From Pelargonium tetragonum (lineage: Eukaryota > Streptophyta > Magnoliopsida > Geraniales > Geraniaceae): a stretch of DNA of 64,000 bases. Within the stretch, counting starts at the first letter, position 1. Each line of letters opens with the position of its first letter. Below, piece by piece: positions 1 through 64,000 of the stretch. The stretch lies in the NCBI GenBank assembly GCA_036897445.1, contig JAYMTL010000031.1:62001-126000 (forward strand), in the 5' to 3' direction. Under the pieces are notes generated by a model. It was not told the origin of the DNA. It was given only the letters and a program-made list of their open reading frames with translations, and did no database searches. The translations under genes were made by a program, and so were the position numbers.

Positions 1-1376
1 TAAAATTTGCTTCTAGTCTTGCAAATTCCCATCTCCCGCTTTTCTTTAATACCTAGACTGGGAATATACTATGTTTTATACAAGACTAACTAAAGATTTT
101 TCACTTTTTATATTTACTAATGTAAGAGATAAATACTGGAAATTGACTTTTTATAAAATGCTCTCCAATGTAAAGTTATCCCTATTCCATGTAAATAACT
201 CCTTTTTTAATAAGTTAGCAACTAAAGTGGCTCCTATTGCCTCGAACTCGTTTAAGAATCGGGTATTTCAGGGTGTTTGATATATGACTAAGCGGATAGT
301 GTACTTCGTTTTTCGTTTACCGGGGTTTCTTGTTTTAAAGTTACCAATTAAGTACTGGACCCAGGCTCGAGTTTATAACAGTTTTATAGCAGTACAACTT
401 CATTTTGGGACCACTGTAAACCATTAATTCAAAATATTAGTATAGAAAGAAAGGCAATCTACTCTGGATTCCCGATTATTATGTTATTTGTATACAGAAA
501 GACATATAATAATAGAAATTTCTCACATCCTTTTGGAACCGGGGTTAGGTAGAAGGGCTCCCTTGAGACGGCACAGGTTATACGAAACTCTGTTTAATAA
601 AAAAATTTCCCGAAACTAAATAGTGGACTGGGTCAACTAAGCTAAGTGAACACTTATACTAAGACTAAATAAAAATTTAATTAATAGTTTAAACAGAAGT
701 AAAGGACACTGCAGAATTCAAAACTATCTTCTATTAATAGCGCTTGGAATCCGTGCATATGCCAAAGGTATTCCCAACACAGCATCTAGAGCCAGCCTCT
801 CAACTTTTCAATATTTGAAGCAAGTTTTCTCGGGGAAAGTTGCCGGGCTATGGTGTCGTATATACTTACGCTATACTATAACGAAAAAGAGGATTTGCAT
901 GATTTACTAAATTTATAAATGAATCGACATATTTGATACTAAAAGCCTTCTTTGTGGAGTAGTTTAACTGGGCTTTAAGTTATAAGTACTTAGTTATATT
1001 AAAGAAAGATCCAGGTAATTACAAGAAAGTAAAATAAAGTGATAGTGAGTTCTTACTTTTAATTCCGCATTTTTTGATATTTAATACGGGGTTGCCCTAG
1101 AACTTGTTTAGTATACTGGACCTTCTTATCACCTTGAAAGACCTTTTTTTAATCTTAAAAAAACTTGTAACTCATTTAACTTCCCACTGTATTGAGAATT
1201 ATATAAGGGATACTTATGTGTGTGAATTAAACTCAAAAAACTTACTTCATATTTGATTGAAGAACCGCTTTTATACTATGTAAATTATCTATGTAATGTT
1301 TAAAAAAGAAATAGAACTTCTTTAATTTCTACCAGTTTTTGTACAAGTATACAAGAAAGGAAGCTTCTTTATTTTG
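1..1376. other. gene-free AT-rich sequence
   Basis: No gene is recognised here. The longest ATG-started frame is 69 codons (71-280, +). Its peptide is rich in Phe, Lys and Asn, shows no motif I know, and is the size expected by chance at this base composition. Stop codons are dense in all frames. I see no rRNA core sequence, tRNA arm or long repeat. Confidence 0.6.
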
Positions 1377-1443
1377 AGGTGTATAGCTCATGGTAGAGCA
1401 CCGGATTTTTAACTGAATGGCCGTAGGTTCAAGTTGCAAACCC
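1377..1443 (+). pseudogene. trnK(TTT)-like sequence, degenerate
   Basis: The 5' part matches the plant mitochondrial tRNA-Lys pattern: acceptor AGGTGTA, then TA, a D-stem GCTC/GAGC and a D-loop two to three bases shorter than usual. The anticodon loop reads TTTTTAA with a central TTT, and the T-arm opening GTAGG-TTCAAGT follows. The anticodon stem (CCGGA against CTGAA) does not pair. The T-stem and the acceptor 3' strand after TTCAAGT are unrecognisable. I read it as a decayed tRNA-Lys copy. It resembles the copies at 28891, 50666 and 52800, which also keep the 5' half best. Confidence 0.5.
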
Positions 1444-1447
1444 TTTG

Positions 1448-2921
1448 TATAAAGCTGTAAAATTCACGAGATTTTTGAGAACTTTAGATTTACTTATATA
1501 GAAATATCTTTAGCTCATCCTTTGCAATTTTAGACTAAAAGCAAATGAAGAAAAAGGGGAGTCTATAAAATAAAAGAAATAATATACTCAACAGCTTATA
1601 CAGGAAATTGAGGTTGAATTTAATATATTTGTAGTGCTTCATTTAATGGTTAATTTGGATGACCCTCCCGTTTTTAACTATAATCAACTCAGTGATATTA
1701 AATTCTAACTCGTCTGCTTTTACTACAATTTTGGTTATCGACTACAATGGAAGTCCCTTTTACCATCTGATTGTCTTATTGAATTAATTGTTAGCACGTA
1801 AACGTAATATTCGAGTAAATTAGAAGTACCCCTGTAAAACTTTGTCACAGATCGTGCCCTCTGTATGCAGTAACACTATATATATCACGTACCCTCCCAC
1901 ACAGCCAAGCTTGTTAGAATATGCTGTATTCAGTTCTTTATCCGGGCTAAATTCCTTTTTATCGATTTAAATTCCCGGAGTTTCTCTGTATTGTTAGATA
2001 ATAAAGATTTTAGGATACGGAGAGAAAGGTCGTGCTCTCAAATGAAAATTTACCTACTAAACTACTTAAATTTTTTTCTGGACCCTCTCGAATGAATATA
2101 GTAGACACCCCCTTTCTTACTTTATACGCGGTAATAATAAGAGAATAATTATAGCGTCTTCTGCAGCATACTAGTAAGGTGTTGAGCACTGGCAACTAGA
2201 GAATTGCCAAACAAAGTTTTTAATCTTGATCAGTGAAAATAATGGAGAGATGTTAGTCGTTTACAATATGATCTTATATCAGACAAAGCTCTTAAGGGAT
2301 TTCAAGTAGGATTGAAGGCTAGCATGTTCTTGTCAGCTAGGACAGAGGAGAGAACTAAGAATAGCATTTATACCTATAAAACTTCTAATTATTAGTATCA
2401 GCTTTCTTATGTCATAGGTTGCCTACTTGAGTCTATTTGCGTATACCGAAGTAAATGGATCTCCTGTTTAGTACTTATTATTTATTACCGGATTCTGGGT
2501 TTGCAAAAAGAGTTTTATATCTAGTTCTTGTAACCTTACCTGATCGTTAATTACATTACCTTATATTATAGGGTATCCCTAGAGGTTCCTTGGGTTTTCT
2601 ACTTCTTTTTTTGAATATATGAGCTTCTACTGAATAAAATACTTGTGCCTTTCTTTATCTCTTTTTATTAGCTAGCTGGAATTGTAATTGTTAGAACAAT
2701 ATAAATTTGATTCTATCCTAGGCTCGAAATCAGAAATCCAAATCGTCCTTGTAAAATCCTCTCCACTTTAGTTATACTTCAAGTATGGTTATAGGTACTT
2801 CATAGTTCTATACTTCACTTCAAATCTTTCCTTGTACTTTTGATGCTTACCCTTTTTTACTATATAAACAAATAGATCATCCCGATTTGCAATGTAGTTT
2901 ATTAGAAGCATTTATGATCTT
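1448..2921. other. gene-free AT-rich sequence
   Basis: No coding or RNA gene is recognised. The 61-codon minus-strand frame at 2010-2195 has no family resemblance. The only notable element is a copy of the dispersed 15-base motif at 2547-2561, listed separately. Confidence 0.55.
2547..2561 (-). repeat. dispersed 15-mer, exact copy
   Basis: Exact AGGTAATGTAATTAA on the minus strand. Other copies are at 16599, 18516 (one mismatch), 24198 (one mismatch), 32871 and 35505 on the plus strand, and at 34756, 43263, 50762 and 59990 on the minus strand. Flanking bases are not conserved between copies, so the core itself seems to be the unit. Function unknown. Confidence 0.75.
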
Positions 2922-2992
2922 TAGAGTATATCCAAGTGGTAAAGCACAAGTTACTAGAGTTGGCATGCAAAGGTTCAAGCCGGGTCCTCTTT
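2922..2992 (+). pseudogene. trnQ-like sequence, degenerate
   Basis: Resembles plant mitochondrial tRNA-Gln: GAGTATA acceptor, CCAAGTGGTAAAGC D-arm, and the GGCATGCAAAGGTTCAA variable and T-arm segment. The anticodon stem pairs poorly (CAAGT/GTTGG). Counted strictly, the anticodon position reads CTA rather than TTG. The T-stem 3' side and the acceptor 3' side do not pair with their partners. A related copy at 7320 shares the D-arm and the GGCATGCAAAGG segment, and one at 45386 keeps the 3' half. Most likely a relic. Confidence 0.5.
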
Positions 2993-4004
2993 TCTATTTA
3001 AATTTTAGAGAGTTTGTTATTATTATCGCATTTACTTGATCCTGGAGAATGCATTCTCATCTAAAAAATTCTACTTAAGCTTAGTGCTTTTTTTATAAAT
3101 TACTACAATGACTTAATTTCGTAAAGTTGCACCCACGAGACCCATAAGTATTCGGATTCGGGCTTATCACTAATAAAACACTCCCCCCTTTTTTTGTAAA
3201 CTAAGTCAAACTTGATACCAAAGCTATAGCTAGCCTGTATCCAAAACCATACCACGACACATATTTCTTATTTTTAAAAAATAAGGAAATGAGTCCCGAG
3301 TAGACTCACGAATTCTGAGTTCCCTTAATACTATATAAAAATGCTATACTTGTAAAGTACACTGTAACTCATGTCATGGAGAAAGATTTAACATTATACC
3401 AGTAACTAACTCCGCTTCAGTAGGACCGAAGGTAGCTCCTTTTTTTCTGAGTTTTATCTATGAACCGTACGAGCACATATTTTAAGTGATTCTGAATTCT
3501 CCTTGTTACTACTAATTAAGAGCTTTTTAGCTTGTAGTGTACTTCTAGTTTTGATACTTTGGACTAGGCTAGGTAATTGAGTAGTAACTAGTAAAAGGGT
3601 ATTGAACTGTTTAGCGAGGAAAGCTCATTAAAAATTAAGGGGAAGTTTGACAAAAAAAAATAGAAAGAGCCCTTAACTTCTAATATCGTATATAAGCAAG
3701 GGTACGTCAAATTTACATCTCTTCGTACTTTCTCTTAGATAATGTTCATAAGTAGCATCATAAACTCTTACTCGTAGTAGGTTTTACTGTATATTCTGGG
3801 TGCAAATATGCATATTCTTTTTATTGCTACAGTTCTGTTCTATCTAGCTCCATGCTTTATGTAGCATCCCGTTTTACCTTGAAAAATTTCTAGACAGAAG
3901 TATAGAATATTAGCTCAACTCGGGGGTCTCTAGATTCCTTACGAATAGTTTATCCTTGGATCTACTTTTATTGTTATCTAACTTTATTTCATAATGGAAA
4001 TTGA
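2993..4004. other. gene-free sequence with a short hairpin
   Basis: No gene is recognised. An imperfect inverted repeat at about 3262-3291 (ATTTCTTATTTTT against AAAAAATAAGGAAAT, one bulge) could form an AT-rich hairpin. Confidence 0.5.
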
Positions 4005-4070
4005 CTTGGCAGAGGTTCGAGTTAAGTTATCAAGAATGTCGTCGGTTCAAATCCGGCTTCTACTTTAGAT
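4005..4070 (+). pseudogene. tRNA 3'-half-like sequence
   Basis: The segment AATGTCGTCGGTTCAAATCC followed by GGC forms a complete T-arm: stem GTCGG/CCGGC with one G-T pair and loop TTCAAAT. About seven bases follow where an acceptor 3' strand would lie. It resembles the 3' half of organellar tRNA-Trp or tRNA-Pro, but the upstream D and anticodon arms cannot be folded with confidence. A shorter TTCGAGT-like segment lies just upstream. The isotype cannot be assigned. Confidence 0.4.
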
Positions 4071-7000
4071 CGAAGCAGGGAGTTCTCTTTAACCCTTGAG
4101 TTGAGCAAACCTTATTGTAGATTGTATAGAATATGATATCAAATAATAAGAGTTTTAGATATTCCTCCTTAACGAATACGAAGTGGTAAGCATGTTAAAG
4201 CTAATTTGATAAGCTGCTACTCTGTATTCTTAGTCTTATAAAAAACCTAACCAAACTTTTTGCACTATAGATAGGTACCAGGGTATCGTTCGTTGTATTT
4301 GATATACTTTTAGTAATAAGAATTATATAGGCCAGGTCCCTTTTATTGATATAGCTTGTGTTCTAAGAAATGCATAGTCTGCTAGGGCGAAGGACCTCGG
4401 TGGTAGGCGTGCTTAATAGGTTTATAAAAATGAAGTTATTAACTGCATACAATAAGTGTGTTCTATAAAACTCGTATACGAAATCTTTTAACTCCATTTA
4501 TTAAAGAGTGTTCAGTTCAGTAAGATAAGCTAAGCTTTGAGTTATTGCACGTCGCGTTCAAGAGGGAATACCCTTAATTACTTCATTTAGAACCAGATTG
4601 AGGTCCCTCCGAAAATTTCTCAAAAGTTAATTTAATTGTAAAACCCCTTTTCTACCCTCTTATGCGTTATATTACTTATCAAGCTTAGCTCTTCAAATTC
4701 TTCTGGTATAACAGGGTATAGAAATGCAGCCGAAGCAGAATTTGCAAATAAATTACAGTTGCCCAAGTAAGGTTTCTGTTCTTACTGAATATTCTATTCT
4801 TAGAAGCTCAAATGTAGTAGACAACTGAATTACTCCCCTTTTTTATTTTCATTTCAGGCTAGTAAAGCTTTGGCTGAGAAAAAAGATATATTAACAAAGG
4901 ATTTTTATTCATTTATAGGGGAACAAGGCCCCAAAATTCATTTTAAAGTTCATTTTTAATGCGGTTTACTTTTATTTCAATAAGTTTACATTGATCTTTG
5001 CTCAACTCCAAGATCTATACACCCAAAAAAGAGGCTATCCCTAATAGTAATAGTAAGCTTGGGGTATTGTTAAGAAAGCGAGGATTTATTAGATTTTAGT
5101 AGTTTTATTTTATAGACTTTTCTAAGAAAAAAAGAATGAACAATATAAACTTCTATTCTATCTCTTGCAACAAGAGAAATTCCTACGCAAAATTTATATA
5201 CTCCTAGGAGAAGAGAAGCCTGATAGGATAGGTATAATTAAGCAGGTTTTCCTAGTCTAACGCAGTAGCACATTAAGGGGTTAAGGTTTTCTATTTACAA
5301 GACCTCGTTTATTTTAAGAATCCATACTTTACTGAGTTATCAAGCTTTTATATCAATGATACCCCGATACAAAAAGATAAGTAGGCATAAAAAATGATTA
5401 GGAAGTCAAACAAATTCTACATTTATAGAATAAGTCGCGTATTGCTAACGTAAATTTACACACTAAACTAGTATCGCAGAAGCCAAATAGAAAGAAAATG
5501 ATACATATGCTCTATAAAGCCTTGCGCAGAGATGCTTAGAAAAAACGAAGAAGATACTGCCCGCTAAGTTGTCAACATATGAAAGCGGGAATCCCATAGG
5601 AAAGACAAGTGGTTGTTAGAACGGAAAGGAAAGGGATTCCGTTAGTAAATCTGCTCCTACTTAACAAGAAAAGGTACAACTAAAATATAGTGAGATCTCC
5701 TCTTATCAGTAAAAGAGAAGAGAAACTTAATACAGCATGGGTAAGTTAATGTTACCGACTGGAACGTAGAGAAGGAAGTTAATGTATTAAATAGTTATAG
5801 ATAGTACCTACTTACATGCTATAACCGACAAAAAACCTTAACTTGAGTTCTATACCGAAATGCATTGCTTTAGCTTCAGTTCTTTATACTCCAAAACTTC
5901 TTACTATCCGAAGAAACCTAGAAAACACATGAGTTCAAGTCCCATAGTATAGTAAGACAACAGCTCCCTTACCTTACTAGGAGAGACCCTATACTCTCTA
6001 AAAGAAAGACTAGGGTGAGAGAAGGTTCTAATCCCAGAACACTTATAAGACTAAGAAAGATATATCTATCTTTTATAGAGAATCCCTTAAATAAAAAACC
6101 GACGAATAATTAGATAATGAATGAACGTGTTATTGTGATACGAAGCTTGGGATATAGCCGGTTGGTAGACAACAGGTGATGCCCTTCCTCGTTGCTCAAG
6201 TCCCCTTATTATGAGACTGTCAGGACTGGGATTTTAAAACAAACTTAGATCTTTCTCTAGCTGGAAACATAAGAAACCAACTCCTAGAGTAATAAACGCC
6301 CAATAAGTGCATAAGTGTGGCGTTTCGAAAGACTAGCTTAGGAAGGATTCGGGTAATCAATCCCATAACCGAAGAGATGCGCAAAGGGCTCATTTAGTAA
6401 GAAAGGCGAGCAGGACCGGACTTAACTAGATAGCCTAGGAGCTTCGGGAGAGACAGTTGAAAACGAAATGACTTATGTATGAAAGAACGCCCCCGTATTA
6501 GCACTAAGTAGAAGCTTATGCATACCTATATGACTGAGTAGCAATCTGTTTTTATTTGCGAGTTATACGTTATACAATAAATTCAAAAAAATGGAAAAAT
6601 AGAAAATCGGTTTATAGTGTAGCGACTAAATAACTTCGAGTTAACGACCCCCCCTGTTATTAAGAGTTTTTTGTATTCTGTGCAATAGACTTATACTAAT
6701 AATTAGATAGGTTAGAGTTATAGCAATCCTATAACTTTCTATCCAAATTCCAGGCATCTATATCCAATCTCCTGGAGTATCTCGAGTATTGCAAGACATC
6801 CAATTAGAGTATAAAACTGGGCTTCTAATGTGACTAACCAAGGAAATAAAGAGAGCTTCCGTGCGGAAAGGCTTCCTACTATTCCCACACTAACTACTAC
6901 AGCAGAGAGTGAATACCAAAAATGAAGGTAAACACCTTCTTTGTTTCATTTGTTTTTTTTTAAAGCAACAAACTACTTTTTTTGTGCAGCATGAGTGTAT

Positions 7001-7319
7001 ACGGGGAAGCTCGTGTGAACCCCTGTATAAATTCTAGAGAATAAAGTGAATAATATCTAATAAATAATTATGTTCTAACTAAAAGGAGAAGATTGTAGAG
7101 AACCGGATATATAAGCTGGTCATGATTATTCTTTAGGTTTTGTTGTAAGGGAAGCTTGCTTTGAGAAATGTGCTTTTTTATATTCTTTACTCACCCCTGT
7201 GGGGCAAGGTATAAAGGTGCGTGTTCGTAGGTACTCCTTTTTTTGCAATTTCCTTGATCAGTAAATCATTTATATACAAATAGAAATAGATCATTATCGT
7301 TCTAGGAGTTTTTTAGGTG
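4071..7319. other. gene-free AT-rich sequence
   Basis: No protein or RNA gene is supported. Near 6149-6212 a run GGGATATAGCCGGTTGGTAGAC resembles the 5' arm of a tRNA, and a weak TTGCTCAAGTCCCC T-arm follows. There is no foldable anticodon arm between them, so I do not call it. Short words of the GGGATTCC/GGAATCC type recur often, as in most of the window. Confidence 0.5.
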
Positions 7320-7391
7320 GAGAGTATAGCCAAGTGGTAAAGCAAACTTTTATTCAGATAATAGGCATGCAAAGGGTTTGAGCTTCATTGC
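7320..7391 (+). pseudogene. trnQ-like sequence, second degenerate copy
   Basis: AGAGTATAGCCAAGTGGTAA matches the tRNA-Gln 5' half better than the copy at 2922 does. GGCATGCAAAGG follows at the expected place. The anticodon segment between them is several bases too long and does not form a standard 5+7+5 arm. The T-loop has an extra G (GGGTTTGAGC), and no pairing acceptor 3' strand is visible. A relic with a preserved 5' half. Confidence 0.5.
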
Positions 7392-10300
7392 AGTACAAAC
7401 CCGAGACTAAAAGAATCTACAATTATTATAAAGCGGGTGGACCTTGTAACTAAAACCAAAGAAAACACTTTAAGAACTCTATTTTTAATTCGTTGATTAT
7501 TAGTCATGAGCTTGAGAAAGATTTCGTCATCCGGTTCTAAACTTACTGAGTATGGGTACCCTTTGCTTTTTCTGCACCTTTAATCTAAACTACTAATCCT
7601 GAGATTAGCCTGTGAGAGAGAGGTCTTATACTTGTGTCCTTGCTAATAAATACAAGTTACCGCATCCATTTTAGTTAGAATTCCTTATTTCTCTTGTTAG
7701 GATACTTTTTACCGCTAATCTAAGAATTTACTTAAGTCTTATATTTTTCTATTTTATATATGATAGGACTTCCCACGCAAACCCGGTGCCTGATTCCTAT
7801 CAGAAAGCTTGAATAATTTATCCTCTTTTTGTATTCTAATTCTAATAGACTTAAAGTTAAATAATCCCTTGTCAATCTGGGTTCAAGACTTTTATCCGGA
7901 ATTCCTACTATTATTATATTAAAAAAGGGGCATAACTTTTGATCCTGTAAGAAATAGCTCGCACTATACCTGGATAGCTATATTGAAACTTTTTTTACTC
8001 CAACTTTCACGGATAAGTTTCCTACTTTAAACCCATACATAAAGACATTAAAGTAAGCATAATACAGAGTTAACTTAACTTCGTTACCTTTTTCATAATC
8101 TGACCCAACTCAGTTATTTCTAAGAAATGGGTTTTTTTATCCTATAAGCGGATATCTATTAAACATATTTCAGATCAAGGAAAGTAGAGGTTTTTAATCC
8201 CAGATTATTCTTCAATTTGTAATTTAGCGGCGTATTCCTTCAGAGTAAATAAAAACCATAATTGATTTAACTAAGGTTTAGATTTAATAATAGTTAAACT
8301 AAACTCAAAGGTAAAGTTGCAGTGGTATCTCTCTGTCTCTCGACTCGTTAATCATTTATAAACATTAGCCAGGCCCGTGACTCTCAGACCAGTTTGTATG
8401 AGCCCTAGAACAAGAAAATAACAAGATTTCCTAAGTAGCCTTGCAATTTTCTCTTTATTATCTCTTCGGATCCAATCAAAATTCTTTTTCATTTTGCACT
8501 TCACCAGGCTTCCTTTAGGTTAGGAGAAGATTCCCTAAAAAGTTTCAAAAGTTGTATAAATTATACCGACTGGTTAAATTAAACTCTTAATACTTTATCT
8601 TTTAACAAACCTGCTTAGCTACACCCTTAGATTCTTATCAAACACTTTATAAAATTATAAAAGGAACCCCTTGTCTATTCTATTGCTCTTTATTCATTCT
8701 TATTACTGTTTACTCTTACCACTAGGATATATTCAGCTCAGGAGCCTTACAGCAACGCAGAGAATCGTTTTGATGAAGAAGACAGAAGTACTTTAGCAGA
8801 GTCCCTATTCTCCTTATCTTTCTTTTTTAATAGAGGCATTTTTTTTAGTAGAAGAAAGATATAATATAAAGGATGCCTTATTCCTCTAGTTTTCTTGTGA
8901 GGACACATACCTAAAGCCTTAGTAAGTGTCTCATTTCTCTTATTCTGCTATTCCTCCATTCCCTTACTCGAATAGAGCAGCTCTTGTTTTCAAAGAGTCT
9001 TAGTATGATCCGGCATTCTATTTTGTTAGTGGTTAAATCAAAGCACTCTATTCTTCTAACCAATTCTAAAAAGCCTGGGGTTCTTGAGAACCACACGAAA
9101 GAAGAGCAATTGGCAATACCCTTTTGGCACCCCTCCGTCTTGGCTCGTAGTCTAATTCAACTATATTAGTAAAAGCAAATAAGCAATTCAAAAATAGGTT
9201 CCAACTACTATAGCAAGTTTCTGGAAATAATACTTCAAAAAAGTTGTTTAAAATCTAATGTTAGAGTCGGTTAGAATTCCATATCTTTAAAGTCTCATTC
9301 ATATAAGAACAAAAAATGACTCCATATCCCAAACCACTTTTTTTATTACTTTTGCAAAGGTTACGTTAGTCCAACTTGAATTATCCGATCCGTTAGATCC
9401 TATATCATAATTGACAAGTATAGGATGCCAAAGTACTTACTTTCTCAGTTCAAGAAATTACCTAAACCCAGTAAGTTTATTAAATATCTTGCCGTCAAAT
9501 ATCAATTACCCATAAAGTTTACCCATTTGTTCGCGGCGGAGCTTACTATAAGAGCCTAGAATCACAGGGTTATATTATTACTATAAGCAAGCACATAGAA
9601 GAGTATAAGCATGTACCAAGATTTTTTCCGCGTGCTATAACGCAATAGAAGGGCCTCTTTATGCCCTCTTTTATTCATACATTCTTCTACTCTCTTTAGT
9701 ATATAAATTGAATATTTAATACCTCTAAAATTTTGTATCAAGGTATTGAAGATAGATGTAAGAGAGTTTTACAATTCAGAATTCTTAGGTTATTCTTTTA
9801 ATAACCTGAGTTACACACTTGGGTTTGGCAATAAAAAAAGGAACGGGAATTCTGAATCTGGAATAATTCAAGTCAATTTTATATACCCGCTTAGTTTATT
9901 ACGAGTTTCCGAATCTGTTATCCGAAGCTCAGTAAGGTGTGTACTATGTATCTCTAAGCACTGTTTGATAATCATCTGGAACAAAAACTCCTGCATCTGC
10001 CCCAGCCTTAGGGCCCAACTAGAGTGCTTCATCTTTTGATAGTATCTGAAGCTATTCAATATCCTAAATAAATAGATCTCTAATTTAAACTTTTTGAAAT
10101 AGGAAGTCCCAAAACGGGAGGGGTTTGCCCCTATATTCTACTGATAGAAAGCTTTTTTTTACCTATATAAACAAATAAGTGTTTAAATCAAGGTATGGTA
10201 TATTCCTTAAAATAAGAGGACGGTAGTATAGTTTACTCTTTTCACAACTAGGACTGCAAAACTTTTTCTCTGAGTTTAAATCTAGTTGTTTCCTTATAGT

Positions 10301-13300
10301 TGGATTTGGATATTATTCAAGATATTTTAGAGTATCTTTAAGATTCTCTTTCTAGACCAGGCTTATCTTGGAGTGTTCCCTTCCTTTGTTGTTATATATA
10401 ATATATGATTATCATCCTAAATTTCTAGACGTTTAGTTTCAAACTCACCAAGCTAGATCCTTGATTAAAAGAATAGTTAAAGAAAATGAAACCTTAAAGA
10501 ATTTCCGAAATCTAAGGATTACCTGCGGGGATTCTTCCAATGTACATGGAGTTAGGAAATGGATCTCACTGCTACAGTTTTGCTTTAATTAATATTAAGC
10601 CACAATAAATTTCTAACAGGAATCCCCCAGCTATCTCATTAGGAATTTATTAGAATCAAAGACTGGAGTTGACGGAATCCATAACCTTGAGTTGAGAGTA
10701 GCGTAAGTTTGCGAAAACCCAAGAAGCGTAAACAAGTTTTTGTATTAAACTAGGGTGCTTGGTAGGAAAGTATCCAAGAATCTTTAATTGTACTTTTTAT
10801 TTTTAATTAAGATAATTAAAGCCTCCTCTTATAATTTTTTATTGTTGAATCATAGTATCCTTGACCAGAAAACTCTTAAAATTACCCTCATTTGCTTACA
10901 AACTCTTACAAACTCCTGGATTCTTTTTGGTATATATTATAGTGCCTATTCCTGAAACAGAGCAAGGTTAGTTATAGCTCTGAAGGAAGAGGCATGCATG
11001 TTTCAAAATCTAAAGATTTTGCCTCTGTTTCTGGTTATAAGGCAGTGGAACTACTTGAATAGGGTTCTAGTTTTTACTACAACAGAACAGAGCAAACTAT
11101 GAAATAAGTTCAAGGCTTCCTGTTCGACTTATAAGTAATCCTTTTCGAGTGGATTCATGAAACCTGGTGTATAATATACATAGATAAGAGTTTACTATTA
11201 AGCTGCTATGAGAGCCCCTACTCTCGCAAGTCAATGTGTACAATGCAAATAAAAGAATCGACTACTGAGCTTCAACCTGTTTATAAAACTCATTAAAGTA
11301 AGTCCAAATTAAAAAGTGGTAGAACCCGGTACAAAGAATATTCTTTTTAAACTCCCTGGAATCCTAAAAGCCGCCTTTACCAGAGCTGTAGCTAAATTAT
11401 GAGTCTGTCTTACTAAAATCACCCTTTAGAAGAATACGAGCAGGGGGTTTAGGAATACCCCTCTTTCTTTGTTGAAAGCCCTTATTAATTAATTGATGGA
11501 AAAATGCAATCACTTATATACCTTGATTCGGGGTATTCTTGTTTACCATACAATGCAGTAGAAAAGAGGACTTTATAGGTCTTTTTGAAGTAGTAAAGCA
11601 AGGGTTAGAGATAAGTAAGAATAATCCGTCATCTCAATCAACTAACTTCGTTGACTTAATCGGTGGAGCTCATTTTCCTAATACCAATAGCGCATCCTAT
11701 TAGAACTAGACCTCTTCCTTATAAGCTAGACTAATCTTCATGAATAAAAGAGAAGTACAGAAAAGTTATTGGGGATTCCAGGTAGTGTTAACCAGGGTCT
11801 TACTCTTACAAGAAAAGCGTATCCTTGACTGAACTCTTTCTTGTATAAGGTGTATCTTTTTTAATAGAAACTCTGTATAAGAAAAAGTCGGTTAAACCGG
11901 GATCCTGTAATAGTAGTATACCCTCCAACCCTAACTTCAATTTAGTACACTCTCACCTTTCCTGGCGCAAATCAATGTATTGAATATGAAATTAATAGAG
12001 CTTATTACTTTATACACTTCTTTTTTTTCACTGTCCCCTGCAGTAAAAGAAAATTTCAACTAACTCCTTCAGATAGGTTCTTGCGTACTATTTTACTGAG
12101 TTTTTATCTACTTTATTTCTCATGCGCGAGGTAAGGCCCCGTGTATCGAAAAAGTAGCACTTAATGAAAACTACCATTTACTTTTGAAGGAATTTCTTTT
12201 AAAATAACTGAAAAATCATCCTTTTTTATCCTGTTTTGCAGACCCCGAAAGCTAGGGAAATGGCGAAAGAATAATGTATATATACAACGTACAATCCCTC
12301 TTACGTTTTCCTTTTTGTTCCATAAAAATGAACCAAACAGAGACTGATAGCACAAAAAGAGGACCGACTTAACATGGATCCAATGAACACTTGTATTTCT
12401 TTAAACCCAAGAACTTCATCACATCAAGAGAACACCTTAGACAAAGAGATACTGCGCAAGGGGCTTTTTTCAGAGAATTTTATCTAAATCTTTTTTTCTT
12501 TCTGTCAGTAATCGACGAGCTTCTATTAAAAATGAAAGACTATCCTATTAGATTTGAAGAATAAAATGCGTTTTATATCCTGTTTAGGGTAGAGTGTATT
12601 AAAAGTACTACTCAACATAGAAACAAACTAAACTTAAATAAAAGATTAACTAGGATAGTAACGAAAATGATAGCTAAACCTCACGAGTTTCATAGATAAC
12701 ATCTTTCTTATTTATCTAATTTCAACAGGGCTTTGTCTATACCAACCAAGAATACCACACTTATATCTTATCTTATTACATTGGTCGTCCCTATTTAAAG
12801 GAACAAATATTGAGTGTCAAAAAAATACAAGTGTCAATTGAGACATTCTTTAAGATGGGTTGTATGACCTATGATGATTGTTGTTAATTTAGTACTTGTC
12901 CGTGTAGTAATCCCTTACTAAACTAAAGCTTAGTACTCTTATTATTTACTTTCTTGTTAGAAGCCCCTATAACTATCTTATTGATCACCAGTCTAGTCCC
13001 GTTTACAGATAAAGAACGATCTTCCTCGATTTATATCCTTACTATGAGATATACTTTTGCTATTGATCATATTCATTTAATAATAAGCATAAATAAAGGA
13101 TGTAGATTTGCTACAATTACTCTTCTACAAGGATTGTAAGCATGACTAAGAAATTCCTTTTTTTAAGTATGAGCTCTCTGCCATCTCAGGATTATTGGTA
13201 ACGCTTTGTATGTTTTTTATGGAATTGTTACTCAAACAAATTGATAGGTAAGAGTCACTAACATTACACCCCGGATCCTATAATTACTAATTAAAAATGA

Positions 13301-16300
13301 ATTTTTAGCTTATCTAATGTATATAAAATTCCTTATTTTTACGGGGATAAGTAACCTCCGCTTGTATAGTTACAGAACTAAGGAAACAAAACAAGGCCTA
13401 AAACCTATGGTCCGAGATCCCGTGTAAATCTTTCGCTAAAAAAATCTTAGTTAATAAATTGTACGTCAATAGAAACCTGATCATCCCGTGCACTAGATAT
13501 CACTAACATATTTGGATATTCAGTTCATAAAACGGATTTAGTAATAAGAGCTTATGCCTTGCATTAAAATAAAATTGAGCTCCTTTCCCGTTTCTTAGGA
13601 GACTTGTGCTTGGTAACTGTTTGCTATGTTATCCCCAATCTACTTTTTTAGGGCTACTAAAAGAAAGAGGCTATAAAATTCTGTTAAACTTGTAATTTCA
13701 AGACTTATAATAAACCGGGATTTTCTTATAACTTTCCTGTACCTTGCAATTTCAAAGGTTTAACCAATCACATTTTTATGTTACTGTTTTGCACTTTAGC
13801 TTAAGGTAAAGTGCCTTCTTTTTCAAAGTTTTTTATAGAAATTATGGATTTCCTTCAACCCATGAGCTGGAGTTCTAGTAGTTACCATATGATAGAATAC
13901 CTGTTCTATTCCGGGCTTTACTATATTCAACTTAAGAATATAATTAGAAGAAAATATCTAGAATATTCTACTAGTCTATTCTTTCTTTTAATTATCTTTC
14001 GGTACAAGCTTTTCTTCCAATTTCTCTATCTTTGGTTATAGTATAAAAGAAATTTTTTTTATTAAAACCTGTAAAGATTGTAAGATAAGAAGAGATCCTA
14101 TATTTTCATTATCTAGTATGCCTCGAGAAGGCCTTGCCTATTAATTAACAAGGTTCTATCTTGTTTGAGTATTATCCTCTACGGAATTTTATTGCTGCTT
14201 TACACTGGAATTTAGAAAAGGATAGCCTCTCTACTCTTGAAAGGGGTTCTTTGTATTATATCTGATATTCTCTTCCTTATAAAAAAGGGGGTTTTTAGTC
14301 AAAAGAGAGTTTCATTTCATAGTGCTTTTTAGTATAACCCCCGTAAGAAATATAGAACCCCGAGAAATGAATTTGGCTAATTCTTAATTTAATACATTAC
14401 ATCCCGCGGGTCAAAGTAACCCCAGTACACATAAGGTTTTCTTTTTCCCAATCAAAAACGATACCAAGTTCTTTATAGCAAGCTAGACTACAATCTCTCA
14501 ACAAAGCAATTACAACTACCCAGGATTTTTCGAGTAATTAAAGCAACCGGCTTCAGATTCTCTAAGGGATACTAGCAAATTCAAAAGGATCCCTTGTAGG
14601 GAACTTCTTATCATAGAAGCCCCCTTTTAGTGTTTTGGGTCTTTTGAGCGGGGCCCCTTAAAAAACATGTACCCTTTTTGTAGTAATAAATAAGAAATAA
14701 CAAAACCTTGATCTGACTCTAGTGAGACTTTGTCTAACAGCTCAAACTACAAGGGTTAAGCTTTTTTAATTTATAGGCAGAGCATAACTTGAATCCTAGT
14801 GAACTGCTAAACTAAAAAAGAATGAACTCTAAAGGAATTCATTTGATAAAGATAACTTTTAAGCGGTAACTGTTACAGTAGAATGCAGACTTAGCACCTT
14901 TTAAGGTAACAAGAAACCCCTGCACGCTATGTTATTCCTGGAACTTTCTACGAAACGAGATACGTTATGAACTTAGTTATACTTGAAACTTGAAAATATT
15001 CACTGAGCGAAAGGTCCTTTTGGGAATCAAATTTGTATCTATGTTTCGAGAGTTAGAAAACAAGGAAAAGCCTCTTTTAATGTGAAAATCTTTAGTTATG
15101 GGGAATTAAGCTACCCAAACAACATAGCTTGTATTAAACCATCCCCTTTTGTGGCCAAGTCATAATTAAAAGGACTTAGAACCCTCCTTTTCTGATAAGG
15201 CATTTTGACTTTCAAGAAAGAAATATAGAGTACTACCGCCCGCCTAGAAGTTGTATAAAAAGAAAACGTGATAAAGCAAAAGAACTTCCTATTTGTCATT
15301 GTGTGGAAAACTTTAGTACGAGTCCTATACCTGGATTTTCCTTCTTTTTTCTTATCCTAAAACCCGGAACAAATTGTTGTAAGAGGTTCCGTAAATCTAT
15401 TAGAACTTAGGAGTATATAAAAAAATCTTTTATTATTAAAATTGCAGAATCATACGTAGGCTCACGTTTTCAGGCTAAGAAAGGGCCCTAGAATTGGTTT
15501 GGGTTCTAGTTACTCTTTTTTTTTCAGTGTCTAAAATTATTAGACTTTGTTGGATATATAAAATCCTATGACAATTTCGGGTTCTTACCCCCTTATTCGA
15601 TACTTCCTTCTGGGATATACTTCTTAATTCTCCCGATTTAGGAATTCGCGAAATAGTTAAATATTTGCTAGCACCCGGAAGGCGCTCTTTATTTTCAACC
15701 TCACTCTTTTCTAAGAAATTTTTCTTTTAATAGACAAGCCTCGAACTGCAAAATCTTTTTATTTGATAGCTCCGGTTATTTCGAAGCTCATTTAACCTCT
15801 AAAAAGGGGACTCATTCACTTACTAAGATAAAAACTATAACTTAAAAGTTTAAAAACTTCTTTGTATCCTTTTAGAATTTCGAACTAATATGATTAAAAC
15901 TCCAACTTAACTATTGTGAAATATGAAACTCAAAGCAGTTCAAAATCTAACTTTACTTATTGAGCTTTTGCCTTTGCAAGAAAAAAGTACTCTTAAAGCA
16001 TATCCATATAAGGACACTTTCTTGATCCTTGTTAGGTAGTAGAACCCTTCCTAAGTAGTTCAAAGGGCTTAAAAAGCTACTACTGGCTTATGGAATAAGA
16101 CACTTCCTAATAAAAGGGGCCTATTATCCTATAGATCCAAAGCACTTTGTATACTCCGTAAGTAAATAAAGACTCAACTTATTTTCGTCGAAGACGCCTA
16201 AAGCAAAAAAATAACAAAACTGTGGAAACCCTACCCAGTAAGAAATAGACCCCGATTCCTATCTATCACGAGTTACTAAGGCCAGTCTTTCCCTTCTTTA

Positions 16301-16598
16301 AATGAAAAAAGATTGTTGAAGTAGGTATAATATCTTTTCTTAAAAAGAAGTCTAATAAGAATTAATTAAAAGCACTTATTGAGAATAGCTAGACCTCCCT
16401 ACAATATTCAGCTAGGGAACTCCTTATCATAGAAGTGTTTTTTATTTCAAAGGATAAAGGATTCTCATCAATCCACTGAATGTCTTATACAACAAAACAA
16501 AAAAAGGGAGCTTCCTCGCGCCTTCTTAAAATTTTTGTACATAAAGGATAAATTTAGATCCATAAGCCTTTTTTCTATTAGTCGACTTATTTCATTCA

Positions 16599-16613
16599 AG
16601 GTAATGTAATTAA
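16599..16613 (+). repeat. dispersed 15-mer, exact copy
   Basis: Exact AGGTAATGTAATTAA on the plus strand. Flanks differ from the other copies. Just downstream, at 16657-16678, is an 11-bp perfect tandem duplication of TAGTGTAGATG. Confidence 0.75.
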
Positions 16614-16747
16614 AGAATTCCTAGCCTAGAAAAAACAAGGAGTCTTAGAATTTGAGTAGTGTAGATGTAGTGTAGATGATTAGGAAAGGTGAATCTAGCA
16701 AGTCCGTCTAAAGCTTTACTAAATGAGATACCTGTTCGAGACCTCTG

Positions 16748-16810
16748 TAATTACATGTTAGAGCGCCCGTCAATTTGATCAGAATCTGTTGGTTCAAATA
16801 TCACACTTAG
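16748..16810 (+). pseudogene. possible trnD(GTC)-like trace
   Basis: GTTAGAGCGCCCGTCAA resembles the D-stem/anticodon segment of tRNA-Asp (GTC), and TTGGTTCAAAT about 22 bases later resembles a T-loop. The anticodon stem and acceptor stem do not fold. This is weak evidence and may be chance in AT-rich DNA. Confidence 0.2.
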
Positions 16811-17773
16811 AGTTCCTTTACGAGACACTATAATATAGTAAGAAATGGATTTCCAGTTTCTAAAAGAGTCCGTCACTTTTTTTTTAGCAGCAAAATCCTT
16901 ACAAAAGAAGTTCTCCTAGAGTATAGGACTTGGGCACTCCTGTAGAAGAGAAAAAGACTCCAAGTCTTATGGATTTCGGTATTATGACTCACTTTAGAGT
17001 TTTCTAGATTACAATGTTACAATAATGGATTTGAGTGCTTTAAACATTAAAAGAGTTTAGGCCAAAATTGAAGTACTCATAAAATGCCATTAGTTCAAAG
17101 CGTCTCTTCAATCTTCGGTTATTTTGCCCTATTTTAGTGTATATGTACTTATTTCAAATAGTAAGAGCAATTCCTTATCTAAGGGATAGAGGTAGCCTGC
17201 TCGGAGCCCACTTTTCTCCCTTTTGACTTTATAAAGACAGAAGACTTGCTCCTAAAACGACTTCCACAAATGAAATTAACAACAAGAAACTCTTTTTATA
17301 AAGGTAAAAACCTCCCAGGTGCCCCAATACTATAGCCCTCAAAAGCTTCATTTAGACTAGACTTTCAATCTCCTTGAACAACCCCGCCCATAGAATGAGG
17401 GAAACTCTATTTTTTACAATTCCTTAGAAAAGAAGATTTTGCCCTTAAACGGAAACAAAGGTATCAAAGATCCTACTTACTGGTTTAGGATTCCTGCGAT
17501 ATAGGCTGGAAATCCGAAGTCTTTTTAGTTACTAAAGTGAAACCATATAGACACACGAACTGGAAAAGCAGACTTTCACTTCTTTTTACTTCTAAACTCC
17601 TTACTTGTCCTTGAAATAGGGAATCTACGAGAAAATCTAAGGCTCAACCCCCAAAACTACCCCTTTTTATTATTATATTATCGAGAATTGGAAGCGCCTT
17701 GGTAGATACTAACGCTTACCTTAAAGACTTTAAAAAAGGCTAAAAGACTCGTAAAAAGCTTGATTTCCACACA

Positions 17774-17795
17774 CTTAATTTTAATTAAAATTAAG
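17774..17795. repeat. 22-bp perfect palindrome
   Basis: A perfect inverted repeat with no spacer, half-site CTTAATTTTAA. It consists almost wholly of A and T. It could extrude a cruciform or form an RNA hairpin. No gene lies near it. Confidence 0.7.
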
Positions 17796-18515
17796 AAAAT
17801 GAAATAGAGTACTCTGAACCTGCGTATCTCCAGAGCTATACCTTAAATTAAGACTTGACAACTTAGACTCTCACCCGAACTCTGCAGCCCATATAAAAGT
17901 GCAGACCTCCCCTAACTCTATTCTATCAAACCCATTCCAATTTGTGAAAACTCTTGGTACAGGATAACCCTTGGATTCTTATACTTATATACTGAGTGCT
18001 TTTTTTAGTTTAGAATTGGAAACCCAGAACTTCTACCCCAAAATGTCCTTATTGATAACTCCAGACGAAGGGGGATACAAAGCGGCAACACAGAAAAACT
18101 TTTCAAATAAAAGAGGCTTTTCCTGTAAAGCCAATAAAAACGTTTACAGATGAAATAGAATCATACTAAAGTTACTGTCCATACGATTTAGAGTTTTCTC
18201 TTTAGTTGAGTTATTAACCCGATCAGGTTTCTAATTTATTTGAAATACCCTGCTTTACAGTTAGAGACCAGCCTATAGAGCTTATAGCGTCAACATTTCC
18301 TATGTTTTATTCTCAGAAATTCCATGCCTACCTACTAGAATCCAGTAGCTCCATCCCTACTTGCCTGCTTAGCTTCCCTCCCTTCTTACTATAGTGAAAG
18401 CTCCCCTACTGCTGCTATTGCTCCTAAGACTCCATACAAAAAGGAAGAAAATAAAACAAAGAATGAAAATTAAGTCATAAGAAAAGAAGTCAGAATCCAG
18501 AATACAAAGAAACGG

Positions 18516-18530
18516 AGGTAATGTAATTAC
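18516..18530 (+). repeat. dispersed 15-mer, one mismatch
   Basis: AGGTAATGTAATTAC, differing from the consensus only at the last base. It lies at the end of a GA-rich run of the 18-25 kb array. Confidence 0.6.
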
Positions 18531-18865
18531 AACTACTTACTTTCAATGAAAGACTTCCCGGTCAAAGTCAATAAAGCAGGTTTAGGGATTTGATAGAACA
18601 GCGCCACAAACACTTCCCAGAATTTTGGCTATCCACTAAGAGCCCTTAAGCTTATTTTACCACCCATTTCTAAAATGCCAGTACTTTTTCTTAAGAGATA
18701 CTGCCTACTTTTAGCCTGTTAAACTACCCCGCCCTATTAACTTAACCCTGCGCCACAAAGCTATACCTGGGACTTTCACTTAGACCTGTAAGAACTCTTT
18801 CAATAAAATAAAAAGCATAAAAGTGTTTTAGATCGATTTATACATTTTTATCACTTTTGCTATAT

Positions 18866-19001
18866 AGCCAGCATCTACTTTCTTATACTGACTATCAAAA
18901 CTCTACCTTCCCGGCCTGAAAACCCGATTCTGAATATCCATATTATCTGTTTTATGTATATACATTTGAACTCTACCACTCTACTATTAGAGCCTATCAA
19001 C
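18866..19001 (+). repeat. diverged repeat, copy 1 (partner 22618-22732)
   Basis: Begins AGCCAGCATCTACT and ends TATTAGAGCCTATCAAC. Between them are shared GAATATCC, TTATCT, ATTTTAT or TTTTAT and TTGAACTC segments in the same order as in 22618-22732. The partner is about 20 bp shorter. Confidence 0.7.
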
Positions 19002-19980
19002 ATACTCACCTTTTCTTATAGTTCGTACCCCTGCCACCTAAATAAAGCCTTGACTTTGACCTAAAATTCCTATATCTATACACTATACTATAACCCAGCC
19101 TCTCAAGACTAAGGTACCCCCAACTTTGTCCCCGCCTTGGAAAGAGAACCCTGTTCAGTAAAAAAGGTCAAATTCAAGAGGGAAGGGGGAGATAAGAGAC
19201 TCCTCAGTCAAAGCTAAGAAAAAGGGATACAAATGCAAGAGAATACTGCCGGAGTCTCTGCCTAAAATATCAACTTTATATCTTTATAGTTTAGTTACTT
19301 CGTAAGCTGGGTTGCTTGGCCTATTTAGTTAGAAGAGAGTCAATCTTTCCTATACCTTTCTTGAATTTCTTTCTGAAACTCCCGAATCGCAGAGTCACCC
19401 TTATAACCAAAAAACTTCTTACTTGCTAACTTTAAACCCTATACTACTTCCTTCCTTTTAAAATGACCTATCTTCCTGTTATAATATAAAAACTGAGAAG
19501 CTCCCACCTCTCTAATCTAAAAAACTTACGCAATCTCTATCCAGAAACCGCTTTTAATGAAAAACTTCTCAACCCACTTGGAAACCTAAGAAAGATATAT
19601 CCGTTATTCTCTTTCGTCTTTCTTTTTATCCCTTTTCGGAGCTTGACCCCTTTCTTATTGACCTACTCCTCACTTTCTTTAGAATTAGAACCGGAACTCT
19701 TTGGGATATAAAAAGACAGCAAAAAGGTTCCCACAACACTCTTAGTTAGTATTCAGATTAGGGAATCCCCTTCTTTCCAGAGAGGGCCCTTACCCTCCTA
19801 CTCTTCTTAGTCCTATCTTGTTGAGCTTGGTTCCTCATGTCTATACTTACGCATCCCCAATCGGCTACCCTTAACACCCTCGAACTAGAACTACTTTTTT
19901 GCCTCCTTCTTAACTTAAGCTACTTCAACAATTCAACAAATGGAGACTTACTTAGAAACTACTTCTAGAAAAAAGCCTAA

Positions 19981-20125
19981 CTGACTTTTGACCTATAACT
20001 GCTGGAAAACTTGGGATACTCATATTAAGAAAGTGGCAGGTTCAAATCCCAAAACTTTCGGGTAAACCTAGCAAATCGATCTACTTATCAGCAGTCAGAA
20101 TTGACTTCATCACTCACTCCTCCCG
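19981..20125 (+). repeat. diverged repeat with a T-arm-like segment, copy 1 (partner 22341-22470)
   Basis: Shared landmarks in order with the partner: CTGAC-TTTT, CCTATAACT, AAAACTTG, ATA-TCAT, a TTCAAATCCC/TTCCAAATACC segment, AAAACTTTC and AGAATTGACTTCAT. The segment GGCAGGTTCAAATCCC at 20034-20049 looks like a tRNA T-arm, but its homologous place in the partner does not. I treat it as repeat sequence and not as a tRNA. Confidence 0.65.
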
Positions 20126-21169
20126 CCGACCTACTCTTTTACAGGAAACTAATTGCTTTCAGAAGAACTGAGCACCACAAACTCTTTTTAATTAGAACTC
20201 TACCTACCTCCTATTGGCTACTACGTGCCATAAAACAGGAACCCCTATGCCTGGTAATTAACCCTATTGGTTAGACTTTGACGCTCGATTTCAGATATTT
20301 GAGAATCTCCTACTAGAAACCTAGGGGGAAGCCCTCTACTTGCAATGACAGAAATAACAACTACTGACTTAAATACATTGAATGAAAGGCTCCAAAGCCA
20401 AGACTAAGAATAAGGAATAGGAATGAAAGAGAACAATGCTTATGTTTCCATCTAGAATGCCAATTAGTTTTTAGGTCTTCTTAAGTACTTTTTTTGACCC
20501 TGACTATTTTGACTATCTTTCTTTTGATTGAAGGACTTGCTTTATAGGTTGACTGAGAATGGACTCCCTTTTTATTTTAGGATTTAGAATCTACTAAAGC
20601 AAAGAAAAAGAAACCGATCCTGTATCCCAGTTTCACTCATCCGCTTTAGAACCCTAAACCTAGGGGCAGGGGAGCTTTCAGAGTAACTCCTAACTTGAAT
20701 ACTTTACTTCAAACCTAGAGGAGCTTAAGCCTAAGAAAGAAAACTAGGAAATCCCTACGCCTATTAGTAGAATACTTGTAGAAGCATAAAAATCCCGGAG
20801 CTGGAGGCAGCTGCAACTCCTTAAATCAAGGACTTCCCAACCTATTTTTGAGTAGTTTTCTCACTTTTCGCCATGGCTGGACTACTTTTTCTAAAAATGA
20901 GGTACCAATTCTATAAACAAATCGGTTTTATAGATTTGACATATAAGGGCCGACTACTTTTTTCAAAACTTGAGGGCACTCCTATAGGTAAAAGTGGGTC
21001 GAGACTTTTTACCGTAGTCCAAATCTGACAAGTCGAAAAGAAACTTTGTTACCTCTGTGAGGCATCAAATTCTTGCCCTATTTTTACGAAAAAGGGAGTC
21101 CGGCTATATAAGCAAAAGTGCTCAAAGCCTTTTTCCCTTGGAGAGGACCTTGAAATAAAACAGAAAAGT

Positions 21170-21345
21170 AGTCCGCATATAGCAGCAAAACTCTTCAGAG
21201 CGGTGTTGGTAAGAGATCCAAAACAAATTGAAAATTCTTATTTCATATACAAGCAAAAGTCTGACTGTGACACTTTCCGAAAAGGTAGTACTTTTGTGTT
21301 GACTCTGTCCTATGCTTTTTAAGGAACTACCCTAATAATAAGCTA
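21170..21345 (+). repeat. diverged repeat, copy 1 (partner about 23565-23720)
   Basis: Both copies contain AAAGTAGTCC, TGGTAAGAGA, AAAAGGTAGTA, a TTGACT or ATTGACT segment, a CCTA-rich step, a CACTACC/AACTACC step and AAGCTNCATAG in a similar context, offset by about 2.4 kb. A few segments have changed order, as expected of an old duplicated and rearranged block. Confidence 0.55.
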
Positions 21346-22340
21346 CATAGTACAAAGAGGGATGTCCCCTAGAACTCTAATAATACAACTCACTAACCTA
21401 TCTATACCTCTTACTATAACTCTAAGAAACCCAGCTACACTACAATAGGAAGACTTAGTTAGCTTACCTGTGTTCTATTACTGTCTCCCCTATTAGCTCT
21501 ACCTACTCCATTCCGATAAGCAGTTACCTCTATCGCCTAGGTATAGCTACGACTCATACTCTTGCTCTTGCTATATGTCTCCCTGTTCTTCCTGTTATTC
21601 CTAATCAGTGTTACTCAGCTAGGGTTAGGTCTTACTCTCCTGCTTCTCCTTCTGCCCCTCTCCTTAAAGGAGATACAAGGATACGGAATCTAACTCAAAC
21701 CCAAACTCTAAAACAAACAAGTAAAGACAAAGATGAAAGATATAAATAAAAAATCAAAGTCAAGGAGAAGTCAAAAAGGAAAAAGAAACTGAGTACTAGA
21801 CTAGAACTATATCGGACTTTCCTGTAAGGCACTTTACATGCCATAAAACACGAAGTGAACCTATTGAGCAAGGTGGTCTTATATCTCGTTCGATTTAATT
21901 AAGACGTTCTAGAAACCTTGGAATATTCTTCTTAAACTAACAAAAGTCCCTTTTTAGGTTAGAGGGGCACAGCTTAGCCAGAAACGCATTCACTTCAGTT
22001 AAATTACTTTATAGTTAGTATCAGAAATCCTGGAAACAATCCCAAGAACCCCTTCACTTTCTTCTTGCTTTCCCCGGGGCCTCCTTCTGACAATAACCTT
22101 CTTATTTTAGCCCATACCTTGTCGAGCTTGCTTCTTCATATCTAGACCTATCCACTATTTACTCTAGTTGCAACCAGACCCTTCTTAGAACCTCTACTTT
22201 TGGTACTGGAATTCTTCATAAGACCTAATCTTATACATACGTAGTTTCTTAGAGGCTTTCAGACCCTTTCTCTTATTCATCCCAATCTGAAGCTTTTTAG
22301 CCAGGAATTTCTCCTAATCATACTACCTATCTAAAGATAG

Positions 22341-22470
22341 CCTGACCTTTTCCTATAACTACCCGAAAACTTGACATATTCATTTCATAGTAAGTGAAGT
22401 AACAGATTCCAAATACCACAAAACTTTCAGACAAGGAAAGACCCTGATAAGAATTGACTTCATTGCTAAA
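22341..22470 (+). repeat. diverged repeat, copy 2 (partner 19981-20125)
   Basis: Second copy of the block described at 19981. It continues into ATAAGAATTGACTTCATTGC. The tRNA-like T-arm of the first copy is absent here. Confidence 0.65.
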
Positions 22471-22617
22471 ATCCCAGCTAACTTAATAACTAAACCTCTT
22501 TCTCTTTCTACATTCCCTGTCAAATTCATTGTCCAGTGAAGCATTAGCCTATAAAAACTGACCCTAGAGCTCTATACCTATAGCTTGACTGAGCAGATAC
22601 CAGGAAAGATCCTAGAT

Positions 22618-22732
22618 AGCCAGCATCTACTACTTTGACTTACCTACCTAATTCTTGAAAGCCTTGCTCGGAATATCCCTCTTATCTATTTTATCTAGAC
22701 ATTCTTGAACTCCCCTATTAGAGCCTATCAAC
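22618..22732 (+). repeat. diverged repeat, copy 2 (partner 18866-19001)
   Basis: Same end segments as the first copy, AGCCAGCATCTACT and TATTAGAGCCTATCAAC, with internal substitutions and a net loss of about 20 bp. Confidence 0.7.
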
Positions 22733-24197
22733 CCCTTTCTTTCCCATACTCTTTTACGAGCTTGACCTTTCTAAGACAAGCTTACCTTAGTACTTTTTCT
22801 TAAGGATTCTCCCTATCAACCTTATCAACCCACCCGAAAACTCCTTCTCCAATTTGTTTACTAGAATCCCTGTTTAGCTAAGCAAAGAGCCCTTTTTCTT
22901 ACCAAGGCTACCCTCCTTTTGAGAACTTCATACCGATCCTATAGCTAAAATGCACTTTAGGATTCTTGTCGTAGTCCGAATCTGACAAAGAATTTTTAGG
23001 GGCTCTGCCGGGACCTTCTTTTTTAGAAAAAAGTAGGTAATGCTTTAGTATTTCGGAAAATCAAGGTGCATTTGTATTGTAGAGAGACCCGAAAGCAAAA
23101 GTAGGTAAGATTTATCTTTCACCTAGAAAAGTACTACATTTTTGTTAAAACCCTAGGCTCAGCTCCATTAGTGGAAACCCTAATTCTTTCTTAATCTACT
23201 CTATCTTGCAAAACCAGTCCCTTCTAATTAAACTAATAAAAGGGTCCTTCTATCTCAGCTTATGACTTTCTTACCTCTTTCACTTTGAATACACTTCTTC
23301 CTTGTTGAGCCTGCTTCTTCAGAGTTCTCCTGCTAAAAACCCTTGTCACTATAAGACTTCCTTTTCTTTCTAACTAATTCCCTGCCTTGTGAAGCGGCTA
23401 ACCAAAAAGTCGTACCTGACAAGAGGAGAACAAGCTAACCCACTCTCTATCCCAAATAACCTTTACCGAATAGGCCGGTTGATTTTTAATCCCTTACTTT
23501 TTAGTTAGGCCCTACTTACCGGAGCCCTCTCTTAGCAAAACCTCTCTGGATTTGCCCTGGTAAGAGACCTAAACGAAAACAAAAAAGTAGTCCAGCATAG
23601 CGCTCTGACTTTTTCTAAACTTTACTAAAAAGGTAGTAAATTCGTGAATTGAAATTGACTATCTCATGTCCTAGGCACTACCATAAGCTCCATAGCACAA
23701 TGAAGGGTATCTCCTAAACAACTAATACAGTAGCTCCCTAGGCTACCTACCTACAGAAGAACATCTATATAGTCCTATCCCTTAAGAAGACTCCTATAGC
23801 TACTGTTCCTACTGCCGCTTGTCCTCCTCCTAAGCTCCTGCTCTTGCTATGTCTCTTGTTCCTGTTGCCTCCTCTTTCTCTTGTGCTCCTTCTCCTACTG
23901 CTGCTGCTAAGACTGCTATAGAGATGTAGGATCTAGCTTCAAGCAACAAAGAGGAATCCTAATAAAGAGAGTGCAGAATCCCAAACAACAAGGAATACAG
24001 AATCCGGGTCTATGGCAACAACAAAAGAAGTCGAGGAAAGAGGAAGAAGAAGCTGTTGCTGATGCTTATTCGTGTACTCTCTCTACTAAACAATTACACT
24101 ACAACTACTAAACTTGAAGGTTGAGTCGGTTAGGTGTACGCCTTCCTACACTCACTAGGTTCCTATCCTCCTTACTGATAAGCTCCAGAACACATTG

Positions 24198-24212
24198 AGG
24201 TAATGCAATTAA
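24198..24212 (+). repeat. dispersed 15-mer, one mismatch
   Basis: AGGTAATGCAATTAA, with one T-to-C difference from the consensus. It lies inside the 18-25 kb array. Confidence 0.6.
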
Positions 24213-24786
24213 TTAAACCCTTACTATATACATATACAGCAAGAACAAGAAACCTAACTACTGCTACCAACCTAATCAAATAAAGAAGACTATAAAGAAA
24301 ACCTATTCATTCCCTTAACAGTATAGGTATATGCCTCTATCATCTCTCTTGTCCTACTAAGAAGTTCAGTCTCATACAATACATGTAAAGAATATAAAGA
24401 GTACAGAATCTCAAACAAAGAGTACAAGAAACCAAAGTCAACGAAACAAATACAAAATACAAAGAGTATAAAACCAACAAAAGAAGAATGAAATCAAACA
24501 AAAAAGAAGTCAAGCAAGAAAGCAATGACAAGAAATACAAAATGCAAGGTGCAAAGACAGAGAAGAATCTTACTCAAACAATTAAGACTAAGAAAAGGAA
24601 TTCTAAGACAACCAATGAAATAGTAAAAGAAAGACTAAGATACATCTTTCTATTTGAAGAATAAGAAAGAACTCAGGCAGATAGGTCAGTAGTTGCTGGT
24701 GCGTATTCCTGTGCTCTCATCGCTCTACATATACATTGCACCTCCTAAACTAAGAGTTGGTAGGGTATACGTATTCATATACACAT

Positions 24787-24890
24787 AAGGGCTTCGCACC
24801 TCTATATCAATAAAGACAGAATACAAGAGGAAGATCTCCTATAAACACTAATACAAATACAACTATATATATAAAGGTGCGAGAGCCCTT
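24787..24890. repeat. compact inverted-repeat (hairpin) element
   Basis: Arms at 24787-24807 and 24867-24890. The left arm reads AAGGGCTTCGCACCTC and ends TATAT. The right arm is close to its reverse complement (GGTGCGAGAGCCCTT preceded by ATATATAA), with a few mismatches and small gaps. The spacer is about 59 bases. It is the longest stem I found. It could be a small hairpin repeat or an RNA-processing structure. No coding content. Confidence 0.6.
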
Positions 24891-25200
24891 AAACCCCTCA
24901 TTACCTAAAGGTAACATTAAAAGAACAAGAACAATTAACATTGCCTATCAAACAGGTATATAGACTATCTTAATCCTACACAACAGAATAATACAACTAA
25001 AGAACTACTATAATACTATCATACTCTAAAGTAAAAGAAACCTATTCATTCACCTACTGGGTTCCCCTATTGGCCCTATCTAGTCCCTACTGCTTCCCTT
25101 ATTAGGCTTAGGTATTATAGGTATATCTCTTACTGTTACTGCTCTACGTATGCCTCCTTCTCTTCTACTATACGAAAAAGTCTAATACAGAGAAAATCCT

Positions 25201-28200
25201 AACCCATTAAAGCAAAGGAATACAAATACAGGAATACAGAATCTAGCTCAAACAAGCAGCAAAGAAAGAAGAAAATTTAGTAAATTTAGTAATTTGTCGC
25301 CTTGAACCTGTGGCCACTAGTATAGAAAAGAGTTGCTTGAACTATCTCTAGGCTACTTACGAATTCTCTGTTTCTAGAGTAAGATTTTCACAATGTCTTT
25401 ATTTAAGTAATTCTTTGTTAACTGAGAGGGGTTTCCTGCATTTTCTTACTTTTTCGTATAAGGGAATCCTACTTTTTTTGAAAACCAAATTTCATTAGCT
25501 AAATCAGGCTTTAGTACTTTTGCCGTAGGTGAATCCTCCTTTTCAGGAATTGAATACTGATTCTATATACAAATTCGTCTTACTTTTCTGTATAGGACAA
25601 TCCTAACTTTTCAGGAACTTGGATGCACTTTGTTAGCTAAATTCGGGTTTCTTCCTTTTACCGCAGTCAAATCATGTCAAGAAAACAAGTTCTCCAACAT
25701 AATATAGAAGGTTTCGGGTCCAGTTTTTGCTAAAAATGGAGGATACACATAGCGGCGGTCAAAGCCTTACTATTTTCTATTCTATTTTATATAAACTTTC
25801 CAAATAGTCAATTCGGGAATACATCTGGACTACCTCCCATTTGTATAAGGAACTATATATACAGCAATCCTTGAAAGACTTGCATAATAAAGAATCTCAA
25901 AAGTCAAAACTGCAGTAAAAGTTCAAATTGTAGAAAAAAAATCATACACTTTAAAATCCGATGAAGCTCACGGCCGTCTAATTGATTTAACAAAGTCTCC
26001 CTCCTCTTTACTTCATTTTATTCATGATACACGAAGCTAAGGCCAAAAAGTATAAGTCAAATCAATCTTCCAAGAGAAGCCAGTTATTTCTCTTTCGTTT
26101 TTGCATTTATTCCTTATGTGTAAGGAGATATTAAAGTTTCCTGATAGATATAGGTGCAATTAAAGTACGTAAATATTTCCGGTAAATCTTTTAGTCTAAG
26201 TCTTTATTAAGTATTACAAGCTAAAGCTTGCCTTACTTACAGTATAAGTTTCGAACCCTTATGGAACACTAGAAGCTTAAAATAGAATTAAAATGACTTT
26301 TTGATAAAAATATACATAAGGGTTCTCATTGATTCATTATATGCTTCCCAACCCAAGTCAAAGGGCTCCGTGGAATTTAGTAAGTTAGCTTTTAATGAAT
26401 CAACAAGTGATAATGGGTCTAGTACAGATTAAGACTTTAATACTAAGGAGCTCTCTTATAAAAATTTCTGGTAAAGAAGTCTTATTTTCTTACCTTCATA
26501 TAATTACTCTATAACTTTTACAGTGTAGCTGATTTCTAGTGTATCAACAGGACAACACTTTCTAGAATTATACTAGAGACTAGAAAATCTTAGTAAATAT
26601 CTTATTCTTACACTTACACGCACTTAACTTGCTTCGTTTCGGAACTATATACTAGAGTAATTAAACACTCATAAGGCAAGTACTTTAGATATCAGATATA
26701 AATCACGGGTGTTATACCCATTACATTTATCTACTAAGGGTCTAAATTGGCTGAGAAAGAAAAGATTCTCAATTTCTGAAGGTTAATTCTGAATCTATTC
26801 TAGTTATCACTAACTTGTATTATTTTCATAGTGAAAAAAGGGACTCTATCACTATTTAACATCTTTCGTACAAAATACTCATACACAATACTAAGACAAA
26901 GGTCTCGATTTAACTATCTTATAGTAGCCGCAATTTCTGTTAATAAGTGTTGGTTTTAGAGTATAGAGAATCTTTTTTTCTTGTAAATATTCCCTCATGA
27001 TGTTTCTATAGTGTTTATATATTCTTTCATTATAAGGGTGCATTTAGTCTTTAGTAGACCCTTTACGGATGAATAGAAATAGTCTGCCTTAACTCGCCTT
27101 CTAAGGAGTTTCCAGGAGATAAGCTATTCCAATAAAAAATCTGTACTAAAATTTTTAAAGGGGTATCCAGAATGAGGAAACAAAGGCCTAATTTAGGGAC
27201 ATAGGCCTCGAACCTAAGAGATTGTAAACTTACCCCCTGAACTCTAGGCTTCCTATAGAGTACAAAACTTCACTTCATAAAATGAAATCGTGCAGAATCC
27301 TTTACCTCGAGTTTAATAGCTATGGCTTAGGAATATTCATTCGGATAACACTTCTATTATCATTTGAATATTGCTTTATCTATGCTTAATTTAATAAAGA
27401 GCTCCTTTCTAGCTAAGGGCTGCGTTAATACAATAGCTTCAGTAAAGCACTTCCTGGGTAATGAAAGATAAAGGTATCTCACCTCATTTCTCCTGATGCT
27501 ACAAGTTTTTCTAAAAGATGCTAGCTTTCAAGCTTGCAGTATATGAGTATGCCAGGTCAAGGTCTAAGTCTTTTTAATGGGTTCCGAAATTCCTTGAGTA
27601 TAAGGTTAAGTTTCTTTTTTTAGGTATGGAATTCTTTAGATACCCCTTTTTTCACTCGCCCTGCAATTAGGGACTTACTAAGAGCAAGTGAACATTAATA
27701 ACTTACTTCATAGGAAAAAGAGCTAATGTAGCATCCCGAAACCCGGACCATCGTTAACAAACCTCCCTATCTTCAGTACAATTACCAGTAAATATCACTA
27801 AATTTATGCACTGAAAGGGGGAAAGAGAGTCCCGTGAGCTTTTGGTCGACTTACTGAATGTGATGCTAGGAAATTGAATACTTGCAGGACCCTATCTTAA
27901 TTATTCTTGGCCCTAGATACTCAGTGCAATTCAGACCTAGAATTTCCGAACTTAGACAAGTTTTCTCTATTTATAGGCATAGTCGAAAAGTTTTTCTTAA
28001 TGTTACAATATGGTTTTGGACTAGTCACTTTTTGTACTATACCCCCTTGTTTACTACAAATGAGACCTAACCTAAATAGAACTTTGAAAACAACTCTTGC
28101 TTTTAGGAATTGACTCATTAGGCTTTTGGTATTCTAATAGGTTACAAGCAGCCCCTTTGGCTGACAGAGGGAAATGAGTAATTTCCAAAATTCTCGCACA

Positions 28201-28890
28201 ACTTGACTTCTAAGAACTAATTCTTAAGGTAGTCGCTTCTGTCTAGATAGAATATGATATAAGTATAGGGTTATATACCAATGTAAGCCGATGGGAAGGC
28301 AGCTGTACTAATAAACCCGGGTTTTCCTGTACTAAACAAGGGACTTGACCTTCTGGATGTCTTTACTATTCTCCTACAACTAACTGAAAGAAAAGAATGC
28401 TCCATCTTTCTTTATGTTCCCCTGTATATAAGATACAAATTTAACGTCATAGAATTCTCTTAGATTTAGCTATATCCCTACTAGGACCTGAGAGAAGCCT
28501 TAAAAATGCATACACTTTTCCCCTCACTAACATAAAAAGAAGAAATTCGCAGATGTATCTTGGCTAACGCTAACACCTTTCAAATAGGGTTTTTTAGAAT
28601 ATAGAAAAAGGACAGCATCAAATAGAAATGACATGGTTTACGCATTTTACCTTTGGCTAGAGCACAGAACATAAAACCCGAAACAAAGGGAGATTGGATG
28701 GCTACCATTGAGATAAGGATAAACCCATTTGTTTGCTCTTTATAAAACTTAAAGATGTCGATAGTACTTTATTCCTAAGGATTCACTTATAGTATCCCAA
28801 TCTCGTTAATCTTTCTTTTGGTTCTACTCATCATACATTTGTCAATCAGAATACCGAAAAATACTACATGTTACAATATCTGTTTTAGGT
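25201..28890. other. gene-free AT-rich sequence
   Basis: No gene is recognised. The frames at 27882-28118 overlap one another on both strands and are chance products. A tRNA-like minus-strand trace near 27190-27245 (TTAGGTTCGAGGCC) has no foldable anticodon arm. A 400-base stretch near 25380-25700 has a loose internal repetition of TTTT-AGGGGAATCCTAC-type segments. Confidence 0.5.
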
Positions 28891-28962
28891 GGGTGTATAG
28901 TTTAGTTGTCAGAGCATTGGAAGAAAAACCCAACGGTCGCGGGTTCAAAGCCCCTTATTACA
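28891..28962 (+). tRNA. trnK-like tRNA, most complete cloverleaf in the window
   Basis: A 72-base cloverleaf can be drawn: acceptor GGGTGTA; D-stem GTTT/GAGC with G-T pairs; anticodon stem TTGGA/CCCAA with one A-C mismatch; 7-base loop AGAAAAA; T-stem GCGGG/CCCCT with one mismatch; loop TTCAAAG; and a partly pairing acceptor 3' strand TATTACA. The 5' 30 bases and the variable region CGGTC follow plant mitochondrial tRNA-Lys. The loop no longer reads TTT: strict counting gives AAA, while a shift of one gives GAA (Phe). The A-C mismatch would be repaired by C-to-U editing. It lies 168 bases upstream of ccmC on the same strand and could serve as its 5' processing signal. It may also be a relic. 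Confidence 0.45.
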
Positions 28963-29130
28963 AGGAGACATTCGTTTTAAGAAAGTTAGGTAAAGTAAAG
29001 AATCAGTCAGTAGAATCACGAGTAAGAAATTTTTATTTCACTTATTTTCCACTGTAGTAAGTAGTAAAGTTTCCTTTCTAGCCGAAAATTGAAAAGAAGC
29101 TCTTAGAGTTTGGCGTTCCCCCTCTTTTTA

Positions 29131-29756
29131 ATGTTACAGACAAAAAGATATGCAAAGTTTTACGTTGGATTATCTTTCTTTTTAACAGTGATGGCTACTT
29201 ATTTAAGTCTTTTTACGTCAACACAAGATTTGACGCAAGGTGTAAATTCCGTTCTTTTCTTTGTACATGTCCCTGCAGCTTGGATGAGTATTCTTCTTTA
29301 TCTCACTACGTGTATAAGTGCTTTTTTCTAGTGAGAAGGCATCCTCTTTATCTTCGCTTTGTTGGAACTTCCATAGAGCTAGGGGCTCTTTTTACCTTCT
29401 TGACCTTAATTACAGGTTGCTTGTGGGGAAAACCAACTTGGGGCACCTATTGGGTCTGGGATGCTCGCATAATCTCTATCTTACTCTTATTCTTTATTTA
29501 TCTGGGTGCGCTCCTTTTTCTAAAGCTTTCCGTCGAACTGGCTTCTCTTTTCATCTTTCTGGGTTTACTCGACATAGTAATCATTAAGTTTTCGGTCAAT
29601 TGGTGGACTACATTACATCAATCAGAGAGTTTAGGTCTCTTTTCAACATCCGTGTCTTTCTTAATGCTAATTCCCCTTCTTTTGCATTTTGCGAATTTTT
29701 TGCTTTTCAGTTTTGCTTTTCAGTTTTGCTTTTCTTTTTTCTGGAACCGTCTTTAG
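29131..29756 (+). CDS. ccmC: ccmC, haem exporter/handling protein, with one apparent frameshift
   Basis: CcmC is an inner-membrane protein of the cytochrome c maturation (System I) pathway that presents haem to CcmE. Two reading frames cover it. Frame 1 runs from ATG 29131 to a TAG at 29329 and holds two membrane segments and VHVPAAW with the conserved His (codon 46). The other frame continues from about 29322 to TAG 29754. It holds the tryptophan-rich haem-binding motif WGKPTWGTYWVWDAR (29424-29468), NWWTTLHQ with the second conserved His (29616-29618), and four membrane segments. The frames meet in a T6 run (29322-29327), and one extra T would make them continuous. Homology to angiosperm ccmC seems to start upstream of this ATG (SL..PLFLM), where a TAG at 29104 ends the frame, so the start is uncertain. 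The C terminus is shorter than in angiosperms by roughly 30-40 residues. Pseudogene, sequencing error and fast-evolving functional gene all remain possible. Confidence 0.85.
29698..29734 (+). repeat. 13-bp tandem repeat inside the ccmC 3' end
   Basis: TTTTGCTTTTCAG is repeated 2.8 times (29698-29710, 29711-29723, partial 29724-29734). The unit length is not a multiple of three, so each gain or loss changes the frame. It lies just downstream of the conserved FANF segment and probably explains why the C-terminal residues are unlike those of other plants. Confidence 0.85.
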
Positions 29757-30455
29757 AAGGTTAAGTTTGACTCTAGAAATTCTAGGAAAGTCTATGTTTT
29801 TCGATTAATCCCTACCCTACCCCAACTAAATTGGAGTTTGGTCACAGCTCTTTAAAAGTATGCTACTAATACCGAGAATCCTGGAGTAATTTAGCAGTAT
29901 TAAGAAATTTAGGTTTAGCCTCACGGTCTGTATAGTACATCGTACGAAGTAAAGGAAAAGTCAGTCTTATGTCATAATATTTACCAAGGGATCGTGGGTA
30001 TCCAGTATAAGTTTTAAAGATACTTGTTTCGTAACATAACCTAGAATTTGGCATAGCCGTTCAATTGAGAGTCCTATTTTTTTGTTTTCTGAGCTACCTA
30101 GACGCTCGAAAGTTAAGAGCTGTTTATGCTCTTATGCCAAAGTCTTAATTGAATCTAAGTACTCTGAGGGTTCCCTACGCCTATAAATTTCAGTTATTTT
30201 AAGAGTGTATGGCTTGTCCCGTATGCGATCTCCAATTCTAGGAATTCCGAGTCTCCGCAACTAGTTAATTTGTTTAAAAAGATTTTTGTCGGCTAAAAGG
30301 AAGAAATCGATTTCTCTCAGAAATTCACTAGTCAAACCTACTTTATTCCCTTGATTCTGTATAAACACAGATATTAGTATCAAATGAGCCCTCCCGTAGC
30401 GTAGAATTTAGGTATAGCACTGCTATATATCTGAATGGCAAATAGCTAGAAATGC
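29757..30455. other. ccmC downstream spacer
   Basis: No gene is recognised. I searched all frames after the ccmC stop for the missing C-terminal segment and saw nothing convincing. The minus-strand frame at 29866-30054 has no family resemblance. Confidence 0.5.
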
Positions 30456-30528
30456 TAGGTGTAACCCGGATTTGAACCGTCGACAGCCGTTCGAAAAGAC
30501 AAGTAACACTATCGAGATGCTTCCTCTA
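30456..30528 (-). pseudogene. trnE-like sequence, degenerate
   Basis: Read on the minus strand, GTCTTTTC lies where the tRNA-Glu (TTC) anticodon arm would be. GACGGTTCAAATCCGGG follows as a T-arm, with its upper three pairs intact, and then a possible acceptor end TTACACCTA. The D-arm is barely recognisable, and the acceptor 5' side (TAGAGG) pairs only in part. Isotype assignment is tentative; a tRNA relic is likely. Confidence 0.4.
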
Positions 30529-31599
30529 GTGTGGTAATTTTAAAGTACAATACATAATTAAGAAAATAGAGTAAGACAAAAAACTTCAAGCTCTAGTAAA
30601 AGGAATTCTATGGGATTGGAACCCGTATCTTATATTATCTTAGTAAAGAAAAGTGTTCTAAGGAATTTCTTAGGAAGAGTTTCACTATGTTTTCTGTTTT
30701 GAACCAAGTAAGTCAAAGGTGGGTCTCTAAAAGCTAGGAATTCTTTTCCGTATTTTTATCTTTAGGAAGATAGTAAATAAATTAGGAAGTCCTTCTTTCT
30801 CAGGGATTTTCTAGTTGATTAATAAAGAAAGTGGGATCTGTATCCAATTCCTAAAGTACAGCGGAGGTAGTAAAGAGTAGGATAATAAAGAATAAAGCTC
30901 TTTTTTCTATTTGTAATAAAGCCGGTGTTCCCGGGGGTTTTTCTGGGTCTCCCATTCCAGATAGTGAAGTCTAAGGTAGCTCTAAAGCTAAAGAAGTCTA
31001 GGATGCTTCGATTCCTGCTCTATTTTAATAATACAGGGAATATAGGTAGGTATAGGCCAAAGGAGACTGAGTCTAGCTTTTAAGAAGAAGGCTCCCGGTA
31101 TAGCAGGTAAGAAGAGTCTGAGTTTTACAAAAGAAAAATCTGGAGTAATTTGCTAGGTTAGTTTTCAAAGGACAAGGCCTGTAGAGTTGCAGTGTTAGGA
31201 ATGCGCCTAAGTCTATACAAAAAAGGACCCTATAGCTTCGAATCGCATTTTCCAAGTAGGAACCCCTAAAATCTGTAAGAATCCAATCAGGGAGGAGCTC
31301 TGTAAGCGGGTTACTTCCGTGTTCCTCTGTTTAGAGATTTTTGGCAAAAAAAGTTTCCCGCAAATGAAGTTTTAAAGTCTTTTCTTGTTCTTGTTGGTCT
31401 TAGTGCGAGGTTGGCTATACCCAAATATGACTAAATGTCTTAAACCCCCCTCGCTACCCTGCGGTTGGGAAAAGTGACTTATCTTTCTATTTATTAAGGG
31501 CTCTATCCTATTTTACTTATAAGGGAACGGAGAGTAAGAGGAATTCTTTGAATTGAAACCTATCAATATAAAGAACTCTGAAAGCTCTAATAAGCTAAC
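30529..31599. other. gene-free, G-rich on the plus strand
   Basis: No gene is recognised. At 30611-30631 a minus-strand ACGGGTTCCAATCCCAT resembles a T-arm but has no partner arms. The plus strand is richer in G than C from about 30.7 to 31.5 kb, opposite to the block that follows. Confidence 0.45.
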
Positions 31600-32870
31600 C
31601 TTCTAGTTCTAGTGAAAGTCATGGAAGTCTCATTCTCTAGCAAATCCTGTCAATAGCTCTAAGCCAAACTAAGGAAAAGCTAGTCCTTGTCAACCTGTTG
31701 AACCTACACTAGCTGCTAAACCTTTGAAAAGTTGTATCTCTTTGCTATCGAGGTTCATTACTAAGAAGGAAACATGACTCACAGTGTGCCTGTTATTTAA
31801 TGTCTCTTCGCTGGTAAAAGGAAGTTAATACCAATAATGAAACACTAGTCAATGAAGCTCTATAGCAAAGGGATCCTACACTCACTTGAATGCCTGCCAA
31901 TCCAAGGATGTCTCTCTTTCTTATTCCCTAACCTAAGATCCAACTCCAACTAAGCTACTCTGTAACAACCTATCAATCTCTATAAGGTCACTATTTTAAG
32001 AACACAAACAAGAAGAAAAATCCTGATCACTTGAATTCCAAGAACTGAAACACCAGAGATCCAAAGCTTTGCTAAAGAAGATGAAACAACTCAATTCAAA
32101 GGACAAATAGATAAGGGATTCAAAACTGAAATAACTGAACTCAAAGATCGAGAAGAACTACCAAATAAAGACCCTCCAAAGGATGCCCATTAAAGCAACC
32201 TAGGATAAGTTCCTGTAATAGAATGCACTCAATCGCGAGCCAAGTGCAATCCCTTATACCACCTTGAAACCTCAAACCTAATAAGCATCTCAATTCCCTT
32301 AACCTCTTAAAACTCAACCTAAGGAGAAAATGGATATGTTCGAGAGATTGAAACTGGAAACAAGATCCCTCTTCAGTCATCCGACTCTAGATAAGGAACG
32401 AACTCCAATCCCTCCGGAACAACCAGCAACTCCTATCAATCATGATCCAGTACTCTCTCCTTCCTAGAAATCCTGAGCTACAGCCTAGAACTGAAACTCT
32501 GACTTCTAATAAGATAAATATCAAGGACAAAGCAAGTAATCAATCTCATGACGGTGTAATAGATCCCAAACTAGAACTCCAACTGGTCAGGATCCTCCTC
32601 CTAAGTGTATCCTACCAGTCAAAGTGTATTCAACCAACCTTGTTGCCTTCTATTCCTAACAACTCTAATTCATACTCTTGTAACACAGTCTTGGTTAGAA
32701 AGCTTTCCTTGTCCTACTTGACTTCGACTGCTTCCGATCTTATCTGTTTAGCTGGTAAACGTAATGGTGTATGAGACACAGCCCTGTGCATTCTCTTTTT
32801 TATGGGAGATTCTTAGGGACTGATTTCTCTTCCTTTCCTATTGAGTCTATAGTTAAGAAGGAAAGATATT

Positions 32871-32885
32871 AGGTAATGTAATTAA
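32871..32885 (+). repeat. dispersed 15-mer, exact copy
   Basis: Exact AGGTAATGTAATTAA at the junction between the A/C-rich and GA-rich parts of this field. Confidence 0.75.
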
Positions 32886-33045
32886 GGAGTTTCGGTAATA
32901 AGGAAGTGAACATCATAACGAAGAGAAACTAAACGAAAGGAAATGTACTTAGGTGTTTCAGTAGGATGGGTACTAAGGAACCGGAATCCTAACTGTACAG
33001 AGGGAGCAGAATCCGAATAAAGGTAAGAGAACTAGAGCGAGGAAC

Positions 33046-33604
33046 CTATCGAATCAAGATACTGAGCGCTGTACTTACTAAGATGAAAGGTGCTTAAGGT
33101 GCCAGAATCTGTGTAGACATCATAACCTGAATCCAAATAAACATGGAAATTTCAGTAGCAAGGTAATGAATCAGACTAGGGAAGAGCTTAACCAGAATCT
33201 TGATAATGCGAACAAGGGAAGATCTCCTAAACCGAATAGAGTTCAACTAGCTGACATCAGAATGAAGGCAAGAACTTCAGACAAGGTCCCAGAACTAGGA
33301 TACTAAGAGTCCTAATAAAACAAGGAAAGAACTTAACCGGAAAGATAAATAAACCAAAGCTAGAATATGTGTTTCAGTGGAAAACGAACTAAAGTAAGAG
33401 AAACGAATCAGCAAGATAAGAAGTTGAATTAGAACTAAAGGAAACTCTCAGAACTAATAGAACAAGAATCTTTCCTTAGCGAATCAAGCTAACATCTGAA
33501 CCAGAATGAATGTAAGGACAAGAATATTTCACTAGCAAGGGAATGAATTAGAACACTAGAATCAGAAAAGGAAGCTATCGAATCAAGATACTGTGTGTTG
33601 TACT
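33046..33604 (+). repeat. pair of 30-bp direct repeats bounding a GA-rich tract
   Basis: CTATCGAATCAAGATACTG is present at 33046 and again at 33575. Each copy is followed by a diverged extension of about 11 bases ending GTACT. Inside, TTTCAGTAGCAAGGTAATGAA (33150) and TTTCACTAGCAAGGGAATGAA (33526) form another diverged pair. The offsets (529 and 376 bp) differ, so this is a scrambled and not a regular tandem repeat. Confidence 0.65.
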
Positions 33605-34755
33605 AGAGCTAATAAAGAAACCTGACACTTCTCTATTTCTGAAAGCCGAACTCACACGTAGACTATAGACTCTAACTTATGAACTCAGCTAAGATACCTT
33701 CTATATTTACGGAACCTCATAACCCTGCAACACTTCAATTCTCATTTCTCAGCTCTACCACTTTATCCTAATCCTACTGATAGATAAATACTGGACTGCT
33801 AATTAAGAGATTCTAGGAACTTCTAATAACTCAGTGACTCTAGTTGTACAAATGCTACTCTTATATTAGTAATTCTAAACCCTCGAAGCCTATTTAGAAT
33901 CTACTCTCGAAAATGAAATAGAATCCGGTTTCTGTTTCGGCTATACAAGTAGACATTTATCGGAGTAAGTTATAGAATAGACTTCAAAGGAAATAATCAG
34001 TTTATGTAGCTACACCTATGACTAGAATCTGCTACCTATTAGGAATCTCAAACAAATAGGAAGATAGAAGCTGTTCCCCACCTCTAGCTACACTGTCCGT
34101 TTAGATCGGATAAAGCACTCTCAATAGATAAACTATTCCACTCCACTTGAAAGCAGCACTAGCTTAGGCTCACCAAGAACAGGAAATTGACTACCTTTAC
34201 CAGCAATGTTAGCCTGCTTTCAACAACTGAACATGTTAAAGAACTTATTTACCGTTTAGATGACTTATTCCTAATACTAAAGCTAGCATGACATCTGGTA
34301 AGTTCCCTTTAAAGAATTATAGAAAATCATCCTTTGCTTGTTTAGGGAATTCCTAATCTCTAAAATATCTACTCTAATAATATCTAAAAGAAATAAGATA
34401 AGGAGTCCTATTCCTATACCAACTACTATAAATAGAAAGATTATTCTCTAGAAACTATCTATCAAAAGCCAAAGGGACTTAGATTACGGATACTGAAGAA
34501 ATACAGGAAAGCTCTATACTTGTGAGGAATCCCTTACTGCAGAATACCTAATTCCTATACTAATCCCTAGCTATGAGGTCAATTACCAGGTCTCATGGAG
34601 GGAAATACCTCACCGGAAAGTCCTACTATTGTTAAACCCGGAACTTAATGCTTTAATGCCTAAAGAATAACTGAGATTCCCAGACTTACAGATTAGATAA
34701 ACTAAATGACTCTACAGGCTTTCACTTGACACCATAAACTTGATACTCAAAATCT

Positions 34756-34770
34756 TTAATTACATTACCT
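34756..34770 (-). repeat. dispersed 15-mer, exact copy
   Basis: Exact copy on the minus strand. The next copy, at 35505, is on the plus strand, giving a convergent or divergent pair 0.75 kb apart. Confidence 0.75.
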
Positions 34771-35274
34771 GCGAAGCTACTCACTCTAACTTTCTTACCC
34801 TTATAGTCTCAAAGCTACAGAAATGCTAGAACTATCTAAATTGGTATTTTAGTATTAATCTATAGTTATTATATACTTTAGTAATAGAAGCTATGGGATA
34901 TTCCTCTTCTACCTGCTGTTACTGACACGGGATGAGAAAACCTTAGATTAGACTGCCTAGTTGTTAAATTAGGAAAGGTAGAGCCCTCTTGTACTCTGGA
35001 GTAACTGAAATGCAACAATCGGAAACTTACTGACTTATTGACTTTCTTTCTCAGAATAGAACATACTATCACTCTTATGTTGCTAGAAACTCTGCCCCTA
35101 GCCGAGGAAGTCGACCTACAATCCTGCCTATCTTTAACTAATAAGAAGTCATGGAGTACAGATTTTGAAGGTCTTATTCTTCTTCTAGCTCTTAATCTAC
35201 AAAGAACTATAAGAAAACACCCAACTATAAGTATACATGAATCCCATTAGCTCTATTATATAGGTCTCTCCTAG

Positions 35275-35820
35275 CCCAGTCAGACCAAGCCAAGGAAGTA
35301 GCAGCTCTGAATAAGAGTATCTCCCTCGGGCTAAGAAAAAAAAAGTTCTAGGTATAGTGGTCCCGCTGAATAGGTTTCAGATCTGTGTTAAAAGTTTATT
35401 ATCAAATAAGTTAATGTCCTTAGTTATTAGTGGAAGTCTTTATCCTTAAAGAGTTCTTAGTCTTATTAATTGTGAGTGCCTCTGTCCTTTACCTAGCTGC
35501 AGCAAGGTAATGTAATTAATGGTATTTCAGGATAACTAATTGTCTCTGGGGTTCCCTTATTCTGTTTATAGTAGGCAGTCAAGCCCAAGGTTTCTGTATT
35601 TATTATCAATTAAGTTGGTATTCTCCTATCTGCAAGGCAAGCAGGTTCCTGCACAATTACAATAAGGAAAGGTAAGTTTACTTAAGGTTGCAGCTCTTTC
35701 ATTTCTAGTTGTTTGTAAGCCTGTAAAGGGAGTTGTCATGCTTCTTTTAGGATTCAGTTTGAATAGATTTAAGAATTAGAAAGCATTATTTATTAGGGCT
35801 CAAAGACCTGAATTAAAATA
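35275..35820 (+). repeat. diverged repeat block, copy 1 (partner 41155-41510)
   Basis: Contains GTAGCAGCTCTG (35300) and a 38-bp segment at 35375-35412 (starts TTTCAGATCTGTGTTAAAAG) that is 36/38 identical to 41473-41510. Further on are AAGCCCAAGGTTTCTG (35583) and TTAGGATTCAGTTTGAATAG (35749), which match 41196 and 41229 in the partner. In the partner these last two segments come before the 38-bp segment and not after it, so the block order is permuted. Confidence 0.75.
35505..35519 (+). repeat. dispersed 15-mer, exact copy
   Basis: Exact AGGTAATGTAATTAA inside the 35 kb repeat block. It is absent from the 41 kb partner, so it is not simply carried by that repeat. Confidence 0.75.
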
Positions 35821-38399
35821 AAGTCAATTTTGAGTGAGAAACATCTTACTTAATAAAGGTCATAGGTATGGTAAGCATTATAAAGCGTGGAGTCAGCTAG
35901 GCAAGCTTGCTTGTAAGATTATCCTGCAATTTACTAAGAAGTAGGTTTCTGCATTAAGAGTTCCACAGGTACACTTCTCTTGGGCTCATCTACAGGCTCT
36001 AGCTAAGGCTCAGGCAAGGGTTCCTCCTTCTGTGCTTTGGCATGCTAAAGAAATAAGTTAAGAGTAAGGTACAGATTATGAACTGAAGTAAGGTCCTATT
36101 CTTCTTTTTCTGGTCATAATGTGTAAGTAGATAGATTCCTTTGTCAATAAGGCACTATCCTCGACGCATAGAACTGGATGTATATCCCTTATAGCTTCTC
36201 TACTAACAGCTTATCTAACTTCTATCCTAGAAACAAGAGTCTATCTAGAGTATATGAACAAGTAAGCTACATAATAGCACAACAGGGTTAGGGTCTTCTC
36301 TCATGGGTAGTATGTATGGCAGGGTATTGCTCAGGCAGAAGCATCGGGTATAAATAAGGTATGCAACAACAAGGTCAGCAGCAACAAAGTCAAGAAGTTA
36401 GTCAATAAGAAGTCTATCTATAAGCAGCACACACAGGCTCTCTGGATCTGGGTATTTACGGTATTTAACCTTTATAAGAGTTTTGGGAAGTCCACAAGTT
36501 GAAGAGGGTTCTGTTTTAGTCTTTTAGCATGTAAGTAGTTATACACACACAATATACTCTAAACTATCCTAAGTTTTTTTTTCCTATTCAACAAAACGAT
36601 AAGAAGCATAAGCAGGAGGAATGTCCCTTACTAATACTAACTACTTTTCTTATAATACCTTCTATTTCTATCGTATGCTCGGCCATAAACTCTCTGTCAA
36701 GTACCCGTATAAGACAAGGCTCTTAAAGATTATAAGCTTAATACTTTAGGACAATACACACTCTAATTAGCTTCGTTGAACTCTTGTTTGTTCTGAATTA
36801 GGGAAACCCGCCTGAAAAATATATCTGAGTTAGGTAAATAGAATTACAGAATTCTTAATTAATAAAGAATAACTACGAAAAAAATACATTTGAAAAAAAA
36901 AAGTCTTGAGTACAATAGAAAGATAATTTTAATGAGAGTTCCTTGTAGAATATGGACCTCGAAGCCCTATAAAAGTTATTCTTATCTCACTATTAACCAT
37001 TAACCAGGGTTTTCCAAATTGTGGTGAGAGCCCCGTTTTTACTAGATTTAGGAGGACCTCAAGACTTGGCATAGGTGGGTGGTGCTTGAATTCTTTCTTT
37101 TTCGTACCTAACAGCTATCTTGGATTGTGTTTAGCTTTGGAATTCTTACCCCTAGTAGTCTCTCTATATTACCTTAATAAAAAAGGTAAGCCCCGTATTG
37201 AAACCTACATAAAAGTAGCCGCCCCGCGCAGTCCGATTACAGTTAATATGGAATATTCCTTATACCGAATCCTTAAAGCGTTATAGGAGCTCGGGAAACT
37301 TTATATAACATGTAAATATTTCAGTACAAATAATATAGATATAGATGGAGTTCTCTCATATAGGTAAACTATTACTTTTTCGCTAAATCAGAATAGTTCA
37401 AAGGAAGCCTCCTTCTTTATCAGCTCTGCTATATTCTACCCCTTAAAGATTTTGGTAAATAGACAGCGTTTAAAAGTCATTTCTCATTATACCCTCACTT
37501 CTGGTTACAAAGGGACACCTTAGGTGCTACGTTGTAAATACTTAGGCGAATCCGAAGGAAATGAAACTCCGTCTAGAAATGAAATAGTTATGGGGTAAAG
37601 TTTTTTATTCACGAGCTGAAGTCTTAAAGAAGATAGCTATGAGTCCCTTATGAAATATGAAACCCTAGAAAGACTCCTAAATCGGTTCCTTTTTCTTTAT
37701 AGTAATGTAAACTTTGTGCTTTGCTTCTTGGATCAGATCAGAATAGAGAGGGTGTTTATCTATTTATTGTTCTTTTTTTTAGTGCTATTAGGAAGTTGAT
37801 CACACTTGGAGCTAGTGCTTGTTATCTAAAAAGCAGCGTGAATTTCAAATGAAGGCTTATAAAAATTCTGATGTATTAGGACTATGAATGGGGATACTAA
37901 TGTAATACTCAAAGAGAGCCCTTCCTAGGGAGTCAAGTACAATAAAGTATAAATATGTAAAATAAACTAGCTTGATCCTTAGAGATTTCCTACATATCGA
38001 AAATGAGTAGAAGTTGAAATTTAGATGTCTATTTTGCCAAAGCCTTGCATTAGAAACTAAAGCTCCTTCCGGGGAATTCATAATTAAGATAAAAAAGGTA
38101 AAACTGACTAAATAGTAGCAAAACAAACCATCCTTAGAAGCAGAAGCTCTTGAATAAAAGTGCTTTGGAGCTTATTCTTCTTGTTGGAAAGAAAGTGACT
38201 CGAGTAAGAATACTAAATTTGAAAGGGCAGAATATAGAGTCCTACGAAACACAAGAAAAGGATAAGGTGCTATACCCGGTTTAGAATTAACCACTTGCTT
38301 CTTTATAGATACTACAACGGGAAAGTCACAATAAAGTAGTTACTCTTTACTAGAGCTAGGAGGTTCACTCATCATGAGTATATTCTAATGGACCACCTT
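35821..38399. other. gene-free sequence
   Basis: No gene is recognised. The frames at 37086-37286 (+, 66 codons) and 37857-38126 (-, 89 codons) have plausible composition but no motif I know. The part up to about 36.5 kb is G-rich on the plus strand and shares words such as TTCTGTGCTTTGG with 62385-62402. Confidence 0.45.
35899..35916 (+). repeat. dispersed 18-mer AGGCAAGCTTGCTTGTAA, exact copy
   Basis: One of four exact copies: 35899 (+), 42638 (+), 43976 (-) and 59342 (+). The core GCAAGCTTGC is a perfect 10-bp palindrome. Flanks differ between copies. Confidence 0.75.
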
Positions 38400-39850
38400 A
38401 CACAATAAGCACAATAAGACCTAGAACTGGAAAAAACAGGAATCTCCTTGACTTATTTATTGGCTGGAAAAAATTCATTGCTAAAACCTTAAAAACCAGA
38501 AACACGAATCAGACCTAGAAAACTGCTTACATGCCTCCACCTAGCTATAAGGTTTTTATTAGAAGTCCTCTAGCTACAGAACAATGAATACGGACACTCG
38601 GAAAGAAAACTTGACAGTTAATCAAGTAAACTATCGGCTGTGAATCCAAAAAGGTGCTGCTAATCAAGGCAACTATCTATAAGGAAATAATCAAGACAAA
38701 TAAGTCCTGGTTGACGCATTTAAGGGTATACCTGAGAGTACATAATAACAACTCCAGACTCAGAACTTTCAAGACCTACTTACTTGTTTTCACGTAAAAC
38801 GTCAATGTTTATGACTCTTTTAAACTCAGAAATATACAATTGAGGCCCTCTGTGCTACCATCTAGGAACTATAGTTCTTTAAACACGGACCAGGTAGAGC
38901 TTGACTCTTGATATGGGTCTTATGGTTCCCCGCGTTGTCATGATTTAGGATTTTGTTGCTCACTTAAGTTAAGCTTGTAGATTGATATTTATCTATATAG
39001 TCAAACTTTTTAGTAATAGAAGTCTAAGGGACATTCCTAAAGTTATATGCTTTTATCGTTTGGATTGACTGCTGACAAAAACTCTATGCCTGAAAATGCT
39101 TACTCATATTATACCCTGGCCCAATAACTATACCTAGAAAGGAGCTATAAAATGGAGATGTCAGAATCGGAGCTGCATTACCCTTGTACTAAAAAAGTCT
39201 TGTGTTATTCTTGATTCTTGTTAGAGTCCTTTATAGTACTTGTAGGGATCTCCTCTAAGGGACATACTTAATAGTACATACCGCAATTATAACCTCAAAA
39301 TACCTACTTTATAGACTTGAGACTAGAAAAGCTACCTGTTAACGAGCTAATGAGCTTACTATTTGGGGAGTCTACTAACTGGTAACTGGACTGACTAGAA
39401 AGCATAGCTTGTTGAGAATAAGACTTGGTAGAGAGACTTACTGACTGGAAAACACTTACAACTCTTAAATAGGTACCCGAAAAGCCTCAAAAAAGACTAA
39501 TACTAAAGACAAATATGACAGCATTGCCCTGAACAGATTGCCTGGTAAAGTTTCATCAAGATACTAAGATAATCCCTAAAGACTAAAAGGTAAGCTTGAT
39601 ATGTTCTATTTTAGTATACTGCAACCCTTCCGAGTAAACTAGCCTAATGATTAATTCCTGCTTTCACTTCTTAATATTGATTTATATTGACACTTACTTA
39701 TTATACCCTTCTTAGGAGTACTAACTGTACCAGATTGACTTAGGAAAACAGATACCTATTATTTATTTGTATTTGGGAAGAAATATCTGTATTGATGTCC
39801 TATATATAATATCGATCACATTATAACAACTCCAAAATACTCATAACTTT
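38400..39850. other. A/C-rich, G-poor block
   Basis: No gene is recognised. The plus strand is A/C-rich with repeated ACTTGAC, GGAAA and GACTAGAAA words, the same texture as 18-25 kb and 31.6-32.8 kb. The strand bias reverses after about 39.9 kb. Confidence 0.45.
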
Positions 39851-41154
39851 ATGAAAGACCTACTCTAACTTTACTTTAGCTGAATAATTGAACAGACCCT
39901 TAGATAGACCCTTTCCTTTGTTTACAATATACCTCCTGCCTCTTATAGGGAAGTCTAGCAACAGTAAGTCTATCTCCTAAGGCTGGCAGGCTTGCTAATA
40001 GTAGGGTTTCTATGTCAGAGTAGAAGTGGGTCTGTTTAAGTACTTGCTTTCAGCTTTAGAATTTTTCGTCTCTTTATTGGAAGTTTAGAATCCGTTGACT
40101 TGGAGCCTTTCATTTCTTGGGTATTCAATTAAGGATTAAAGAGTTTCCTTAGTATCTCTAGCAAAAACGTCTAATTCTAATAAGCAAGTAAGTTTATTAA
40201 CCAGATAGTTCTTAGCTGTATTTTTGACTAAAGATATTACCGGATTTTGTGCTAATCGAGCCAAAGTTTAGTAGACTCAGAAATTCTCAATGAAAACACA
40301 TAGAAGTCCTCTCCGTACATGATTGTATTGTAAGAGTATCCGAATTGCATTAATTAAAGAATTTAGTCAGTACGTCAGTACAAAGAGATGTATTCATTAT
40401 CGCTCTAAGTTTCAATCCTCTTTAACGATAAAAGCAAGGAATATCCCTTATTATCTATTACTAGCTTCTATTCCACTTGGGCAGGGACTCTCATATAGTG
40501 GTGGGTATCCTCTGTCACAGGTTATGGTACTGGGTATGGGCTAGGCTAGAGCTTTCAAAACAAAGTCATAAGAAGAAGAGGCTAGTGTGATATACGTATT
40601 CAGGATTTCTAAGGTATGTCCAAAACGGGACAAGAGGAAGTTTACTTAAAAAAAAGGAACTTTTATCTAAAATACTCTATAAATCCTAAACTTTTCTCTT
40701 TAGCAAGCGGTTATGCGTAAGCCCGGAGAGCCGACAAAGCCTCTTTAGGACTCTTGAATTAGTTACTTCTTCTTAGTCTTATTCTTCTTAGATTTCCATA
40801 ATAGGTGTAGCTCCTGGGCTTTAGGAATTTTAGTACTATAGTATAAGTCCTAAGTCTAAGTCATAATGGTGTCCTAGTGAGGTAGATATATACCCGAGAA
40901 TTTAGAATACTGGAATTTATTGGAGTAGGTCCAGCTAAATAAGGAGTATTTGTTTTCCGTGTTGAAGTTCTTTAAGATAAGTAGGGCTTAAGCTTCAATT
41001 TTTTCTTCTAGTTCTAGCTATTTCAGAGGAGATGCAAGCAGGTCTATTTAAGAAACAGGGATTCTGAAGTTTGTCCTTATTGTGCTAGGATTTCTCCTTT
41101 CAAGCTTTAACGAGATCGGTATGTATTGTTTTAATAATAGGGTAACTCTCCCGG
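39851..41154. other. gene-free, G-rich on the plus strand
   Basis: No gene is recognised. The 73-codon frame at 40323-40544 is unconvincing. TATAAGTCCTAAGTC near 40840 recurs at 62403, which ties this block to the 58-63 kb field. Confidence 0.45.
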
Positions 41155-41510
41155 GAATTTTCTTCTTTAGGCAGTAAGCTCCGTACGTAAGACCCAAGGT
41201 TTTTTCTGATGAAGGGGGATTTTGCACTTCCTGTTCATTTATTAGGGATTCAGTTTAAATAGAAATAATTAGTAAAGGCTCGAAGGAAGTCCATAAAGTT
41301 GGGGAAAATACTATACTTTATTAAATGTATCCACGCCTAGGTACTAAGACAAGGGTAATGAAGTAGCAGCTCTGTATCTCCCTTTATAGCTCGTAAGAAA
41401 ACAGTTCATAGGTTGTATAGGTATTGGGCTTAATAACCAAAGGTGGGATATTTCTGAATATGAGTTAAGCAATTTCAGATCTGTGTTAAAAGTTTATTGT
41501 CAAATGAGTT
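41155..41510 (+). repeat. diverged repeat block, copy 2 (partner 35275-35820)
   Basis: Order here: AGACCCAAGGTTTTTTCTG, then TTAGGGATTCAGTTTAAATAG, then GTAGCAGCTCTG, then the 38-bp segment at 41473-41510. The two arrangements would fit a unit that was once tandemly repeated and cut at different places. Confidence 0.75.
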
Positions 41511-42637
41511 TTAGGAAATCGAGAAATATGTTGGTAATACAAGGGTTTGCTAATTTCTTACAAAGTTTTCATATATTTAAGTTCTCCTATAGGTTTATCA
41601 AGGTACAGCTAAGAAAGTAAGAGCTCCAAAGAATTCAAGTATGTAAAGTAAAGAGTTTTGTTCATTGGTAGGGAGGCTTTCGAATATAGGAACTGAAAGG
41701 ATTTGAGCTAATTTAGGCGGCATCTCAGAAACATGGACGCACACAGTAGATTATTTCCAATGGTATAAGGACTCAAGGGAACTTCCAATTTCAATACTTA
41801 GACTCAGTCCGGTGACGAATCAGACTCAGCCTTTACAGCCATTTTCCTTTAGTTGCACCAGTGTTTATAACCTAGGAATTAGCACTTAGTAAAGTCTAAC
41901 TCATGATATTAGTAAAATGTCCAATACTTCAGAAGGAAGAAGCATATCTGAGAAGAGAAAACAGGAGTTTTAGGACAAGTTTTCTATTGAGACTTCATAA
42001 CAGTTGAGCTGCGGATAAGATAATAGAAGAGAAAGATATAATTGCACTAATATAAAAAAAACTAAAACAATACCCGAATTTATAGACAAACAGGACGTAA
42101 ACCATACCTTCATAGAATAAAAAATGCCCATAAACACAGAGGACTTTATGCAAGTGAGAAACAAGATCTTAAAACTAAACTTAGTGCCTTAGGAATGAGG
42201 AGCTACAGGGATTTTTTCGTTATAGATAATGATTTGTTTTAAGCTTAAGGTGCAAATAGTAAGGGCAAGATTATCAGATTTTCCTGATAGGAAGATTATT
42301 TTTGCATTCAAAGTTTTATCCAATTCTACCCTTGAGTCTCTACAACATAGCAAACCTTGAAATGAAATTAGAGCGTACAATTAGTTAGTGACATACAAAC
42401 ATAAGAACAGAGCACTAGGAACTACTTGAATTGCGAATACCCAAATTATCTATTCTTTTGGATTGGGTAGAGAGAACTTATAGTAGCACAGATTCCTTCC
42501 TAGTAAGCCAACTTCTAAAGAAAACACCTAACGAATTAGAAGTCTAAAGTTTCCCTCCTTAATTATATCCCGTATTACTTGCCGGAACTGAGTTAAGAGT
42601 TACCTTGGCTTGTGCTTTCAATTTTAGCTAATAACTG

Positions 42638-42655
42638 AGGCAAGCTTGCTTGTAA
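42638..42655 (+). repeat. dispersed 18-mer, exact copy
   Basis: Exact AGGCAAGCTTGCTTGTAA. The nearest other copy (43976) is inverted, 1.3 kb away, so recombination between them would invert that interval. Confidence 0.75.
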
Positions 42656-43262
42656 AATTCCATTCTTATGCCTTATTTAAGCTTAGCTGTAACTGGAAAC
42701 ACCAAGACTTCTTAGCCAAAATGAGTACTAATCTCCTAACCCTTGTTTTTAAAAGGAGATACATAAAGGCTAGTAAGCTAAAGCATACCTTGTTTTAGAC
42801 TGCATTAGTTCAGATTCAGGAGAGCAAGAGTCGGAAATACAATTACTGAGGATTACCCGGACCCTCTTAATTATAAGAAGCAGAAGCCATAAACAGAGCG
42901 CCCTTACCTTCTTATTACCTGGATTTGTCCCATTCAGTAAGAAATTGCTTTTCTTTGTTCCTTGCTAATTTAAGGACTAGCAACAGGTGCGAAGTCCAAC
43001 AATAAGGATTTTAACTTTAGTTCATTTACTGGACTGGAAATTCATTACTTTCTTTAAAACTGGATTGGAAAGCCTCTTTAGACCTAAAAGAGTTTACTAG
43101 AACCCAATATTGTAAAGGCAAAAGCTAAGGAGATTCTAGAGTACCCCTAATTCTTCCTATTTAGATAAAGAGAATCCATTCTGGGAAAGAAGCTCTAAAA
43201 CTCCTTCACTTAAGTCCTTTTAAAAAGAAAAATCCTGCTTAGATTGTCGAGTAGAACTTCCT

Positions 43263-43277
43263 TTAATTACATTACCT
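43263..43277 (-). repeat. dispersed 15-mer, exact copy
   Basis: Exact AGGTAATGTAATTAA on the minus strand, between inverted copies of the 18-mer. Confidence 0.75.
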
Positions 43278-43975
43278 GCCCTAAATCCTATAACCTAAAG
43301 AAAAAAGGACTCCTTTGCCTTTGAAATCTCTCTTGTAAAAAAGAATATTCGGTATTTCCCCTAATAGATATATAGGTTCTTGCTTTGGGTTCCTAGCTCA
43401 GCTATACTTTTCATTTACTGTCTAATAATTCAAATTAACCGGGTTTCGAACTCTTTCATAAATTCTAATAAATAGTTGGAAACTTCTTTAGCGAGTTTTA
43501 TATAGAATTCCTTAATTTCAGTATTAGAAAAAAAGCTAGAGGCCATCTCAACTAACTTAAAATACGCTCCAGGAGAACCCCTAACGACACTTTATTCCTT
43601 GATAAGCTTCAGTCATACTCATTGCAAAGCATTGGAATTCATTATAATAGAAAATTTTTTAGCTTACTTAAGTAGTAAGACGAGACAAGCAAAGATAGTC
43701 AAGATTTGTAAAAGCAAGTTTAGCTAGTATTTCCTGGTTTATATATTTCAGTCTATTTTCGGTGGGTGTGCCTAGGTATCCGTGGTTTTAGCAGAGAAAG
43801 AGGGCCCTTGCCTTGCATAGAATATTTCCTTATTTTTAATAAGTAAGTAGTGCTCGTTTAGGGAAAACCAAAAGGGATTACTATACGCTAGGGTATTCCA
43901 AGCAAGATATAATATAACTAAGTAGACTAACTTGAGGGAAAAGATATTGAATATTCCAACAAAGGAAAAGGACTT

Positions 43976-43993
43976 TTACAAGCAAGCTTGCCT
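43976..43993 (-). repeat. dispersed 18-mer, inverted exact copy
   Basis: Exact reverse complement of AGGCAAGCTTGCTTGTAA. Confidence 0.75.
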
Positions 43994-44227
43994 CTAGTAT
44001 TGCAAATAATCAAGTACTGACTGATCCTTACATAAAACATAAATGAAAGCTTTACATTCTTCTGTAGCCTACACTTCAAGCATTATAGCCGAAAGTCTAA
44101 AAGTAAGCTCTTACGAGGTGTTCCCCGCTTCTTTGATTATGAAAAAAATCCTATAAGCAGAAAAGTAGAGTATAATGCACAAGCTTTTACATACGGAGAT
44201 ACCTGACTCTTAGAGCAGTAGTGATCC

Positions 44228-44253
44228 TATAGTTTGTATTAATACAAACTATA
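44228..44253. repeat. 26-bp perfect palindrome
   Basis: Perfect inverted repeat with no spacer, half-site TATAGTTTGTATT. It is the longest perfect palindrome I noticed in the window. It could form a cruciform in DNA or a hairpin in RNA, or be the scar of an inverted duplication. No gene adjoins it. Confidence 0.85.
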
Positions 44254-45385
44254 CCCTTCTGATAATTAGAATTTATATCCTACCTGTGCCTAGGAATAGT
44301 GAACCCAAATTACAGTGTAATTACAGACCACTAGAGGTTGACTCTAACCTAGAGGGACCCGCAACAAAAGATTTTTATCTACTATCCTGTTATATTAAAC
44401 CTCTTAAGGAATGCTTTACCCTAAAACTAAAACACGACTTGGTCTACCTTATTCTGGAAACTTTTCCCAATTCATGCGACTAAAAGTCAAACCGTACTCT
44501 AATATCTTTAAATCTCTCGTTTGTATTACGTATCACCAGCACTGGTCATAAGTATTTCAAGGCCTAACTGATCCTGCACTAGCTTATTATAACAAGACTT
44601 ACTTATATTTTCTAAAAACCCCCAAGATCTTTTTATTGCAACGAACCTAAGAAATTAGTAAAGCTCCTTACTTCAGGGAAAAATGAGTACTTTTTATCTA
44701 TATTGAGTGGGGATTCCTAGAATTTACTGGTTAATCCTCTATTTATATAATAGACAGGGAGAATTGGGGATTTAATGCTTAAAACTCAGCTGGAGAACCT
44801 GGATTAGGTCATGCCTTTCATATTTTCTAATTATTTGTGAACTAAACCGGATTGCTTAGGTACCACGGCTATATCAGGCTTAAAGAATCTCAGGAGTGCC
44901 ACTTTACTTATGAGCTTCGGCTCAGTACAGCAAAAGGTGGGTTACTTTTCCTTTGTTTTCAGTAAAAACATCTCCTAAATTTGACAAGATCAGTACTTAA
45001 AAGGATGTGCCTATTTATCAGAGTTTGCGTTTCGAACTAAATTAAGAGAGAAGATATGCCTTTGCTATTCCTAAGGTTTTCTTAATTCTAGTTGCCTCAG
45101 TCTCTCTATATTTTCTTTATCAAAAGTCGAAATCCAAGCTTTATTACTGTTTCAAACTCTTTTTCTACCTATTAGGCAATGCACTCTTGGTTTTTAATGG
45201 TTATAAAAAATGTGTGTTTCTATAGCTTGTAAAAGCTTGCAAAATCGTAAGTGAGATTGTATTAAAATCACTTAAATAGAAATCCTACTTAATTGATCGC
45301 TCCTCTTCCCAGTCTTACTAATTCGAATATAGCTTTAGTTTTTCAATAGGCTATATCTTAGTACGACCCAACACTCCTCCTTTTT

Positions 45386-45443
45386 GAAGGTAAGACAGAG
45401 TTTGATTGTTCCGACATGCAAAGGTTCAAATCCTGCTTTACTC
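45386..45443 (+). pseudogene. trnQ 3'-part-like sequence
   Basis: GGTAAGACA followed about 20 bases later by CGACATGCAAAGGTTCAAATCC and then TTTACTC matches the tRNA-Gln order of D-loop, variable loop, T-arm and acceptor 3' end. The 5' acceptor strand and first D-stem strand are missing, and the anticodon arm does not fold with a TTG loop. It complements the copies at 2922 and 7320, which keep the 5' side. Confidence 0.45.
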
Positions 45444-45511
45444 AGAAACTAAATCGATAGCCTAAGATCTGGTTTTCAAAACGTCAATACAGGAATTTAT
45501 AGACGCTAACT

Positions 45512-45577
45512 CCCGCCAAGTTGATCGCCAGTAGTACACGAGCTTCATACCCCTAAAAGTGCGGGTTCGAATCTAGT
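45512..45577 (+). pseudogene. trnM-like trace
   Basis: GAGCTTCATACCCC contains a CAT in an anticodon-like setting, and GTGCGGGTTCGAATC follows as a T-arm start. The D-arm and acceptor stem are not recognisable, and the T-stem 3' side does not pair. It lies 70 bases after the Gln-like piece. Weak. Confidence 0.3.
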
Positions 45578-48500
45578 CTATTTTTCTCCCATAGAAAGCT
45601 TTACATCAGGAGTTATACAAAGAAATGAGTCTTGGCTTGGATAGCTTTTTTTTTCCTTGAGTCACAAGATCCCCGCCTATCCTATTGAAACTCGGCCACT
45701 CGATAGAAGACACACTCATATATACAAGCTTCCAAGTCATTTTTTACCGATTCGTTTAATGTTATGGAGGAGAGTTCATTAAAAAATTTCTGCGTTTCTA
45801 TTTTGAGAGAGACAGAATCCTACTAGAGTGTTGCAGGTAGCTCTTGGGGTTAGATTAAAAAGAAATTCGGGAATATCTCAACAGCTTTGCACCTAACTAT
45901 TAACTAAGCGTTATAGAAATTTCAGCAACTTAATTACTGGGACCCAAAAGGCTGGAAAAGCAACCTTACGCGCTCATGTAGCTTACTCCTAGCCTGAACC
46001 TCATTTGTATTCATTTACTATTACGGACTCCCCTTTTAAAATCAGTACAATTCAGCAGCATAAGAAAAGGACGACCTTAATATACTAGCAGGTGTTTTTA
46101 AGCCCTTTCTATTAATTAGAATTAGTGTAAGTTTCTAAAACAAAATGACTTTATAAACTAAATTCTGAGATTCTTCTAACTTATATATTTATAATAATAA
46201 TAATATTCCAGACGGATTGTTAAATCTTTTTAACAAGGGATGCTCGTGCCCTTCATAAGTTTCAAAACCTACTCTTTGAACCAAGAAAATAAGATTCTAA
46301 TTCAATTATCTTTTCCGTTTTCTTAACTTTCATTTTCACCTGAGTAACTGGGACATAATAAGATAACTAACCGAGCTTTCTTGATCAACTCAAAACTTCC
46401 TAGTCTCTCTTTTCCTGTTTTATACTATATTACTATATAGGCCGATGAGGAGATAGGTATATTCATGTATTTTTGTTTAACAACACCATCCAACTGTGGA
46501 AACATTTTAAGGTCTCCTGAGTTCAATTCATTTTATTATGATAACTATTAAGAATACCCGTTGCCAGTAAAAGTCAAACTTCTTTTATCTACTTCAAATT
46601 TATGTTACGCCTATAAGAAATCCCGATCTAGGGCCCCTTATTTGAGAGCAAACAAGCAACAGAAAGGGGTCCTTTGCTGATGATAAGGAAATCCAAGAGC
46701 AAAACTTGTAAAAATGGGTCCGTTATCAAACTCTGGAATATATAACTTTGACTTCAACTTTGTTTTCCTATATACCGAGAACTGTGAGTTAAATTCCTCT
46801 TTCAAGTGGGCTGCATAATTTAGTATAATAGACTCATTTCATATGTTTTGGTTTTTGACAATAATCTGACTTTTTTTTATGTACTTTTGATCTGGACTAT
46901 TCCTTTTTCTTTGCTTGAATAACTGTATAAATTGACTAAGTTTTAATACTATAAACTAACTGAAATTAGTTTACCCTTAGCAAAAGCTTTCCATAATGAA
47001 AGAAATAGAGCGACTTGTATAAAGTAGGGTACTGAAAGGTTCCCTCTAACATTGAGGTAACAGGGTAGGCCAGGTAGATCCTATACTTTGCTGTAAGTAA
47101 ATCCTTATATATATGCTGTGGACTTTTGAAGCCTTCCAAGCGCCTAATATTAGTAATCTTAATAAAGAAAAAAGAACTAGGGGAAAAGACCTTACAATAA
47201 AAAGATATTTCATCGTTAAAATTTTTCCAGGGAGAACCCGTATTCTCAAGGCAAGGCCTACTATGAACTTTCGAAAGTGGATAGGTTTCTGGCTTATGCA
47301 ATATAAAAGAATTTAGGAAAGGATAACCTTGAGCTGATCAGGAGTTTTCTACTTTTTAAGGAAGAGTGATAATATAATAAAACTAAGTAATAAGTAGGAA
47401 GCCCCCGCCCTTTCGAATCTCAACATTTTTTATAGACCAGAAAAAGACTAGAGTGCTGATTATCCCTTTAGTAGCTTTCCTTGAAATCTTGTAGAAAGTA
47501 GGATTTCTTTGAAAGTCTTGGAAGCTAATCAAAACTTAACTCGTTTTCTATATAGGTAATTCCCTCTTTATTTCAGGGATATAACTCAGAATCTCATTAA
47601 ACTCTATTACAACCAAAACTTTAGATTCATACGAAAAAAGAAAGAAAAGAGTCCAGAATCTTGACTTTTAGGAGATCCAATGGTATATAGGATTTGGTAG
47701 GGTACTTGGGCCTTTTTTTACTATATATGAGATTGACTTCCTTATTATTACTTTGTTCAGAGTTCTTTGTACTGATACTTGGTTCCATTAATATCATACA
47801 TAATACTGAAATGCTCTTTTGTTGTATTCCACATTTCTTTTTCTATCTCAAAAGAAATGAATTAAAAACAAGTGAAGTTGCCACTTACTAATCGACAAAA
47901 CATAGGGGTTTCCTATACAAGTGATTGTCTAAGACTTTAGTAATGATAATAGTAGGGGGTCCCTTATCAGAAGGATAAAATAGATATAATGGTTAAACTC
48001 TAGTGTTTCCTCTTGTACTTAATATGTCCAAAGTCTGGGGAGTCACATCTAGGTGGTGTCCTGTATAAGCTTCTCGTACAAACAAAAGGGATTCCTTATG
48101 GCTTTCTATTCATTTAGGTAAGCATGATTAATAACATAAAGACATAAAAGAACTGCACAATCAAGTATTTCTATACTTAAGAGACGCCTCTTTTATAGAA
48201 TATTAACATTTGTTTGCAAGATATTATCCTCCTTTAATCTATAGGAGTCAGAAAAATTGAACTTATCCCTACCGGCCGAAGGCGGAATACTTTTAGGATT
48301 GGTTTTGACCCCTTTATAATCCAATATATTGGATAGCCTATCTTGTTTCAAATAGTTTACTAAGCATACACTTTGAACTACTAGTGGTTGGGCATAAACA
48401 AACTTATTAAGAACATTTATATCTTTACTTTACCCAAGCAGAGCTTAAAAAGAAGATTAGACTTTATATACTTTCTAGATTCCTCTTTGTGTGACTGAAG

Positions 48501-48752
48501 ATATTTATCCGAACTCCTGTATATGAGGGCTTGGGATTCAGGGTTTCTAATTATTATATATAGCTTTGAGGCTAGCTAGCTTTTACGGATCAGGGAAGTT
48601 GTTAAAATAAAACAGTTTTATGCCGGGCGCTTTGAAGTGTACCTAGTTTTACAATTTCCATTTACACTTGATCGGATAAGAAAAAGGTTATGTCTAGGCT
48701 TCCCTTCCTAACCTAGGGGACCCGTTCCTTTAGTAAAAACTTAGGACGGGTT
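45578..48752. other. gene-free sequence
   Basis: No gene is recognised. The 111-codon minus-strand frame at 46966-47301 is overlapped by frames of 67 codons on both strands, and its peptide has no motif I know. An (AAT)n-like run lies near 46186-46203 and a 16-bp perfect palindrome ATCCAATATATTGGAT at 48319-48334. Confidence 0.45.
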
Positions 48753-48816
48753 TACCCACTCTCGGATTTGAACCAAGGACTCTTGCCGAAAGCAAGACTC
48801 TAACCGCTGAGGGGTC
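48753..48816 (-). pseudogene. trnE(TTC)-like sequence lacking part of its 5' side
   Basis: On the minus strand the anticodon arm TCTTG-CTTTCGG-CAAGA is perfectly paired with TTC at the anticodon position. The T-arm CTTGG-TTCAAAT-CCGAG is paired with one G-T. The end GTGGGTA is a plausible acceptor 3' strand. On the 5' side only ACCC matches that strand, and three to five bases of acceptor and D-arm appear to be missing before CAGCGGTTAGAG. A copy with a 5' deletion, or a divergent functional tRNA with a reduced D-arm. Confidence 0.5.
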
Positions 48817-50665
48817 AAAACTGTTGAGAAACACAGAGTAATACATTATAATATTAATATGGAGGGTTAAGAGCCGAGCCCCAACCGCAAAAGGTTAACT
48901 TGTATAGGATTTCTCCTAATAACTCCGAGTGCTTTAAAAAGGAACTGCCGGACACTCTTTCTAAGCTAAGTATGGGTATACAAGAATTTCTTTATCTAGA
49001 TAGAGCTAAGTATATAGTTACCTAGTTTTATAATAAGTATAAAGTAAAATTAAACCTTAGAAAAACTTTAGAAGGGCTACGTTTTCCCTAAAAGAGGGTT
49101 AGATAGAATCACTTAGAACTTAGATAAGGAGATTATTTACTTGTTACTCTAGAGGAATAGTAAATAACCTATCCATTTAACTAAACTAATTAAAAAGAAT
49201 TACTCGTTACAAGAAAGATTTAAAAACTCCTCGATATAAGCTAGGATCAACACAAGGATCCTTATAATCTAGCTCAAAAAATTTTTAGGGTTGAGCGCAG
49301 CAAGAACTTAATATCAACCAGGGTTTAATGGGTTCAAATCTGCTTGCTATTTTTCAACTTTTTAGTATGCAAGGCTACTCTCCGGTAAATCCGTAAATAG
49401 AGACCTAAAAGAATCCAGTCTTTTTTGTGAATAGAAAAGTCATACCTACAATCTAAAAGAGGCTTTCTTAAAAAAAAGAAGTTGACTCTTAAACTAAAAC
49501 TGACAATAAGCTGCTACACGGCAGGGCTGTTTTCAGCTACATTTCATAGACTTTCTTTTTACTTACTTTATATCCCTGCGTAACAAAAAGTTTTTCTAAA
49601 TAAGAGTTCTCTGAAGTCTTTGCTACTTGCTTAAAGGGTTCCTTTCGTTTTTTTTCTAGCCTTAGAAACCTTTTTAAATAAGGTACTTTCTCTATAATTA
49701 GGAATCTACTGACATATAATCGTATAAATTCTCGTTTTTAGTTAGTCGAGGAAGTCCCAAACAAGGCTTACTTCACTGCTTTCACTTTTTTTCTAACTGC
49801 GAATTTGGGTTTACATGAGGCTCTATATACCTTGCTAGGAAGGGGGCCTCCTGCACAGAATAGCTATCAATAAAGTATAGAACTCTAAAAACGGGAAACC
49901 CACTATAAAGTCCACTTTCGAGCTAGGCACTTCCTTTTCACTTCCCTCTTAAGGGGCGCCTTCTTTAGTTTAGAAACTCAATTTTATACAATGTTTCCTT
50001 TTTCTATATGCCTTGAGGACCTTAGGTTCGCCGGAGTTAATAACTAGAAAGTCCTTTTACCGAGCCCTGAATGCCCTTACTTAATATCATCCATACTTTA
50101 TCTGCGAAGTTTTGTACTTATGTTATAAGGAGTTCCTTAGATTTTCGTGAATACTTACAAGATACTCTCTGGTATTTTGGGCTCCTATAATTAATAGAAT
50201 GTAGATTCAACTAAAAAGTATCCAAAAAGGTTCCGCTTGAGAAATTTGCCGAAGTCTGATAAGTAGGAATTTAAGCGTTTTCCTTCCTTATATACTTTTG
50301 GTTGAGTGTCGAGGCTTCTAGTACGGAATTGTTACAGCATTTGAATATACAAGGATTTCCGCACAAGCCCTTTTAAGTATCGGTATGTTCCTGTAAACTT
50401 CATAGAAAACAAGGTTTAGAAACCAGATTAATAACGAATCCTATAGGTATATGTTACTTGCCACAAATAAGGCAAGGTTAAACCCTTATAAATAGTTCCA
50501 GTCTTATTCTTTTTAAGGGGCTTTTTTTTGTCTACTTAAATTGATAGTGTTCTGACTCTTGGCTAGTGAAACTAATAATTTTTTGCATTTTACTCTGTTC
50601 TGTTAAGGCCTAGTTTAGGAGAGTACGCGGATCGCTTTACCTTATCGAGCTTTTTTTTTTTCATT
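48817..50665. other. gene-free sequence
   Basis: No gene is recognised. A T-arm-like GGGTTCAAATCTGC at 49330-49343 has only a faint GCGCAG segment upstream and is not called. Confidence 0.45.
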
Positions 50666-50737
50666 TTACTATAGGGGATTTGAACCTGCGACCATTAGAT
50701 TAAAAGTTTAATGCTTTTCCAACCGAGCTATACACCC
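50666..50737 (-). tRNA. trnK: trnK(TTT)-like tRNA
   Basis: Best Lys match in the window: GGGTGTATAGCTC start, loop CTTTTAA with TTT anticodon, stem TTAAA/TCTAA, variable region TGGTC and T-arm GCAGG-TTCAAAT. Departures: a C-A pair in the D-stem, an A-C pair in the anticodon stem, a poor T-stem 3' side and an acceptor 3' strand (TATA then GTA) that has lost the terminal CCC. A one-base loss in the T-stem would put TATA in register. Two of the mismatches are of the kind C-to-U editing removes. The 15-base dispersed motif lies 25 bases upstream on the same strand. It may be expressed or a recent relic. Confidence 0.5.
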
Positions 50738-50761
50738 GGAATAAAAACTTCTGTTACACTA

Positions 50762-50776
50762 TTAATTACATTACCT
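50762..50776 (-). repeat. dispersed 15-mer, exact copy, 25 nt upstream of trnK-like gene
   Basis: Exact AGGTAATGTAATTAA on the minus strand, ending 25 bases before the trnK-like 5' end at 50737. This is the only copy I find close to a gene-like sequence, so a promoter role is conjecture. Confidence 0.7.
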
Positions 50777-52799
50777 TGTCAAATTTCTAAGTTAACAAAA
50801 TAGGGACTTTTGTGATAAATCCAATACAGAAGAAAAGAAGCAATATCCCCATTATCAGGAGTATCTTGGTAAAGCCTTGATATTTTCTATTTTGTAAAAA
50901 AATCAAAGTCTCGCTCCAGTATGCAAAGTTTACTTTATCTATAGAATAGAGTAAGCCTTATGACTCGACTGCTCACAATAAAAAAAATTATATCTAGCCC
51001 GCCCCCTTTAATCTTGTTATTAGTAAAAAGATACAGTGTTATTCATTTCCAGAGAATTCAATACTAGTCAAATAGAAGTTTCTACTATTAAGTAAGGGAT
51101 TCCCCCTTTTTAAATTACTTCGTTATTAGGGTCTAGTTAATTAAAAGAAAGCTACGGGCTAAAGGGGATAAAATTGTCTTTATAAGTATCGTAAATGTTA
51201 CCTTTTTTCTGCAAATATAGCGTCCATCACAGTATGGTATGTAAATTGAACAGCACAGCATCCTCGTTAGTAAGGGATTTCCTAAGCTTTTAATTAACTA
51301 TTAAAAATTATTCCAGAAAGATCCTTTTTTAGAATCTCTTTTGGAAAGTCCTGCCAAAAACGGATTTAGAAATAAAGTAATGGATATCCTGTATTTAGTT
51401 ACGTAAAATCCTAGCCCCATATGTTTAAAAAGTCTTACTTATCTTATAGTCTTCATAGTTCATAGTACCTCTTGTTCTCTGTTTTTATCGCAAAAAGAGG
51501 ATTAAGCCCAGTCCTTTATTAATCCTTCTTACCGACTTACTCTTACTCATAGTTATATTCTTTTCTGTATCATACCTAATCTTCTTATGGGCTATATTCC
51601 GTATCAGTCAGTATCTTACGTATATTGGTAGCTCTGTTAGTCTTCTTATTATTATAACCTGGACTTATTATTAGAGCTATTTTCTTACTTTTCTAGCCAC
51701 TGTAGCTATTCTACTGTATTCCCTTTATTATTGTTTTATTGTAGGAAAATGAAATAATAGAGTAGAACACTTGATAGTCGGGAAAGAGCTTGTTGTGTAA
51801 GTCCCTTCTTAGTTCTACTTCTCGTGAAATGATGCATATAAATTTGAAAGGCTTGTATATACTTTTATTTACTTGATTCTGTTCCATATCAAACAAGAAT
51901 AGCGAAACTCCACCTTCTAATGTTTTCTCGACGTCCCTATACTCTGTAGTGGAACCTAAGACCTTAATCACATTTTAAACTTATCCCCGCAAAAGGATTC
52001 AATCTAACTTACACAGTCATTGGCCTTTTCTAAGATTTTTGACTTCTAGCTTTTATTAAAGTCAAATTAATATGAAATCGAGGTTTTATTATTCACTGCA
52101 TTCTAGAGGCTACTGTTAAGGGGGTACGTGCATATTCGATTCAAGCGCTTGGTTTAAGTTTGATTTTATAGAGTTTTATAGGATAGGGAGTTCTAGGAGT
52201 TCCTCCAGTACACAGGGGTCCGATATCTATAGAAGCTCCTGAGAGACTCGAGGCACAAATATTAAACCAGGTATAACCTAATAATGACTAGAAGGTATCT
52301 ATCTAATTATGAATCTAGGTACGAGTTTCCTACTTTGGCTTTAGACGTCTCTGTTTCAGATAAACATGCTTCGATATATAGCTGTGATTGTGTAAGATGT
52401 GAAAAGGATACTACAAGAGAGAGGAGTAATAGCAATTTGATGACCATAGGTAACGAAGAGTAGAACTCTGACGTAGGGAAAAGACTCCTCAGTGGCTAGC
52501 CGAAGAGTTTCCTTATCGATTGAAGACGGCCAATAGAAGTGTGTTTAGTCTATTTACCTAGCCCTTGGCCTCATACAAGCATATAGCTAAGATTTGACTT
52601 AAGTTAATGTCGTTGCAAGAAAGAGTAAGATTAGTAAGATCCTGAGGAAGAGTTACCATAAGCAAGCAAAATCCAGTGATAGATATTTGTTAGGATAGTG
52701 TATTTATTTCTATTTAACCGGAAATTCTAATAAACCATAAACCCAGGATTTCTTCTAAGGTAAGTAAGGTAATCTTCTATATCCGTATTTGCCCCGTTT
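50777..52799. other. gene-free sequence
   Basis: No gene is recognised. The 86-codon minus-strand frame at 51711-51971 has no motif I know. Confidence 0.45.
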
Positions 52800-52843
52800 G
52801 CCGGTTTAATAGCCCAATGCTCTACCAACTGAGCTATACACCG
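52800..52843 (-). pseudogene. trnK 5'-half
   Basis: GTGTATAGCTCAGTTGGTAG followed by AGCATTGGGC is an almost perfect match to plant mitochondrial tRNA-Lys from the acceptor through the 5' anticodon stem, including an intact D-arm. The loop reads CTATTAA, and similarity stops abruptly after it, with no T-arm. A sharp 5'-half fragment 2.1 kb from the copy at 50666, on the same strand. Confidence 0.6.
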
Positions 52844-54031
52844 AGAAGGGATCCTTTTTATCATATAAATTTTTCTTAGGATAAAGTAACTTTAAAATAA
52901 AAAGTCTTTTATCAATACTGGGTATCCTTAAGTCTATCTCACCTAATTAATTTCATATCTTAGTACGTATACCTAAGAATAAAGTACTCGAACCTTGCAG
53001 TTTAAGTTTCTTTTATAAAGTGCCTACCAACTAAGAGGAATGATTTTCGAAAAAAGCTTCGTACTCTTTACTTGATAGAAATGATATAAAAGTTCTATAT
53101 ATTATATATAAGCAAGTCAAAATAAAAAAAAAGAATTGTTGTCTCCTTTTAATAGTTATAGCTTTAGCTAGGTATAAAAAGAGTACTGTGGAGACAAAAA
53201 TGCGGGTAGTTTTACGCGCAAATTAGAATTTCATTTAGTATTTGGTTGATCTGAATTAGAGTCCCTTGTTAGTTGATAGTGATGTATTTGTAATGTAGAT
53301 CCTGTACTAAAGTTTTAATTAGGAAAGCAGAGGGCAGATCTGAACCTAACTCTTAAAGGACTCTTTTTCTTGTCTAGACCTGGTGTGATATATACCTATG
53401 TACAAAAAATAAGAAGTCTTTTTAAAATAAGCCGACATTCATTCCTAGGATAGAATCGGATTTCTTTGGAATGAAAAATCTCGTACGAGGAGAGGAGGCC
53501 CTGAAATTCCTGAAATAAAACAAAAGGGAATTCATTATCAGGGTTAAACCTAGTCTGAGCAGCACAAGAATTCTACGAAAGATATGAGCATGAGATCTAC
53601 AAACAAACCCTTTAAAGGTAACAACTTTTCGCTTAGGACTATAAACCTTAAAAAGAAAAATTGTCGTCAAAAAGAATGAGTAATAAACAACGAATTGAAG
53701 TTCTGGGGATTCCTATAGAAGTAGAAGTTGAACACGGATGCTTTACAACGACCGAGTTACCTTTAAAAGACTCTTTATCTTAGCAATATACAACAGAGAA
53801 TAACAAGCCCTTATTATAATATTGTACCCTTGGTTTTTGTAATATAGATAGTAGGAGTCTATCTGAGTGTTAGGTATAGGGGTTTTTGAGAAGCTCGGGT
53901 CATTGGTAATTCTCAGGGTTTCCTTTTCTACTTTACTCTATACAAGGAGGACTTAAGGGCTTCTCTATAAAGTATAAAGTGGCTAAAATGAAACTTGTAG
54001 AACGCAAATTCGGTGTACGGGCTTGTAAAGT
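52844..54031. other. gene-free sequence
   Basis: No gene is recognised. The 82-codon minus-strand frame at 53422-53670 is Arg/Lys/Phe-rich, somewhat like a small ribosomal protein in composition, but matches none I can recall. I leave it uncalled. Confidence 0.4.
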
Positions 54032-54279
54032 ATGCATTTAAAAGGTTTATTATTAACTGAATTTTTAGAGGTATTATTCTAACTTTTGGTTGGGGTATTT
54101 TAGGCGCTAGTTCAAAAGGGTATGCTTTTTATTATGAAGATCCTGACTTGAGTACTTTTCCACAAGAGCTAACTTCTTTAGTTGGCATACTTTATGATAG
54201 AGAGTCTAACAAAGCAAGTTTTAAAGAAAAAATCTTTAGAAATCTACACCTTCACTTTTCTATAGCACATAAATTTTAG
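54032..54279 (+). other. unassigned open segment in two frames
   Basis: An ATG at 54032 opens a 16-codon frame (MHLKGLLLTEFLEVLF) ending at 54080-54082. A different frame is open from 54061 to a TAG at 54277 (72 codons) and includes TFGWGILGASSKGYAFYYED. The second frame has a more protein-like composition than most chance frames here (Gly, Ser, Asp, Glu, Tyr mixed) but no ATG. I do not recognise the protein. It may be a chance open stretch or the relic of a gene. Confidence 0.2.
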
Positions 54280-54793
54280 AGTATTAGTTTTATCTTTTGA
54301 TACTATAATTCAGTAATTTATTCCTCAAGGTATTAGTACGGTTTACGTTTCAATGGGATTGCCCCTTTGTGAAGACACATGAAGAAACCTAACCTAAATT
54401 AGAAATCAGTATAGTAAGGTGTTTATCCCCTATAATTTAGAGAGTAAAGCTCTTGAGGACTCGCTTGTAAACCCTATAAAAAATTCTCTCTTTGATCGCT
54501 TGGGTGCCTTTTTGGTATTTAATGCGTATGCTTACTAGTAATACAAGGACGGAGCTTGAGTCTCAAGTAACAGGAGCGCCGCGTTAAATTAAAAGGGGAA
54601 TCCGCAATTTCATATGAGTGACCGGTGGCTCACGTAAAAGACTTTTCAAGGATATAAGGCATTGCGTGTTCTATTTTTCATTAAGAATAAACTAAAAATC
54701 GTACAATTCCCAAAATTTTTAGGTGTGATACTGCGGAATTAAAATATCTAATAAGGAAATAAAAAAAAGAGTCTAGAGTATACCTAGAAATCT

Positions 54794-54865
54794 TCCTCAA
54801 AAGCTCAGTTGTAGAGCGTTTGGCTGTTAACCGAATGGTCATAGGTTCAAAAATTGTGCCTCTCC
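54794..54865 (+). tRNA. trnN: trnN(GTT)-like tRNA with degenerate 3' end
   Basis: The first 60 bases follow plant mitochondrial tRNA-Asn closely: acceptor TCCTCAA, D-arm GCTC-AGTTGTA-GAGC fully paired, anticodon stem TTTGG/CCGAA paired, loop CTGTTAA with GTT anticodon, variable TGGTC, and T-arm ATAGG-TTCAA. After that the sequence (AAATTGTGCCTCTCC) cannot pair with the T-stem or the acceptor 5' strand. Either a 3'-truncated copy or a tRNA whose 3' part is changed by a process I cannot see in DNA. Confidence 0.5.
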
Positions 54866-57015
54866 TAAATTTAACAGGCATACTATCCTTTCCTTTAATT
54901 ATGTAGAATTCCCTTTTTTTGTTAAGACCCATTCTAACCTTTTATATTATATTTATGCGATCCTACTTTATTTAAATATAGAGGAAAATGCAAGTCTCCT
55001 AAAAACTATTTTATTATAAATCGGGTTCAACCTCTATTAAGTATTCTACGGAACCCTTACTCGTCATAAAAATTGTACATAATTTGTAAAAGAAAATAGA
55101 TAGTAGGTTACAAGAAAAGGTATTGCTACATCTCTCTACAAAAGAGTTTTAGAGTTAAAAGAAATATTAGTTGAGTTCTCCCAAATTCATATATCATAAA
55201 ATTCTTTTTTATATGTCTCTATTACTAGGTTTTTTTACTTTCTCAACTCCCCCTTTGATCTTGGAGCGTCTATCAGTGCATTTTCTTCCAAAGTAAGTAA
55301 CTCAGGGGGCATGTCCCTTACTTTGGGATTGGAAGAGTTAACAGCAAAGTAGCAACTATAATTGATCTTAAGCTTAAGTGATTCTCTCGAGCCTTAAACT
55401 AAAAATAGAGAATAAAACAAAGAGAGTTGCTTTTACAGGAAATAGGGATAGGGCGCTTACTAAACAATATAAGTAAACAAAACTTTCTATATGATATATA
55501 ACCTATGCTTAATTTAAACTTCAGTTCTTTTATTCCTTAAATATTTTAAACCAGAATACAGTAACACACGAGTTCCACTACCATACTATCATACTCTTCC
55601 TAAACTACCTTTCATAAATTCTTAGGGGATATAATCTTAAAAGGTTGACAAAACCCAATCTCTCGAATCTGCCAAATAAAATTTAGGAACCCTATTATCA
55701 AGCAGAGGTCCTAAGTGGTAGTTTTTTTCAAACTTAGAATTAACTTAACTCTAAAAATAAGAAATGCACCCGTGTAACCTTACGGAACAAAAACCCTTTT
55801 TCCTAGTATAGCTATGCAAAGTCTGTCTTGTCCTTTGTCAATCCATAGCCTGTAAAGAGCCCTTATGTACAATACACCTTCATGAGATACTAAACAAGTT
55901 TTTGTATTTCAAGCACTCAGAACCCTATATGTGAAGTCCACGCGTAAGTTTAATTAGCTTTATGTTGAGTGAGAAGGACATGTTACAAGTTTAGAATTGA
56001 GGACTCCAAGTTTTCGGCGGTTACCCGTCAAGCAATAAAGCTTATTACTTATCTCTATTAGTTTTTTTGTAGAACTTACTTTACGCAGTACTTTAGGGTT
56101 ATATTATTAAGAATAGCATGCAATTGTTAAGTTATTAGGAATTATCTGGGCACTTTTTTTGAACTACATATTATTTAGATTAATTAGTAGGGGTGCTCTA
56201 ACAAGCCTAGTTCTCAGCTTTGTAAAAGTCATTGCCCTAGCCTAGCATAGGGTAGTCATTTTCCTTAGTGAACTGAATACAGAAGGACAGGAAATTTGGG
56301 ATAACAACAAAGTTAGGACTTCAATTTCTGTAGGTGCAGACCTTAAACCTGTGTTGACCAGTATAGAGTCACTTATTTCTAAAAGTCGTATAGAACTCAA
56401 ATCTACTCTACGATATAAGTTAAAGATAAAAAGTTTGATGTATCAAAAGAAACCGGATCTACAAAGACACACTTTAGTTTAGTATCTGGATTCTCCTGAG
56501 CACGCTCTCTACCAATTAATTATAGTATTATAGAACTTTAACAAGCCTCCTTATTAAATAAAGTATATCCCCCAATAAACCTTAATAGTACTTCAACAGG
56601 TATTCCAATGACTGAAAAGTCCAGAATATATTATACAAAAAAAACGTGATTCTAAGGCCTTGTCTTTATTTAATCAACAATTTTAATAGGGCAAGATCCA
56701 ACAGTTCAATATACTTTTATCACTAGGGAACCCATAACTGTACAATAAATGATAAATAACTTGTGAAATTAGTTAGTACTATTACTTACTCAAATTTATT
56801 TGCTAATTTAAGAATTATTGAGAAAACCCAGGAATCTTCCTACATTATATGTATTATATGTAAAGCTCTACCTTTAAATAAAAGTTTTAGTTGATATACT
56901 TTACGTTTCATCACCTCGGTTAAGATGGCTACATTGTAAATACCCCCTGAGGTCAGAAGGGAAATAGGATTCTGTCTAAGTTTTCAAATAGTTATTATAG
57001 AATCTGTGCAAAAGT
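54866..57015. other. gene-free sequence
   Basis: No gene is recognised in any frame. No tRNA arms are seen beyond a lone GGGTTCAACC near 55022. Confidence 0.5.
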
Positions 57016-57055
57016 CTCGTGATTACGAAAGTAGACTCGTGATTACGAAAGTAGA
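57016..57055 (+). repeat. 20-bp perfect tandem duplication
   Basis: CTCGTGATTACGAAAGTAGA occurs twice, head to tail, without a difference. In a window where other repeats are heavily diverged, this duplication must be recent. Confidence 0.9.
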
Positions 57056-57833
57056 AAGGAAGGAATACTAAAAATAGATCTGTACTACCCCTTTGTTCCT
57101 ATAATAGAAAGGCTTTTGCTGAATTGCATAAGGAATTATTTCCGGTCAAACCTCACTTAACTTAAAAGGGATCCTATAGTTTTATAAGTTGAATAAGTAA
57201 AAATAGCAAGTCGGCTTTGTCTCACAACAGAGGGTATACCATACCAACACGAAGTCTTCAATAGTCTTTTTTCACCAAAAGGGTTAAGGATTTATAAGCC
57301 CTGCACTTCTATATATCCGGTTCAAATATGCATAAATAATAATAATATTAATTAAAAAGCTTGCAGCTAGAGCAATTAACCTCTGGTATTTTTCATTTAT
57401 ATAGGCAGGAATTAGGTCCTTGGGGGACACCCTGAAGTGCTGGGATTATACTCCTACCTGTCGAAGAATTTGAAGAATTCAAAATTTATCTTATTCATTA
57501 TTTATCTTATTCATTTTAGTAAGAAACTCATTATGAGAAGTTCATGTAAGTAACATTAGAGTCATCACAGAAAACATGTAAACTAAAAAGCTCAGACATG
57601 AGAAATTGGGGATAATGGGGATCCTTGTATAAAGGGTAAGGCAAGGCTCGTTTACTTGTTCATAGAGAATCATTAAAGCTAAGCATGGGTAGGGTTTGAT
57701 CAGTTACTTATGGGTATTTCCTTGTCGATTTAATTAGGAGTAGCCTACCCTAAAAGGCAGATTAGCACCCTAAAAAGGGGAACTTGACTTTCAAATCCAT
57801 GAAAAAAGGTGTGGCAGCCCGGAAGAAATTACC

Positions 57834-57883
57834 TTGTTAATTAAAGTCTAGAATACCACACATTTCGGGATTTTAATTAACAA
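57834..57883. other. inverted repeat with 12-bp stem
   Basis: TTGTTAATTAAA at 57834-57845 is the exact reverse complement of 57872-57883, with a 26-base loop. A second short pairing (CTAGAAT/ATTCTAG) lies just beside it. It could be a transcript-end hairpin, but there is no gene upstream to attach it to. Confidence 0.6.
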
Positions 57884-59341
57884 ATTCTAGTGGGGCAAAG
57901 TCCTCTGAAAAGGCAGCAACTAAGTGTTGGTAAATCTTTGGTTTTTCCTAAATTATGTCGCTGTATACTCTTTATTCTCTATCGGAAGCTATTAATACAA
58001 TGACAAGGAAAGCTCTCAAGTCAATTGCCAGCCAGGCTTATAAGCAGGTAAAGTAGTTTCAGGAATATAGGGAAAGCTCGTTTTCTCATTATCCAGTTTA
58101 AGATAGGGAGTTCTTCTGTTAGAGGTTTTTTAATAAGTGTGGTTTATCCGGAGAAGTTTAAGCTGATCGATGTTTCTGCGTTAAAAGACCTTTTAAGAAG
58201 TAAGTATTTATTGCTTTTTTAGGACTCGTACAGTACTGAAGTTTTTTAAGTTAAGGTAGCTTTTTAAAGTGGAAATTGCTGGTTAGAGTTTTCCCCGATC
58301 AAAGAAATTGTAAATAAAATTTTTACGAGGTAGAATGAAACTAAGTATAAGTAAGTAATCCGGGGATAGTCATTTCTGAATTATATAGTAAATGTTGGCT
58401 CCCGTAAGATAGTTTTGGGGTATAGCAAACTAGGGATCTGTTCTAGAGAGTAACTTAGGAATTCTTCGAGATCGAGAGTATACTACAAGTTTCTACTCAG
58501 CATTAGTCCTGTCTTTCTAAACTTAAAGGGCTATAAAACTCTGTTCCTCTTTACAACACTCTGTTAACCGCACTAGTTGGAATTTACCTGAAACAAAAAG
58601 GGTTTTTAGACCTCGTCGAATACAGAACTACGAAAAGTATCTACTAAAAAGGAAGTCCTAAGGCTCTTCTCAAAAGCTCACTGGAGGTTCGGAGTAACTC
58701 TATTTAATTAAAATCCGGGGGAAGAGGGCTTTTTCGAGATTTCGTATCGAAGGGTTTTGCTGAACTGAGCAGGGTTCTGTTTACAAGGTGGGGCAAAGTT
58801 CACTAAGTTGAATAGGAAGAATCCCAGTTGATATAGTAGGAGCTTTTCTAAGATCTGTGCAATAAGAAGTCTCTAATCAAAAAGAAAGTCTTACAATTTA
58901 TAAGTACGAGGTAAACTAGAGTCTTCTCATTTCTAACCAGTAAACCGGTAGGGATTCTAGAAAGCCCCAGGAAAGATTGATTATAGAAGTCCCAAATACG
59001 ACTTGATAAACGAAAAGTTTTGTAACTAAAGCCTTCAAGGTAAAATCTAGTGTATTCCAGAAATTGAAGTTTAGTAGGTTCCCGGTTTCGGATTAAAGGT
59101 TTCATAACTATATAAACAAGGTCTTCTGTGGTTGGGCGATTTGACTAGCAGCTAGTAGATAGAGATTTTCTTTGTTGGATAGAGCGAGGGCTTTTCCCTT
59201 AAGTAAGTAGGCTCCGCTTTAGGGTTTTGAGATAGAAGGGCCCCTTTAGTTTAGGATTATAAGAAAGTCTCTTTGGCTTTCCTGTTGGCAGGTATATCAG
59301 ATTCGCTGGAAAGGGAAGTCATTCAAATTCAAAGGAAAGAT

Positions 59342-59359
59342 AGGCAAGCTTGCTTGTAA
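59342..59359 (+). repeat. dispersed 18-mer, exact copy
   Basis: Exact AGGCAAGCTTGCTTGTAA, immediately before the 59370-59480 diverged repeat. The 62 kb partner of that repeat has no 18-mer at the same place. Confidence 0.75.
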
Positions 59360-59989
59360 ACGGGTCGGATCGCCACCTGACTTAGTATTGAAACTTAGTA
59401 TAATTGACACGCTAGATAAGGGTTCTAGCATTGTTTGTTGGTTTGATCTAGAATCCTATTTCTTTAGCTTTGACTGGAAAAGCTTTTCGTTCATTATAAA
59501 AGGAATTCAGTCGTTGCTCTGCGTTGCCGGTTTCTTTGTCTAAGCTGTTTGGGAAGTGCAAGGGTTTTCCTTAGTTCTTAGCTAGTGAAGGAGATTTAAG
59601 AAGTAAAGTATAGAGATTTCCCGCTTTCTTGGGCTTAAAGGTGCTCCTAGGTTTGAACGGGGTTATGGAAGAAAGCTTATAAACCAGAGTCTTTACTGAA
59701 CCAGGTGGAGTGGGACAAAGTCAATAAGTTGAGGTATTATCTTACTCATAATCTATTGTATAAGCCAGCTTATATATAGTAATTCCTTTTAGGTAAAAGT
59801 CCAGCTGATTAAGAGGCTCTAATAAAATCACGCACTGTATAATAGGGATAATCCGAGTCAGGCTTTCTGTAAGGCTTTGGGTAGGAAAGCAAGTCAAGGA
59901 GTATAAAATAAGTAGTGCTGGCTATCTCGAGTCTAGGGTCTATACAAAAAAGAAGGGCCTTTCTAGATATAAACATCGGCATGATTCTA

Positions 59990-60004
59990 TTAATTACATT
60001 ACCT
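59990..60004 (-). repeat. dispersed 15-mer, exact copy
   Basis: Exact AGGTAATGTAATTAA on the minus strand within the G-rich field. Confidence 0.75.
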
Positions 60005-63000
60005 ATTTATTAGCTTTGATTCGAAATTTCGTTGAGGAGTTGCTCTTTCTCTTGTTTCTTTCTAAGGTTATGTCACGGAAAAGGCCGTACAGTAAAATAT
60101 GATATAGTTCTAGTGAGTAAGTAGGTCAAGAAGAATAGGATAGAGAGTCGCAGGGTAGAGTCAGGCCCAAACCAGATATGTCAGTATATCAAGAATCGTA
60201 AGCATAAGAATATGCAGCAGTTCCTGTTTCTAGGGTTTCCGATATCAGGGGTATAAAGTAGAGATGGATTTGTTATTAGTTAGGGTGCTTTTCCAAAGAG
60301 AAGTTTGTACTAAATAGGAGTTGGAGAGCATAGATCTAAAGAAAGGAAGCCATTCCATTCAATAAAGATATAGTCAAAATCAGTGGTAAACGGGTCAACG
60401 AGGGCCTTAATCGGTACCTAAACTATAAAGAAATTTCTAGACCAAAACTTTAGCATTATCTTGTACTCTTGAGAATTAAGTTTCTTCATTTGAGCTCTGC
60501 AGGATTGAAAGTGAATGCGTTTCTGGCTAAGCTGTGTTTTCTCGACTAAAGTTAGGTTTTCCGGGATACTCGTAATGAAAATAGGTTTTCTTAGAGCGGG
60601 GCTTCGTTGAACTAGGTTAAGCTTTAGCATTTTGAGATAGAAAGTAGATTCAAAAGTTTGGGCTTAGCTCTTCCTCTTGTCTTGTCAGGTATTCTAGGTT
60701 ATCTGCTTAACGAGGGCGTAGAAAGAGTCATTAAGAGAGGCAGCAAGTCGGAGTCCATTCTGTAGGTTGGTTTGCTAGTCCGAAAGTAAAGTATTGTGGG
60801 ATTATCCCCTTTTTGAGTTACTGTCTTTCTATATTCCAAAGAATGATAATTCTAAAGAAAGTCGTGACGCAGGTCAGGTCAAAGGGAATAATTCTAAGTT
60901 TATCTAGTATTGAGATTTTCAATTAGCATGGGGTGTGCACAAGCTCTTAATGAGCTGCGGAATTCAGGGGATCCAAAGTAGAGGTTCTAGTAAGGGCCTG
61001 GTTGCAACTAAATGAAATAGAGGTTAGGTCTAGATCTGAATAAGGGTATTCGAGAAGAAATTTGGGATTGGAGCCTGTTACTTTCCTTAGCAGGGTTTCC
61101 TTTAGGTAGTAAGAGGGCCAAAGGAAGGTAAGCTTTTTTTATAATCAATTTCTAAAGCCAGTCTCTTTTTCGATAAAGACGAGAAAGGTATATAGGGAGC
61201 TTAATATAGAGATTTCCTGTTGTTGCACTCTCTTTCTTTCTTAGGGACTCACCATATAGGACTTTTATTTATAGGTAGGGGGTTTCTCATTCTAAGTAGC
61301 GGTTTTATAAAGAAGAAAAAACTATAGTTAGGGCTTAGTTTGCAAAGACGGGCTAACCTGTGTTTTAGTAAGGGGGCGTACAATAAGTTCTGTTATTCTT
61401 GCAATTCCTGGGTCGTTGTTATCCTGAGTCCCCGGTTTTATGGGAGATCTTGGCTGATAATGTGTAGTAAGCTTGATTGTTTACACGGGAATTGGAATTT
61501 CCAGGTTGGAGGGCTTTTTCATTCCTTTTTTGATAGTCAATCTTGTATTTATAGGCGCTAGAAGAGGTATCTGAAGGTTAGAGGCAGAGCATAGGCTGGA
61601 GCAAGTCAAGTTTAGAGTCTTTCTAAGGAATCTAGTAACAGAACGAGGTCAATTCATTTCCTTTTGATAGGTTTTTCTAGTTCCCACAGGCTGGGATTTC
61701 TAAACTGGTTAACGAAGAGCTAATCTACTCCCTAAAGCAATTCATTCAAAAGAAACCTAGTCAAAAAGGGATGAGAATTCTAAATAGGTTGAGTGGGAGC
61801 TTACTGGGCATATGAACTCTGGGTTTAATGCGTGGAAATGGGCGTACAGGAGAAGGTAGGTAGATGCTATTAGCGGGTTAGCTGGGATTGATTATTGGGT
61901 AGTGGAGTCAAATATGAAAGTAAGGAGATCCCTTCCCAAGTTAAAGTGCTTTTGGATTTTCTTGTTGTTAAGTAGGCTACCTCAGGCTTTCTGATCAATA
62001 GGGAGTGAATTTCTTCTCTGTAAAAGTAAGCAATTCAAGAATGATATAGTAAAAACCAGTGCTAAAGAGTAGGGAACCGCCTAAATGAGTATCAAAACTT
62101 AGTATAATAAATGAAATTCTAGGTAAAAACACTAGCCTTGTTTGCTTGAATCCCCAATCCGGTTTACGAGCTTTAACTGGAAAGTAAGAAAGAAGTAAGT
62201 ACTGTGTTGCTGACTTGCTTACTTAACTAGTCTCTGTAATTTCATTTCTTCTTAGTCCTATAAGTTTATACAAGTGCTGTCACAAGGCAAACTTCTTTAC
62301 TAACTTGGACATTTAGGGTTATGGTTGGACCAATTTAGAACCACACTATTTATTAACGGGTTATGGCTAATCTTGCTTTTGGGGTATTGCTTCTGTGCTT
62401 TGGTATAAGTCCTAAGTCAAATACAGGGTAAGAAGAATATTGGGGTTATAGTTTAGTCAGGTATACTCATTACACTAAATAGGTGCCAGGTCTTCTAATA
62501 GGTAGATCCCATTCATAGGCATGTAAGCTAGGCATGCTTTGAACAATAACATAAAGGAAATCCTGCTAATTTGTATTTGTTAGACCTGTATTTTCTACTT
62601 ATAAGTTCTTGGGTATTACTCTAGCTTTTGCTCCTGGTAAGTCTTTCTACTTTTATAGCTCCTGCAAAGTAAGTTAAGAATCAAAAAGTGGGTAAATAAA
62701 ATATTTTAGTTGAAGTCTTTATCTGGGTAGTGTAAGTAGATATATTCCCTATAAGAATTAGCTCGGGTATTACTAACGTCTGCACAATGGAGTCAAGGTT
62801 TAACACAATGGGTTTGCACTTTTTTTCATCTCTCTAGCTTTAACAAGTCTTTGGGATTCCTATAATAATTCGTAAGAAATTTTAGAGTAGCTCTGATTCT
62901 TTTAAGTTAAGTAAGTACCGGGTATAGCTCTTACGCAAAGGTATAGAAAACAGTTATAGGTATATAGATAATAACGTAATAACCAAGTCGAGCTTCTCAG

Positions 63001-63100
63001 TATTCTCAGTAAAGGAAATCTTTGTTAGAGCTTAATTTTAAGGGTAGAGATTTCCTTTTGGGGTTTATATTATTAGCTTCTATTTATAGTTATAGATCAT

Positions 63101-64000
63101 AAGAAGTGTAGTTATTTTCTAAAAGCAGGTACTCATAGTAAATCTTCAAATAACCCGTTGTAAATGCTTAACTCATTGGGATTTTAGGTTGTGTTGGTTT
63201 AAAGGGATTCCAATAATAGTGAGTTGCCCTTTCCTTTTTTTTTTCTTTTATATAATAAACCTGGATTTTCCTTACTTATAAGCAAGATAAAATTTCTTAT
63301 GTCAGAAACTCCTTTAGTTAGTAAATCCTTCGTTTTAAGCAAGACTCTAAGTTAGGGATTAGGTGAATTTTAGAAACTATAGACCTTGCGTGTTACATTT
63401 ATAAACTTAAGCGCCAAATACAGTGTACTCAATACTTATTTATATGGGGGCCTTTGGTTACAATACCCTTTAAATTAAAGCAACTAAGTTTTCGATTGTC
63501 TACCATACCATAACCGCCGGCCAGGTCTTTCCCTACTGGGCCAGGAGAATGAAAAAAGAGAGTACAAGTAGATATCAATTAGAATAAAAAAAGCACTAGT
63601 AAAACTAAGTGTATGTCTTAATAAAGGTTAAAAAGCTCCTTTACTTTACAGGGGCGTTATCTTAAGGATATTATACTACAGAATTCACATTAATAAAAAA
63701 AAAAGGAGGAATTCAAATGAGTAAAGAGTTCCAATTCTTGAGAATAAAGAGACTTTTAAAAGTATAACTAAAGCTATAAAGTAATGAGTTCCAGTCCAGC
63801 AAGTCAAGTAAGGTAGAGCGGGAATAAAGGGCTAAAAACTAAGGGAATCTTATACAACAAACAAAAAGGATTTAGAAACCGATACTAACTGCAGGTCAAT
63901 TTCTTTTTATTTACAGATAGCTATGTTTCCGTTCAAGTGCTTAGGAATCGAAAAACCCCTAAGGAAAGTTCATTAACAAGTAGCTGCGTTTTCTCGTCTG
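63101..64000. other. gene-free sequence at the window end
   Basis: No gene is recognised. A short AAAAAAGGAGGAATTCAAATG near 63700 looks like a bacterial ribosome-binding site plus ATG, but the frame closes after a few codons. Confidence 0.45.

Follow-up and report, generated by a model that had tools for sequence, protein, structure and literature searches.

The 64-kb window (the whole stretch of DNA analysed here) contains two families of very short dispersed words, A and B, which have the same build: AGG at the start, a short inverted repeat inside and TAA at the end. The 15-base word of family A, AGGTAATGTAATTAA, could well be the unit of a family of tiny short interspersed repeats in a land-plant mitochondrial genome that has expanded and contains hardly any genes; we consider the case for this reading about evenly balanced. 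The 18-base word of family B is AGGCAAGCTTGCTTGTAA. The copies found in the window are as follows.

2547..2561, minus strand, family A, exact
16599..16613, plus strand, family A, exact
18516..18530, plus strand, family A, last base A to C (AGGTAATGTAATTAC)
24198..24212, plus strand, family A, T replaced by C at base 9, the midpoint of the TAAT-GTA-ATTA dyad (AGGTAATGCAATTAA)
32871..32885, plus strand, family A, exact
34756..34770, minus strand, family A, exact
35505..35519, plus strand, family A, exact
43263..43277, minus strand, family A, exact
50762..50776, minus strand, family A, exact, ending 24 bases before a trnK(UUU)-like remnant on the same strand (50666-50737)
59990..60004, minus strand, family A, exact
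35899..35916, plus strand, family B, exact
42638..42655, plus strand, family B, exact
43976..43993, minus strand, family B, exact
59342..59359, plus strand, family B, exact
26214..26233, minus strand, family B variant (AGGCAAGCTTTAGCTTGTAA), with 2 additional bases in the middle of the CAAGC/GCTTG dyad and unaltered arms and ends

Copy number of the 15-base word

On both strands of the window, eight exact copies of the family A word and two with one mismatch were found, at precisely the ten positions listed in the initial annotation. The matches at zero, one, two, three and four mismatches numbered 8, 2, 0, 7 and 54, against 0, 0, 0.8, 3.9 and 44 under an order-4 Markov model. These numbers describe an intact cluster followed by background only; those at three and four mismatches are near chance, and random words taken from the window are likewise slightly in excess at 3 to 6 mismatches. 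The 150 bases of the ten copies contain 2 substitutions, never two in one copy, which counts in favour of a repeat family.

It is very improbable that the family is due to chance, to pieces of longer ordinary repeats or to an assembly or adapter artefact, and no support was found for any of these when low complexity and AT richness were considered. The expectation of about 0.001 exact copies in the window, which the annotation had given, was re-derived from base composition, and no exact copy arose in simulations. In the comparison with shuffled sequence that it had proposed, run here in the window, dinucleotide shuffles gave 0.61 matches at up to two mismatches and never reached ten. Against an artefact, the copies are embedded in unique sequence and lie on both strands. 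Furthermore, in an unbiased scan of all 15-mers the family ranked first by a wide margin, within one as well as within two mismatches; it has ten members within one mismatch, compared with at most four for any word in two simulations.

Anatomy of the units and a second family

The family A word is laid out as AGG TAAT GTA ATTA A, with base 9 at the centre of the dyad, and both variants (a C for T at base 9, a C for A at base 15) are altered off the arms. The layout of family B is AGG CAAGC TT GCTTG TAA. Its word has four exact copies and none with one to three mismatches, and in the fifth copy the TT at the dyad centre is replaced by TTTA; as a half-site pattern, the family has five matches in comparison with 0.01 expected. 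These counts, together with the AGG start, internal inverted repeat and TAA end common to both families, speak for interspersed repeats. The probability that a second word would have the AGG and TAA ends by chance is about 3 in 10,000, an estimate from base composition for a pattern that was noticed post hoc. The existence of a second family of the same architecture means that the signal is a class rather than a single word. The word family described in the annotation is real, and family B, with the same architecture, had been overlooked. A candidate third family (ATAAGACTAAGAA) was marginal in the repeated-word scans and was set aside. Also repeated, though more weakly, is the purine-rich word (A)TAAGACTAAGAA, whose four or five copies are distributed over both strands (4227, 6045, 24583, 35454 and 40770).

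As the main alternative, the units might be binding or initiation sites kept by selection, such as promoters of a phage-type mitochondrial RNA polymerase, RNA end-processing sites bound by PPR-type proteins or replication starts, and the copies would then be identical because altered ones are lost or inactive. We regard this explanation as possible, although tentative. It is favoured by the variants, in which the dyad centre or an outer base was hit and the arms were spared; this sparing, in three variants of the two families, may reflect protection, and the number is too small to prove it. The 4-bp dyad of family A could be a chance feature, as dyads of 4 bp are not rare in 15 bases, and this counts against the repeat reading. 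Neither family showed significant folding as single-stranded DNA, since family A was unfolded and family B folded no better than its own shuffles, and a stable hairpin was rejected.

Edges, flanks and positions of the copies

The edges of family A are sharp, which again supports a repeat unit. When the word was shifted by one base, the number of exact copies fell from eight to three or four, and the 10-mers inside the word were found almost only within full copies, indicating that there are no truncated copies. The sequences flanking family A carry information content at the background level, and no word of 6 to 8 bases, and hence no companion motif, was common to the family A sites beyond the level of random sites. 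Thus the unrelated flanks reported in the annotation were borne out, as was its suggestion that copying or retention concerned just these 15 bases; the unrelated flanks rule out a longer ordinary repeat as the unit, the case in which it would have withdrawn its claim.

Break-repair filler, in which one short tract would be templated repeatedly by microhomology with neither a defined unit nor a function, appears unlikely. Exact repeats of 14-20 bases that occur twice are in general slightly overrepresented in the window, as is expected in recombining plant mitochondrial DNA, but filler would be expected to have ragged edges and many source tracts, and what was observed is ten copies with identical edges, none of them truncated, and just one other such word.

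Target-site duplications were absent, as none of the ten family A copies is bordered by direct repeats of 2-8 bases, and no target preference was detected at any of these copies, which counts against insertion. The positions of family A are compatible with a uniform distribution (KS p 0.93), as would be favourable to a dispersed repeat. Copies of family B lie closer to those of family A than expected (p 0.014, in a post hoc test); the interval from A to B was considered as a repeated transcription unit and rejected because the intervals are unrelated to one another. Older duplications near 35505 and 59990 stop short of spanning the copy, so that no pair of filled and empty sites is readable.

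When flanks were compared in anchored alignment, faint similarity was seen for 16599/43263 in family A (p 0.0007, 45 pairs compared) and for 42638/43976 in family B (p 0.005, 10 pairs compared). If real, these pairs would be cases in which the core stayed identical while its flanks diverged, and that would favour selection. Against this, the similarity is marginal after correction for the 45 and 10 pairs and has no clear extension farther out, and the copies have no companion motif or compositional signature in their flanks.

Genomic setting

The window looks like decayed, almost gene-free noncoding DNA of a land-plant mitochondrion. Its G+C content is 35%, lower than the 41-47% or above of the published plant mitochondrial values compared, and hardly any reading frames are longer than chance. 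The organellar origin guessed in the initial annotation is supported by a mitochondrial-type ccmC remnant, by tRNA remnants and by a dinucleotide bias unlike that of CpG decay. The ccmC remnant, the sole protein-coding remnant found, lies at 28790-29756 on the plus strand and matches TIGR01191 (6e-42, under the curated cut-off), Pfam PF01578 (1e-23) and, in the PDB, the E. coli heme exporter protein C. Its N-terminal part is in one frame and its C-terminal two thirds in another, which argues for a pseudogene or a frameshift, and its editing-type codons appear to be already in the edited state, as judged from the sequence. The tRNA remnants are all degraded, and their likeness was assigned by reading.

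2923-2973, plus strand, trnQ-like
7321-7375, plus strand, trnQ-like
about 45340-45440 (45400), plus strand, trnQ-like
48753-48830, minus strand, trnM-like
50666-50737, minus strand, trnK-like
54793-54863, plus strand, trnN-like

The T-loop word GGTTCAAATCC has six copies in the window. Searches of the window against Rfam gave no intron, no rRNA and no RNA family at the gathering score, and only two sub-threshold tRNA matches. The dinucleotide ratios of the window are 1.35 for AG/CT, 0.53 for CG and 0.76 for CA/TG. A transfer of mitochondrial DNA to the nucleus with decay through CpG methylation is unsupported, because TG/CA is low (0.76) despite the low CG (0.53). Three old local duplications are 75-95% identical (35282-35412/41347-41510, 18860-19001/22612-22732 and 33040-33175/33492-33604), which indicates that ordinary repeats in this window do decay. 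Between 21800-22200 and 60068-61057 there are three reverse-complement matching segments (79%, 100% over 28 nt and 86%) in the same order at both places, with unequal spacings and opposite GC skew. Two perfect palindromes, at 44228-44253 (26 bases) and 17774-17795 (22 bases), exceed chance length.

Insertion versus selection

Under the interspersed-repeat reading, each copy would be a whole unit of 15 (family A) or 18 bases (family B) placed in unrelated sequence on either strand. The whole unit may have been inserted as a copy during break repair, or by an enzyme recognising the common ends, recently enough that the copies have barely decayed. If so, the two families probably share one mechanism and arose in a recent burst. 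On the other hand, units this short encode nothing that could drive their own copying, and the lack of a decay series would follow equally from selection; both points count against the repeat reading.

Selection would explain why conservation is all-or-none while a gene, tRNAs and other duplicates nearby are clearly decayed, and the family A copy that lies 24 bases before the trnK-like remnant on the same strand is consistent with a functional role. In addition, a stretch from about -15 to +4 suffices for plant mitochondrial RNA polymerases, and ATTA or AGTA can serve as the core (PMC5040748). Nevertheless, there are almost no genes in the window for such sites to serve, the plant mitochondrial promoters known so far are degenerate, and the dicot nonanucleotide promoter CRTAAGAGA, of the CRTA type, was found nowhere in the window (1 expected), nor inside AGGTAATGTAATTAA. 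It is the missing target-site duplications and the all-or-none conservation in decayed DNA that make us retain a functional site as a possible explanation with a real share of the probability. That selection maintains an undescribed class of near-invariant cis elements of 15-18 bases (promoters, RNA-processing sites or replication starts) all through the gene-free DNA of plant mitochondria seems rather unlikely to us; if it were true, the two versions of AGG, dyad and TAA would imply a sequence-specific factor new to plant mitochondria.

Comparison with known systems

The word AGGTAATGTAATTAA was not found in a literature search of open papers. Viral and plasmid relatives were rejected: the 15-mer occurs once per contig, equal to the chance prediction, and the family B word once, the single ccmC relative among viral contigs is a bacterial-type contig of 65% G+C, and no plasmid matches 16-24 kb. 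Fungal and algal organelles contain GC clusters, double-hairpin elements and short palindromic repeats that are likewise short, dispersed and intergenic, with inverted repeats and sharp edges. These elements are longer and G+C-rich and form stable hairpins; family A folds without stability.

The promoters of plant phage-type mitochondrial RNA polymerases (with CRTA/YRTA, ATTA and AGTA cores; PMC5040748) are of similar length, and AGGTAATGTAATTAA contains GGTA and ATTA. However, those promoters share only a core of 4-9 bases, whereas in family A 13 of the 15 bases are invariant in almost gene-free surroundings.

The nearest precedent is the Bpu elements of 36 bp in the mitochondria of Cycas and Ginkgo, about half or more of which are identical to the consensus (PMC8297867; PMC6971862; source Chaw et al. 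2008, as described in PMC8297867). Like the families found here, these are very short interspersed units in mitochondrial noncoding DNA (of gymnosperms), many of them identical to the consensus; the units start with AAGG or AGG, and an inverted repeat is visible inside the Bpu consensus. In numbers the behaviour is similar as well, with 10 (A) and 5 (B) interspersed copies per 64 kb, of which 8 and 4 are identical. None of the three defining sequence features of Bpu was found, and membership is rejected. The best match in the window to the 36-bp consensus (AAGGTTATCCCTTTCCTGAGCGTAGCGAAGGGAAGG) has 14 mismatches, in comparison with 12-16 in simulations. Bpu elements have direct AAGG repeats at both ends, which are absent here, where units of 15 and 18 bp run from AGG to TAA between unrelated flanks. 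The Bpu10I site, CCTNAGC, is in neither word and occurs 22 times in the window (21 by chance).

Families A and B are therefore best read as further tiny repeat families that are not members of Bpu but are Bpu-like in behaviour, and it is the Bpu precedent together with the matching build of the two families that favours tiny interspersed repeats. According to a 2020 review of gymnosperm data, Bpu in Cycas and Ginkgo was the one repeat-family expansion that had been reported in plant mitochondria (PMC6971862); later work may differ, and the literature search here covered open papers. With two more families, built alike from units of just 15 and 18 bases, it would be clear that such small repeats originate independently. 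The question whether they spread or are retained through binding would also become open to test, and each answer bears on why plant mitochondrial genomes have swollen with noncoding DNA.
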